A DNA stretch of 64,000 nt from contig NW_026570324.1 of assembly GCF_019649055.1 (NCBI RefSeq), positions 186,001 to 250,000 of the forward strand. Direction: 5' to 3'. A model generated the notes under the pieces. That model made no database searches. It was not told where the DNA came from and saw only the letters and a program-made list of their open reading frames with translations. Of the stretch, positions 1-64,000 are shown piece by piece. Every line of letters starts with the position of its first letter. Within the stretch, counting starts at the first letter, position 1. Source of the stretch: Paramacrobiotus metropolitanus. Taxonomy: Eukaryota > Tardigrada > Eutardigrada > Parachela > Macrobiotidae. The position numbers and the translations under genes are program-made.

Positions 1-194
1 TTCACAGTCTTCAGACTCTTCTAACACAGCAGACCAAAGGCTAACCATGCAATCAGAATCGCTAATGGCATTAGTGATCACAAGAGTCAGATAAGAACAG
101 CAGTCATACGTAACAGAACAGACATGAGCACGCACGTCATAGCACGTACGTACGTAATACACTCAATCCACGCAGAGCGTGTTAGTACGCTATT

Positions 195-480
195 TTAATA
201 ACTTCAGAGCTTCCTTAACAACATTGCGGAAACTATTACAGAATACCGTTGCCCATGCTGTAATATCTGTACATGGTGTATAATTATGGCTTCCCAATTC
301 AGAAAACACATTTAATGTTGTAGTGTTGCAGTTATTTTGTTACGGATAATATGCGGCTGTGCATCCGAATGCAATAAAACAATATTACTGTACAAAAATG
401 AAGTATCATGACATGACAAGGATACGCAACGCACATAATACCGGTTGCGGCAATCCGGCGGCGATGTTAAGCCGAGCACG
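195..480 (+). repeat. Direct repeat, copy 1 (partner 1860-2150)
   Basis: About 290 bp starting near an AGAGCTTCCTTAA stretch and running through TGCATCCGAATGCAATAAAAC to a GCTGGATTTGTACTTT stretch. The same order of blocks recurs, diverged, at 1860-2150. Both copies end where a chitin-binding-domain relic begins, so the repeat looks like the flank of a duplicated and decayed gene, not a mobile element. No terminal repeats or target duplication were seen. Confidence 0.7.
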
Positions 481-723
481 TCCGGGCTGGATTTGTACTT
501 TGTAGTTTGTACGCTTTATCACTTCTGGTGCATCCATTGCAACGGCACCGAGGCCCCCGTCGCCACATTCCCGGCGGGATTCGTCTTTGACCCGGCAACA
601 CACCGTTGTGATTGGCTGTATAAAAACAGCAACTGCCAACATCTCTGCTCGACATTCGGCAATATAGTCGTCTCGGAGTGGACGGCACCGGCGCTGCCAC
701 CGCCTCAAACTACTGCCGCTTAG
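445..723 (+). pseudogene. Decayed chitin-binding (CBM14) domain exon
   Basis: The translation from about 540 to 720 closely matches exon 6 of the second peritrophin gene (5961-6239). Shared segments are CNGTEA, FVFDP, RCDW and CSTFGNIVVSE, and both have a Pro/Thr tail. The front half of the domain (first cysteines and the PDCRYYVRC part) is replaced by unrelated sequence, and one cysteine of the second half is lost (TFPAGF instead of KCPAGF). No signal peptide or further exon is joined to it. I read it as a broken duplicate of the 6 kb exon; a live exon of an unseen gene is less likely because of the missing cysteines. Confidence 0.7.
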
Positions 724-1400
724 AGCTTAGTAACACTTGCAAACATGCGGTACAGGAACAAATATATTACTATCAACAATCTTCAAGTAATTAACATTTT
801 TGATCCTTAGAAAAGACGCGAGCTGCTTTGTAATATGCTCACAGGAATTCTGTTCTCGTTACGCCCAAAGTAGCATGAATAAACGTCTACGTAACGTAAA
901 CGTAAACAAAACGTAAACGCTGCGTTTAGGGCGTATTGGAGTATACACGTATTGTGATTGTTTTTTCTAGTCAGAAAGGTTATACAACGTGTTTACTGGA
1001 AGCATTATACTCCAGTAAACTGCCACAGATTGAGTTTACAACAGGAAAACAGATGAGCATAGTCCATAAAGGTCAGGCAAGTCATTTCCTCCAAGGTTTA
1101 CCAACGTTCGGAAGCCTGCACGACCAGCGACATTAGGATACCAGAAATAGTTTGACCTGTTCGCATTTCACTACGTAAAATATGAAGCCTAGCAAGAATA
1201 AGAATATGTCTCTGTGTTGCCCAGAAAAGGGAGACAAATGGAATTCGGAATAGTTTATAACACAGTGACTGCGTGTTGAAAAAAGTTTATAACACAAGTT
1301 TAAAAGTTGAAAAAAGTTTATTTGGAATAGTTTATAACACAGTCACTCAATAACTGTCTATAATTATCCCTTTCATAGCAGCGAAGGTCCAAGCACGCAG
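724..1400. other. Intergenic stretch with small internal repeats
   Basis: No convincing gene. It holds a run of ACGTAAAC units near 880-920, a small hairpin around 985-1022 (TTTACTGGAA / CCAGTAAAC), and a duplicated segment GGAATAGTTTATAACACAGT at about 1246 and 1323. The only open frame (936-1136) resembles nothing and has no splice context. Confidence 0.5.
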
Positions 1401-1401
1401 T

Positions 1402-1727
1402 AAAGTGGACGAGACGGAAGTTCCTCCAGGGAAGCGGACCATTCATGTCCGGTTGGGACGCGATCTCGTTCAATACTGCTCCTATACAGCATGCAAACGC
1501 TGTCTTGGCGACAATTTGGTCTGGCGCTATCGGAATCGCCTCTTCGATCCGGACAACCCGGATCCCGCTTCCGGGGTGTCCGTGGAAAACTTCCATGCCG
1601 CTTGAGCTACTGGACCATTCGCCGGGTGAATGCCACATCGCCTGAAAAAGTGGAATGCCTGTACATCTGTGGTATCGACAAATTCTGCCCGGTCCACGAA
1701 TTTTATCTCAAAGCCAGATTGAATTAG
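1402..1727 (+). pseudogene. Ig-like domain pseudogene (member of the 56-63 kb family)
   Basis: This encodes a copy of the Ig-like domain found on the minus strand at 57.6 kb. VPPGK, a B-strand Cys (QYCSY), the C-strand LVWRYRN and SVENF are in one frame. SYWTIRRVN, the F-strand VECLYICGI and FYLKA are in the next frame. The join between frames lies near 1600, where one base is gained or lost in the middle of what is one exon in the relatives, so the copy is broken. It is on the strand opposite to its relatives and more than 50 kb away, sitting between the two direct-repeat copies. Confidence 0.7.
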
Positions 1728-1859
1728 CGGTGTTGTGAAGTGTTAGGCGCAACTGTTATGACTGCTGCCGTGATTATTGAATACGGAAGTCACATACTTG
1801 GCAGAATACCTGCGAGCATCTCAATTTATTGAATAAAATAACGAGCATGTTACGTTATT

Positions 1860-2150
1860 ATTAATGACTTGAGAGCTTCCTTAAACCAGTTAAAAACCAT
1901 TATCGCAATTATTACAGAGTCCCGCTGCACATGCTGTGATATCTGTACCCTGTACATATACAAAGTACTACGGCTTCTAAATTTAGAAAACACATTTAAT
2001 ATAAATTTAGTGTTGCAGTTATTCTGTTACGGATGATATGCGGCAGTGCATCCGAATGCAATAAAACAATATTACTGTATAAAAATAAAGCATCATGATA
2101 AGGAAACGTAGCGCACATATTACCGGTAGCGGCTATCCAACGGCGGTGTT
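1860..2150 (+). repeat. Direct repeat, copy 2 (partner 195-480)
   Basis: Second copy of the ~290 bp repeat. It keeps AGAGCTTCCTTAA, AGAAAACACATTTAAT, TTACGGATGATATGCGGC and the closing GGGCTGGATTTGTACTTT. Small indels separate it from copy 1. The chitin-binding relic that follows copy 1 is not recognisable here. Confidence 0.65.
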
Positions 2151-2444
2151 CATTTCCGGGCTGGATTTGTACTTTCTACCCGTTATCGGCTATGGTCATC
2201 TGCTTTTTCTATTTCCACACTCAGTCTGCCACAATTCAGTGCAGTATTATGGTTAATACATGCACTGGTAATACGTGTATGCACGTATAATACGTACGTG
2301 CACGTACGTGTAATACGTTCAATAATGTTATATGCAGTTAGTCTTCTATACGGAAAGGAAGCTAAAAAAGGAAGCTGCTGCCAGTGCGGGCTGCACGTTT
2401 TATGCTGGATCTAACGTGCTCTCTACAGGCAACAAAGGCAGGCA

Positions 2445-4699
2445 ATGATTTCGCAGAAGAAGCTGGAGATGGCACCCACCGCTCTTTGCATTGCATCCGC
2501 AGCCGTTATTATCATTAGCGCTTTTCTATGTGGAATCAGCGCGGAGTCTAGTGATGGTGCGTTGTTTGGGTACTTTCTGGACAAATGATGAGCAACGCAT
2601 GCATTGCATTGAAGCGTGTATGTTGTCTGTACAGAGTCCAAATGTTTGGCAGCCTTACGGATGTATCCCAAACCGGATGTGACGTACACGGCCAAACACC
2701 TGTGGAATCACTGCCGTAAGACTGTCTCCTTCTAACGGCCATAATTAACCGTGCCGCTGTTAAATTGTCAACTGGTTTTTCAGCTGGTCTGTGCCGGAAT
2801 TCCAGCGGCCGTTTCCCCACTGGTCAGTTCCCGCATCCCTGGGATTGTAATGCCTTTATCAATTGCTATCAGGTTCGCTGAACAACTAACACTATTTTCT
2901 TAATACAGTATTTGCTTAAATACTTATTTTTTATTTATTGCTTGATTTTATCCTGTTGATATTTTTTAGAATTATTATTCTATTTATTCTCCTAATATTA
3001 ATACCGTATTTGTCTTATTATGCTGTCGATTGTAGGTACGCTTCCGCATGAAACAACAAAATAAAATCATCGTAAAAAATACTTCTACAAAAATTAATTT
3101 TATCAGCCTTTTTGTGCAGTTGTGAACGGATCGACCTCGCTAACCTTGTAACTAAAACGAAATACTGTACGAAATACTGTACGAAATACTCGTATAATAA
3201 CAAATTATTGTTTGGCCTGATGCAGGACGATGCATGGGTTCACTGGTGCCAAGTGGGTTTAATGTTCAACGAGTGAGTCACCTCTTCCGCCTCTTACTTA
3301 ACTGATTTCCGATATTCTTTACACTTTTTTGCCTAGCCAGCAAAATGTTGCAGGAAAAACACGGAATGCGACTGGCCGCGCAACGTCAACTGCAGCCGGC
3401 ACAAACCGGAAGAGTTCACCGTGGCACCGGACGTAACCACCACGTCGCAGTGGGAATTCATTAAAAGGCCGGCCAACATCGAGGTCTTCGACGGCGATCA
3501 AGTGGTCACGTGCAAAGACTCCGATTGTAATTATTACCAATTAAATTCGGTTTTTCTGATATTAGATCCTGAATTTCGTATTTTTAGACAAACTGAACGA
3601 TAAGGAATATATCGGCATTCGCACGGATTTATGCAGCAGCGGGAGTGGCGATTACGCCGTTCCCGATTGCCGATTTTATCTGCGCTGCGTCGGTGCTAAG
3701 GCCTACGTGTCCCGCTGCCCGGGCGGCTACGTCTTCGACACGAATAATCGCCGCTGCGACTGGCCCAGTAAGAACCCGAAATGTCTGCAGAGCTGTATGA
3801 ACAGCGGGAAATACGAGGTGCCCGATCGCTCCACAACGCCATCAACCAATCAGAGTAAATATACCCTTCATTCCAGATAAATTTGCACGTGTTAGCTGGT
3901 GATATTAATTTAATTTTAGAATTATTTCTGACGACAACCACGCCGTCTCCGACGGAGGACCCTACGTTGGTCAATGCGACGTGTAAGGAGGATCACTGTA
4001 TCCCCAAAGCCGGCTGTCAGCCTGAGTTGTGCAGGGAACCACGGGGAATGTTCGCTGTACCTAATGCGTGCCGGAAGTTTGCTAACTGCTGGGATAATTG
4101 CGCGTATGTCAACGAGTGCCCGTCGAAAATGGTATGCACGTTCCAAAGTCCAGCAAATTTTAAATCATGATTATGCAATCCGCAGAAAAATCGCTAATTT
4201 TCCTTTAATGACAGTGGCTCGCTTATCTAGTTATATGCTACTCAGAAAGCAAATATGGTGAATTAACTACTCTGTACAAGGCTGCAATTAAAGAAACAAA
4301 TTTTATACATACACTGAAATACGTAATTAAGCTAAACAGATTTACTATAACTAAGTAGTTTGTGTGTTAGTTCCGCTTTGGGAGTAATTATGCAAAGCCA
4401 TGCTTCAGCGCGAAAAAAAAATTAATTTTTATATCGTATAATAATCAAGTTCTGCTTTTTAGGTGTTTAACAACGCCACATTAATGTGCGATTCGCCGTG
4501 GAATCTGCCGGTAACGGACAAATGCTACGAGATCAATCCGCAAACATTAAAAACCGGCGCTTCCGGGTCGGCGACGAGCGGCTCCAGCAACGGGATTTAT
4601 TTTGACCTTCCGACTGGCGGTATTTCACAGTCCCTGTCTGGCGAAGGCGGCCTCACCATGACCCAACAAATGGGCCATAGCAAGCAGATTATTTCCTAG
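2445..4699 (+). CDS. Secreted multi-domain chitin-binding (peritrophin-type) protein 1
   Basis: Probably a secreted structural protein of cuticle or peritrophic matrix that binds chitin through three CBM14 domains. Exons by frame and splice sites: 2445-2550 (or 2556), 2635-2715, 2784-2872, 3226-3272, 3354-3526, 3588-3854, 3920-4131 and 4463-4699. Exon 1 gives a signal peptide (hydrophobic core ALCIASAAVIIISAFLCG, then ISA). Domain 1 spans exons 3-5 (LCRNSSGRFPTG ... CNAFINCY ... ECDWP). Domain 2 is exon 6 (LCSSGSGDYAVPDCRFYLRC ... RRCDWP). Domain 3 spans exons 7-8 (ELCREPRGMFAVPNACRKF ... LMCDSPW). A short Thr-rich linker separates domains 2 and 3. The tail is Gly/Ser-rich. AATAAA lies at 4764. 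Same strand and exon plan as the next gene, so they are tandem duplicates. Only the exon 1 donor choice is ambiguous. Confidence 0.85.
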
Positions 4700-5129
4700 C
4701 CGAATCATTTGTTGACGAAACACATGTAAAACGGCTGTTTTTGTTTGTGCTGTTGCAAAAAGAAATAAAATCCGTTGCACTGTGAATAACGATTGCAATC
4801 GCGGTTGGTTAGTTATTGTGATTTCGTGGATAAGAGCCAGCTGTGGGTTGGCGGGCTATCGGGAAGGTCATCGGATTATCGCTCGTCTTTAAGCGGTTTT
4901 CACGGCGGCCACATATGGCTAAGAAAGTGCACCGTCTGTAGACTGTTTCCGCGTTGTAAACTGCGCTGTAATACAGTATGTAATTTTTCCTTAGCAGAAA
5001 GCACGACGGTATCCAGATAGCGCAGTCAGACAGGGTGTGTTGTTTGTTTAAAAAAAGAACGTGGGCACCAGCGGATTGTCGGCGTACCGGAAAAAAACGC
5101 ATTTGCCGTGACGTATCTGCGTCTAAAAA

Positions 5130-7274
5130 ATGTGGATAACACCGGTGATTGTTATCTTCAGCCTGGTTTCTTACGCTAATCTGCTTAATGCACAGGTACA
5201 CGAGACTCATAGCTTCTTACAAGTACGTCCTTGATTTTTATATTGTAGTACATTTTTAGGTAATAGTATGTTTTAAGTATACATACAGAGTATATGTATA
5301 CGAAATGGATATCGTGTGATTTAGGCATCGCGATGCATGGAAGCGCTGAAGCGCTACCCGAAACCGGACGCCACTTACACCGCCAAGCATCTGGATAACA
5401 ACTGTCGTAAGTTGCTGTCTTTACAGAATCTGAAGTCATTTATGGGCTTCTGACGAAAAAAGCCATGTGTGTGAATTTTGTAGCGGAATTGTGCCAGAGC
5501 AGCAACGGCAAGCAGGGCACTGGCCAGTATTACCATCCCTATGACTGCCACGCTTTTATTAACTGCCAAGGCGTAAGTTATCAACTACGAAGGTACTAAT
5601 GGAAATACCCTGCCGAACTCGTTACGCTGTTACAGAATGATGCATCGGTGCATTACTGCCAACAAGGCCTTGAATTTAACGAGTAAGTACAGTACATTTC
5701 CTTGAGATTCGCCGCAAATTCAGCATGTGGATATATACGTCGCTAATAACAGGAAACTCGCCGCATGCGATTGGCCCTTTAACGCCAAATGTCCGAAGCG
5801 CTCCTGGCCGAGCACGTCCCCGCTTACAACTACCACACCCCCGTCGGCCGCAAAACTGGTCTTCCCGCCGTCGACCACTTGTAAAGATAGCGAAAGTAAG
5901 AACGCTTTTTACCAAACATCTTTTTAATGAATCACATTAGAAGTATGCATTTTTTTGCAGCTGGTTTCAATGTGGTGGAATATCTGGGCTACCGTCCGGA
6001 TCTGTGCACAAGCGGCAGCGGACGCTACCCGGCACCGGACTGCCGCTACTACGTCCGCTGCAACGGCACCGAGGCCTCCGTCGCCAAATGCCCGGCGGGG
6101 TTCGTCTTTGACCCGGTGACGCGCCGCTGTGATTGGCCGCACAAGAATAGCGACTGCCAGCATCTCTGCTCGACCTTCGGCAATATTGTCGTCTCGGAGC
6201 GGACGACACCGACGCTGCCACCGCCTCCCACTACGCCCGGTTAGAACTTGACACAACAGCGATACAATATCGAACATATTTTTGAAGTACTTTAATTAAT
6301 GAATCAAAACATTATGCTATTGGCTAGTTCTTCTTAATAAGTTCATCAGAAATTTTGAGTACAAATGTAGGACTAAAAAACGTAGATGCGTCTTTCTGAG
6401 GCATATTGCGCAGACAAGCACTACTCTGCTCGAACCCAAATGTATATTGGATGTGCTGCTGTTGCACGCTGTTTGCTGATTTTAGTATCAGATTTTTTAA
6501 CCGCGCTTCTTTTGCTTTGATGTGCTTAGCCCACGTCACCCCGCAGAAGATTATCCAGTCAACGACACCACACCATCACCACACCGGACCGACCAAAGCG
6601 ACGCAGCCAACCACGACGACGACCACAACTACAACAACCACAACGACCACCACAACCACGCCCACCACGACAACGACCACCGAGCCACCCCATGATCCGT
6701 TGTGCCACGCGGCCGAGGGGAACTTTGAATATCCCAACGACTGCAAGAAGTACGTCACGTGCACCAAGTGGCATGCGGCGCTACAGGACTGCCCCAGCGG
6801 ACTCGTAAGTTCATCATTATCTGTACTAAACCTTAGTCATCAGGCGCATTCAACGCTATATGCGATGAAGTTTGGCTGTAGTCAGAGGAAACGCAGCAGC
6901 TGTTTTGGGTACGTACTTTGAGTGCACGTCATAAGATCTTGAATGACAATAATGATTATGGGTGTTTTTTCAATGTTTAACATTTATTCATTTTAATTAG
7001 TGTAAACCTGTGAAAGCATACTGATATGTGCATTGGCTGTTGCCTATTAAAAATTTTACGCTATATTGAACTGTGCTTTACGTACCAGGTGTACGTGGAG
7101 AAGATGAAGTGGTGCAACTGGGTATGGCTGTTGCCACCCAACCACAAATGCTACAAGCCCTTTGATGACGGGTCCGGGGATTGTCCGTTCTACCGTGGAA
7201 CCGAGAACGAGACCTATGCGTCTACCACGACCACAACTAGGCCGGCCGTTGTGCCCAAACCGCTTAGCTACTGA
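5130..7274 (+). CDS. Secreted multi-domain chitin-binding (peritrophin-type) protein 2
   Basis: Tandem paralogue of the preceding gene with a matching eight-exon structure: 5130-5195, 5325-5406, 5484-5572, 5636-5682, 5753-5895, 5961-6239, 6530-6804 and 7089-7274. Exons 3 and 4 have exactly the lengths of the paralogue (89 and 47 bp). Exon 1 encodes a signal peptide (MWITPVIVIFSLVSYANLLNA). Three CBM14 domains follow: ELCQSSNG...CHAFINC...ACDWP, then DLCTSGSGRYPAPDCRYYVRC...RRCDWP, then DPLCHAAEGNFEYPNDCKKY...WCNW. A (ACN)n-derived run of about 25 threonines lies between domains 2 and 3, a likely O-glycosylated mucin-like linker. The exon 7 acceptor is the TTAG ending at 6529, because the nearer CCGCAG would break frame. 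The intron before exon 8 contains a repeat shared with kinase F. Confidence 0.85.
6971..7060 (+). repeat. Dispersed repeat; empty site of the 51.5 kb MITE
   Basis: In the last intron of peritrophin 2. TTCATTTTAATTAGTG, then TA, then a block including GTGAAAGCATACTGATATG and GTGCATTGGCTGTTG is also present in intron 5 of kinase F. There, a 332 bp inverted-repeat element sits exactly at the TA (here 7003-7004). This copy therefore shows the pre-insertion state. Confidence 0.8.
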
Positions 7275-7565
7275 TAATCATTGGTATTATAAATCCTACA
7301 GTTCCAGTAGCTTGCGTTTTTGCACATTGTTTTCGCGATACATACAAGTACATCCCAGTAACAGTTATATTTATTGGGATAACAGATTAACAGTCAATAG
7401 AAACAGCAATATAAACTTCAACCAGAATCACTATTAGGAATATTTTCAAAGCACTCATCACATTCAGGCGCGCAGTTCGTCAAAATGTAGGAAACGATCA
7501 TAACAATTCAGTTCGCAGGCAAAAAGCTAAGAAACATTCTGATGGAAGCTGGTTTCAACTTTCAA

Positions 7566-10559
7566 TTAATTCGGCGCTCGGATTAGACGTTCGGCACTGG
7601 TTGCGTCTTCCAGCAGCTCTTTCCATCGACTACGCCCCTGAAACGCAGCGGTATAGTATAGTACACGTAATAGTGATATAAAAAATGTACTGTAATAGAA
7701 CGGTACTCGTATAGTAAATGGCTTTCCAGTACGAACGTCAAAAGACATAACTTCCCGCTTCTGCGCACAGCTGCAATTCGTACCAGGATCTCCTTAGAGG
7801 ACAGCTGTCCCACAATAATCAGTTGCTCAGCGGCAATGGAGAACACGTGATCCAACTGGCTTTTGCTCGTCCACATGTCGTCACGCCGAGCTGCACCGTT
7901 AGGGAACACAATCAGTGTAGCGTAGCTGTGCCCTTTTAGGGTCTCCAGAGTGCCGGTTTGGAGCGCAGATCTTAAGAAAACACACAAATAAAATTACAAG
8001 CGATCCAGCCGAATCGCGCCATAATCGGTCTGCCGGCGTTAACATTCATACCTGGAGTTTCTCTGGAACTGCTCTAGTTCCGGATCTGGTGTCTCTAAAA
8101 GGACACCGTACAGCGCTGCAGCTCCACGACCTGCTGTTCCACGAAGTTTGCCGCTCAAAAACTGGATTATAAACCTACAATACAGAGTGGCATTATGCAG
8201 TGGTCGGAGCGACCTTTGTACAACAGTGTAGGTGGCCGCAGCGCTTTTAAATCGTTCCATGACAAAATGAGATACTCGTAATCACTTCTTTCATCTGCAT
8301 CGTTTGAAATTAGTAGAATTCCTTACCTTTTAGGCACAATATTTGCTGTATCCACCATGATATAGCGGCTATGCTCAAACGGCAACCACCGAAACCTATT
8401 GACAGCATGCCATTATTAGACTGAATAGTACCAGTACGATCAGCACACAGTACAGGACGTCAATTTTATCCTTACGTACTTTGCCGGTTTGGTCAATGTA
8501 AAAGGATTATTTCCCATTACTCGGGCATCGGTTAGAAGCGCCTGTACACTGCGACACAGCCGGGACAAGGAGCCAGGACCATCTGATTCTACGATCGTGG
8601 CGCTGGCTTGCGAAGTCGTTGAGGAGAAACTACGGCTAGCCGCGATTTTGCACGCTGCTAACATCCAGGAGACTTCGGCTTCCGGTAAAGCCTGAACAAC
8701 AAACCGTGTCAACCAACGCTGGAATATTAACCGTCAATACCGCTAACAGTGATAAAATTATGCACAACGGAAATTAATGCCGAATCCCAGTAATGGTCCT
8801 TAGTGTGGCCACTCTCGATATACATACCGCTTCGTTCGATCGCAACGTTAGCAGAATGCTGAGAATAAGCATACGGTGAGCACAACCAGTAGACGTCTTT
8901 TGATAAAGATAACTACCCGGCACGTAGCGATAGTTCACAACAATTGCGTCAATACTTGTTTACGCTCGCGCTGAGTACTGCTGTTTAGGGCATACATACA
9001 GCACTGTATGCCACATAAAACGCGTGGGATCATTCTTTTGAACAAAGCTGTTAGGTCTTACCGGGACCGGCGTGTCGATGATATTATTGACGAACTGCAG
9101 CAGGGTCTTGGCCGTCGCCCGATTGCTGGGGACCGTAACGATACACTGACGGAATATGCTGTGCAGTATCCCGAGACTGTACTGCGAATACCGAGCGGAC
9201 AGTTTATCCAGCGGAAACAGCGGTCCATTGCCATGGTGCCCAATATGAATCCCCGCTTGCGCCGTGAGGACAATCAGCTCTTTGCCAGTATCGGGACAGA
9301 GCTTGTATTTGGGTGCCTCTCCCGTTACCATCTCCACCAGCACACATCCCATACTCCACATATCGCTGGAGCGACCGATTTTCGGCCCGGTCATGGCCTC
9401 CGGGGCCATGTACCGCCACGTGCCCTCGTCGGCTTCTATTTCCATCGTCCTGGTCCGCGTCCCCAACAGTGTTCTGGACAGGCCAAAGTCCGCTAGTTTG
9501 ATGGCGCCGTTCATGCCGACGAGGATGTTCTGGCCTTTGAGGTCGCGGTGGACGATGTGGTGCAAGTGCAGATACTCCAGTCCGCTGAGAATCTGCTGTG
9601 TAATGTCCAGGACTTTCGCGTAATCCAATCCGTGTGACTGTATTGCCAGGCTTCTCAGGGTGTTGCCTACGAAAAAAAGGCTGGGGTAGAAACGTCTGCA
9701 GTCATTAAATTTTTTTGGTGTAACAATATCAGTTTGTACGTAAGGGTCAAGATTAACTGAGTAATTGTGCAGTACAGGATTCTGATTGTGTACAAGCCCG
9801 GTGGCTTAAATTTTGCGTAAAATTACAGCAAGAAATACAGATTTATCCAGACCACGGCCTCCAAGTACCAATAATCGGTTGACCCGTTAATGGTGGGAAT
9901 CTTATGGTTTTAACTTTAAGCACTTACCAGTGTCATCCAACTTTGGTTCACGTTGCAGAACCGGCATGAAATTTTATCAAATGAAGCATGATACGGAATT
10001 CGCAATACAAAGAGACTACAGCCACTTCATTACAGCAGATCCAAATGGTAATAACGAAATTTAATACAAAGTACAAGGCTGTTCAGCCACCGCATGCGAC
10101 GATGGGCTTTGCTTAAATGTGGAACGTACCTTGACATAACTCCATAATTAGCCACAACTCCCTGCTTCCTTGTACCTGCACATTCAAGTCGATCCCGTAA
10201 TATTTGACCAGGTTTCTATGCTCCACGGCCTGAATGCGCCGCACTTCCTCGACAGTGTCCTGAACGCAACCGGCATCGTCCGCATTCAGTAATTTGATGG
10301 CATACTGCTTATTGGTCGCCGAATCCACTCCAACGTAGACTCCTCGCGGACTCTGTCCACCGCGTCCCAAAAGGATTGGCGTGATGTTGCATGTGAACCC
10401 GGGATGCAGTTGACCGATGGCATCCATATAATCTAAATGTTTGCGATTGTCAGCGGATACAGAAGCCGAATTGGTGGAATTCGACGCCCTTGGATAGCGG
10501 TTGGCGCTACCAGTCTGCACGATGCTGGATATAAGCTGGGAACAGTGGGAAGTACTCAT
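7566..10559 (-). CDS. Ser/Thr protein kinase A, MAP3K-like, with conserved C-terminal extension
   Basis: Seven exons on the minus strand: 10559-10130, 9666-9062, 8691-8480, 8395-8327, 8174-8052, 7970-7784 and 7637-7566, about 565 residues. Kinase domain: glycine loop LGRGGQSPRGVYVG, ATP lysine in YAIKLL, hinge LIMELCQG, catalytic HRDLKGQN, ADFG and YMAPEA, so all catalytic residues are present. Best read as STE/MEKK-like, though the glycine loop (GRGGQxxxG) is unusual. After the kinase comes a linker, then a region conserved in kinases C, E and F (FRWLPFEHSRYIMV ... GVLLETPD ... LKGHSYATLIVFPNGA ... DDMW ... RSRWKELLEDA). The MST start matches those of E and F. This is the most diverged active member and lies opposite in strand to its relatives; it has no flanking repeat in common with them. 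Confidence 0.85.
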
Positions 10560-10999
10560 GATGCTCAGTTTCTAAGGTCATGCACTGCGAATAATGTTCG
10601 ACTACTAATAAAATTAATAACTATAGTAAAAAATCACGTGCGTACTATTAATGATCAAACGCGAAAGTGCAACTGCGGTCTGCTGCACTCGCGAGATGAG
10701 AAGTCAACGCGGCATTACACGTCCTTATATCGACAACCGCGGGAACGGTTGGTTTGTTTGTGCTGCGCGTACGGCTGGTGTTAACGATAATACAGAATGG
10801 CCTGTAGCAGCTCTGCACGTGTAGTACTGCCTTAAAATTGTTATTAAAAACGAGCATAAACTCGGCGATGGGGCGGTATCTGTATTGTACTGTGCAGTGC
10901 AGTGTTCAACTTGGTAAGTACAGTCAATACATTTCTTTATTTTAAACTTGTACAAGCAAATGCCATTTACACTTACACTTAAACTCAAATATCGAATAG
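10560..10999. other. Intergenic, probable 5' flank of kinase A
   Basis: No gene supported. It separates the start of kinase A (reading left) from the 3' end of a retroelement relic (also reading left). Frames here overlap each other without domain signatures. Confidence 0.4.
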
Positions 11000-12104
11000 C
11001 TAGAACAAGTAAAACAACTCTTCAAGCTCTTTTGAACAACCAACAGTTCCGAGGACAGAAGCGGCATTTCCACGCTGAATTTCAACACTAATACGCTGCC
11101 ACAAAAAATCGGTAGCGCGCACTTCTCCTGTTTGATCTTTTATGCGTCGGCCAACTTCATTTATGAACTGACGGGTACTGGCGCCGCAACTTCCCATAGT
11201 CTCCAAGGACACCGGTTGGAAAAAATAACGATCAGTCAATTCCTCGTAATTGCGCCTCTTTCGTTCTTCCGCGTCTTCTGCTGCCGAACCCGCTGTTTCT
11301 GATGAGCCGGCGATGTACGATATAGCAAATGTGTCGCACACCGTCACATCCCAAATCAAAGGAAGACCGTTCTTCCAAGGGAAAAGAGACAAACCGTCTG
11401 GGCGCTTCCCATTTGACCTGCACAGTCCAGGAGGCTCCAAAATAGTCGGGACTTTTGCCGATCCCAAGCTGCGCTGAATAAGGCTGTTCAGGCTTGCGTG
11501 ACGCCTGAATCTCCCCTGACTTTTTAAACATGACAAACCATGCAAACCTTGGGCGTCAACTGTTTCACCGCATCGACACTTGTGCTGCTTACAAATCGGA
11601 GCTCCCATACGTAAAGCGACTGCGACTCGTAGTCCAGTATCGTCTAAAAGCGTGCCAAGGCTAGCAACAGGCAAAGCCAACAACCAGGCACTGGCATCCT
11701 TAGTGGAGACAGCCAACAAGCGAGCAGATGCGATAACGTCGGCGTTCTCCCCTCAAGGCTTCCAGTTTCCTGATAGTCAACATGTCTGACCACAAGCGTT
11801 GATTGCTTCGATCCCCTATCGCCGGGGCGGATTTTCTTGTTAATTCTTCCCACTGATGTTCTACGTCAAGTCGGTCATCAGGGCAGTCATCGGGCACAAT
11901 GCTATTAACTAGCTCGTCAGTGGCATAAAGTGAAGAAAGGTATGCTGGTGTTGAAATTTCTTCCGCTTTCGGTAAGCCTAGCCCTCCTGATTTGACCGGC
12001 AGAGAAGCTTGCGCGTACGTAGCATCATCCATTTTGACATTTGTAATTTCTTCAGCCTTGGACTTAATCACAGCGTCAAGTACAGTCGTACAAACGTTAC
12101 ACAT
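11000..12104 (-). mobile_element. Retroelement relic: C-terminal region with zinc-finger and PD-(D/E)XK-like motif
   Basis: Two adjoining frames on the minus strand carry, in order, a segment ASLPVKSGGLGLPKAEE that in animal reverse-transcriptase polyproteins follows the RT domain. Then come ASAWLLALPVASLG, a Cys/His cluster (CKQHKCRCG...GLHGLSC) and KRPDGLS followed by LIWDVTVCDT. That last pair resembles the RPD...D signature of restriction-like endonucleases. The end is QRISVEIQRGNAASVLGT. The 59.95 kb ORF is a relative. No RT domain is visible upstream. The copy is broken (about one break) and truncated. I recall this block from RT-bearing repeats of many invertebrates, but the exact family is uncertain. 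Confidence 0.65.
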
Positions 12105-14118
12105 AGGTAAGTACTGCGTCTAATATTAAAGCCTTTTTAAGCATACATCGTATAATGCCGTATCATTTGGTCTGTTTGCAAACAGCACATTTTCCGTGAA
12201 AATTTCAAGCGTCAAACATGTCGAAAAAAGATGCGATATCAACAGTTTCTTCAGTGGTGCCACTCCAAACTGGTATAACATTTTGTTTTGCATGTCGACC
12301 GTTCCACATAAGGCCTTCTTTAGAGACCGAAAACTACAGATCTGTCGGATTAGCCGCATAGATTCCATGTCTGGGTGTATGGCGAGGACAAATGATTGCT
12401 GTTTGTTCCGACGTCATGGGTAGACAAGCTAATTGAGGGAAAAGTTGGTACCCGGCGATGCCGGTGGTCTTCACCATCTCGTGAGGACCACCGGCCTGGC
12501 AATTTTAACTTGTCTACATTGTCCTTAACTACGTAGTACGTGTATTGTAATGAAATTCGTGCAGCCGGCGATGACCTGACTTTCCTAACGCTTATTCGTC
12601 TCTGCGAATTGTTTCCAATAATGACAATTGTCTGGCCAGTTCGTTTGCGAGAAAACCATCTTCTTTACAACGGACGGTGTAAAAGTCGGCGCAAGCCGCG
12701 CAGGATTTTCCTGCTTGTCTTCCTGCTTCGGTTAGGAACTTAGGAGAACATCTTCACTGCAAACTAGAGACTGTAAATTTTCCGTGCCTGTTGGTGGTGA
12801 CAGTAAATTTTCCGTTCACTCTCGAGGGGGCCATTATGGTAAGTAAATCAGCGGTGCTCGTTCCAGTGAACAGTGAACCTATCTTCGATAATACATACCA
12901 CAAACCGAATTCTTTCCGGCTTTTTTTCTGTATACGAGTAAATATGAGTACTTGATATTTTTAAGAAAGCTTGAACCGTTTTCTTTCAATTGCGACTTAA
13001 AAGAAAGCAGTGTGAAAGAGCTTTAGCCAAGCCACGTGAGCCATTGCAGTACGCCCAGATAGGTAACTGCAGTCACCACCAACAGGCAACATGTGCGGCT
13101 GCGCCATACAATTTACATCCATAATCCATTTATTTATGTGTATTTTCATTTATTTTCGTTATTTTTTCAAAGTTGGTGTGTGTAAGTTGAATTCCAGTCT
13201 GTCTTTTAAGTCTATAGTCACCAAAAATACGTTAGTTATTTAGTTAAATAACCGGAAGGAATTCGGTTTGTGGATTTGTTATTCAAGTTGGCTTACTCGC
13301 TCAGTCACTTACCATAGTGAGATTAGTGACCCACTCGATCGACTGCACGCGTATAAGTTTTTCTTCTGTGCAGATTTCTTAGTTTTGCCAACTGGCTGAA
13401 TTGCGCTCGAAGGAAGCCACTGAATTATATTAATTTTGTCAAGTTTTACAGAGCTTGGTTTCTGCTTGATTAGTCAGTATTAAGATTTTTCCGTAACGTT
13501 TGCTTGCTCTGGTACCGGTTTCCATCGCGAATAAAGGCTTATTGTACTGACCTTATAACATCGCTGATAAATAGCTGCAGTATGGTGGTACCGTTGCAGT
13601 AATGAGGTTATGTTGGCGACGTTGTACGCCCCTGCATCCACTGTTTGAATGATAATTACCGCTCGCCTTAACCGGAAGCTGTTGCACAATTGCCTTAATT
13701 GCAGTAGCGCAGCACTGCGCAGATCGTCGTGCAAGCAACACGCCAGCCATTCGCGCTCGTCGCCGCGCAAATTGGCGTAATTAGCCGAGATCGCTGCCTT
13801 GCACTGCGCACGCATCACTGTTTACGTTTATGGGACCAGCGCCATATCCCAGCCATCCGGAGGCCGGTAAACCACTCTACACTGCGCTCGTCAGCAATTT
13901 CCTACGGCGCCCACAGGGACACGCCGCATCTAACGTATTTAGTTCCAGTTCCATAAAGAAGACACGTAAACATATCAGGAAACCATTTGCCGCACTGATG
14001 ATGCAACCTTCGCACCTGCATCTGCAGCAACTTGACCTTTTCTTTTTACTGCTGACTTTCCCCAGTCTCGTTAAGTCTAACACGTCTTGGGTTCCTTTAA
14101 CGAAAATATTTTTCAACA
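12105..14118. other. Intergenic region upstream of the GPCR
   Basis: No supported gene. It contains a GC-rich hairpin near 12462-12500 (CCGGTGGTC / GACCACCGG), two copies of TGTAAATTTTCCGT at about 12773 and 12820, and AT-rich sequence from 12.9 to 13.5 kb. Overlapping frames on both strands at 13.5-14.1 kb have no recognisable domain or consistent splice sites. Confidence 0.4.
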
Positions 14119-15259
14119 ATGCCGATCGACAGTTATAATGCGACATTGCTCTTCTCCAACTCCACAATAACTTCAGTTTTATCCCGGCCGTTTGTACTAT
14201 CCTGGTTCACCGCTTCTTTCATTATTAACCTATTGGGTTCCAGTAGCAGCTTCCTTTTAATCTTCGCCCTCTGCACCCGCTCCCGTTTCCACTCCACAAC
14301 GAATCTCCTGGTCATCCACCTGCTCCTCATCGAAGCCATCAACATGGCGGCGCCCACCATGCTGGCCATCTTCGCTGTCCTCCTCCACGAGACGCACCGG
14401 CCCTTCCCCGTCCACTGCTCCATAGTCGCCTTCACCCAAATCCTCTTCACCGTCTTATCCAACTGGTTATCGGCGCTGTTGGCCATCAACCGCCTGACGG
14501 CCAAGCTCTGGCCGTACCGCCACAAAACCTGGACCACCAAGTCCACGGTGACCATGGCGGTGGTCGGCACCTGGGTCCTCAGTCTGGCCACGACCATCCC
14601 GCTGCTCTTTGGAGTAGGGGGACGTTTAGACCGCTTCTATCCCCTTGGTTACTGCGGGGTGAAACCTACCCCTGGGGTGATGTTCGCCGTGTACACCAAC
14701 ATCAGCTTCACGTGCCCGTTGAGTGTACAGGCGGTGTGCTATGCGCTGATTGTGGGGTCGCTGCAGCGCTCCATGGTGGCGTGCCCGACGGTCGTGGCGG
14801 CGCAGCGGCGACGGCGACAGCGCGCCATCAGCTTCGTCTTGTTGGTGGTATTCGTGTGGTATTTGGTGTGCTATCTGCCTATTCCGATTATCACCACGTA
14901 CTTTTACGGGCAGTGGCAGACGGATCACCGGTTGTTTGTCTGCTTTAAGACCTTGATGACGTGCGGAAGCGCCGGGACACCGGTATGTACGGTTTATAGC
15001 TGTGCGATAAACCAGAACTTTTTAATAACAGGTGCTGGATGTTTTGTAGATTATTCTGCTGAGTTTGAGCAGTGAGTACCGTTTAGCGGTGAAGGAGCGC
15101 TGGCGGCAGGTGAATTTTCCCTGCTCCTTTTTATGCTCGGCAGTGTGGGAATCGCGGAATCTGCATAAAAGTAGAGTGAGTGTTATCAGCGTACCGGCTG
15201 TCCTGGTGACGGATTGCAGTGCTGGAGACCCGATGAATGTTGATCACTGTAACATTTAA
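14119..15259 (+). CDS. Class A (rhodopsin-like) orphan G-protein-coupled receptor
   Basis: Two exons, 14119-14982 and 15050-15259, about 357 residues. Asn glycosylation sites (NAT, NST) precede seven hydrophobic segments. TM1 is around FIINLLGSSSSFLLIFAL. TM3 ends LLAINRLTAKLWP, so the DRY motif is NRL. TM4 has WVLSLATTIPLLF. A basic loop 3 (AQRRRRQRA) precedes TM6 (VFVWYLVCYLPIP). TM7 crosses the intron. With donor CCG|GTATGT and acceptor TTTTGTAG the frame reads TPIILLSLSSEYRLAVKERW, which fits TM7 (TPIIL in place of NPxxY) plus helix 8. Using the nearer acceptor AACAG would meet a stop. Ligand unknown; peptide or small-molecule orphan receptors are equally possible. Confidence 0.8.
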
Positions 15260-16080
15260 GCCCGATTTCTTTCGATCTCGTTTAATTTTCTGATTTCTGC
15301 ATTCGTAAGCTGAGATTCAGAAGATCTTTCGCCATCCGTTTCCCTTTTTAATTTATCAATTTGATGGTTCTCTCGCGATGTTTCCGAACAGTTATTTTTC
15401 GGCAAAACCTACCTAGCCGTTATAAGCCTTCTGTGTATTACGGTTGTTGTCGGTTTTGTGCCATAAAAACAATTTCCTTTGTTCTCGGCTACCATAGAAC
15501 GTTTTCAGTCAAAACAAAGTGCATTTAATGTCGATAAAAGTTGCGCAAGGTTCGTTTATTTTGTTTTGCATAACGTACAGAATTTTTAGTTGTAGTTACA
15601 ACCAGCGCCAAAATTTCCTGCATCTATTCCAACTGGAATGACCGCCCTTTGGGTTTGCGCTGTACGATCTGCAATTGTTGTTAGTTAATTTGCATACCGC
15701 ACGGGAGGACAATCATGATACTGATACCTGTTCGCCAAAGTAAACCAGTTGTTTGGAATGTAACAAGCTGGTGTACGGTTGCTCGGGCTCTCACGTCGCC
15801 GGAAGCTACAAGAAATGTGGCCGCGTGACCAAGCTCGGTGAAAGTTCGAAACGTGAGAAGTATTTGTTTCTGGAAAGCGGATACCGTTTTCATTTTCGCA
15901 GTGATGGAACGCTGGGAGTGTTCGGTCCGGCTTTTAGTGTTAACATTTTATGGGTCATAAAATTCGGACTTTACTGGAGGAGGAGCATTCTACTGCGTTT
16001 CTCAAGCAGCACTGCTGATAAAAAAAAATGCTACGGCTGTTTAGAGCACAGGGGAGTACTGCCAATAAAATTTTATTGCA
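15260..16080. other. Intergenic between convergent GPCR and pseudokinase genes
   Basis: Both neighbours end into this gap (GPCR on +, pseudokinase on -). One open frame (15753-16088, +) has scattered cysteines but no recognisable domain. I see no repeats or RNA genes. Confidence 0.35.
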
Positions 16081-18426
16081 TCAACTAGAAAAAAATGCAC
16101 CCAGGCTGCGGAATTCCATCATGAGTTCAGCAGCGGAAATTCTAGCATGTATTTCACGGCGCAAACAACTTCGCAGAACGGCAGCAAGGGAAGCCGGCAC
16201 AAGATCGCTGATAAACGGCACATATCCATAGGAAATCAGATAGTGACAATAAATGTCCGTGTTCTTGCCGAGCACATGGACGTCCTTGGTCTCGCAGTTG
16301 AAGAACGCTCTCTCGTGGTTTCCTGTGAAGCATCTTAATAGATCTAACACAATGCATCCCACACTCCAGATATCGGTTTTCTCTTCAGGAAGAGCAGGCG
16401 TGTCTAGGAACATTTCAGGGGCTGTATATCGCATCGTAACGCTTAACGGCACCACAGCATAGTGTGCTAGGCGAGCTTGCAGCTGGGGAAAGTCATCGAG
16501 ACCGCCAGTCTTTACTCGCTCTCCACCGTCGCCCATACGCTCCAGGAAGACTGTTCGCGACGTCAAATCTCCAAGCACGATATGCTTTCGGTGGAGAAAC
16601 GCTAGTCCATCCGCCAGTTCGGTACCATAACGCAGCAGGGTCTTCATGTTCAGAGTCTTATGAGACCTTTTCAGTTTCCTCATTAGAGAGCATAGAGTGT
16701 CATCTAAAGCCGATTCTGTTATAACAGTTATTTCGCGAAAAGCTTAAGGATAGTGGACCGATACATGGTGCCAAATTCGGGTACACTCACGAAAACTTTC
16801 AGTTTCACGCACTCCCAAACACTTTTTGCGTCGTTGTCCGGCATTCTGTAGCCAAAAGACTTGAACACAATGTTGTAAAAACCTTTTTCAACATCCGGTT
16901 GGGAAGTTGAAGGTGAAATAAAATTTTTAGAGTTTAAACGCACGGAGGTGTTCCAAACGTCTCGTTGTAAACCGATTCTCTTCAAGTTTTACACAAGAAG
17001 CCACACGCGCATGAAGATCGTTTATTACGCCGAACCAGATTTCGATAATTTTCGCGAATAATTTTTTTTTAAAAATTATTCTTGTTTTTTTTTAAATTTA
17101 AAACCACCTTTACCATTTTTAAAAGTTGAAAAACACGGTGAAAATCTGGTTCGGCGTAACAACGATCTTCATGCTTATGTGCATTTTTATGCAAAATTTG
17201 AAGGATTCCGATCCATAATACAGTAAGACTTTTGGTATACCGTTTTGTCTTGACACGTTTCGAAATCTATATTTCGATACCCGGACAAACGGACAAGCGT
17301 ATAGCGATGTGTTGACTATAAAATTTGCAATAAAACGATGCAAAACTGTTTGGGAGTGCGCGAAAGTAAGTTTTCTCGTATGTATGTACACGAACTGTTA
17401 CCATGTACAGTAAAACCTCCTCTTACGTACACTCCCAAGATACGTACACCTCTATCTTAAGTACAAAAAATTCTGTACCGAAACTCTCCGTAGACTACAG
17501 TACAGGGGGGAACCTCTACGTGACGTACACCTCTACGATGCGTACACGTACACCTTTTCTCTGTACCGCCTAAGCATTGAACTGTACGCAATCACCTCGA
17601 ATATACGTACACCGGGGAGTCAGCATTTATTTTTTAAATATTTGATGGGAAAATTGTGATAATCTAAATGTTGTCTTTTGTTCTGAACTGATTCGGACGA
17701 TGTTTTCTGTTTGAAGTATGTGGGAGAGACTATTTCCGCCTGCTTATATGCTGTAAAAATATAAAAATGTGTATGAACTAATGCAGCATATCTATATAAC
17801 ATATGCAGCACATTTCAGAACTGCACGCAGTGTACAGTGCAGTAGAATGCAGTACACTGAGTATTCCGCGGTGGGGCACTGCCCTCATTATACAGCCCCC
17901 CCCCAGGGGGGCTTGGGGTGGCGATTCTATGTTACGTACACCCTTGAGATACGTACGAAAATTTTTGAACGGAAGTGTACGTATCTTGGAGGTTTCACTG
18001 TACCGGGCCATTTCCTTTAACTTCTGTCTCCTGATACTCACCAAGCAGGCACTCCATCATCAGTTCAACTGTAATTCCTCTCTCGGTTTCTGTTATGTTT
18101 ATTTGCTGGTACTTTACAACGTGAGGATGTCGCAGTTTGATGATTTTTTTCAATCTCTTCCGCAGCGCCGCATAGTCAGCGGGATTTTCTCGCAGTTCCG
18201 CATGCTCTATTTCCACTACCTTTACCGCAACAGATTTTTGCGACTGCCCCATGCTGTCAGCATCCGAAAACAGTGCCTGAACTTTTGGTACGAAGCCACG
18301 ACGTTGTATCTTCCAAGGTTTACTGACGATACCGAAACGGCCTCGTCCGATGTAGTCTCTCGGGGTGCATACGTACTTGTAATTGCTGCCGAAGCGTTCT
18401 GTTAACCGGCCGTGCTGTTGCCCCAT
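16081..18426 (-). CDS. Two-exon protein kinase-like pseudokinase B
   Basis: Exons 18426-18042 and 16715-16081, about 339 residues. Exon 1 has a good glycine loop (YIGRGRFGIV) and the ATP lysine (VAVKVVEI). Exon 2 has LGDLTSRTVFL where HRDLKxxN is expected: the Asp stays but the Lys and Asn are lost. It has KTGGLDDF in place of the DFG segment, so the metal-binding Asp is not in register. RYTAPEMF and TDIWSVGCI are retained. This predicts ATP binding at most and no normal catalysis. The intron is phase 1 just after the hinge, the same position as intron 1 of kinases A, C, E and F, so it shares ancestry. It lacks the later introns and the C-terminal extension of that family. The 1.3 kb intron is almost wholly transposon. 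Confidence 0.8.
16748..18016. mobile_element. Foldback element FB1 (TTAA-flanked), interrupted
   Basis: Sits in the pseudokinase intron, bounded by TTAA at 16744-16747 and 18017-18020. The two halves are inverted repeats: left GACCGATACATGGTGCC, right (read inverted) GGCCCGGTACATGGTAAC, continuing through CGCACTCCCAAACA. A CAGT-ended element (17408-18000) is inserted in its right arm at a TA. Without that insert it is about 670 bp, the same as FB3 and FB4. No coding capacity. Confidence 0.85.
17408..18000. mobile_element. Non-autonomous pogo/Tigger-like element
   Basis: Ends CAGTAAAACCTCC and (inverted) CAGTGAAACCTCC, with ACGTACACT close behind on both sides. It is flanked by TA at 17406-17407 and 18001-18002. 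CAGT-AAACC ends plus a TA target duplication fit the pogo branch of Tc1/mariner. 593 bp, no transposase frame. Several ACGTACACCTCT units repeat inside the left half. Confidence 0.8.
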
Positions 18427-19598
18427 CGCTTAGAAAATAATCCTCGAATTATCGCCAGTATTCAGCCGGCAAATTGTCCCAAATAATATAATTATAAGGA
18501 CGACAAATTTCGCAAGGACGTATTAAAGCGTAAAGACCTTACGCAGCATGTGCAATCAAACTCAGATAACGCTCAGAAGCTAGATTCGCAACTGAACAGC
18601 TGCAGCCGTATAACGGCCTCTTCCGCATTACCACCGAAACCGAATTGTGACCGCTGGATGATTGTATCGATTTACCGTGAAACTGATTTAATAGCACATA
18701 GGTTTGTTCATTCAGATGCTTCTACCCGTTACAAAATCAAATTTACCATCTGTAACGTACCACAGAAACTCGTTTTCAGATGGGTTTGACTGTATTAACA
18801 CAATCCGGGTAGATTCATTCAGCACAATAATTGTAGGCCTAAATACACGATAAGTTACGTTTATCAGGAAGTTGCTGTTCTTATCTTATTGGCGGACAAT
18901 GTTATCTGCTGTTGGGTTGGGTTAAGAAAAGAAGTACACTCACGGTACTCGTAGTAAAACTTTGTGTATAAACTACTCTAGCGAAGTCAGGCAAGCACGA
19001 CCATGTCCGCTAGGCCATAAATTTTCCATGGAATCACGTGAACTAGAGACATTTGTAACCCAAATGTCCGGGAAACAAAATACGGTCCGCGAGAGGTGAC
19101 AAGCCGCACTAAATTTATGTACGTACAGTTGCATTTAGGTTTGTAGGAGTGGAGCGCTTCGCTTACGGTAAACGTTGAATGTAAAGACTATAGAATTTTT
19201 ACCCAACTTAAAAAACAAGCAGAATGATATGTAAAATATGTAGTTGAAATTGTATGTACTTGCACAGTTGTACTGCACTCCCTCGTCAAAAATATTATAT
19301 ACTTTAATGGTAACTTTTGAATTAGACTTAGATATTACAGATGATCTCCTTGTTTTATAATACTTACGAATATGAAACATTTAGATATGGATATAGAACA
19401 TCATTTTGTATTTATTTCGACATATACCACATAACTGGTACTACATAAAAAAACCAACATCCGAGACATACTTTCTCATGAAAACACCAACATAATCAGA
19501 CAAAAAAATCGAATTAAATAATGCGTCAGAAGCGTAAACGGTGAACTGACAGAGTGTTAAAAATTCCAAAATGCCAGCAACAGCGGCTACTAAATGCA
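18427..19598. other. AT-rich intergenic region
   Basis: The right-hand side of the pseudokinase start. Frames present are short and AT-rich. No domain, hairpin or repeat family that I could recognise. Confidence 0.35.
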
Positions 19599-20474
19599 TC
19601 AAAAGCTAATTAAAACCAGGATGGCAAGTACAACGATGGATGTCGACATCCACGCATTTCCCGCTAAATTTGCGTTCTGGCCATGGAGCTGCATAGAGCA
19701 ATAATTCGTCTGCCCTGTAAAACATTTAAGTCATCAGCACGGCTTATTTGCGTATATATGATATGTTTAGTCGCACATTATTTTTCTTCATTTAAGTAAG
19801 ACCATTTGTTAGCAACAAACCGCTACAATATGCATAGACTTTTGATACACCAGCCACAAAATTGCTGTGCATGTTGACATGCAGTTATAAAGAAAACTAT
19901 CTTAAATTAAGCGTTAATGTTTCTGTTACGAAAACATTTGGCCAAAAAAATTTGAAAATTGTCACTTCGACAAGAAAAATTTCGTATTGCTTTTACAAGT
20001 ACAACTGCAATGATCAGTACAGCGCAGCATCACCTGGCTGATTTACTATCTATTATTTTTTAAAATTCATCATTTAAAAATTGAACAAGAAAAAATGGTT
20101 GCGAAACGTGGCAAAACGAAATACAAAAATGTAATAAACTTATCATCAACACACCGCTAATTGCGCAGTAACTCATTGTCGAAGCACTCATTGAATTCGG
20201 CTTTATTGCATGTCGTCATGCACAATCGTCCAGCGACGCAGTGCTTCATAAGGATCTGCAAATAAAAAATACACAATAATTCGAAACATTTTATTTTTAT
20301 GATGCTTGATATGGAAGACTATTTGCTTGGCTCTCACCGTAGGACTTATCCAACATTGGTGTGGGTCCTCACATCAGTGCAGACAGGGTTAGGTGCTGCA
20401 CCTGCTTCCATAACATGCCGTGCCTGACAAGCTCCACGCATAAAATAGCGATACTGGCAGTGCTTGCATTGACC
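19599..20474 (-). CDS. Possible GPI-anchored Ly6/three-finger-like protein (fragmentary model)
   Basis: Three minus-strand blocks look like exons of a small cysteine-rich surface protein. About 20474-20355 encodes GQCKHCQYRYFMRGACQAR...NPVC. 20255-20157, after a TTGCAG acceptor, encodes KHCVAGRLCMTTC...ECF. 19714-19599, after TTTACAG, encodes NYCSMQ and ends in WMSTSIVVLAILVLISF plus stop, like a GPI-attachment tail. The cysteine spacing suggests a Ly6/three-finger fold. The phases of blocks 2 and 3 do not join cleanly at any GT I can see, and no signal-peptide exon was found, so the gene may be broken or wrongly assembled by me. Confidence 0.3.
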
Positions 20475-20479
20475 ACTGA

Positions 20480-21950
20480 CGTTTTAAAATCTGATTTGGC
20501 TGTCGACAGTCATATAACCAAAAAAACGTGGAGGACTCAAACAAAATCACAAATCTTCTGGAAACACCGTAGTAAGACTGCGAGAAAGTCGAGAATTGCC
20601 GTTACCAAAACTGGCTGTCGAAATCAACTTGGGCGCAACGGCGCTGAACGTGAACTTGGGTTGAGCTTTGAATTTGCCTTACAACCAATCAGAAGCAGCA
20701 TTAAAGTTGCCTGCAGTTAGCGTAGTCTGCAGCAAAAGTATTGCAGTCACCGCGTGCGCAGTAAGCGCAGTTTCACGTAATACTTAAAACTTTGTCGTTA
20801 AAGCTTTACTTCCAACCCAACTAGTTAATTTGGCGCAGGTTGCTTCAGAAGACTTTTGCTTTTTCGTTTTTGAGGTTTTTTTAGACTTCTGCTTTTGCTT
20901 CTCCGACCGGTCTTCTTGATTTCGCGCAGAAAACATGTGTTTTATAACTGGTTACTTAACAAGGTTTTGCACAAAAACTTTGATACTTTAAACGGCCACA
21001 CATGGATCGAAATCGCTTTTTAGGTTTTGTGGCGAGGCGACCAATGTCAGTCGACCGACAAAGCTTTCGCTTTAGATGCGTTATGTTGACATTGTTATTT
21101 GCATTGAACGGTGATAATTTCATATTATTAGGAAAACAAAATTCAGCTTTTGCTATTGCCAACATAGACAGCTAACTTAGATACAAATTTTAATGTTGAT
21201 GTAAAACATGATTTCTACTCGGCTGCCAAAACTATGCCGAGGATATATTTTATGATAGATTGCGGAGATGTTCGATCATTTTGATGTACTTTAGAAAATA
21301 CTTTTTGACGAGGGACTGTTGCTGTTGCTGGTACTTCTATGCATAACTGGGAAGCGGAAGAGATGCTCTTGTACTATGTATGTACTGTACGTAATGTGTC
21401 CAGATACTGTGAAAAACACAATCCGCTCTAGTGTCGTCACTGTCGTGTACAGACAGCCGTTGTCCATCGGCTTTTGACCAGAACTAACTACTGTATATAC
21501 TTCTAGTATAAGTTACGCGCATTGCAGATTGTGAGTGAAGTTGCTGTCATGTACCGCGCCATATTTTTGCACTGAAAGACCGCTTTTCGGTGCAGTCACG
21601 GATCTGCCATCAGTGCAGTCTTCCTTTATCCAACTATCGCTCAAAACAGTTCGCTTGCGCTTGAGATAACAATTCTTTTAAACGGATAGTTGATTTTCTC
21701 TGCTATTAGCAGTTTCCACATAATACCGATATATAATCCGCAAGATCTTATTCAAAAAAACTATTAATTAAAAAAATGGCGCTATTTAAACAATTAGACA
21801 GGTACAAAATTTCTTATCGTGTCGATGTACAAAAATGTAAGAGCGAGAGTAAAACAACAATCAAAGTGCCGGTTTTTGTCAGCAATATTGATAGTGCTAC
21901 TAATTATTTTATATCGCATAGTAACAATAATAATATCAGTATATAAATAT
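20480..21950. other. Intergenic, nothing recognised
   Basis: Contains a plus-strand frame of 119 codons (20361-20720) that overlaps the minus-strand cysteine-rich blocks and shows no domain, and a Phe/Lys-rich AT-biased stretch. No RNA gene or transposon end recognised before the X element at 21951. Confidence 0.35.
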
Positions 21951-22793
21951 ACAAGTATCGGTCGCGCTAGCGCGCGACCAGCTGTGTTCGAGGTATGGAA
22001 AAATGAAAGAATTACAAAATGCAGTTCCTACAACAATAAAAAAGATTTGAGGAATATTTCAAATATAAAACCCCAGCGAGGCCAGCTAGAAAATATTTTA
22101 AACATGTGGAAGTGCGGACCGTTTTCAAGCTTTCCGGTTAAATTCGACCAGTTTTATAAAAACTGAAAGCCTCCGTAATTTTTCTCTTGTTTGCCTTTTT
22201 CACGGTTCTTTTTCCCGTTTTTAATACAACTTTATATTGCCGATTCTCACGAACTGAAAACCTGTATTTTTTGGTACGAAAGATAATATTTAAACGGTGA
22301 TAAAATGGATGGAGTGGGATCATTTACTGTATTTTCACGAGTTTAAGGAACACGAAATGCCCTAGGTCTGCTCGCAGCCACCCGGGGCCTGCATCTACGT
22401 TCAATGCTGTTCGCTGAGCTCTGAAATCAACAACTGCAATTTAAATCATTGTTGAATTTATTGTTGCTCATTACGGGGCGCCATTTCACAATTCACAGAA
22501 TCACATTACTATTTCTTTCGGATATCCATTGATTATTTTTACTCAAATTCGCTTTGTTTACTTTTCGAGAATTGTGAGTCTGGCTTGTGTGTGCCAGGGT
22601 TTGCCCCTGGCCAGGGGGTGCCCCTGAGGGGCAACATCGTTTCTCTGCATTTCTGCAGACTCAGTTCTAGGCTTTGGCTGTGTCTTTGGTTTAGTTTTTT
22701 TGCTAGCTCGGATCCCTAAATTTGACGAGGCAAGACCGTATTTAAAGACTGTCTGAATCGGTTTGATTATGTACGTGGTACTCTGCACTCTGC

Positions 22794-22850
22794 AGTCTTG
22801 ACCACTGCTCAGTCTCCTTGACCACTGCTCAGTCTCCTTGACCACTGCTC
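22794..22850 (+). repeat. 20-bp tandem repeat
   Basis: Unit ACCACTGCTCAGTCTCCTTG, two full copies plus partial copies on either side, lying between the left inverted repeat of Z and the RT reading frame. Confidence 0.9.
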
Positions 22851-25800
22851 GCACCGTGCTGCACGCTGTCGGTTAGACTGACTTAAGCTCGACATTTCCT
22901 TGTGTGATTACCAAATATTCGGCGTTTCCGACAGAAATTTGCCAATATTCCACCCAATCACCCTTGCTCTCCTGACCGCGTCATCCTGATTTATCTATAC
23001 TACCGTATTGGAACTTAAAATTTTAATTTTTTCTGTAATTATTTGCGAGTTACTTGTGCATAAAAATGTTTTCCGCCCCTGTCCGTATTGTTAATTATTG
23101 CATTGCTTGTTAATTTGTTTGCCTAGCATTATTCGATGTTTGCTTTATTTTAATTATGACGAGTCTGCTGCCTCGGATTGGGACTTACCCAGATTGTGTG
23201 CGGACGTTAAACGATTAAACTTAACTTAACTTAACATTAATAATGTTGATAATTTATACAATTTATTATCTGGTATCATCGCTGACGACCAGCAAGCACC
23301 GAGTATTGCCCAGATATGCCAGGAAAACTGTTCCCGTCCGAAAATCATCCAGCCAGACTGGGAAACACTATCCTCTGATGTCACCGTCAGGTTTGAAAAT
23401 TTTCTTGGTGATGTTACTGCTCGGCTTAAAAATGCTGAACTACTGGGTCGTATCTCGGAAGCCAACGCTATAGAATTACTAACCTGGTCTCTAGCTAACT
23501 ACTTTATTAAAATTCTTAATTGTAAAACTGTAAATAACTCCGCGTATTTCGATAAAATTTTAAAACGGTCCGTTCCACGTGAATTACTTGATGAAAAATT
23601 TAAAATTGCTGGTCGTATTACTAAAATTATTCGCAAACGTAGGCGGTTGCAGACGCGTGGTTTTCAGTTACCGGAAGAGGATGTATATGCTCTGCAGCAT
23701 CTCCGTGTCCTTAACAAAAAGTTGTGCAACCAGATTTCGGAATTAAAAAAGGCCTCTGAGATGCAGTCTAATGAAAAGTTTTTTCTTAAAAACCGATTTG
23801 CTTTCATTAAAGAACAATTTTCAAAATCCGGTGGCGCCAATACTAATTGCCTCGGCAAAGTTGAGATTGAATCGCATTTTGAACAAACTTATAATCCGGC
23901 AGCGCCTGAACCGCTGAATTTGTCATGGTTTGAAAAGATCAAATCTCCTGAAATTTCTGTGCCTTTCAATGAATCTCCAGTTCTGGGCAGGGAAGTCAAC
24001 GGTGCTTTGAAGAAAAAGTCAGGGCGTACTGGGTCGGGCTTAGATGGACTGGAATACGGTGTTTTTAAAAATTTTCCTGTGTTGCATAACTTTTTGGCGT
24101 ATATGTATAATAAAATTATCTCTTCGGCCAACCCGCCAGCTTCGTGGAAAGTCGGTTGCACTATCCTCCTGTACAAAGCCGGTGACGCCAACGATTGTTC
24201 TAACTACCGGCCGATTACCTTAACCAGCTGCTGTGCTAAAATTTTGCATACCGTCATTTCAAACCGTATCCTCTCTTTTGTCCAAAAAAATAATATTATT
24301 GACGTCTCTGTACAGAAAGGTTTCATTGAGTGCATGAACGGCTGTGGGCAACATTCGTTAAAATTGCAGCATATCATAGAGAAGCAGCGCAAACTGAAGC
24401 GCGCTTTGCATGTTGCGTGGCTTGATATTGCAAATGCTTACGGCTCAGTGAGACATGAATTATTAAAAGATGTTCTCTCTCGTTATGGAATCAGCGCGTT
24501 TTACGTGAATTATATTCTGGCATATTATGATGGCTTATCCGTCAAGGTGCAGAATAATAATTTTTTTACTAATCCCATCCCCTTTAAAGTTGGCCTATTT
24601 CAAGGCGATTCGATGAGCTGCATCCTGTTTCTGTTGTGTTTTAATCCAGTGGTTGAATATTTGAAGCAGAATAACAATGCCGGCACTGAGATCGATAATG
24701 AAAAAATGGTAGCGCTTGCGTTTGCAGATGATTTGACGTTAATTACTAATCACAAGCGCTCTATGGATAAACTTTTGCGTGAAGTAAGCATCCGAATGGC
24801 AAATATGGGCCTTTTTTTAAAAGTTTCGAAATGCAGGTCTTTTTCTTTGACAAAAGGTGTTGCTTCTGATCATGAATTTTCCATTAACGGAGTTCCTGTG
24901 CCTAATATCAAATCGGAGCCAATGAAGTTTCTGGGTTCATATGTCTTTTCAAATAACCAGCGTCGTAATGCTCATAAAAGCATTAACAATTGTTTAATGG
25001 ATTTGCTTTTGAAAACCGACCAACTGTCTCTTCGTGAAGAATATAAACTGTGGATATATCAATAGATTCATATATCCTTACGTCCTTATTTTTTGGAAAT
25101 TATCTCCTAAATGAACATTGATTTTTTCAAGAAGTTATTAATTTCATAAAATACAGGATCACACAAACGTTCCTACCATTATCTTCAAAAAAATCACAAG
25201 TTTTGGAGAAAGTCTAAATAAAATTTTTGAAAGTTGTAGTACTTAAGGGTTTTTAGTACTTAAAAGTTGTTAGTTTTGGAAATTATCTCCAAAATCACCA
25301 TTGACCTTTTCAAAAAGTTATTATTTTTATAAAATTGAGCATCACACAAACGTTCCTACCTTTATCTTTAAAAAAATTATCAGTTTTAAAGCAGTTCTTA
25401 AAAAATTTTTAAATGTTGCAGTACAGTACTTAAAATGTTGTTAGTACTTAAAGGTACTGTACTACTAATTAAATTACTTATTTTGGCAATGCATGAGTAC
25501 TTTACAGTACTCAGTACGTAAGTTGTAGCAATTAAATGTAGTACTACTATCACTTAATCGCCAGCGTATTAATACAATAATATTAAAAGCTGTATTACAG
25601 TACTGTATACTGTACAGTATTACAGTTGTAGTACTGTACTGTACCGTTGTAGTACTGTTGTAGTCTGTTTCGCAGCTTAGCAACCTAAACAACAGATCTG
25701 TGTATGATATTTAAATTGTCAATTCCATCAAAATTATAACTTTTTTAAATTTTTGAAACCTCTAAGATGTTTTTAAAACATGTTCGAATACCTCAAAATA

Positions 25801-25876
25801 ACTATTAATTTTTCCAAAGTCGGCTCTAAAGCTTTTACATTTCCAGAATTTCGAAATATTTCTAAATATTTCGACT

Positions 25877-25897
25877 CGGCCCCGCGCAGCGGGGCCG
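25877..25897. repeat. GC-rich perfect hairpin of repeat X (copy 2)
   Basis: CGGCCCCGC / GCGGGGCCG arms around a 3-base loop in AT-rich surroundings. The same hairpin occurs at 31442-31462 in copy 1, with the context inverted. Its retention in both copies suggests a structural part of the element. Confidence 0.9.
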
Positions 25898-25983
25898 TTA
25901 CCACTAATTTTCTGAGCCTCCAGAGTTTCGAATTTTAAAAATGTCTAGAAATGTCTGAGTACCTCAATATCTCGCGGTCTTAA

Positions 25984-27116
25984 GGGGTTTGGCCCGGTTC
26001 ATAGCACCAATTTATATGTATCCACGGCAACTTCCGCTGTCGCGCGCTCCCAAACCCTAATTCTCATAACGGTCCTCATACTCATAACCCTATTCCTAAT
26101 TCAGAATTCATACTCAAAACGGCTTTCACAATCATAATCATACTTTGATCCTACCGGTTATCATATTTTTGTTCATAATCATAACTCGAACCTTTACCGC
26201 TACTCATACCAGTGCGGTACTGCGCTTAATATTATTAGCAAAAGCATTATATTGTTTATTAATCGTAAAAACCGTATTATTGACACTAAGTAGTAATAGT
26301 TGTTGCGCAAATTGTGCACCGTTCTTGAATTTTTTTAAAATTTTTTTTTATATCTGCTTTTGTCCTGGCTAGCAACGATTAAACTGCGTTATTACTCTTC
26401 CTGTGTTTTATTGCTGTACAGTGTACACGATGCTTTTGTCGAAATTTAGTTTTGTGGAAATGAAAAGTTAACAGCCCGTTCACTTTTTGTTTGGTGGAAG
26501 CTACGTAGTAAGCCTATTAACATTTCCTGTTTTTTCATCATTAGCACTAGTTTAAAGAATGGACGAAAGTGGACAATGGTAGATTTTCTTGCTCAGGTGT
26601 TATATGCAGATTAAACTACTTAGCTTTCGTTACCCAGTTCAAGTTTGCTGAAGTCATTTTGTAATGAAGCCATTTTCGAATAAATATTTTTTCGCTACTA
26701 ATTATAATGAAATAATTTTTACGAGTGGACGAAAGCGGGCGGTTGAGTAGACTTACATTAACACATAGTTGTAATTGAATATTACATTTTTGACACACCA
26801 GCATGAGTAATGGTTAAGATATGAGCTATAATTATGAATAAATTAATATGATGACCGGTAGGACCAAAGTATGATTATGATTATGAGGGCCGTTATGAGT
26901 ATGGATTCGGAATTAGGAGTAGGGTTATGAGTATGAGTATGAGGGCCGTTATGAGTATGGATTCGGAATTAGGAGTAGGGTTATGAGTATGAGTATGAGA
27001 GCCGTTATGAATATTAGGTACATATCTAGCCATGCAAAAAAGTGTTTAGGATTGCGCGACAGCGAAAGTTCCCGTGTATGTACCCGAATTTGGCACTATA
27101 TGCCGGGGCAAATCCC
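25984..27116. mobile_element. Foldback element FB2 (TTAA-flanked) inside X2
   Basis: Flanked by TTAA at 25980-25983 and 27117-27120. The homologous place in X copy 1 (31358-31361) has a single TTAA with matching flanks, so the target duplication is directly shown. The outer arms match the FB family (GGCCCGGTTCATAGCACCAA), then give way to arms rich in ACTCATAACCC-type units. At 1133 bp it is longer and more diverged than the others. Confidence 0.85.
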
Positions 27117-27150
27117 TTAATTGTCTAATTTATATGTAATTTCTAAATAT

Positions 27151-28240
27151 TAGGCCTCGTCCCCAATCTGTAGCGAATCTAGCTACGGTACAGGACACCA
27201 CCGTCCCATAATAGGAGTTACGCGATACGGTATGTCGGTTTTTGCTTCGCATATCTGGTTATCAGTGCAAAGATTCGGGACGGGGGTATGCTGCGTATCC
27301 GAATGCGTCCCGTTTCCACAATTCTCAGATACGGTATCCTGCGAAGTGCGAACCGCATCTCAGAACCCGTACCAGCCCCGCGTCTCACATCAACCAAAAA
27401 TTTTACGAGCGCTTTTTACGCATACCCTGAAATACAAAGAAAAACGATACGGTACGCGAAGCCACCTCCAGAGGTGGCTTTCCCTGGTATCTTTTTGTTG
27501 ATGAGCGAGCATTTTTTAGTATTGCCATTGTGTGACGATTTCTTTTTGTGAGTTATTTACGTTTTATGAAATTTTTAATCATTTTAAAACCCAACAGAAT
27601 GCACAAAAAACTGAAACAGGAAATGTGACCAGCTCAAAACAATAAAAATTCTACCAGATAGCAACAATTAAGTACTACAACATCATGCGGCTACAGAGAA
27701 GTGAAATGGTTTCGAAAAACAATATTCAGACCGAGTGTGTTTTCGAAAACGAAATTAGTTTGTATTCTTTACCACATAAAATACTGAATAAGAGCGCTCG
27801 GAAAATGAAGATTTAAATTTGCAAATTTTGACCCGTATGTACTACTTATGTAGCTGCTCTAACGCTATTACTATACTGCAGCATGCTGGCCAAAATAAAT
27901 AATTGCGCGGGTGGTGCGACTGATCTGACTCATCACCAGCTAAAAAGTAAGGACAATGATGCCAAAAACTTTCAATCCAGGGAACAACATTTAGCAATTC
28001 AGACTAGGAACTAACTAGAATGAGGGCATAAAAACAGCACAAGAATACGCAAATACAGCGATACGGAGCCAAAGCTGAAGGTTCGATACAGGAAACGGAG
28101 AGCGAGCCCAGTTTCGATATGCGTAGCCTGTGCTGCATCTTGGGGTGCGCACCAAATAGTGTCCCATTTTTGTACTGTAGCGAAACTAGATACGGTGCTG
28201 TATCGCAACGAGATACGCTTTAGAAAGGGGACGAAGCCTT
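27151..28240. mobile_element. TIR element W inside X2, possibly hAT-like
   Basis: Ends TAGGCCTCGTCCCC and, inverted, AAGGCTTCGTCCCC. TAAATAT stands on both sides (27144-27150 and 28241-28247), while X copy 1 has it once (about 31327-31334, reverse sense). A 7-8 bp duplication suggests a hAT-type element. A CCACCTC/GAGGTGG hairpin lies at 27459-27480. No transposase frame recognised. Confidence 0.6.
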
Positions 28241-31200
28241 TAAATATCTAAAAGCCGGCCCGCGGCCCGTTTACCGTATTCACTCACATGGCGGCTCTGT
28301 GATACTGGTGGTAGCTTGGGCATTCACTAACCTCGAAATCTAATAAACATGTATTAATTTTATTTTAATAAATACTGAAGAGCTTGACTGATGGCTGAAA
28401 AAATCTTACAATTAGTATCTAAAGATGCAGCCTGCAAGGACACCTTGGGCGACCGTTAACTGTTCCCCGCAAGTTTCCATTAATTCTGCGCTAAAAAAAT
28501 GGTATTTTATGGGCATCGTGTGCAGATATATGACCCCACTCAATCCATTTTATCACCGTTAAAATATTTTCTGTGGTACCAAAAAATTCAAGTCTTCAGT
28601 TCGTTAGATCGGTAATATAAAGTTACATTAAAAACGCGATAAAGAACCATGAAAAAAGAAAAACTTACGGGGGCTTTCACAGTTTTCAGAAAATGGTCGA
28701 ATTTAACCGGAAAGCTTGAAAAAATTCCGCATTTCCAAATGTTTAAAATATTTTCGTAGCTGGCCTCGCTGGGTTTTATATTTGAAATATTTCTCAAAAT
28801 CTTTTATAATGCTTTACGAAGTATATTTTGTATTTCTTTAATTCTTCCATACCTCAAACACAACTGGTCGCGCGCTAGCGCGACCGATACTTGTAATAAC
28901 TATATCGTTCAGTGTGTTCGTTTCCTTTTGACTGTGCATGACCTTTCCCCTGCTGCAGTTGAAAATTTGCAAACATTAACGAATAAGTTTTTACGTAAAT
29001 GGCTTCGCCTTCCTCGCTGTGCTAATACCGATTCTCTCTTCTTGCCACAGGGCGCTAATTTAAAATCTATTAAAAACACCTACTACCAAGCCCGTGGTGG
29101 ACTTATTGTCGATTGTTTGATTTTAGAAGCTGACCCAGTAGTTCAGTGTGCCGCTGATGAAGTAATAACATCGCCCTCTAATGCTATGCACCTGTTTGCA
29201 CCTGTTATTTAGTCTGAAGCTAAGATTGCCTGTGCAGCTATTGTAGTCAACACTAACAGCACCGCTGTTATCAACAAAGCACGTACCGCTGCCAAAGACA
29301 ATGTGTCTTCCCATGTTTACTCCATCATCACCTTGGAGCGAGAACAACACGTGGCCAGTCTTATTCAACAAGGTGCCTGGCTGCGTGTTGGTCATGAGGA
29401 AGACGCCGACACTTATTGGGCCTCCCTTAAATTTGATTTACCACGAAGTACCTGCGCATTTCTCTCCCAAGCCCGACTTAATGTCGCCCCTTCCTTCACC
29501 GACCTCCATAAATGGGGCAAACTGGTGTCTCCCATTTGTTTATTATGTGGTCATGCGGCAGGCACACTCGGCCATATACTTAATGGTTGTCCAGTCTCTT
29601 TACAGTCTGCTCGCTTTACATGGAGGCATAACAGTATCGTCCAGGCACTGGCAGATGAACTAATTGCGGCGACCAAGGACACCGACAAAAACACCGAAGT
29701 TTTGTGCGATTTAGCGGCTGACTCCTATTCCTCGCATGTTGACACTATCCCTGCTGACATTCTTTCTACCAACGTGTTTTCTGACATAACTATAATTAAC
29801 AGGTCGTTAAAACGTATTGATGTGGTAGAAGTAACGGTGCCTTTCGAATCTGTGAAAAGCTTTCGCAATGCTGAGTCAAGGAAAAGTAGCCTACAAACCG
29901 ATCTTGCAGGATTAGGCTGGACAGAAAACAACATCATATAGCTGTGGGGTCTTTGGGAATGATTCCTGAAAGTACCAGCAGTAATGTAACGTGTTTGCTA
30001 AAACAAATATCTGGTTGCAAGTCAAGCACATCTTCGGTTATTTGTAAAAAAATGGCTAAAATTGCTGTTTGTTGTAGTTACGAAATTTTTAATAAGCGTT
30101 CGGATAAACAATGGCTTCCACCTAGCCCAACTAAGCTTTTCACGGTTTAACTAGTGCATATTAATTTTCATAATTAATAATTCATAACTTGTGAAAATTT
30201 TGTTTTTTTCTAAATTTTACGGAAGGCATAGTTTTAATGTGAAATGAAAGCCTGATAATCAAACCTGAAAAATTCTGATGTCTTCATAACTTTTTAATAA
30301 ACTGTTAGTGTTTTGGTTTCTGCATGTGAAATATCCTCCTATTGCTGTATTAAAGGGTTTGCGAAAACCAAGTCACATCCACTGTTTGTTGAAGTCAGCT
30401 ACGGGTCTCGTACTCACTGTGATCTCATTCTCGACGGCCAGCTCTCTGAGCGCTGTGTCTCTCTCGTTCTCACGCTGACTCGCTCCGTCTTATATTTTTC
30501 TTCTCTCTCTCCCATCAAGCGTGTGCAGTCAATGCAATCCGCCGTCGCAATCCAGCCAAAACGCCATGCCTACCCTCTTTCGAGCGAGTGCATGAGTCTG
30601 TATGTTTATTGATTATGTTCATTTTTTTATGTGGTTGGTGTGTGTTGCATTGTTGCGTGCCATACATCCCGCATAATTTGTATTGTGATCGTCCTTTCCG
30701 TACTCATAACCACTGTAATTTCTATATACTTTAAAGTTTTTCTAGAAAATACCAAAAAAAAAGATTGATGTGTAAAGTAAGTAGTGGAGAGCAAGCGGTC
30801 TTTTACCTTATTGTTGCTTCCGTTGCACGAGTTTTGTTTACAAAACTTTCGAAAAAGAATAAGTTATGCGTGCCTTTTCCCCTAATTTGTAATAGGGGTT
30901 TTTTGCCGCATAACAGCATACGGAACTCAATAAAGGTTGATATATATGAGGTGTAGAATGCATTGTCAGTGAACCCGTTTGAACGAAGCTGCAGGCCGCG
31001 GATGGCTGCGCGCAGACCTAGGGTATTTTCGCGTTCCTTAAACTTGTAAAAATACAGTACACGATGCCCATAAAAAAACGTTCAGCCTAAATTTCAGCGC
31101 AAAATTAATAGAAACTTGTGGGAAACAATTAACGGTTGCCCAAGGTGACCTCGCAGGCTGCATGTAAGATTGTAAGATTGTAAGATTTCGAGCTTATTGT

Positions 31201-31759
31201 TAGTGAATACCCAAGCTACCGCCAGTATTACAGAGCAACGTAGGTTAGTGAATGCCCAAGCTACCACCAGAATTGCAGAGCCGCTACCTGAGTGAATACG
31301 GTAAACGGGCCGCGGGTCGGCTTTTAGATATTTAGAAATTACATATAAATTAGACAGTTAAACCGAGCGATATTGAGATACTCAGATTTCTAAATATTTT
31401 TTATATTTTGAAACTCTGGAGACTCAGAAAATTAGAGGTAACGGCCCCGCTGCGCGGGGCCGAGTCGAAATATTTAGAAATTCTGGAAATGTAAAAGCTT
31501 TGCAGCCGACTTTGGATAAATTTACAGTTATTTTGAAATATTTAAACGCATTTAAAAATATCTTAAAGGTTTCAAGAATTTAAAAAAGTAAATTTAAAAG
31601 TTTGATGTAATTGACAATTTTAAATAACTATTGTTTAGGTTGCTAAGTTGCAAAACCTGTATTTGCTCATTCGAGACGTTCCCAGAATTTACTGGAAATT
31701 TCTATGAACTTTAAACGCTAAGTACTGAAAGTTTAAAAGGGTTTTTGAAAACGTTCCAG

Positions 31760-32530
31760 AAACCAAAATTTTTTTCCAAGCAGCATTTAGGAAGCTTTGG
31801 GAGATGCTGGATTTTATAAAACTATCAAAAGCTTCACAAACGGAATCTCGAATTAGGAGATGTTTTTCAAAACCTACAACCTTTAAGTACTAACAACCTT
31901 TAAGTACTTCAGCTTCTAAAAATTTTTTTAGACCTTCTCCAAAACTTAAGATTTTTTTAAATATAAAGGTAGGAACATTTGTGCGATGCTCTATTTTATA
32001 AAATCATCAACTTATTGAAAAAATCAATCTTGATTTAGGAGATAATTTTCAAAAAATAAGGACGTAAGGATATATGGATCTATTGATACTTCAACAACCA
32101 TAATATAATAACTTTCTAGAAGCTAACAACATTTAAGTACTACAGCTTACGTACTACTGCCTTTAAGTACTGACAACCTTTAAGTACTACAACATCTAAG
32201 ATTTTTTTAGACCTTCTCCAAAACTTAAGATTCTTTTAAAGATAAAGGTAGGAACATTTATCCGAAGCTCTATTTTATAAAATTAACAACTTATTAAAAA
32301 AGTCAATGTTGATTTAGGAGATAATTTCCAAAACTTAAAACCTTTAAGTACTAACAACCCTTAAGTACTACAACTTCTAAAAATTTTTTTAGACCTTCTC
32401 CAAAACTTAAGATTTTTTTAAAGATAAAGGTAAGAACGCTTGTGCGATGCTCTATTTTATAAAATTAATAACTTATTGAAAAAATCAACGCTGATTTATG
32501 AGATAATTTCCAAAAAATAAGGACGTAAGG
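31760..32530 (+). repeat. ~180-bp tandem units in the right end of repeat X
   Basis: Blocks resembling AAGATAAAGGTAGGAAC, CTATTTTATAAAATTA and TAGGAGATAATTT recur at spacings of about 180 bp (once about 280 bp), with CTTTAAGTACTACAAC spacers. Two units are also seen at 25.09-25.46 kb in X2. Confidence 0.7.
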
Positions 32531-32645
32531 ATATATGAATGTATTGATAATATTATATCATATGATCAGTATGAGATGGGTGTGTCACAACTGTACAAAT
32601 AAAACATAAACAGTAGTTGTAATAATTATTATGTACTCGTACATT

Positions 32646-33278
32646 GTACGTACACCGATATGAGACTTTAAACCGGCAAATCAGAATGGTATGGGCACTT
32701 GTAAATAAACTGTGCGACAGTCGATATATGCAGATTTTCGTTTTAGCAGCCGGTATATCCAGAAATGCTTTTCAGGCAACAATGGGGAAGAAGCTTCTCG
32801 AAACATGTAAACTGATTAATCTCTGCTCGTATGAGTATGGAATGCATCAGCCGACCGTGTTGAGAGTTCAGACCGGTCCTTCGCGCATGTATGCCATCCA
32901 CTTGTTGTGTAAACTGCAGTCAACAGCGCAGCGCGTCTGCTGTTTCCATTTTGTAATTCAGGAGCCAGCAACTGATCATGCTGGTAAACACGCTCATTTT
33001 GTTCGCTTCCTGTTGACTGTAAATTCATTGTCAGTATCATGATTTAGGCTTGCTGTTTCCACTTTTCACAATTTCCTTCCAGCCTGAATGTGCTATAACG
33101 GGCTAGCACACAACGTGGCTAACGTAGAGAATAAAGCAAGCGTTTTTGTTGTAATTTTACACTCTGTGGTGAATAAGCCATGGATTCTCGTGTTTTCTCT
33201 CTAACACCCCGTCCATCGTCGTGTACAATTATGCCAATACATCTGCGTATTTGTTGACCAGAATTACTTCTAATAATT
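32646..33278 (+). repeat. 5' flank of kinase C, shared with kinases E and F
   Basis: Carries blocks such as GGAATGCATCAGCCGACC also found at about 44270 and 48700 upstream of E and F. It is part of the kinase duplication unit and the likely place of conserved promoter elements, though no core promoter motif can be asserted. Confidence 0.55.
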
Positions 33279-36200
33279 ATGAGTATCCTATCATTACGCA
33301 TTGGCATTACCGTGCAAATTGCCATTCCCTCACGACCCAGCACCTCCAACGCAGACTGGGCTGCAGACCGGCGCCGTGCCGAGCTACAGGACTCGATTGG
33401 TCCGCTGCAACCGGGATTTCCCTGCTTCCTGACCGACACCTGCCTGGGACGGGGTGGGCAAACGGCAGCCGGCGTGTATGTCGGAATAAATGGCGTCACG
33501 AAGGAATTTGTAGCGGTTAAACGGCTGCCTGCGGACAGCCAGCAGGTGGTAGACAGCACTCTGGCTGAATACCATCTTATAAAGAGCATACCGCATACCA
33601 ATCTAGTGAGATATTTTGGACTACAGCTCAACGTATTTGCCGCTCTTCCCGGACTTCACATCGGACAGCGGGATGAGTTGTGGTTAATCATGGAGCTGTG
33701 TCAAAGTAAGTTCCATTGCGTCCAGTGGCAGTGGTGTGCAACAAATTTTGAGAACAAAATTGTAAGCTTTCGGTGGTATATGATAATATAGGTACATACT
33801 TATAAAAACGGTTTGAATTTAAACCTGGGCAAAACAACAAAGCTCAACAGTACAAGCATGCACCATCTTGGATGGATGCTTGATTTAAAACGATTAACAA
33901 TTATGTCCCGGGTTTTTGCGCTTTCCTGTGTGCCCTTGCTTTTAAGGGAAATGGCCCGGTTCATGGTAGCAAATTCGTGTACATGGACGAAAAGTTTCAC
34001 TTCCCAAACACTTCTTTGCTTTGTTTTAAGACATTTTGTAGCCTGACGATTTGTATACACTGAGGTGAAAACCGTTTGTGCACGCAACTTCCGGTTCGTG
34101 GCTTGCAGCTGTAAAACAATTCCAAAAAGTTTAAATGCATTTCGGTGTACGAGGCAAGCGACAACTCTTTCCCATCGCTTTAGTAAATTTTATCACTTTC
34201 CCTGCTGCATCTTACCCGTGTGCAGGCGCTCACGTGATACTTGATTTCAGCCGTTTCTCGTCGGTTTGCAGCTATAGTTGATTGTGCAAACTGATAAAGA
34301 ATATAGAGAAGAGCACGGCAGGCGAGATTTTATCGCCGGCTCAGTAAGCGCTGATTACAAGGGATACGATATCAGTATCACGTGAGCGCCTGCCTGCACA
34401 GTGCACACGGGTAAGATGCAGCAGGGAAAGTGATAAAATTTACTAAAGCGATGGGAAAGAGTTGTCGCTTGCCTCGTACCAAAGTCTCGTCATCGATCAA
34501 TCGATCTTCTTCAAATTTTGCGTGGAAGCCCACATATGCATGAAGATCGTTTTACACCGACCCACGGTTCTAGTCTTTTTTCAAATTTTAAAATAATTTT
34601 AAAATTTGAAAAAAATTGTGTAACTTTGATTTGGTGATCGTTTGTAACTTGGGTTTGATAAACGATCTTCGTACTTGCGTGTTTTTATGTGCGCAATTTA
34701 AAGCAGATCGGTTCATAGTGGGATTTTGGTACACCTAAACGCATTTAAACTTTCTGGAATTTTCTTATAGCCGTAACTCCCGAACCGGATGTTGCGTGCA
34801 CAAACGGTTTTCACGTCTGTGTATACAAATCTTCTGGCTACAGAATGCCATAAAACAAAGCAAAAAAGTGTTTGGGAGTGCGCGAAAGCGAAAGTTTTCG
34901 TGCATGCACACGAATTTGGCACCATGTACCGGCCACTTCCCTTAAAGGCTCTGCTTAAATGCGTGTATTTAGCGCCAAGTGCCGCAAACGTCTCTTGTGG
35001 GTCACATGCTGTCTGCAGTATGAATTGTTTTTCTTTACCAGAACTATGTGTTGGCTATTAATAAAACGAGGAATTGTTGACATGCTAATGTATAAATCAA
35101 ACTGCTTGTGTCAAGTGTGCTTCAAATAGATACAACTACGGATGCGGTTGGATGCGCAACAGCTGCAATGCTGTATGAACTGATAAGCTAGCCCAGGGTT
35201 GTACATGTAGCTTGAACAAAAACAAGGAAATTAATGCGTGAGCGTGAGGGAAGAAAGGAATGACTCATTGGCTAACCAGTGATGTGATCTACATATCTAT
35301 AGTACAATGCTTTTTCTTTCTTTATTTGAATAGGTGTTAGAAGGTTTTGGCTATGAAGTTAGTGTATAGTGAAGTTGTGCGAATTTTGCTCGTGAAGTTG
35401 CGAAAATTTTGCATATCATATGCCAGCCGTCATTTTGTGTAGCCTAGCTTGAAGTTGTATGCGAATCCAGTTAACGGTCATTGGGTATATCAAATTATTG
35501 CTGCTTTAGCCTGGAAGCGAGTAAAGGTCAATATCTACCGTACTCAATTTACGTAGCAGACATGTCTAAATTCTCTTCGCGTAACGTTTGAATTTTTGAA
35601 CTAGCTAATCAAAAGAAGTACGCACCATCAAGCCTGTCCTTTTCTTAGCCCAGTTTGTACTCTCATGTGAGACTTATTAAAGGTCCATGCACAGTTATCC
35701 GTACATTTAACTAAGTCCGTGTGCACGCACAAGCATTACAATGCGTATAAAGATATTGTATTTATACAAACAGCATCACAGTTTTTCAGGTGGGTGCATT
35801 GGTAATTTTTCAGGAGACAATCTAAAGGATTTGGCCAAGAGAAAACTGGCTTTTGAGGAAATAGTGGATATCGCTCAGCAAGTCCTCCGCGGTCTCCACC
35901 ACTTGCACGTGAACGGGATTGTTCACCGTGACCTTAAGTGCCAAAATGTTCTAGTGGGCATGGACGGCACTATAAAGCTAGCGGATTTCGGTTTAATCAA
36001 GCAGTTAGAAGGGACCATGACACGGACCAATGAGTTGCAGCCCGATACGGGCACACTGCGCTACATGGCCCCCGAAGTAGTTCTCGAAGACGCCAACAGA
36101 GAGTACAAAATAGGTCGCCTAAGCGATATATGGAGCTTTGGATGTATGTTGCCGGAAATGCTGACCGGAAATGATCCCGAATATGTGATTGAATTTACCA

Positions 36201-37759
36201 ACATCGCCAAGGCAGTCTTGCATATTATTCAAGGGAATGGTCCGCTGTTCCCGTCAGGACTATCCGATCGGTTCTCTCCAGAACAGATCCGGGTACTCCA
36301 ACAGGTTTTTCGACGATGCATCGTCAAGGAGCCGGATAATCGGCCCCACGCAATAGACTTGCTCAATTTTTTCGAAAGCATTTCTTCACGAGCGAAGCCG
36401 GTAAGATAGGTTTACCGCACTTCCGCCCGTTTCAACTTTTGCATCAACGGATTACTTGCGCATATAGATCTTGAACAACTGGTCATCCCCGTATTTCAGT
36501 TTCCTGAAGACGCAAAAATTAGCAAATTAACTGGGTGACAAACTCCTGAATCTGCATTTTGTTTTATGCATAAATGCAAATTTACAAGTTTATCCTCATT
36601 TTTTACTCATCAGTTACGCAGTTCCAATAACGTACGTTTTGTGCCGGTACAGAGACAGCCTATCTGGATTCTGAAACCCAGTTATTTTTATTAATTTTTG
36701 TACCTTGAACAAATAAGAAACAAGAAGATTCAGTTGTTCAAGATGTACTCGTATAGCGCAGGAGATCCGTTGTTGAGAAAAGTAGAAGTTGCAGCTTAAT
36801 AATAATAATTATCATGGTGTCTGTGATATTGATCACTGCACAGCAGACAGCTGACGTGGATGAGTTGGCCCAGGCAGTGCGTTCGTGGAATATAAACGGC
36901 AACACTCGGCACTGGGCGTCGCAGTCAGCTTCTTTCGATGGCGGCGGCGGCGGTGGAATTCTGGGTAGTGTGCGGAAACTGCTGAGAAATGCCGGCAGAA
37001 TGAAAATCATCCCTGTTACCGAGCGAGAAGTCGCCAAGTAAGTTGAGTCGAAGTAACTCTGTGCTCAGTCATTTCTGCAACCATATCGGTTTCTTCATTG
37101 CTTTTTAAACGCAGATTCCGGTATCTACCATTTAAATACCCGCGTTACATTATGGTTCTTACAAACGACCCAAAAACGTACGTACAGACACTAATCACGG
37201 TACCCTGAAAGTCGGTCAAATTACGCACGATTTTTCAACCTACATAGGTTCATTAGGCAGTTCATCAATGAGCATTATGATCTGGATGAAGCAAATAACC
37301 GCATTCCTTTCGGCATTCTTCTGGAGTCAGATGATAGAGACCTCGTGCCACCGGAAAGCAGAATGAAGTTCGTACAGCATACATTAAGCGATTGCTTCGG
37401 TTTTCCGGTACAGATATCTGTTGATGCAGTGCTCGCACGGGTACGCTGGAAAGCACACAGGATCTATCGTTTCACACGCTGATCGTATGGCCCAATGGCG
37501 CGGCGTGTCGCCGGGACATGTGGACCACGAAGGATCAGCTGGAACGTGTGTTTTCCGTTTCGGCCGTTCAAGTAATCGTTGTTGGCCCAGTGCTGACCAA
37601 AGAATTTCAGGTTGGCTGACTGCTTTACTGGGCTTGCTAGAAATATAGCCTGTTTTCGTACAGAAAGCACGTACCCACTGGAAAGGTTTGGTTCGAGATG
37701 CGGAGAATGTTGGACGCCTTATTGGATCGCCGCCATCCGTTGCCTGTCGCAGTGCCTAA
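33279..37759 (+). CDS. Ser/Thr protein kinase C, MAP3K-like, with conserved C-terminal extension
   Basis: Seven exons: 33279-33705, 35814-36400, 36847-37037 (or from 36844), 37115-37177, 37248-37367, 37430-37610 and 37664-37759, about 554 residues. Glycine loop LGRGGQTAAGVYVG, VAVK lysine, hinge LIMELCQ, HRDLKCQN, ADFGL and YMAPEV are intact, so it should be active. A Gly-rich linker (DGGGGGG) leads to the C-terminal region with YLPFKYPRYIMV, GILLESDD, LIVWPNGA, RRDMWTTKDQL and VIVVGP. The exon 6 acceptor is the GCAG ending at 37429, because the GTACAG ending at 37413 leaves an in-frame stop. Intron 1 (2.1 kb) is the longest in the family and hosts FB3 with V inside it. Same strand as E and F, with related flanks on both sides. 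Confidence 0.85.
33946..34941. mobile_element. Foldback element FB3 (TTAA-flanked) in kinase C intron 1
   Basis: TTAA at 33942-33945 and 34942-34945. Arms GGGAAATGGCCCGGTTCATGG and its inverse (ACCGGCCACTTCCC), continuing through CGTGTACATG and CAAACACTT. A second inverted-repeat element (34150-34476) interrupts it; without that it is about 670 bp. Confidence 0.85.
34150..34476. mobile_element. TA-flanked MITE V inside FB3
   Basis: 327 bp with near-perfect inverted repeats of roughly 75-95 bp beginning CGAGGCAAGCGACAACTC. TA lies at 34148-34149 and 34477-34478. FB4 reads GTGTACCAAAAGTC at the matching point, the uninterrupted sequence. No coding capacity. Confidence 0.85.
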
Positions 37760-38475
37760 TTGTCGTCGATTGTCTCGCCTTAGTATGTAATCTCATTGTA
37801 CCGAATTATGATAGTTTTCTTAAGAAATCATGTTGCATTCCCATTTCCCAAACAAGTTTTTCATTTACTGGCATACTGCTCATAGATCGCATTAATTTTC
37901 GCATCAAACCTTGACTGCAGCATACCAGCGCTCCTTTTTGAATCCCAGCATCATAAACACTGTACTTTGTTTTTATACCAATTTTTTATCGTTATCACTT
38001 GTGAGGAGGAGTGGCCTCTCCGTTCACCCGCGCACAGGCGGCTGCTAGGTTGTTTTGCTGTTTTTGCCGTGTTTTTCTCCATCTACCAGATTCTAAATCT
38101 GGTAGATTCTTTAGTTGCTAGATTTCGTCGTCTGAGTTGGATGCTTATTCCTTTTTGCCCCGCAGCAAGGTGCTGCGATGGCCTTTGATGTGTTGTACGT
38201 GAGAAAGATAAAGTGTGCAGTGTGTTGGCGTTCTGTTTCCGTTTCTGTTCGCGCACAGGGATGAACTAGCCGTTCATCCCCTGTTAGAGGCTTATGGCAT
38301 TCAAGTGGTCTTTTTGCCGCATCAGCGATTGTGCCGACACACTCAAAAAATAGTCATGACTGATAAGAATGTTTAGCGCCTTTTTTCAGGGCTAAGGCCA
38401 AATACGCATAACATACAAGTACACAGCCCGGCTACCGAATAACACGTGCAGTACCTCAATATACAATAGTATTAC
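37760..38475 (+). other. 3' flank of kinase C with a perfect hairpin
   Basis: Contains a perfect 12-bp-arm palindrome at 38091-38117 (ATCTACCAGATT, 3-base loop, AATCTGGTAGAT). A block with TTTAGCGCCTTTTTTCAGGG near 38370 is repeated about 430 bp downstream of kinase E (near 47670), so the duplication unit reached past the gene. Confidence 0.6.
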
Positions 38476-38479
38476 TTAA

Positions 38480-39157
38480 GGGAAATGGCCCGGTACATAG
38501 CGTCAAAAATGGGATACATGCGCTAAAACTTCGCTTGCGCGCACTCCGAATCATTATTTTGTAATACTTTATGTCATTCTAAAGCTAAATGATTTGTATA
38601 CATTGTTCTGAAAACCGTTCGCGCGCGCAACATCCGGTTGCTGAGATATGGTGTATTAAAATGGGCGAAAAGTTTAAATGCATTGTTGTGTACCAAAAGT
38701 CTGGTTATTATCCGATCTTCTTGAAACTTTGCTGTAAAAGGCACATGGCTATAAAGTCGAAAGTGAACCAATTTCAGGTCCATAGCACTTTCCCATAATT
38801 TTAAAATGAATTTTAAAATTTTTGAAATTCATTTTAAAATCGGAAAAAATGCTATGGATCTGATATTGGTTCACTTTCAACTTCATGGTCATGTGCCTTT
38901 ACAGCAAAGTTTCAAGAAGATCGGATAATAACCAGACTTTTGGTACACAACAATGCATTTAAACTTTTCGCCCATTTTAATACACTATATCTCAGCAACC
39001 GGATGTTGCGCGCGCAGACGGTTTTCAGAACAATGTATACAAATCATTTAGCTTTAGAATGACATAAAGTATTACAAAATAATGATTCGGAGTGCACGCA
39101 AGCGAAAGTTTTAGTGTATGTATCCCATTTTTGACACTATGTACCGGGCCATTTTCC
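38480..39157. mobile_element. Foldback element FB4 (TTAA-flanked)
   Basis: TTAA at 38476-38479 and 39158-39161. Almost the entire 678 bp is one inverted repeat about a centre near 38820 (AATTTTAAAATG core). Ends GGGAAATGGCCCGGTACATAG and its inverse. The cleanest and probably youngest copy of the family in this window. Confidence 0.9.
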
Positions 39158-39173
39158 TTAACAGATACAATTA

Positions 39174-39201
39174 CTATTATTATTATTATTATTATTATTA
39201 T
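39174..39201 (+). repeat. (ATT)n microsatellite, 3' tail of the LINE
   Basis: About nine ATT units (AAT on the LINE sense strand) at the 3' end of the minus-strand LINE. Simple-repeat tails of this kind are known for CR1- and I-type LINEs. Confidence 0.8.
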
Positions 39202-40723
39202 CTTCCTGGAGCAGACAACCCATTCATGGGACTTCGACAATGACATTACAGGTGTTAAAATGACATTGCTTTGTCTGGTCGAAAACCAAAATAAAAAGAA
39301 ACAAGAAAGATCAAAACAGGCTATCTAACTAGCACTTCGAAGTCCAACACCTTTAAAGCAAACTTAAAAAACCCAACAGTTTCCGAGTTTAAAATTTCCG
39401 CATTAACCTTCTGCACGTGTTCAAGCAGCTGTTTCAGTCGTACAGCGAAAGTGGACTCGCCGATCTTCTTCTTCACTTTCGTGTCAACACGGTTACCAAT
39501 CCGCAGGTTGTAGTGTTGTTTCATATCGCGGAAGTTCACGAGTCGAGACAGATAATCCGGCACAGGAAATTTGCTTTTGTTCCAGATTTTAAAAAGCCAC
39601 ACCGCTTCGCTCTGCTTCCATCGATGGAGGATGGGAGTGATTCCCAGTTCCTGGTACAAGGTCCGCTTGAAAGGGCCTTTGTATCCAGTCATGGCTCGCA
39701 GTGCTTTGCGCTGTAGTTTAGCCAGTCCTTCCTTCAGTGCCGCAGACGCCGGCGCCCACACAGTTGAACAATAGTCCAAGTGTGACTGGACGCAGGCATG
39801 ATAAAGGCTCCGAAGTTAAGACCGACCTAGCCCTTCCTTTGCCCGATTAATCATGGATATCCCGTAGTTCGCATTCTTCTCGACTCTCGCGAAGTGCTTG
39901 CTCCATTTAAGGTGCTGATCGATGTCTACTCCAAGGTAGCGTACGCACTTTTCAACTTCCAGTTTCTGTTCATTAAGTTTCACGGACGGTTGAGATTTAT
40001 CTCTGTGCTGTTCTGAACAAATGTACATTAGCTTGCACTTTCGTTCATTCAAACACAAGGAATTTTCTTCGAACCAGGAAGTTATTCGACCAAGCGCATG
40101 GTCAATTTTCTCCCTGGCGGCGGCTTTCGTCTTTTCAGTAGCATAGGCAATTGTATCATCCGCAAAGCATTCAAGACTGCAGTCGCCGATATCGATGTTC
40201 AAAAGCCCGTTTATGTACAGGGTAAACAAAATTGGCCCCAGGACAGTACCCTGAGGCACGCCCGATAGTAATGGTAGCCAACTGGATACTTTTGTCGATG
40301 AACGTACACGCTGCACGCGGCCGGTCAGGTAGCTAAAAAACCACTGTAGCACTGTTCCCTTTATGCCGTAGTCAAGAAGCTTGGCTAACAGTTTTTTGTG
40401 CGAAACAGAATCAAATGCTTTTTTAAGATCAAGAAAACAGACTGCTGTGACACGACCGGCGTCCATGTTTTTGCGCCAGTCTTCCGTCACTTTCAGTAAA
40501 AGGGTCTCACATGAATGGCCATTGCGGAATCCGGACTGGTGTTCGGAAAGCATCTTGTGCGCTTTGACCGCATGCACCAGCTGCAACTGCACAACCTTTT
40601 CAAACACCTTTGACAAGTTACTCAGCAAGGAAATCGGCCGAAAGTCATCTGGTGTAGTCGGGCTGTCTGATTTTGGAAGTGCAGTCACATCCGCCTGTTT
40701 AAAAATCTCCGGATAAATGCCAC

Positions 40724-41193
40724 GTGACGGAGAGATCAGTACGATAGGAATAATTACCGTAAATAATCTATCCTACCGACCTACTCAACGACAGAGTATG
40801 AGCTAATAATCTCAATGTGGCATAGCTAAGCCTAAGAATCTACGCGAAGCGAGAACTGCATCTCCGACGATATTTAATTAGAAACTCCGAAACTGCCAAA
40901 ACTCGTAATGAGAGAACTGATCATGTAAAATACTGCCACTCACGGACTTATATAGACACGGCGCATCCGTGTAGAAACAACCAAAAGTAAATCCGAACAC
41001 AAAAGAGAAAGATCGAGAAAGTACAGCGAATAATAGAAAGTACGAGTCAAGCCGTCACTTTACGTACTGTATTGTCGAGTCAACTTGCCACCTTTTTTTA
41101 CAGTGAGTCGTATCCGATTAGCATATAACTCACTGTAAGAAAAGGTGGCAAGTTGACTCGACAATACAGTACTGTACTGCTATATTCCGTCAC
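40724..41193. mobile_element. ~470-bp insertion U in the LINE, with long internal hairpin
   Basis: The LINE reading frame is continuous (LSLAR joined to GIYPEIF) if this segment is taken out. Its ends share GTGACGGA and AGTAC in inverted sense, and AC (GT) may be duplicated at the junctions. The right third is a hairpin with ~45-base arms (41063-41105 and 41125-41172) through TTGTCGAGTCAACTTGCCACC. Family unknown. Confidence 0.65.
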
Positions 41194-42801
41194 ACGCGCC
41201 AGCGACAGGTTAACCATTTTTGTCAGTGGTTCGGAAATCAGTGGTACCATCAATGGTATCATTCGGTTGGGCAACCCGTTTGGTCCGGTACTTTTCTTTT
41301 TAACAGCAATCTGGCGTAGAATGGATAAGATAACATCACACGACACAGGTTCGAAACTGGAGAAGACTTCATCAGCACAACCGCCCACAGGTGGCGTCGT
41401 AGGGGCAGTATGGTCGTTTCCGTGCAGGCCTTGTGTAACGAAGTGTCTGTTTTGAGACTCAGGGTCTAGTGGTTCCGCAGTGTGTTTTTTAGACTTCCGA
41501 AGAAGTCTGTTTAACTCCTGCCACACTTTTTTCCCTTGGCGTTTGTTTTCATCAAAATATTTTCGTTTGGACTCGGCAATAGATTTACGTACGGCATTCT
41601 TTAGCAATTAGTACTGTTCAGCAAACGTCGAAAATTAGGGAGTTCCACGTGACTGACACTTACGGCGGTAGGCGTCGTCTTTGTTTTTGATTAAGGTTTT
41701 CACTTCCGAGTTCATCCAGGGGGGTTCTGTGCGCCGGACCCTCCGAGATCTCTTTGGGAAACATTCATCCACAACTTGGGTTAGGTCCGCAACGAAACTG
41801 CCGATAACGGAGCTCACGTCTTCACTATCGATAACTGCGTACTTTTCCGCCACCTGCGAAACTAACTGCAGAAATTTTTCTTCTGGCGTATGGCTCCACA
41901 AGCGAAAACAAACGGTCTCGTGGGTAGGAACGGCAGCTTTATAGTTAGCTTTCGCAAAACACAAACGATGATCTGAGTAATACACGTCCTCGGCTGGGCA
42001 AGCGGAATAGTCACTTGCAGGGGAACACAACATAATATCAATCTTCGTCGCGCTACATGAAACTAGGCCACTTTTCGTTGAACGGTGAGCCACACGGGTG
42101 GGCCCCACGACTTTATCCACGAGATCAAAGTTATCCATTAAGCGATGAATATGACGATAGTAAGGCGAAAAAGCATTAGAAATATCAATATTGATATCCC
42201 CAGAAATCACAAAATCACAATCCGAGTGCTTCGTTAAAACTTCGTCCACGTGATTAAACAAAAACTCTGTATCAAAGGCGTTAGAATCAGGCGACCTGTA
42301 TAACAGTCCCAAAAGTACCTTACGTATCCCGAACCGCAGTTTTAGCCACAGGGTTTCGCAATGGGTGTTTGTCTCCGAGCGCGAAACTTCTTCAGATGGG
42401 ATATGCGAAGGTACATAAACTAGGAGGCCTCCACCCTTTGCTTTACCCCAAGCTTTACTGCGGTCCTTTCGATACAAAGCATAATTGCGAATCCGATACA
42501 GATCATCAGGTTTAGCAGAATTGAGATGAGTTTCAGAGATACAAAATATTTTAGAACAATTATCGTCAGATTCCAGGAGATTTTCGATGAGATCAAACTT
42601 AGAATCCGAGAAACCCTGAATATTAAGGTGCTGATACGTGACGCTGGAGAGCTTGGAACGTTTTTTCTTAGCCATTTTCGAATTTCGACTTAACTCTGTA
42701 GAAACTATATATCAGAAGATTCCTTACTTAAAACTGAAAATTTCTATACAAATACCAAGCCATAAAAGTTTCTACAGAAGATGTAAAGAGGGAAAAAGCA
42801 T

Positions 42802-42837
42802 GGCTGGCCTGGTGGAGCTAAATTCCACCAGCCAGCC
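42802..42837. repeat. Palindrome at the edge of a duplicated kinase fragment
   Basis: GGCTGG..GGTGGA paired with TCCACC..CCAGCC around a short loop. It ends eight bases before the first base of the 505 bp duplicated segment. Confidence 0.75.
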
Positions 42838-42844
42838 GGAAGCA

Positions 42845-43349
42845 GAGAATCCCGTCACCGGGGAACAGTATGCGGCTAAACTTTTGCCTGCGGACGACTG
42901 GAAGGTGATTAATGACACCGTCGCTGAATTCCACCATATAGGCAATAAACACCATATAAATTTAGTGAAATATCATGGCATTAAGCTCAATATAGCTGTT
43001 CCCGGACGTGCTATGGGGACACAGGATGAGCTGTGGTTAATCATGGAGCTTTGCGAAGGTAAAATGCACTTCTACATTAAAAATTCTGCTCAATACAAAA
43101 TTTTCAGTATGAGAATGGCGACTTGACAAACGTACCGAGCGTCGACAGTCCATATTATCGATATCGTGCGATTCGATTATTGTGCATTGCTTATTGTTTT
43201 ATGAATTTACTTTTGCGGTTTGCATATTTTGTAATTACAGTTTTACGTACACGTTTTTTCTGAAAAGCCACCTCATTATTTGTGCGCATCGCATTATATG
43301 TATAATATGCATTCAAATATGAAAATTTTATATATGAATGGATAGCATT
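42845..43349 (+). pseudogene. Near-identical partial copy of kinase E exon 1 and intron 1
   Basis: Corresponds base for base to 44999-45503, with two differences that I could see (near 43200). It starts inside exon 1 (NPVTGEQYAAK) and runs through LIMELCEG and the donor into intron 1, where it stops. The glycine loop and everything after intron 1 are missing, so it cannot make a kinase. The high identity means a very recent duplication, recent gene conversion, or an assembly duplication. Confidence 0.85.
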
Positions 43350-44779
43350 GTTCATTGCCCACCAGCTCGGATCGCAAACATAATATGTTTAACGCCATAG
43401 CTTATTCTGTACGAGTATTAGAGAGCGCAATTTAAGCTTTTTACCGAGGCGGCAATTTTCAGTAGCAGCATTGTACATGCATTTTTTGCCTGAATTCAGT
43501 AAAATAATGTGCAAAAATGCCGTTGAATGTGTGCAAAAGCGAAAGTTTTAGCTCATGACTCTGACCGAGTTATTATTTTTCACAACTTAGCTTATGTTTT
43601 CCTACTTTTGCCGTTTCTACTTTGAACTACGATTCACACTGATAAACGTAATAAACGGCCTTAGTTGGTGCCGCTCACGCCACACGGCATGGTTTATAGG
43701 CATAATTCATAACGACCTCTTTATACTGCCGTAAACAATCATAGGAGTACATTGTTATTATGTTCATGAGCCGTTCATTCGCGACAGTACTGCCGAATTG
43801 AACTACGATTTCTTGTACTATTAATTTTATTGTGTTTAATTACTCGGCGAGGAACTCGTACGGATAAAGGCTTTAAGGCTATCACCGGCAGACAGGCGGC
43901 TGTATGCATCGAAACAGCATCGTTGCATTTGCAATCGGTAAATATCTACGATATTCATGACTGTATATCCATTGACATTAATTTGCAAAAGCAAGCATGG
44001 TGTTAAAATACAGAGTGAGTCAGTGACACACATGCAGCACTCGTACACAAAATGCTGATGCTGCAGACTGATTTTCAGTTGTTTGTTTTATCAATAATTT
44101 ACCGCTATCGCACTGGCCAATCAGATATGGGCACTTGTAGATAAGCCATACGGGCCGGTAGATGCAGGGTTTAATACCTTAGTCCCGAAGAGAAGTGTTT
44201 TCCGGTAGTTTGTGTAGTGGAAGTTTCTCGAAATGTCTAGTAACTTGTCATGGCCTGGATTCGCATGTAATGCATCAGCCGACCATGTGAGACCAATTGC
44301 GCGTGCCATATACTTGTTAACAGTTAGCTGCTGATAGCGCGTCTACTGTTTCGGTATTGTGGCTTTTCGGCCTACTCAGCAGCCAACGTTGAAATATGTT
44401 GGTGAGTGCACTGCGGAGTACCTGTACCGATTTTTCTTTTACTTGTGCACACTGCACAGTACAGCAGCTTAGCAGTTCATAAGCATCTGACATGCTGTGC
44501 TGTGAATCCAGTTTTAAATTTTTATTTTCAGTTCTGAGCGTGCTAAGCATTAGCACGGGACGTGGATATGTTGCGAAATAATGGAGCAGTGTAGTCCACG
44601 TCGATAAGCGGCTGCTGGGAAGGTCCAGTCCGATACGCCATGGACGCTCGCGTTTCCACGCTAACATTACGTCAAACATCGCATGCGATTATTATGCCAG
44701 CAATGTTATTTATTTGTGCCACCTGATGTTATTAATTTTATACCAGCAATGTTAGTTATTTGAATCACATCCAATTACG
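43350..44779 (+). repeat. 5' flank of kinase E, paralogous to 47.9-49.3 kb
   Basis: Blocks such as GCACTGGCCAATCAGATA, GACACACAT..CAGCA, GTAGATGCAGGG and CTGCTGATAGCGCGTCTACTG recur in the same order upstream of kinase F. No gene in it. It is the promoter-side half of a ~4.5 kb tandem duplication. Confidence 0.7.
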
Positions 44780-47252
44780 ATGAGTACTCGTATCCAACCA
44801 TTACGCAATACCATGCAAGTGGCCATTCCTTCACGACCAAGCAGCACCTGCACCACAGCGGTGGATGCTTTCGATAAAGATCACCACCGCGCCGAGCTGA
44901 AGAAATTAATTAATCCGCTGCATCCCGGATTTCCCTGCGTCTTGACACAAGCATATTTGGGACGTGGTGGACAGACGGTAGCAGGAGTGTACGTTGCCGA
45001 GAATCCCGTCACCGGGGAACAGTATGCGGCTAAACTTTTGCCTGCGGACGACTGGAAGGTGATTAATGACACCGTCGCTGAATTCCACCATATAGGCAAT
45101 AAACACCATATAAATTTAGTGAAATATCATGGCATTAAGCTCAATATAGCTGTTCCCGGACGTGCTATGGGGACACAGGATGAGCTGTGGTTAATCATGG
45201 AGCTTTGCGAAGGTAAAATGCACTTCTACATTAAAAATTCTGCTCAATACAAAATTTTCAGTATGAGAATGGCGACTTGACAAACGTACCGAGCGTCGAC
45301 AGTCCATATTATCGATATCGTGCGATTCGATTATTGTGCATTGCTTATTGTTTAATGAATCTACTTTTGCGGTTTGCATATTTTGTAATTACAGTTTTAC
45401 GTACACGTTTTTTCTGAAAAGCCACCTCATTATTTGTGCGCATCGCATTATATGTATAATATGCATTCAAATATGAAAATTTTATATATGAATGGATAGC
45501 ATTTGTGTAATGTGTATCGTTCAATAATATGACGAATGTACTCGTACGAAGCACATAAATATACCGGACACTTTTGCAGAATACACCTTAAGAGAGCTGG
45601 CCAAGAGAAAACTGGCTTTTGAGAGAATAGTGGATATCGCTCAACAAATCCTCCGCGGTCTCCACCACTTGCACGTGAACAAGATTGTTCACCGTGACCT
45701 TAAGTGCCAAAACGTCCTAGTGGGCCTGGATGGCACTATAAAGCTAGCGGACTTCGGGCTGATCAAGAAACTAGAAGGGACCATGACCAAGACCAAGGAA
45801 TTGCCAGCTGACAAGGGGACATACCTGTACATGGCCCCGGAAGTATTTGCGCCCACTGCAGAATGCAAGATAGGCCGGAAAAGTGACATCTGGAGCTTTG
45901 GGTGCCTGTTGAGCGAAATGATGACAGGAGATCTGCCCAAATATGCGATGAACTTTACAAATGATGCGCAGATTGTGTATCACATTGGTGTTGAGAAAAA
46001 AGGTCCTCTTTTTCCAGCGGAGAACCTGCTGCATCGCTTCTCCTCAGACCAGATTCAGTTTCTGGAACAGATATTTTGGCAGTGCACTGCCACGGAGCCG
46101 CGTGAGCGGCCCCACGCCTCAGACTTACTCAAATATTTCGAAACTGGCATTGTCGCAGCCAAACCGGTACGATCAGCTATTAATTTTAGTGAGTGTTGTA
46201 CGAAGCACCATAATTATCGGTACTGCACAGTGCAGTCATATTTATTAATTATTACTACTTCAAGTAGATACTTTATGCACCTTAATGCATTCATAATTAA
46301 ATAACTTAGATAAAGATTTGATATTTCTTTCTACATAGAAAGCTGATGTGGATGCTTTGGCCCGTGCGCTTCATTCGTGGGATATCAGCAATGACAACCG
46401 ACGCACCGTGACGCAATCATTATCCTTCGACGGTGGCGGTGGACTATTGAGCAGCGCGCGATCGCTGTTGGCGGATGCCCGCCGAATGAAGGAAAATCCA
46501 TTTCCCGAGCAAGATGTGGCCAAGTTAGTTTCAGCTGATTCTTTACAGTAATTGCAAAAGTTCGTTGTAATTACTTATAATTAAACGTAGGTTTCGCTGT
46601 TTGCCGTTTGAGCACGACCGCTACATCATCGTTCATACAAAGGACGCGAAAACGTACGCATACCACAATTGAATTCCGTTAGCCTCTTCTATTTCTCATA
46701 ATCTTTTTTACCCATATAGGTTCATCTCGCAGTTCACCAGCACGCAACGTAACCCGACATCCGGCCGCATCCCTGTCGGTATTTTGGTGGAATCGTTAGA
46801 CAGTGACCTTTTACAACACGCAGACAGAGCAGAGTAAGGTTTAAACACATCTAACATATATAAAAATGGGCTGGTACTTTATTTGTCGCTACAGAACCGA
46901 AATTCGTATGGGTACGCTGGATATCATGAAAGGTCACGCGTTCGACACAATGTTCGTTTGGCCCAACGGGGCTCGTCGCGAAGACATGTGGACCAGGAAG
47001 GATCAGTTGGAAGGGGCGTTTTCTCTTTCGGCCGTTCAACTGATCGTGGTCGGTCCAGTGCTGAACAGGGAATTTCAGGTACAGTACGCTCTAAGTCTGC
47101 AGCTATTGCAAAAGTCGGTGCTCTCGATCTTTATAGCTCTTTTTTTCTATATACAGCAAGCACGTAGCCGATGGAAACAGCTGATAGACGATGCCAAGGA
47201 GGCGAAACGCTTAGCCGGATTGCCGCCATCCGCCACCTGTCGCAGCGGATAA
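44780..47252 (+). CDS. Ser/Thr protein kinase E, MAP3K-like, with conserved C-terminal extension
   Basis: Seven exons: 44780-45212, 45580-46166, 46339-46523, 46591-46653, 46720-46833, 46895-47078 and 47157-47252, about 553 residues. Start MSTRIQPLRNT. Kinase motifs: LGRGGQTVAGVYVA, YAAK lysine, LIMELCEG, HRDLKCQN, ADFGL and YMAPEV, with SDIWSFGCLL after it. Linker FDGGGGLLSSARSLL. C-terminal region: FRCLPFEHDRYIIVHTKDA, GILVESLDSDL, MKGHAFDTMFVWPNGARRE, DMWTRKDQL, LIVVGP and RSRWKQL. Exon lengths are equal or within 3 bp of those of F throughout. Part of its exon 1 and intron 1 was copied to 42.8 kb. Predicted active and cytosolic, with no signal peptide or membrane segment. Confidence 0.9.
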
Positions 47253-49331
47253 TTGTCGCTGTAACTGTCTCGCCTTAGTATAACTAACCTCATTGTATCG
47301 AATTTCGATAGTTTTCCGAATTGGTCATGTGGAATGTTGCATTCCCGTACAAATCATACCAATTTTTACCTTTTTTATTTTATTTCATCGTTCTTCCTGT
47401 CGTTTTCGTTCGACTGGTTATCCGCATTACTTTTCGCATCAAACCACCATTACACATAGCTGGCCAGTTGTCAGCGCCAAAGTTTCAATCCAATGTCATC
47501 CTAGTGGTCTTCCTGCTGCAATTACAGCATTATAAAGTTGCAGCGGCCCGTCAAATTTTGTATCGCAATGACTAATGTTCAAGTGGGTCTTTGTGCCGAG
47601 TAAGTAATTGTTGAGTGATATACACGCAACAGTCATGACTAATGACTACTCGAGTAGTGAATATTATGTTTAGCGCCTTTTTTCAGGGTCAAAGCCGGAC
47701 ATGCAGAAAATAAATGCATAGCACGTAATAAACTTCATTTAACAGATGCTGTCTCCTGTATCTACCATATCTTAACGCCCATAACAATGCTGTAGTGAGG
47801 ACCCTAATTTTTTACCGCGAATGCCGTTTACGCAGCGGTATTGTGCGGTCTGAAGTCTGTACATAAATCATTTCACTACATCCATTAAAGAGTCTGTTAA
47901 ATATGTATGTAGCTAGATGTGCGCGAAAGTAAAGTTTTGACGGATAACTTCCGGCCGAGGCATTACATACTTTCAGCGCCTCGGAAATTTTCTCCGTTTG
48001 TACTTGTACAAGAATTGATTAATGAAGGTGAATGCACGGCGGTAGTTAGTGCGGATCACGTGACGCGTCGTTCTCTGAATATATTAATTTTCATTACGCC
48101 ACTCGGTGCACTGCCGTAAACACTCACGCAAGTATTATTACTGATGCTCTGAAACCGTTGGTCCGTGGTGGCAGTGAAATGCCAAATCCAAGTACGCAAT
48201 CGTACTGTACACTGAATGCTTTACTCTACACAACTAAATGAACTGGTACTATGCTTGCCTATGAACTGGTACTATGCTTTACTGTATGAACTGCTACTTG
48301 TAGATGTTACCGGCTTTTAGCGGCTGTATGAGGTGCTACAATGCACAGTACAGCATCGCTGCAAAAGTTCAAATGTCTGTCCGCTACAAATACCCAGATC
48401 CTGCCAAAACAAGCATGGTGGTAAAGTATACAGAGTGACACACATCCAGCATTCGTACACAAAGTGCTGATACGGCAGCCTCAAGACTAATTAATTCTGC
48501 CATTATTTATTTTAATAATTCTGTACCGATATCGCACTGGCCAATCAGATACGGACACTTGTAGATAAGCTTCACGGTTGCCGGTAGATGCAGGGCTGAA
48601 TAGTGAATACCTTAGTCTCGAAAAGAAGACTGTTTTCCGGCAATATGTAGTAGAAGCTTCTGGAAATGTCTAGTAATCGGTCATGGTTCGGATTCGAGTG
48701 GAATGCATCAGCCGATCATGTGAGAACAAACTGCTCGCGTGCCATATACTTGTTAACAGTTACTTGTAGCTGCTGATAGCGCGTCTACTGTTTCCGTATT
48801 TTGACTTTTCGGCCTAGTCAGCAGCCGGCGTGGAGCATGTTGGTAAACACACTATGGAGTACTTGTACCGATTTTCTTCACATGCGCGTACAGTACAGCT
48901 GCTGAGCAGCATCTGATACTGTATGCTGTGCTCGGTGTGCTGCTTGCTGAACCAACTTTTAAATTTTATTTTCTTCTGAGCGTGCTAAGCCATTAGCACG
49001 AGACGTGGATATGTTGAGAATAATGGAACAGTGTAGTGACTGTAGTCCACATCGATAAGCAGCTGCTGTGGAGGTCCATTTAGATAAGCCATGGATGCTC
49101 GGGTTTCCACTCTAACACCACGTTGACCATCGCATGCGATTATTATACCACCAAAGTTTCTTATTTGTGCCACCTGCTACAATTATTCGCTTAACCAGAA
49201 TTACTGCCAATTACGATGAGTACTTGTATACGTCGATCGTCGCATGCGATTAATTTTAGTATGCCACCCATGTTGTTTAGTTGTGCCACCGATGCTAATT
49301 ATTTGTTAAATCAGTAACACTTTCCATTACA
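47253..49331 (+). repeat. Kinase E 3' flank and kinase F 5' flank
   Basis: The first ~450 bp match the 3' flank of kinase C (TTTAGCGCCTTTTTTCAGGG block). From about 47.9 kb the sequence repeats, diverged, the 43.5-44.8 kb flank of kinase E. A direct duplication CATGCGATTA near 49135 and 49245 and a TGAACTGGTACTATGCTT tandem near 48240 lie within. No gene recognised. Confidence 0.65.
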
Positions 49332-52331
49332 ATGAGCACTCGTACCAAACCATTACGCAACACCACGCATGTTGCCATTCCTTCACGACCGAGAACCTCC
49401 ACGAAAGCGATGGATGCTTGGGATAAAGATCATCACCACGCCGAGCTGAAGGAACTACTTCGTCCGCTGCATCCCGGATTTATCTGCGTCCTGACCAAGA
49501 CATTTTTGGGATGTGGTGGACAGACAGTAGTCGGGGTGTACGTTGCAGAGAATCTGGCAACCGGGGAGAAGTATGCGGCGAAACGCTTACCAGCAGATGA
49601 TCCGAAAGTGGTGGAAGACACCATTACAGAATACCGCCTTATACACAATATACAGCATCCGAATTTAGTTAGATATTATGGAATTGAGCTTAATATAACT
49701 GTCCCCGGGCCATATGTCATGGGACCACGGGATGAGCTGTGGTTAATCATGGAGCTTTGCGAAGGTACTACTATTATTATGAACTCTACTACCACTTACC
49801 AGTTAGTATTCTACTGCATAAAATTTTGGATACGAGTACGTACGTACGACTTTACAAACGCACCGAGTAAAATACTCACTTCCTTACAGACCACACTACT
49901 TTCCGTATTACTTATTATTTATATCATAATACTGTATTAAGGGATTTGAATATTGCACGCTGAGAGTTTATATTTCAATAAGCACATCAATGAAGCACAT
50001 TATCGCACGCTTATTAGTTATTTCCCCTTTTAACAATAACAATAAAGTCGTTTAGAAAAGACCCGAGGCGCATAGCTCGTAATTTACGGTAATACATAAG
50101 ACAAACGTAAACAGTATATTATTATTGACCTTTGCAGATTACACCTTAAGAGATATGGCCAAGAGAAATCTAAGTTTTGAGAAGATAGTGGATATCGCTC
50201 AGCAAGTCCTCCGCGGTCTCCACCATCTACACGAGAGAAAAATTGTTCACCGTGACCTCAAGTGCCAAAATGTCCTAGTGGGCCTGGATGGCACTATAAA
50301 GCTGGCGGATTTCGGGCTGATCAAGAAACTAGAAGGTACCATGACTAAGACCAATGAGCTACAGCCCGATACGGGTACGCTGCGCTACATGGCTCCCGAA
50401 GTACTCGATGGCACCAGCGGAGAGTACAAAATAGGCCGCCGAAGCGACATTTGGAGCTTCGGATGTATGCTGCCGGAAATGCTGACCGGGAAGGCTCCCG
50501 AATATGCCGTTGAATTTACCAACGTCGGCAAGGCAGCCATGCATATTATCGAAGGGAATGGTCCGCTGTTCCCGTCAGGACTATCCGATCGGTTCTCTCC
50601 AGAACAGATCCGGGTACTCCAACAGGTTTTTCGACGATGCATCGTCAAGGAGCCGACTAATCGGCCCCACGCAACAGACCTACTCAAAGATTTCGAAGGG
50701 GACTTTTTACAACTGAAGCCGGTAAGATGAATTACGATAAATACAAATAGCAGGCAGCAGCAGTTAATATTTCCATGTATTATTTACGAGTTAGTACTAG
50801 GTACAAAATATGCTACGGCGGCTACGCTGATCAGCTTTTCTATAGTCGACCCAGGGCTATGTTGATTTTATTTCGTTTTGTTATTTTTACTATCGTGTTC
50901 CCGCTTTTTTAGATATGCAGAATTGATGTTTACTGCATTCGCCTTCCAGTTTAATTAATTTTACCGTTAATTCTTGTTAGAGAACCGACGTGGATGAGCT
51001 AACCCGCGCGTTGGATTCGTTTGTTATCAGCAACGACAATCGTCGCCCCGTGACGCAGCCAACATCTTTTGATGGTGGCGGCGACCTTTTGTGCAGCGCG
51101 CGGTCGCTTCTGATGGATGCCAGCAGAATGAAGGACAATCCCTTTCCCAAACGAGAAGTGGCTAAGTAATTCTTTCCGCTTCCTCATCTTGACTGCGGCA
51201 GTTTTCTGATTTATACTGGCATTAAACTGCAGGTTCCGCTGGCTACCGTTTGGGTTCGACCGCTACATCATGGTACATACAAAGGACGCAAAAACGTATG
51301 CAAAATCTCTTAAGAAAACCGTAGCGTTTGCTTCTGTGATTGTCAACTGTTGTTTCTTCATCCCACAGATTCATCTCACAGTTCATCAGTGGGCAGCGTA
51401 ATCCACTATCCAGCCGCGTTTCTGTCGGGATTCTGGTGGAGTCGTTGGACAGTGACCTTACGCTGTATGCACAAAGAGCAAAGTAAGGCTAAGAATGTTT
51501 AATGATAATATGTTTAAAATTTCGTCATTTTAATTAGTGTACAAGCTTGTCCCGTAATTTCCATCGCATCAGAACAGCGATCATTACAAATTTACGTGTT
51601 GCGCGTAAATCCGTACTACGGCGCGCCACGCCACACTGTTTAAACACGTGACCTGCATTTGGCTGGCTGGTGGCTTGGTACACGCCATATAACTCAATGA
51701 GAATAACAGTAACTCCCTGGCGTAAGATGGCTAAAAACGGTCGGTGTGGTAATGGACAATCTAACTACGGAGCGGATTTAGGCAATCAGATAAGCGTAGT
51801 GACGTGGCCATCGTTTCAAGCGCAAATTTCGCGCTAGCTGTACCTTTACGATGGAAATTACGGGACAAGCTTGTAAACATGTGAAAGCATACTGATATGT
51901 GCATTGGCTGTTGGCCTGTTGCCTAATAAAAATCATTATATGAAGACAGAAAAATTGCGTATAAAAATGATCACGTGTGATTGCAGAATTCACGCGGGTA
52001 CACTGGATGCGATGAAAGGTCACGCGTTGGACACATTGTTCGTGTGGCCCAACGGCGCGGCTCGCCGCGAGGATATGTGGACCATCAAAGATCAGTTAGT
52101 CAGGGTCTTCTCTTTTTCCGCCGCGCAGCTGATCATCGTTGGATCATTGGCATCGCCAGAATTTTTGGTATGTTGGACTTGATATCATGCTATTACGTTG
52201 GCTGTCGTATTATCTTGCCGCTGTTTTTTGTGCAGAAAGCACGGAGTCGATGGAAAGATCTGGTGCAGGACGCCAAAGATGCTCAGCGTCTTGTCGGAGC
52301 ACCTCCGTTTGTCGCCCACCGAAGCGCATAA
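49332..52331 (+). CDS. Ser/Thr protein kinase F, MAP3K-like, with conserved C-terminal extension
   Basis: Seven exons: 49332-49764, 50138-50721, 50981-51165, 51233-51295, 51369-51482, 51987-52167 and 52236-52331, about 551 residues. Start MSTRTKPLRNT. The glycine loop is LGCGGQTVVGVYVA, with Cys where its relatives have Arg. YAAK lysine, LIMELCEG, HRDLKCQN, ADFGL and YMAPEV are intact. The C-terminal region has FRWLPFGFDRYIMVHTKDA, GILVESLDSDL, MKGHALDTLFVWPNGA, REDMWTIKDQL, LIIVG and RSRWKDL. The C lobe (GNGPLFPSGLSDRFSPEQIR) is closer to C than to E although F and E are neighbours, hinting at gene conversion. Intron 5 contains a 332 bp MITE. Confidence 0.9.
51542..51873. mobile_element. TA-flanked MITE in kinase F intron 5
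   Basis: Perfect 25-bp inverted ends beginning CAAGCTTGTCCCGTAATTTC, TA at 51540-51541 and 51874-51875, 332 bp, non-coding. A relative of the flanking host sequence at 7003-7004 lacks the insert, which fixes the boundaries. Confidence 0.9.
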
Positions 52332-53510
52332 CCGTCCATTTGTCTACTATTATTGACGAACCGAACCATGGTTGTCTCATAGATCCTTGAACAATACTAT
52401 CCTCCTTCGTACTTTGTTAAAGTTTATCTAAAAGAATAATTATTGTCTTCTCCGAATGTTTTTACTGGGTTACTCCTCAGGATCAAAAAGGTTTCCGTAC
52501 AACACTTCTACACGTAGTACACTTTGACAAGTCTTCTACCAATACTGGCAATTTCCTGTACATGCTGCGCGTCCACGCATTAACGTAATGCTGATCCGCT
52601 GTTTCAAAAAATGGGTAGATCGCTTCCCTTGTGCCTTCCCAAGAAGCGTTTTTCCAGTAACATTAGTTCTAGCCTATGCCCTATGGTTGATGTTGTATCT
52701 GCATAACTGAGTCGTGACAGTTGACAATATTTAATACACCAAAAAAACTTTGCTGAAGTACAGATTATATAACTAACAGCCACGCTAGTTCTTTGCGGAA
52801 ATTTTATTTAGTCCTGGGATCGCCTTGAAACAAGCAGACGAGAGATGAGTGCCGACTGCCGAGTGATCTAGCGACGAGCAAAAATTATACTGGCTTGACC
52901 AGTACAATTTGGAAAATGCCAAACATAACATTGTTCACGTCCTGTTATCCGCTAGCGCGCCCAGAATAGCAGCAACACCGTTGGCACTGCAGTCACATCC
53001 GGTTGCCTTATCACGGCAGTTGGCTGGTGTCCGGGGATTGACCAGCAAACACCACGATCTGTCGGTGCAGCGCTCGGTGCACAGCCAGTCTAGGAATAGA
53101 CACTTATAAGTAAACACTTAACCCTGAATTTCTTGAGGATCGCATTACTGTATTTTAGTTCTTGCTGCGTATGGCCACGTTAGCACGGCATAAATTGATG
53201 TACATTATACCCATTACCAGACATGCGTTTTGTAAAAATCGGGATCGGGTCTATCGTTTCTTTAACAGTCAAAACAGCGTTCACAATCACAAAAACTTAA
53301 CGAGAGAACCGAGAGAAATACGTTTAATGCGACGAATACCCTACCGATCTTTCCCAATCCGTCAACAATTGTGCCAAATGCGCTTGTTCCTGTAATAAAT
53401 ACAACGTGAACTGCCTAATCAAACAGTATTGTAAACAGAGGATTATCAGAAAGCCATTCACACAACCGAGAAAGATGCCTCGGCTGATACGACAATTAAT
53501 TTATTAATTA
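52332..53510. other. Intergenic between kinase F and astacin
   Basis: Convergent gene ends. Only short frames without domains. No repeat family recognised. Confidence 0.4.
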
Positions 53511-54990
53511 TCAGAATTTTAACTTAATGTTACCAGTCGTTGCTGCTGGCAAAGTGACTGCTAGGGTTGTCACAATCGGATTAGTAACAGAAACCGGCGT
53601 TGATGTGAAAGCGTCCTTGGTGTCGCACACGATTAGCGGTAGTTCCACTTTTTCCAAATTGTCATCGATGCAGCCGTACGCTCGCTGTATCTTCTGCTCG
53701 TCCAGCTTACTCAGTCCCCAACGTTGCCCCATTTTGGCCAAATGACCATACCGCGGGATCATCGCTGGCTGGTTCTTATTCACCGCAAAGTCCCATGGTG
53801 CATAGTGCATTATCGACTCCACATCATACTGCACGCCGTACGTGGACATGTTGGTCAGGATGCGGAAGTTCGGGTAGTACATTCCAGATTGCACGTGCGC
53901 CGGGAAGACTTGCACATGGATATCGCGATCCGGCCGGTTGTGTTCGTGGTAGAAGCCTAACGCGTGCATCAGCTCGTGGACGATGATGCCGCGTGTCAGA
54001 CACTGCTTTCCCAGTTTGATCTCGGTGGCGTTGCCGGGTGTTCGTCCTACGCGGGACATACACCTACAATTTATGTCCTGCTCATTACAACGTCCTGTTA
54101 TGTCCTGCTCATTACAACGTCCTCATTAATTGTAATGTCCTGCTCATTACAACTAATTACGACGAGAGGTGGAAGTGACTGCACTTGGACAGTGCTAAGA
54201 ATATGCCATGTTTTCTAATAATACGAGTAACAGTTTTGGTATCCAATTAGGAACATCAATGTAAAGATGCTGCACACGTTGTAAAAAACTCTTAAACGCT
54301 GCACTCTTCTTTACCTGCTAGTGTGCGGGGCTATGGAGATGTAGTCAGCTTCATTTGTGCGGGGCTTGAAGCTCAAACATTGTGTGCGTTGCTCTATATG
54401 ACGCATGGCGCTCTTTATTACATTCCACGCATCGACGCCTGCAATGCGAATTGAGAACTTCATTCAAAGTCATTTACAGAATAGATTATTGCAAATAAAG
54501 CGGTAAAACATACGCTAAAATAAGAGAGGTCCATCTCCCAAACAAATACGCTTATCATCGTTAAACTCATTGCTCATTTACCAAAACCCGGATGTATGAG
54601 ATATGGAATACATCTTCCGTTATTCGGCCAGTAGTTGTGGCTGAACATTTGACCGGTCTCACGCCCTCGCGCTGCCCAGTTATCGCTGTCATTTGCATCG
54701 TCGAGCCAGATGATGTCTCCGCTGGTTAGCGATTCTTCCGATTCCTCTATGGACGGATGAATACGCTGTCTCCAGTCTGCAAAAATGCACGATTCGTCTA
54801 ATCTGTTGAGAGACAGCGTTCATTACACCATATTGTAGCCGTACAAATGAGATCTGTAGTGAAGATGTACAACTCATTGGTGCTAGTTCAACCGGAAACT
54901 TAGAAGTTGCCGGAAGCTTAGAAGTTGCCGTTGTAATATTTACCTTTTGGTAATTCCTCACCGACTGCCAACTTGATATCGATCAAGCAG
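53511..54990 (-). CDS. Astacin-family zinc metalloprotease (5' end not found)
   Basis: Secreted endopeptidase of the M12A family. Exons on minus: 54990-54944, 54776-54582, 54438-54315 and 54063-53511. Exon 2 has the end of the propeptide and the start of the mature enzyme (GDIIWL, then NYWPNNGRCIPYLIHPGF). Exon 3 has the helix IKSAMRHIEQRTQCLSF and DYISIAP. Exon 4 begins RCMSRVGRTPG and contains the zinc site HELMHALGFYHEHNRPDRD and Met-turn SIMHY, so all ligands are present. A Thr/Val-rich tail of about 45 residues follows the catalytic domain; no CUB or EGF domain is seen. Phases join exactly (1, 1, 2). A signal-peptide exon must lie upstream; a hydrophobic frame at 55.2 kb does not join in phase. 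Confidence 0.85.
54072..54155 (+). repeat. ~25-bp tandem repeat in astacin intron
   Basis: Three copies of TGTCCTGCTCATTACAAC with short variable spacers, directly beside the acceptor of the last astacin exon. Confidence 0.9.
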
Positions 54991-55733
54991 CTAAGAAAGA
55001 CAAACGAATAAAGATATCCAAGCATTTTCTACCGTAAAAGTTTTAGTTAAGTATGTATGCAGATAAAAAACTAATAAAGACTATAATTCTATGATTTATG
55101 ATAGATCATCGATCGTTTAGAAAATGCTAGTGCTTCGTTAACGTCGGGCCAAAGCAAACGCTCAGTAAAACAAAACGCACCTCTGTACTTGCAGCGATGC
55201 CGCTTACGATTAGCGGGTACTTGATGATGAGGAACGAGATAACCTTTTGCTTTCTGACGTGCGATCTGCTAATGCAACGCAATATGTCTGTAATTGTAAT
55301 AGTTCCCAAAAACGTCTTCTGCGTCGAATTGTTTGCATTCTTCCGCTCGCAACCGTGTCCCCTCTCGTTGCCAGTAAGGAGCACTATCTGTAAAGGATGC
55401 TGATTTGAACGAGCAGATAAATACATGTATGTTGGTTTTTTGAAAACATCACCTTTAGTCCTTTACTGAGTATCTAATTCATTTACGTTAAACAGATATT
55501 GATAAAGTAATAGAACATATAAAAATTGACATGCGTGCTCCACTGCTTGTTAAGCGTCTGCAAGGCTGCATTGTGGTAACAGGCTAACAGCGATTAGCGA
55601 CAGATTTCATGGTGAATTTTGGTTCATCGTGCACACGCAAACTGGCGATAACAAACAAGCAAATGCTGATTACGGCGATATCGACCCGTAAAAGCTGAAA
55701 TCCACCTCTTTTGCATTTACCATTTTAATGTTG
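54991..55733. other. 5' side of the astacin gene
   Basis: A segment at about 55125-55185 (GCCAAAGCAAACGCTCAGTAAAAC) is repeated at 59095-59140. On minus it reads VRFVLLSVCFG, hydrophobic enough to be part of a signal peptide, but no ATG and no matching splice phase tie it to a gene. Confidence 0.4.
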
Positions 55734-56261
55734 TTAAAACATGCCTTTAATAGTGGCGATTGTCGCATGTGACAGAGTTTCTAAGCAGAGTACAAATCTC
55801 TGGGTTACGTATGCAATCGGAACAATAAGCAGAACATTAAGTACATATGCAATCGAAGCCATGAAAATGTCGCTTTGAAATACAACTTTCGGATCAGGCA
55901 GTATTGTGCGACACCGCAGAGACGCAGGCATTCCGCTTTTTCGTTATCCGTATGAGTAACCTTTCAAATGGTCAGATAGCTCCAATTAACATAGTTCCTC
56001 ACGGAGACGTATCCTGACTCTGGCACAGTGGTGTTTTGATCGAAGAAGTGGTCGCGATAACGCCATACCAGGCTCGTTGGTGGGAAGTAGTGACAGACGC
56101 CGTGCTCGGGCCTGTAGGAGCATTCCATGACAATGTCTTTCCCTCGTACGACGTGTTGCTTTGGTCCAGGAGGGACGTACACTTTGCCTGTTTCAAAAGG
56201 TAGAAGCATCACGAGAGCAGTAATTTCAGCAGGAATATACAGTAACCGGATTATGGTTTTC
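55734..56261 (-). pseudogene. Ig-like domain pseudogene
   Basis: Minus strand: MMLLPF, VPPGPKQHV, B-strand IVMECSY, FPPTSLVWRYRD, SVRNY, SYLTI. Then a TGA stands where relatives have an Arg codon. In the same frame beyond it come KVTHTDNEKAECLRLCG and LIRKLYFKA. The domain is otherwise complete, so this is a recently disabled member of the 57.6 kb family. Its 3' flank resembles that of the 62.8 kb copy (CAGAG.TTCTAAGCAGAG). Confidence 0.75.
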
Positions 56262-57410
56262 GTATTATTATATTTTCAATATTATTATATTTTTTTTGAG
56301 TATTATATATTTTTCAGTATTATTATATTTTCAAAGTCTACGAGTATAGTAAAGTACTGACCATGACCATTGTATCGGCCGTTCACATTGGAGATTCTTC
56401 GCATATGGATTTAATTTTTTATGCGTGATACATAATAATTACATATACTGTAGCGATAGAAGTTGTACAACCATAAGACCACCCAGTTATGATTCATCAA
56501 AGCGTTATGAATTTCTGTCCTTTTACCGGCTAGCTGTTCTTCTTCACAATTTCTAGAATTCAGTCTTGCATTCGCTTGTTACAGCTTGCATCAGCTTGAT
56601 TAGCTTGTTCCGCTTGTTAAACCCTTGTCTAAACCTTCCCTGTTTTGCATTGTTCTTGTCATTAAACATGCCGTGAACTTCCGTTTTTACGTTTGTTGCG
56701 TCGTTAAGTTAGTAAGAGCGTTCACGACCACACCGTTGCCGGTCGTGCCAACCTTTCATCCCAACAGCCCACACAACATCGTGGTACGGTCAACACGCCA
56801 ACCTACTAGAACGGCAGCCAGATCGGCTACTATTACAATACAACTGTATCCTTTTGTATTAGACCGTTTGGAACCCAGGGTGAGGTTTGTATATGACACG
56901 TATTATGCGGACATCGCACCACTACTCTGAACGTGTATAGCAATCGGTATTTAAGCATGCGCAGTTAGCAGAGTTGGAATAAGCTGTGGACTGCGCGTGT
57001 GGTATATACAGTCACCTACTTCCGCTTGGGACAAGCGGATAGTCGTGCTTAATGAACGTTACCGGAAACCCAGGGAGCTTGCGGAATGCTTGATCAACCA
57101 AACCGAATAACCCTAGCTGTACAGAACAGAGCAGGAACGGATTTCTTCCTAACTTTGAGTTCCAAGACGCTTAAAGAATTATCAACGGATTCCGTCCAAA
57201 TTTCCAGCTTCTGAAAGTTTGCAACGCGGAGAGCCGATTTTTAAAGAAATGACAGAGGTGCGTCACGTAGCCAAAGTCCTGGCTTCGCAACGCGGCGAAC
57301 CCATGTCTAGAATTGCGGACATGTACGTGCTCGTTACGCACTACTGTTAGCGTACAATTCGGAATAACAAAGTAAGAATCAGCCAGTCAGCCCGCAGTTC
57401 AAAAATTTAT
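56262..57410 (-). repeat. Duplicated flank (56985-57410 matches 63385-63900) with AT microsatellite
   Basis: An (ATT/TATT)n run lies at about 56265-56335. From 56985 on, blocks such as GGTATA(T/C)ACA, CACCTACTTCCGCT / CATCTACTTCCGCT, TTTCTTCCTAACT / CTTCTTCCTGACT and TTCAAACAGGA match 63385-63900 in the same order. No gene recognised. Confidence 0.65.
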
Positions 57411-57559
57411 TCAAACAGGAACATATCTAATGCATAAATCGGCAGCAAACCAAAGAAGTGCTTGTTTTGTATAAACATCCATGTTTTGTAGTCCTATCTG
57501 GTACGCGTAATACTGCGTGAGCCATCGCAAATACAGATTCGTAGTATCTAAGCAGCGCA

Positions 57560-58005
57560 TACTTTTTAAAGTATATTTTACCACCATGTCGAACTGCGAG
57601 GCGATGACCCTTTGACGTAAAACCTTTGGATTATGCAGTATTTTTCGATACCACAATAACACAGACACTCGACTTCTTCGTAATCTGTATTAGTAACATT
57701 TCGGATGGTCAGATAGCTTCGGTTAAGCCTGTTTTCCACGGAGATCTGCTGGTTCTGTTTTGACTGGACAACAGTGTCCTCATCGATGAGGTTGCCTTGA
57801 TATCGCCACACCAGACTTGTGGGCGGAAAGTTGTGACATGCGGAGCCGGATTTGCTCATGTAGAAGCAGTCTAGAACAAAATCTCCCCATAGATAGACGT
57901 GCACCTTCGTTCCAGGACGATCAACCATTTTGCTCTCAATTTCACCACGCGTACTGTGGTTCTCTACTTGGACAGCTGCAAACAGCGCACGCTTAGCCTT
58001 AAAAC
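57560..58005 (-). CDS. Ig-like domain protein, intact domain
   Basis: The open frame from 58005 (after a GTCGCAG acceptor) to the stop at 57578 encodes KAKRALFAAVQ, a basic stretch, then an Ig V-like domain. It has B-strand Cys in FVLDCFY, a second Cys in SACHNF, Trp in TSLVWRYQ, SYLTIRNV, and Tyr/Cys of the F strand in TDYEEVECLCYCG. The cysteine-W-DxYxxxxC pattern is the hallmark; the CLCYCG and KYC cysteines are extra and typical of this family. A first exon with a start and probable signal peptide must lie upstream but was not found. It is the only one of four copies in the window without a break. A small secreted or cell-surface binding protein is the likely role; the partner is unknown. 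Confidence 0.6.
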
Positions 58006-59952
58006 TGCGACAGGCAAGAAATTATGGCTTTAGCTAACAGAAGCAATACAACGCGTGCAAAGTCTGCTGTACTGACAAAATGAAACCCGATCAGTCCATC
58101 TAGCCGTGCGGATTATTATTATGAACGTAGCCTACAGATGGTAAAATACATAGCATTTTACTCTGTCCAGGGTGAGCTTTGTACTTCCACGCTACTTGGG
58201 CTACGCCATACGCAGATAGCAAAACCAGGGCTTATCCAAGGTTTCTGTTGAAGCGGTACAATAGAAAAGGTATAGGGCGTGACTTCCGTTCACTTCCGTC
58301 ACTACAGGCATCCCCTTTTATTACGGGAACCCTTTTAAATAACTTAATGCTCTAGCTATGAATTATTTGGGTTTCTGGACTAGACGGCCTCCATAATTTT
58401 TTGAATATAACATAATTTACTAACAGTTTTCTTAAGTTATTCACTTACTAGTGCTCGCTGCTGTGCTGTTGTCAAGATGTCTGTCAACTGGTCCACACGC
58501 TGGTACTGGTGTTTGAGCGTGAAACAAAATCATCACGCGAATCCATGGTGCCAGAATCGTACAGTTTATTTTTACAGGTTTCATCAATGCATACTATTAT
58601 TCAGATATAAATGCGTTAGCTTGTACAAATTGGAATAAAAATAAATATTTTTTCTGCCCATCGCTTAGTTTCGGCATTCCCTATAAAATTTTTTAAACAT
58701 TTTCTCGTTCCTTATTGCCAATTTCACCGTAACAAAACACTATCAGCACGAATATGGAATCAAGTTTATTATCACCAGAATACCGCGATCTGCAGTGGCA
58801 AAGGTCATAACGCGTCCGTTTTCAAATCGCTCTCATTGGTCCATTTACTACGTTTTTTTTATAGACGGAAAGCAATTTTAGGAAAGTTGACGACATGAAC
58901 TTATTGAACTAAGCCAAACTAACGCAATTAATTTTTTTTAACTATTTATACAAACTCTATCTGTACGAAGTCGGTTGCGTGGGAACGGTTTATACAGTGC
59001 CAAGTACATCCGGTGCGTTGCAACGATATCGATGCTTTTATAAACTTCCGGTACCGATTTTTTAAAATTTCCCTAGAATCATCAGAAACTGATTCTTAAA
59101 CGTTGCGCCAAAGCAAATGCTCAGTAAAACAAGACGCACCTGTTGTTTTATGATACATATTCTCTGTACATACCATCTCAGTATGGCTACGCGACAGGGT
59201 CGTCGCGGCACATTTGGTTTTACGGACATTTCGCCTAAGGATAACTCGCTTTTTTAGCAAACAGTCATGTGGCTGTTTGTTGCCATAAGCCAGTCGGTTA
59301 TTTTCCGACTCCCCAAATGTTGCGCGACCAAATGTCACACAACAAAGCGGCTGCAAAACGAGTTGCCCAAAAAAATTAGCCGCTGCGACCAAAAACGTGT
59401 GGCGCAATGTCCCACGACGAAATGTCCGCGACCACTTTGGCTGTCACCCTCTGTATCCGGGGTATCCGCTTTATCTATACTACATATCTGTTCCACGCTG
59501 TCTGTATCCACTGACAGGCGCTGTCGGCGAAATTAGCGTGACCGGACCTCTCGCGAATGGCATCACAATCGCTTCCATAATTCCTTGATCGTGGCAATAT
59601 TCGATGGTCCCCATGGGCGCATTACCCTGAAGGCAATGGGAGCGAATGTAGGATAGTAAATTGCAGTTTGTAGTTGCAGTAATTGCCTTACTACTTATAC
59701 AGTTCGCGTACGGTATTACTTCCCTTTCTACTATAATCCTGTGCAAGATTAACGTAAGTGCAATATTACGAAAATTTCCGAAACTTAATTCCGTACCACT
59801 TTTAGTGCGGTGAAGGATGAGTTGTGATCGTTGCTTTCTAAGGAGCAACCGTTTGTTTTCTGTATTATGTTTTTCTTTCGTTTTTCTCGTCATTCTGCAT
59901 GCTTCTGCGGTGACAGCGGTGTAGATCACTTTTTATGTTGCATTAGCGAAGT
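58006..59952. other. Intergenic, nothing recognised
   Basis: AT-rich at 58.3-59.1 kb. A short segment at 59095-59140 repeats one at 55.13 kb. Frames on both strands at 59.1-59.9 kb have no domain. Confidence 0.35.
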
Positions 59953-60861
59953 GTGTGTACGGTAATTTACCACCACATACTACTGTACATAACTTCATAC
60001 TACTGGAAACAAGAGTCCGCTTGTGAAGAGTTACCGCTGGATTTGGCGCGCGTTCACCAGTGTGTATGGGATAACGCCGTTATACAAAAAGACATCACTG
60101 TGTTATGGGATAGCGTCGGCGACAATAAGCGAGACGAAGCACGGCTGAGAGCAGTCAGCACAAAGTACGCCGGGGCATGGCTTAATGCTCTTCCTGCAAA
60201 AGTTTTTGGCAGTTTCTTGGACGACCAGACTTTTCGTATTTCCGTTGGCCTGTGGCTTGGTGCGAAAATTGTCGAACGTCATTCCTGTGCTAGATGTGGA
60301 AAAGATGTAGCGGAGAACGGATATCATGGGCTGGCTTGTAAGAAGTGTATCGGTAGAAGGGAACGACGCAACGGTATTAACGACATAATTTTGCGAGCGT
60401 TATGTAATGCCGGGATTGAAGCTTATCCGGAGCCCGTTGGCTTTCTGCGCGAAAATGGAAAGCGCCCGGATGGAGCCACGCGATGGAAGTGGTATCGCGG
60501 TCAGCCTTTAGTATGGGACGTCACTTGCAGAGACACGATGGCGGATTCATATATCGACGCTACCTCAAAGTGTGCTGGCGCCGCCGCCGAATTGGCTTGC
60601 CGGGAGAAGATTGGAAAATACAAATCGCTTACTGATCGCTGCAATTTTGTCCCCTTTGCATGTGAGACTTTTGGCACTTGGTGTGAGACAGGCATTGTAA
60701 CGTTGAAGGAGATTCGTAAGAAGTTGTTTTTAAGGACGGGCGAAAATCGCTCCACTTGTTTTTTGTTCCAGCGTTTAAGTTTGGAGATTATGCGTGGTAA
60801 TGCTATGAGTGTGTTGTGCACAGTCCCTTCTCATGTTAATTGGGACAAATTCTTCATTTGA
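59953..60861 (+). mobile_element. Retroelement-derived ORF with zinc-finger and PD-(D/E)XK-like motif
   Basis: An uninterrupted frame of about 300 codons, related to the relic at 11.0-12.1 kb. Order of motifs: AGAWLNALPAKVFGSFLDD, RISVGLWLGA, Cys/His cluster (CARCGKDVAENGYHGLAC), KRPDGATRWKW, LVWDVTCRDT, CETFGTW, FQRLSLEIMRGNAMSVL. The RPDG...WDVT pair resembles a restriction-like endonuclease core. No RT domain is upstream; the ~260 bases before 60010 are unrelated. So it is either the 3' end of a truncated non-LTR element or a domesticated fragment. Its open state contrasts with the broken 11 kb copy. Confidence 0.6.
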
Positions 60862-60891
60862 TTATCATTGTTGAGCGAAGCTCGCTTTGTA

Positions 60892-61396
60892 CAAGCCCAT
60901 CCAACAATTCTTTGACCGCTGTAAGCGCAGCGCATATAAATCGCGCACAGTAATGCAAATACGCATCGTAGTGTAGTGGCAGATATATTTATAAATATTC
61001 AACCAATAATAATATATTAGATCACAATTAATAGACCATTACTAGACCAACGTGGAATCAATCATCTTTAGCCCGGGCATGTTACAATCAGTAATTTGAA
61101 AGTAATATGGATATTACGTACCACCGCGATATTGAATTGCAAAGCAAAGATTATACTGTTACAAAAGCATAAAATTAATATAAATTATGATGGCAATAAA
61201 TAATGCTAAACATATTACATTGTATGTCACAGATAGGTACAGTAACTGCAACACTTGAACACATGCAGATTTGTTGCTTATGTACGCTGAATACGCAGAC
61301 CCCTGTGGCGTGACGTGTCGAAGCACATTAAATGGCTCAAGCCCACGTTTCTTTAAATTCCGCTTACAGCGGTCAAAGAATTGTTGGATGGGCTTG
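60892..61396. mobile_element. TA-flanked MITE
   Basis: Inverted ends CAAGCCCATCCAACAATTCT, continuing to about 37 bp each side with few mismatches. TA at 60890-60891 and 61397-61398. 505 bp, no transposase. It lies 31 bp after the stop of the preceding ORF. Confidence 0.9.
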
Positions 61397-61398
61397 TA

Positions 61399-62700
61399 CA
61401 TATTTTTTCACTGCAAGGATGTTTTATCAGACACCATGAAAATGTTCAAACCAACATAAGCGAAAACAACTGACGATTAAGATGATTTTACGACATTCGA
61501 GAACCTAGCAAATACAGAGACCGACAGAAAAAACTACAAACAAGCAGCCAGAATCCACAGGTGCCACACCAACGAGCTCGCTGGTTAAGGGCCAAACGCA
61601 GAGCGTTGTAAGGGCAAGCCCCCAGATTGCTTCGGGCGTAACAACAGAAAAATCCGACCGCAAACATCCGCGCTTCCTCCATCCGTATCCAGAGCCTGGG
61701 AGATCCACGTTCGTTCCACGATACCCCAACGACATGAACAATGATATTGTCAGAGTGTTGTGCGTATAGCACAGGATATTGGCACGGTCGCCTCACCATC
61801 ATTGGCTCGGCTTGCCATTGGCCAGCTTTCCAAACACGACTAATCGTGTTTGCCATTCGAGTGCCAGCTTCGGAACCGTTAACATCGATTCCTAGCTTCC
61901 TCATGGTTTCATGCCCTTTTTTTTCCCTTTAGATTTGTTTATGATGCCCTTTTTCTGGTCTTTATTTCAAAGAAATAAAGCGATCTTTCGAGGAGTTGTG
62001 GTTTCGTTGTGTTTTCTCTATGCAGCGTGAGCGCTTCTCCGAGATGGTGGAGATGCGTTAAGATCCCTGTCATTCCCTTACTTTTGCTTAACTTTTGCAC
62101 TCGATAACGGCGTTCTATCACACACGCCGTGACACGGAAGTTCTTCTCCTTCAGTGGAGGTCCCAGCTCATCAGTGACAGCTAGCGGAGGAGAATCCCCA
62201 ACAGCACTAGAAGCAAGGAGCGTCGCTGGTTCGGAAGGCACGCGGCCGCCAGCACGGAGAAGAACCGCGGATTGCGCGCAAACAGTGGTAGGCATTAGAG
62301 CCAATAGATTTGAGTTGAAGGATTAATTCCTATTTCTTCTTCTGAGTTATCGGATTAATTCCATTAGTTTTATAAGTGAGGTGAACGCTTTTGAAAACGA
62401 GGAAGAAAAAGCGACCGATTGATCGCAACGAAAATGAAGAAGGTCTTAGTCGTCGTAGTGGATGGCAAAGTCGTAAGAGTTATCGTTACAGATATCCAGA
62501 CAGTCTATCTGGATGATATTCTGTTGTAAGAAGAGGAACGATTGTTCCATATTGGGATTGTTATTATATTATTGGTAATAATTAAAAGTATCGACGGTTG
62601 AAGAATAATCGTAAGAGAGCGCTTCTCTTCTCCGAGCTTCTCTGAGAAATAATAGCCCGCACTTCATGATATTATATTAGTTAACCAACATTTAGTGCAG
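61399..62700. other. Intergenic with one Pro/Ser/Thr-rich open stretch
   Basis: An 80-codon plus-strand stretch at about 61508-61750 (after an AATACAG that could be an acceptor) is rich in Pro, Ser, Thr and Gln and ends PRYPNDMNNDIVRVLCV. It has no start codon and no domain, so it is not called as a gene. The rest shows nothing recognisable. Confidence 0.3.
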
Positions 62701-63186
62701 CACTGTTAAAACGTGCATTTATGGACAGTGGCGATAGTCACAAGTGGCAGAGATTCTAAGCAGAGCATTGCGCAAACCACCGCAGCTAATAAAATGTCGC
62801 CTTGAAATGCAGTTTCCGGATCAGACAGTATTCTTCGATACCACAGAAACGCAGGCAATCCACTTTTTCGTAATCTGTATTATTAACCTTTCGAATGGTC
62901 AGTATGCTCAAGTTATGAAAGTTTTTCACGGAGACTTTCCCTGACTCGTATACCGTCTTTCGGTCGAAGAGGCGGTCGCGATAACGCCATACCAGGCTCG
63001 TTGGTGGGAAGTCGTGACATACGCCGTGCTCGCTCTGTAGCTGCATTCCATGACAATATCCTTCCCTAGTGGGACGTGTTGCACTGGTCCGGGAGGGAAA
63101 GACACTTCTTTTCGCACTGTACCGCGTGTAATGTAGTTCCCTGTTTCAGAACGGAATGGTAAAAGCATCACAAGAGCCGAATTTTA
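62700..63186 (-). pseudogene. Ig-like domain pseudogene
   Basis: Minus strand: VMLLPFRSETGNYITRGTV, FPPGPVQHVPLGKDIVMECSY in one frame. Then SEHGVCHDFPPTSLVWRYRD, SVKNFHNLSILTIRKVN, TDYEKVDCLRFCG and LIRKLHFKATF follow in the next. A one-base loss within the CTACAG/AGCACGGCG stretch (about 63035) breaks the domain relative to the 56.1 kb copy. The preserved leader helps define the N-terminus of the family. Confidence 0.75.
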
Positions 63187-63193
63187 GCTGGTA

Positions 63194-63283
63194 CAATGGA
63201 CTGCGGAAGTCGGACCGGACGAGTTGTGCCATCGGCTTCGGCGGCCATATCGGTCCGCGTTAAGACACTTCCGCAGTCCATTG
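63194..63283. mobile_element. 90-bp TA-flanked MITE
   Basis: Perfect inverted ends CAATGGACTGCGGAAGT, TA at 63192-63193 and 63284-63285. It stands 8 bp upstream of the Ig-like pseudogene leader, where a 5' exon or promoter would be expected. Confidence 0.85.
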
Positions 63284-63384
63284 TAAGTAAAAGAATTATG
63301 GTTTGCGTCAAATACAAAATTATGCTTTTAAAGTCTGCTATACTGACTGACCAGTGTCCATTAGGTCAGTCGCTCACTCCACGG

Positions 63385-64000
63385 GTGGTATACACAATCA
63401 TCTACTTCCGCTAAAAACAGGTAGGTAGCCCTGCCTAACGACAGTTACCAAAAACCCTGGAACTTGACGAATGTTTTCAATCAAACTAAATTAACCACGC
63501 AAAACAGAAACGGAACAAAGCAGGAAAGAACTTCTTCCTGACTTCGAGTCAAAAGACGTTTCAACTAGAAACGAGTTTGTAGATTTAATTGTCGAATATC
63601 CCAAGAAGTACGTTACGTTTAGCAAATGGCATGGGCCGCTACAAGACTGTAAGATGCGACTGGTTAGGCGATGGCCTCTGACTCTGAAGAAACATTTCTT
63701 GCGCATCAGGTGTTTGTGGAAAGATGAAGTGGTGTAATTGTATCTGGGAGTGGCTGCGGCCGCCCAACGTACCAGAAATGCTGCAAGCCCTGACGACCAA
63801 TTTTCGGGAACTGTTAAATGTGGCTACACACCTACTCGCAACAGACTGTACGCGTAGAAAAGTGAAACTCGGCCAGTCGGTCTGCAGTTCATCTATTCAA
63901 ACAGGTTTGATCTAATGCATACAATCTACAGCCCACTTTCGAACAGCAAAGCGCTTAAGTTTGCGCAAGTTCCCATAAAACGAAACATCCATGATTTTTA
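63385..64000 (-). repeat. Duplicated flank, partner of 56985-57480
   Basis: Same order of blocks as 56985-57480, including TTCAAACAGG followed by ATCTAATGCATA and, at the window end, AACATCCATG. At 57.4 kb the Ig-like gene follows immediately, so another family member is expected just beyond the right edge of the window. Confidence 0.6.
63589..63800 (+). pseudogene. Chitin-binding domain fragment related to peritrophin 2 exons 7-8
   Basis: EYPKKYVTFSKWHGPLQDC matches the end of exon 7 of peritrophin 2 with two cysteine-bearing stretches lost. After only ~60 bases, GGAAAGATGAAGTGGTGTAA...CCGCCCAACG matches exon 8. The intron is 284 bp in the live gene, so most of it is deleted here. No upstream domains. 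A dead fragment. Confidence 0.7.

Follow-up and report, generated by a model that had tools for sequence, protein, structure and literature searches.

What is the conserved region that follows the kinase domain in four genes (A, C, E, and F) of the window, the 64,000-nucleotide stretch of Paramacrobiotus metropolitanus DNA analysed here, and what could it do for the kinases that carry it? We examined the gene models, the conservation of the C-terminal tails, their matches in sequence and structure collections, and their likeness to superfamily-1 helicases.

Kinase genes with a shared C-terminal domain

Seven-exon models for all four genes were built by hand from sequence. Gene A occupies 10559-7566 on the minus strand (exons 10559-10130, 9666-9062, 8691-8480, 8395-8327, 8174-8052, 7970-7784, 7637-7566), and the other three lie on the plus strand: C at 33279-37759 (33279-33705, 35814-36400, 36847-37037, 37115-37177, 37248-37367, 37430-37610, 37664-37759), E at 44780-47252 (44780-45212, 45580-46166, 46339-46523, 46591-46653, 46720-46833, 46895-47078, 47157-47252), and F at 49332-52331 (49332-49764, 50138-50721, 50981-51165, 51233-51295, 51369-51482, 51987-52167, 52236-52331). 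The outer ends of models A and F, 7566 and 52331, coincide with the limits given for the kinase family in a preliminary description of this DNA. All 24 introns (six in each gene) ran from GT to AG, the four models contained no internal stops, and the intron phases 1,0,2,2,2,0 were identical throughout, which upholds the proposed joining of kinase and tail in seven-exon genes. By eye, exon 2 of C has an alternative upstream acceptor.

Two introns stood out. Intron 5 spans 504 bases in F compared with 61-81 in A, C, and E because it contains an element of 342 bases (51537-51878) whose inverted ends, each 42 bases long, are 86% complementary. Intron 6 of E (47079-47156, 78 bases) is stop-free in frame; if retained, it would lengthen the protein by 26 mostly hydrophobic residues and leave it unbroken.

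We consider it barely credible that exons 3-7 form a separate gene or that the joins are a gene-model artefact. The joins do come from sequence-based models, and a form that ends within intron 2 and holds only the kinase may exist, with the frame stopping there after 2-45 residues; one ATTAAA occurs in intron 2 of E, and C has an open frame with an ATG ahead of exon 3. However, all six introns keep the same phase and GT..AG ends in every gene. AATAAA was absent from intron 2 of all four, exon 3 of E and F is immediately preceded by an in-frame stop, and the order kinase, linker, domain was kept in three plus-strand genes and one minus-strand gene.

Exons 1-2 of each gene encode an intact kinase domain, and the catalytic Lys, HRD, DFG, and APE were present in 4/4 proteins. 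The two proteins scanned matched Pkinase (PF00069) at E=4.9e-49 for A (residues 64-334) and E=3.9e-49 for F (residues 59-328). Among the best 60 of 197 solved structures matching the F kinase domain, most belonged to the STE group (OSR1, ASK1/MAP3K5, PAK, MAP4K4, TNIK), and the top single match was an EGFR entry. A, C, E, and F are related STE/MAP3K-like kinase genes, each encoding a kinase, a low-complexity linker, and a C-terminal domain of about 150 residues. They share the intact catalytic motifs and the structural neighbours of STE/MAP3K-type kinases but differ from them in this last part, as no solved structure with the C-terminal domain was found by sequence.

Within the tail, exon 3 encodes the linker with its Gly stretch and exons 4-7 encode the conserved domain, which has 150 residues in A (7566-8395, minus strand), 153 in C (37115-37759, plus), 152 in E (46591-47252, plus), and 151 in F (51233-52331, plus). 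The preliminary description had assigned 190-200 residues to four small exons; the four small exons stand, with 150-153 residues, and the whole tail measures 212-220 residues in five exons (3-7). RYI(I/M)V, G(I/V)L(V/L)E(S/T), Q(L/V)I(I/V)VG, and R(S/T)(R/H)WK-L--DA occurred in 4/4 tails. The strongest block, LFVWPNGA-RREDMWT-KDQL, lies in exon 6 and was the same in E (46895-47078, plus) and F (51987-52167, plus), although E is one residue short; it carried substitutions in C (37430-37610, plus; KGH to QDL and R-E-D to R-R-D) and in A (7784-7970, minus; VFPNGAARRDDMWT). The motif cores first described after the kinase and linker were thus recovered in all four genes, with substitutions in the strongest. 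Invariant columns made up 69/232 of the four-paralogue tail alignment, and those between the proposed motif V strand and motif VI helix (see below) were PNG, one Ala, one Arg, and DMWT.

Pairwise amino acid identity among A, C, E, and F was 48-69% for the kinase part and for the tail alike, so the idea that the tail had been conserved while the kinase domains diverged does not hold. The selection that had been suspected is borne out: among C, E, and F, dN/dS (NG86) was 0.28-0.34 in exons 1-2 and 0.23-0.37 in exons 4-7, and exons 4-7 are under purifying selection in these three genes (silent sites are saturated or nearly so in pairs involving A). Conserved like the kinase and with ratios this low, the tail genuinely belongs to the protein and is under selection.

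Likeness of the domain to superfamily-1 helicases

Pfam returned no match up to E=10 for any of the four single tails or for the exons 4-7 consensus, and this includes the helicase model AAA_12 (PF13087) as well as PB1, CNH, CRIB, SAM, and WD40 after the kinase domain, in agreement with the first reading that no named kinase accessory domain is present. Sequence searches of the PDB found only two designed proteins for the whole-tail profile (E 0.36-0.40) and no match for the exons 4-7 consensus. Peptide patterns and tblastn, which reach fairly close relatives only, detected none in 84,980 GTDB bacterial and archaeal species genomes or in the IMG/VR viral contigs; a UPF1 fragment used as a query likewise had no match in the bacterial and archaeal genome contigs. 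No title on such a kinase-tail protein appeared in the open-access literature as represented by titles and abstract openings. The tail domain is a real, uncatalogued kinase C-terminal domain.

As for its origin, we consider it about as likely as not that this is the second RecA domain (RecA2, ‘AAA_12’-like) of a superfamily-1 helicase in degenerate form, with the Sen1/senataxin branch closest to it. The profile and the fold comparison, each of them weak, agree on RecA2 of superfamily 1. The preliminary description had left the fold unassigned, which stands as far as library matches go, while these two comparisons make superfamily-1 RecA2 a possible assignment. The motif order and spacing of RecA2 were guessed by eye in the tails and recorded before any helicase comparison. 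In the proposed register, RYI(I/M)V with the helix after it would form the first strand and helix of RecA2, GIL(V/L)ES the motif-IV strand, GTLDxMKGHxxDTLFV motif V with its following strand, KDQLxRVFSxSAxQLIIVG the motif-VI helix and strand, and RSRWKxLxxDA the last helix (HWNQLIQDA in SETX). Exon 6 of E would hold the motif V and motif VI counterparts as TLDxMKGHxxDTxFV and KDQLxxxFSxSAxQLIVVG, with the register taken from hhalign MAC alignments and the strand-helix-strand arrangement from an AF2 model.

For the profile comparison we used six human RecA2 fragments, all of which Pfam recognised as AAA_12 (6/6), and a 23-sequence set that joined these six with 17 from viral contigs (19 loci, two near-duplicates left out). 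The four-paralogue whole-tail profile aligned with the six human fragments at P=0.007 (hhalign probability 5.5%). Restricted to exons 4-7, the profile gave P=0.0055 against the six human fragments (1/300 column shuffles reaching the score), P=0.0023 against the 23 sequences (1/300), P=0.0018 against SETX, UPF1, SMUBP2, and DNA2 (0/300), P=0.0015 with a score of 26.4 against the Sen1/SETX set (0/300), P=0.0028 against Sen1/SETX plus UPF1 (1/300), and P=0.0035 against an eight-sequence set (1/300), where the templates were picked after looking and overlap, so that P-values and shuffle counts are not independent. Each single paralogue scored 21.5-26.4 against the Sen1/SETX set. The hhalign probability never exceeded 17% with the four-paralogue profile and was 22% with E alone, and no score was significant alone. 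For motif V and the W-x-x-L-x-x-D-A helix, the MAC alignments agreed with the register guessed by eye. A bacterial AAA_12 set was weaker (P=0.036, 11/300 shuffles), as was a mixed set (P=0.022, 6/300). The bacterial template had the best spacing by eye and was rejected since it scored worse than the eukaryotic sets.

The eukaryotic helicase sets scored above all 200 decoys, fragments from 76 E. coli open frames (best decoy 20.1, mean 12.5), in a comparison that is not like for like as the decoys are single sequences and the helicase sets multiple alignments. Taken singly, the human helicases covered a wide range: SETX (22.8) beat 200/200 decoys, MOV10 (19.9) was beaten by 2, UPF1 (17.8) by 4, DNA2 (14.5) by 33, SMUBP2 (11.0) by 148, and ZNFX1 (8.8) by 194. 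Yeast Sen1 scored 24.3 and Chaetomium Sen1 20.3. The decoys also included seven fragments of true superfamily-1 helicases (7/200), five of UvrD at 10.3-15.2 and two of HelD at 12.2 and 15.0, none of which stood out. Single bacterial sequences may escape the method, the likeness may be specific to Sen1/SETX, or chance may have produced it, and we lowered our confidence in a helicase origin because of these fragments.

For the fold comparison we modelled exon 6, intron 6, and exon 7 of E as one open frame, translated intron included. The AF2 model (pLDDT 66.7, pTM 0.35) had a strand at 15-21, a helix at 35-42, a strand at 45-51, and a helix at 58-106 that spans the translated intron. Foldseek against 350,542 PDB chains ranked 1qhh_D and 2pjr_B, which we take to be PcrA, first and second (E 0.68 and 0.73, probability 0.44, not significant). 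Both are helicase fragments of 95-96 residues. Yeast Upf1 stood at rank 26 among the best 50 of 121 matches, and no E fell below 0.6. In BFVD, 7 of the best 50 of 248 matches were named helicase, a raw count not scaled by how common helicases are in that library; these included UvrD-family entries and two described as UvrD-like C-terminal domain, and 14/50 of the best rows were nameless. A model of exon 6 alone was set aside as too poor (pLDDT 52.5); the only helicase among its best rows was Dbp5, a DEAD-box protein placed 10th of 29.

The Sen1/senataxin RecA2 (superfamily-1B, the second half of Pfam AAA_12) shares with the tail its strand and helix order, a motif-V-like T-(L/V)-(D/E)-x-x-(K/Q)-G-x-x-x-D, the strand LIIVG, and a final helix W-x-x-L-x-x-D-A, and it gave the best raw scores in the profile comparisons. 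The tail differs from it in lacking the RecA1 domain with Walker A, the motif IV Tyr/Gln, the motif V Gln (except in C), and the motif VI Arg, in the loop joining motifs V and VI, which is rebuilt around PNG and DMWT, and in the missing AAA_12 match reported above. In the aligned register the motif V Gly was kept in 3/4 tails, the motif V Gln occurred in C only, and the motif VI Arg residues were missing in 4/4. The six helicases share 15 invariant columns, of which the tails retained almost only the motif V Gly, and C lacks even that. The gene models consist of kinase, linker, and the 150-residue domain, and Pfam scans of whole A and F matched no RecA1. UvrD/PcrA (superfamily-1A) resembles the tail in that its C-terminal part supplied the top two Foldseek matches of the tail model, yet the profile scores of the UvrD fragments from E. 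coli match those of decoys and the tail is without the catalytic residues. Judged by its lack of a Pfam match, of the catalytic motif residues, and of a partner domain, the tail is not a member of the AAA_12 family. Overall, the likeness to helicases is suggestive, not proven.

A lineage-specific alpha/beta domain unrelated to helicases, which reached a RecA2-like order of strands and helices by convergence or chance and would still serve as a regulatory or docking module, is also possible, if somewhat doubtful. The absence of a significant match in any library or collection searched suits such a domain, and so do the missing helicase catalytic residues, the modest profile P-values, and bacterial helicases that do no better than decoys. 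Chance is harder to reconcile with eukaryotic helicase sets that beat 200 decoys and 299 or 300 of 300 shuffles, and with a search of the whole PDB by Foldseek that put superfamily-1 helicase pieces on top. That the kinase is instead fused to a signalling domain of divergent TIR-like or other Rossmann-like type seems to us quite improbable. In F, FDRYIMVHTKDAKTFI looks like TIR box 1 by eye, and TLR2 as a single sequence scored 21.1, beating 200/200 decoys, but TLR1 (14.9), SARM1 (13.3), RPS4 (10.8), and MyD88 (10.6) all fell within the decoys and no TIR Pfam model matched the tails. We rejected a TIR identity on the profile scores, where a five-sequence TIR family profile reached 9.9 against the decoy mean of 12.5.

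Predicted role of the C-terminal domain

Since Walker A and its RecA1 domain are absent, as are the motif IV, V, and VI residues, helicase activity, whether ATP hydrolysis or unwinding, is not expected of the tail. We infer that it is most likely a non-catalytic docking or autoregulatory module. On a helicase origin, the kinase would be tethered through a helicase-type surface of the tail, the loop with the invariant PNG, A, R, and DMWT is the predicted contact site, and the tail would choose substrates or regulate the kinase in cis. A fuller scenario is that the kinase cluster captured half of a helicase of Sen1/senataxin type, its RecA2 domain, which then lost the motor residues and now serves as a sensor or targeting module by which nucleic acid or helicase complexes switch or aim the kinase. 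We regard this chain of events as unlikely in its entirety. If the helicase origin itself is right, the four genes show a kinase architecture that the searched copies of Pfam and the PDB do not contain, and a motor domain put to regulatory use, comparable to pseudokinases, which are reused kinases. A RecA2 identity predicts that the domain folds as RecA2 and has no ATPase activity, with the PNG/DMWT loop as its contact site.

Kinase fragments and other features of the window

Fragment B (16081-16743, minus strand) is a kinase C-lobe (PF00069 E=6.5e-14) and probably a pseudokinase or relic because, by eye, its HRD and DFG are replaced by LGD and GLD. The 508 bases at 42842-43349 match 44996-45503, a stretch of kinase E with sequence from exon 1 and intron 1, at 99.4% identity. 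They are a recent partial duplication of that gene and are perhaps the kinase D of the preliminary description. The copy adjoins a LINE-like element on the opposite strand, with a reverse transcriptase at 39819-40772 and an endonuclease-like frame at 41638-42711. A tblastn search of the window with the tails (E up to 0.01) found no C-terminal domain near either B or the partial duplicate.

Among ten open frames scanned, Pfam recognised astacin, chitin-binding peritrophin-A, 7tm_1 (a rhodopsin-type receptor), and reverse transcriptases, a set that marks the window as animal DNA. The open frames at 11003-11752 (minus strand) and 59947-60858 (plus strand) had no Pfam match (E up to 0.001) and share by eye wording such as RPDG and WDVT; they are perhaps the tail ends of reverse-transcriptase-related elements. 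Large inverted-repeat elements lie at 38469-39168, 33942-34946, and 16744-17379, with arms of up to 214 bases that are 97% complementary, and one of the elements sits inside intron 1 of C. They match each other in part (16744-16869 vs 34945-34818, 83.7%; 34697-34945 vs 38726-38476, ~74%). Dispersed direct repeats of 82-86% identity occur outside the kinase genes, pairing 55864-56175 with 62791-63098 and 538-728 with 6059-6249.
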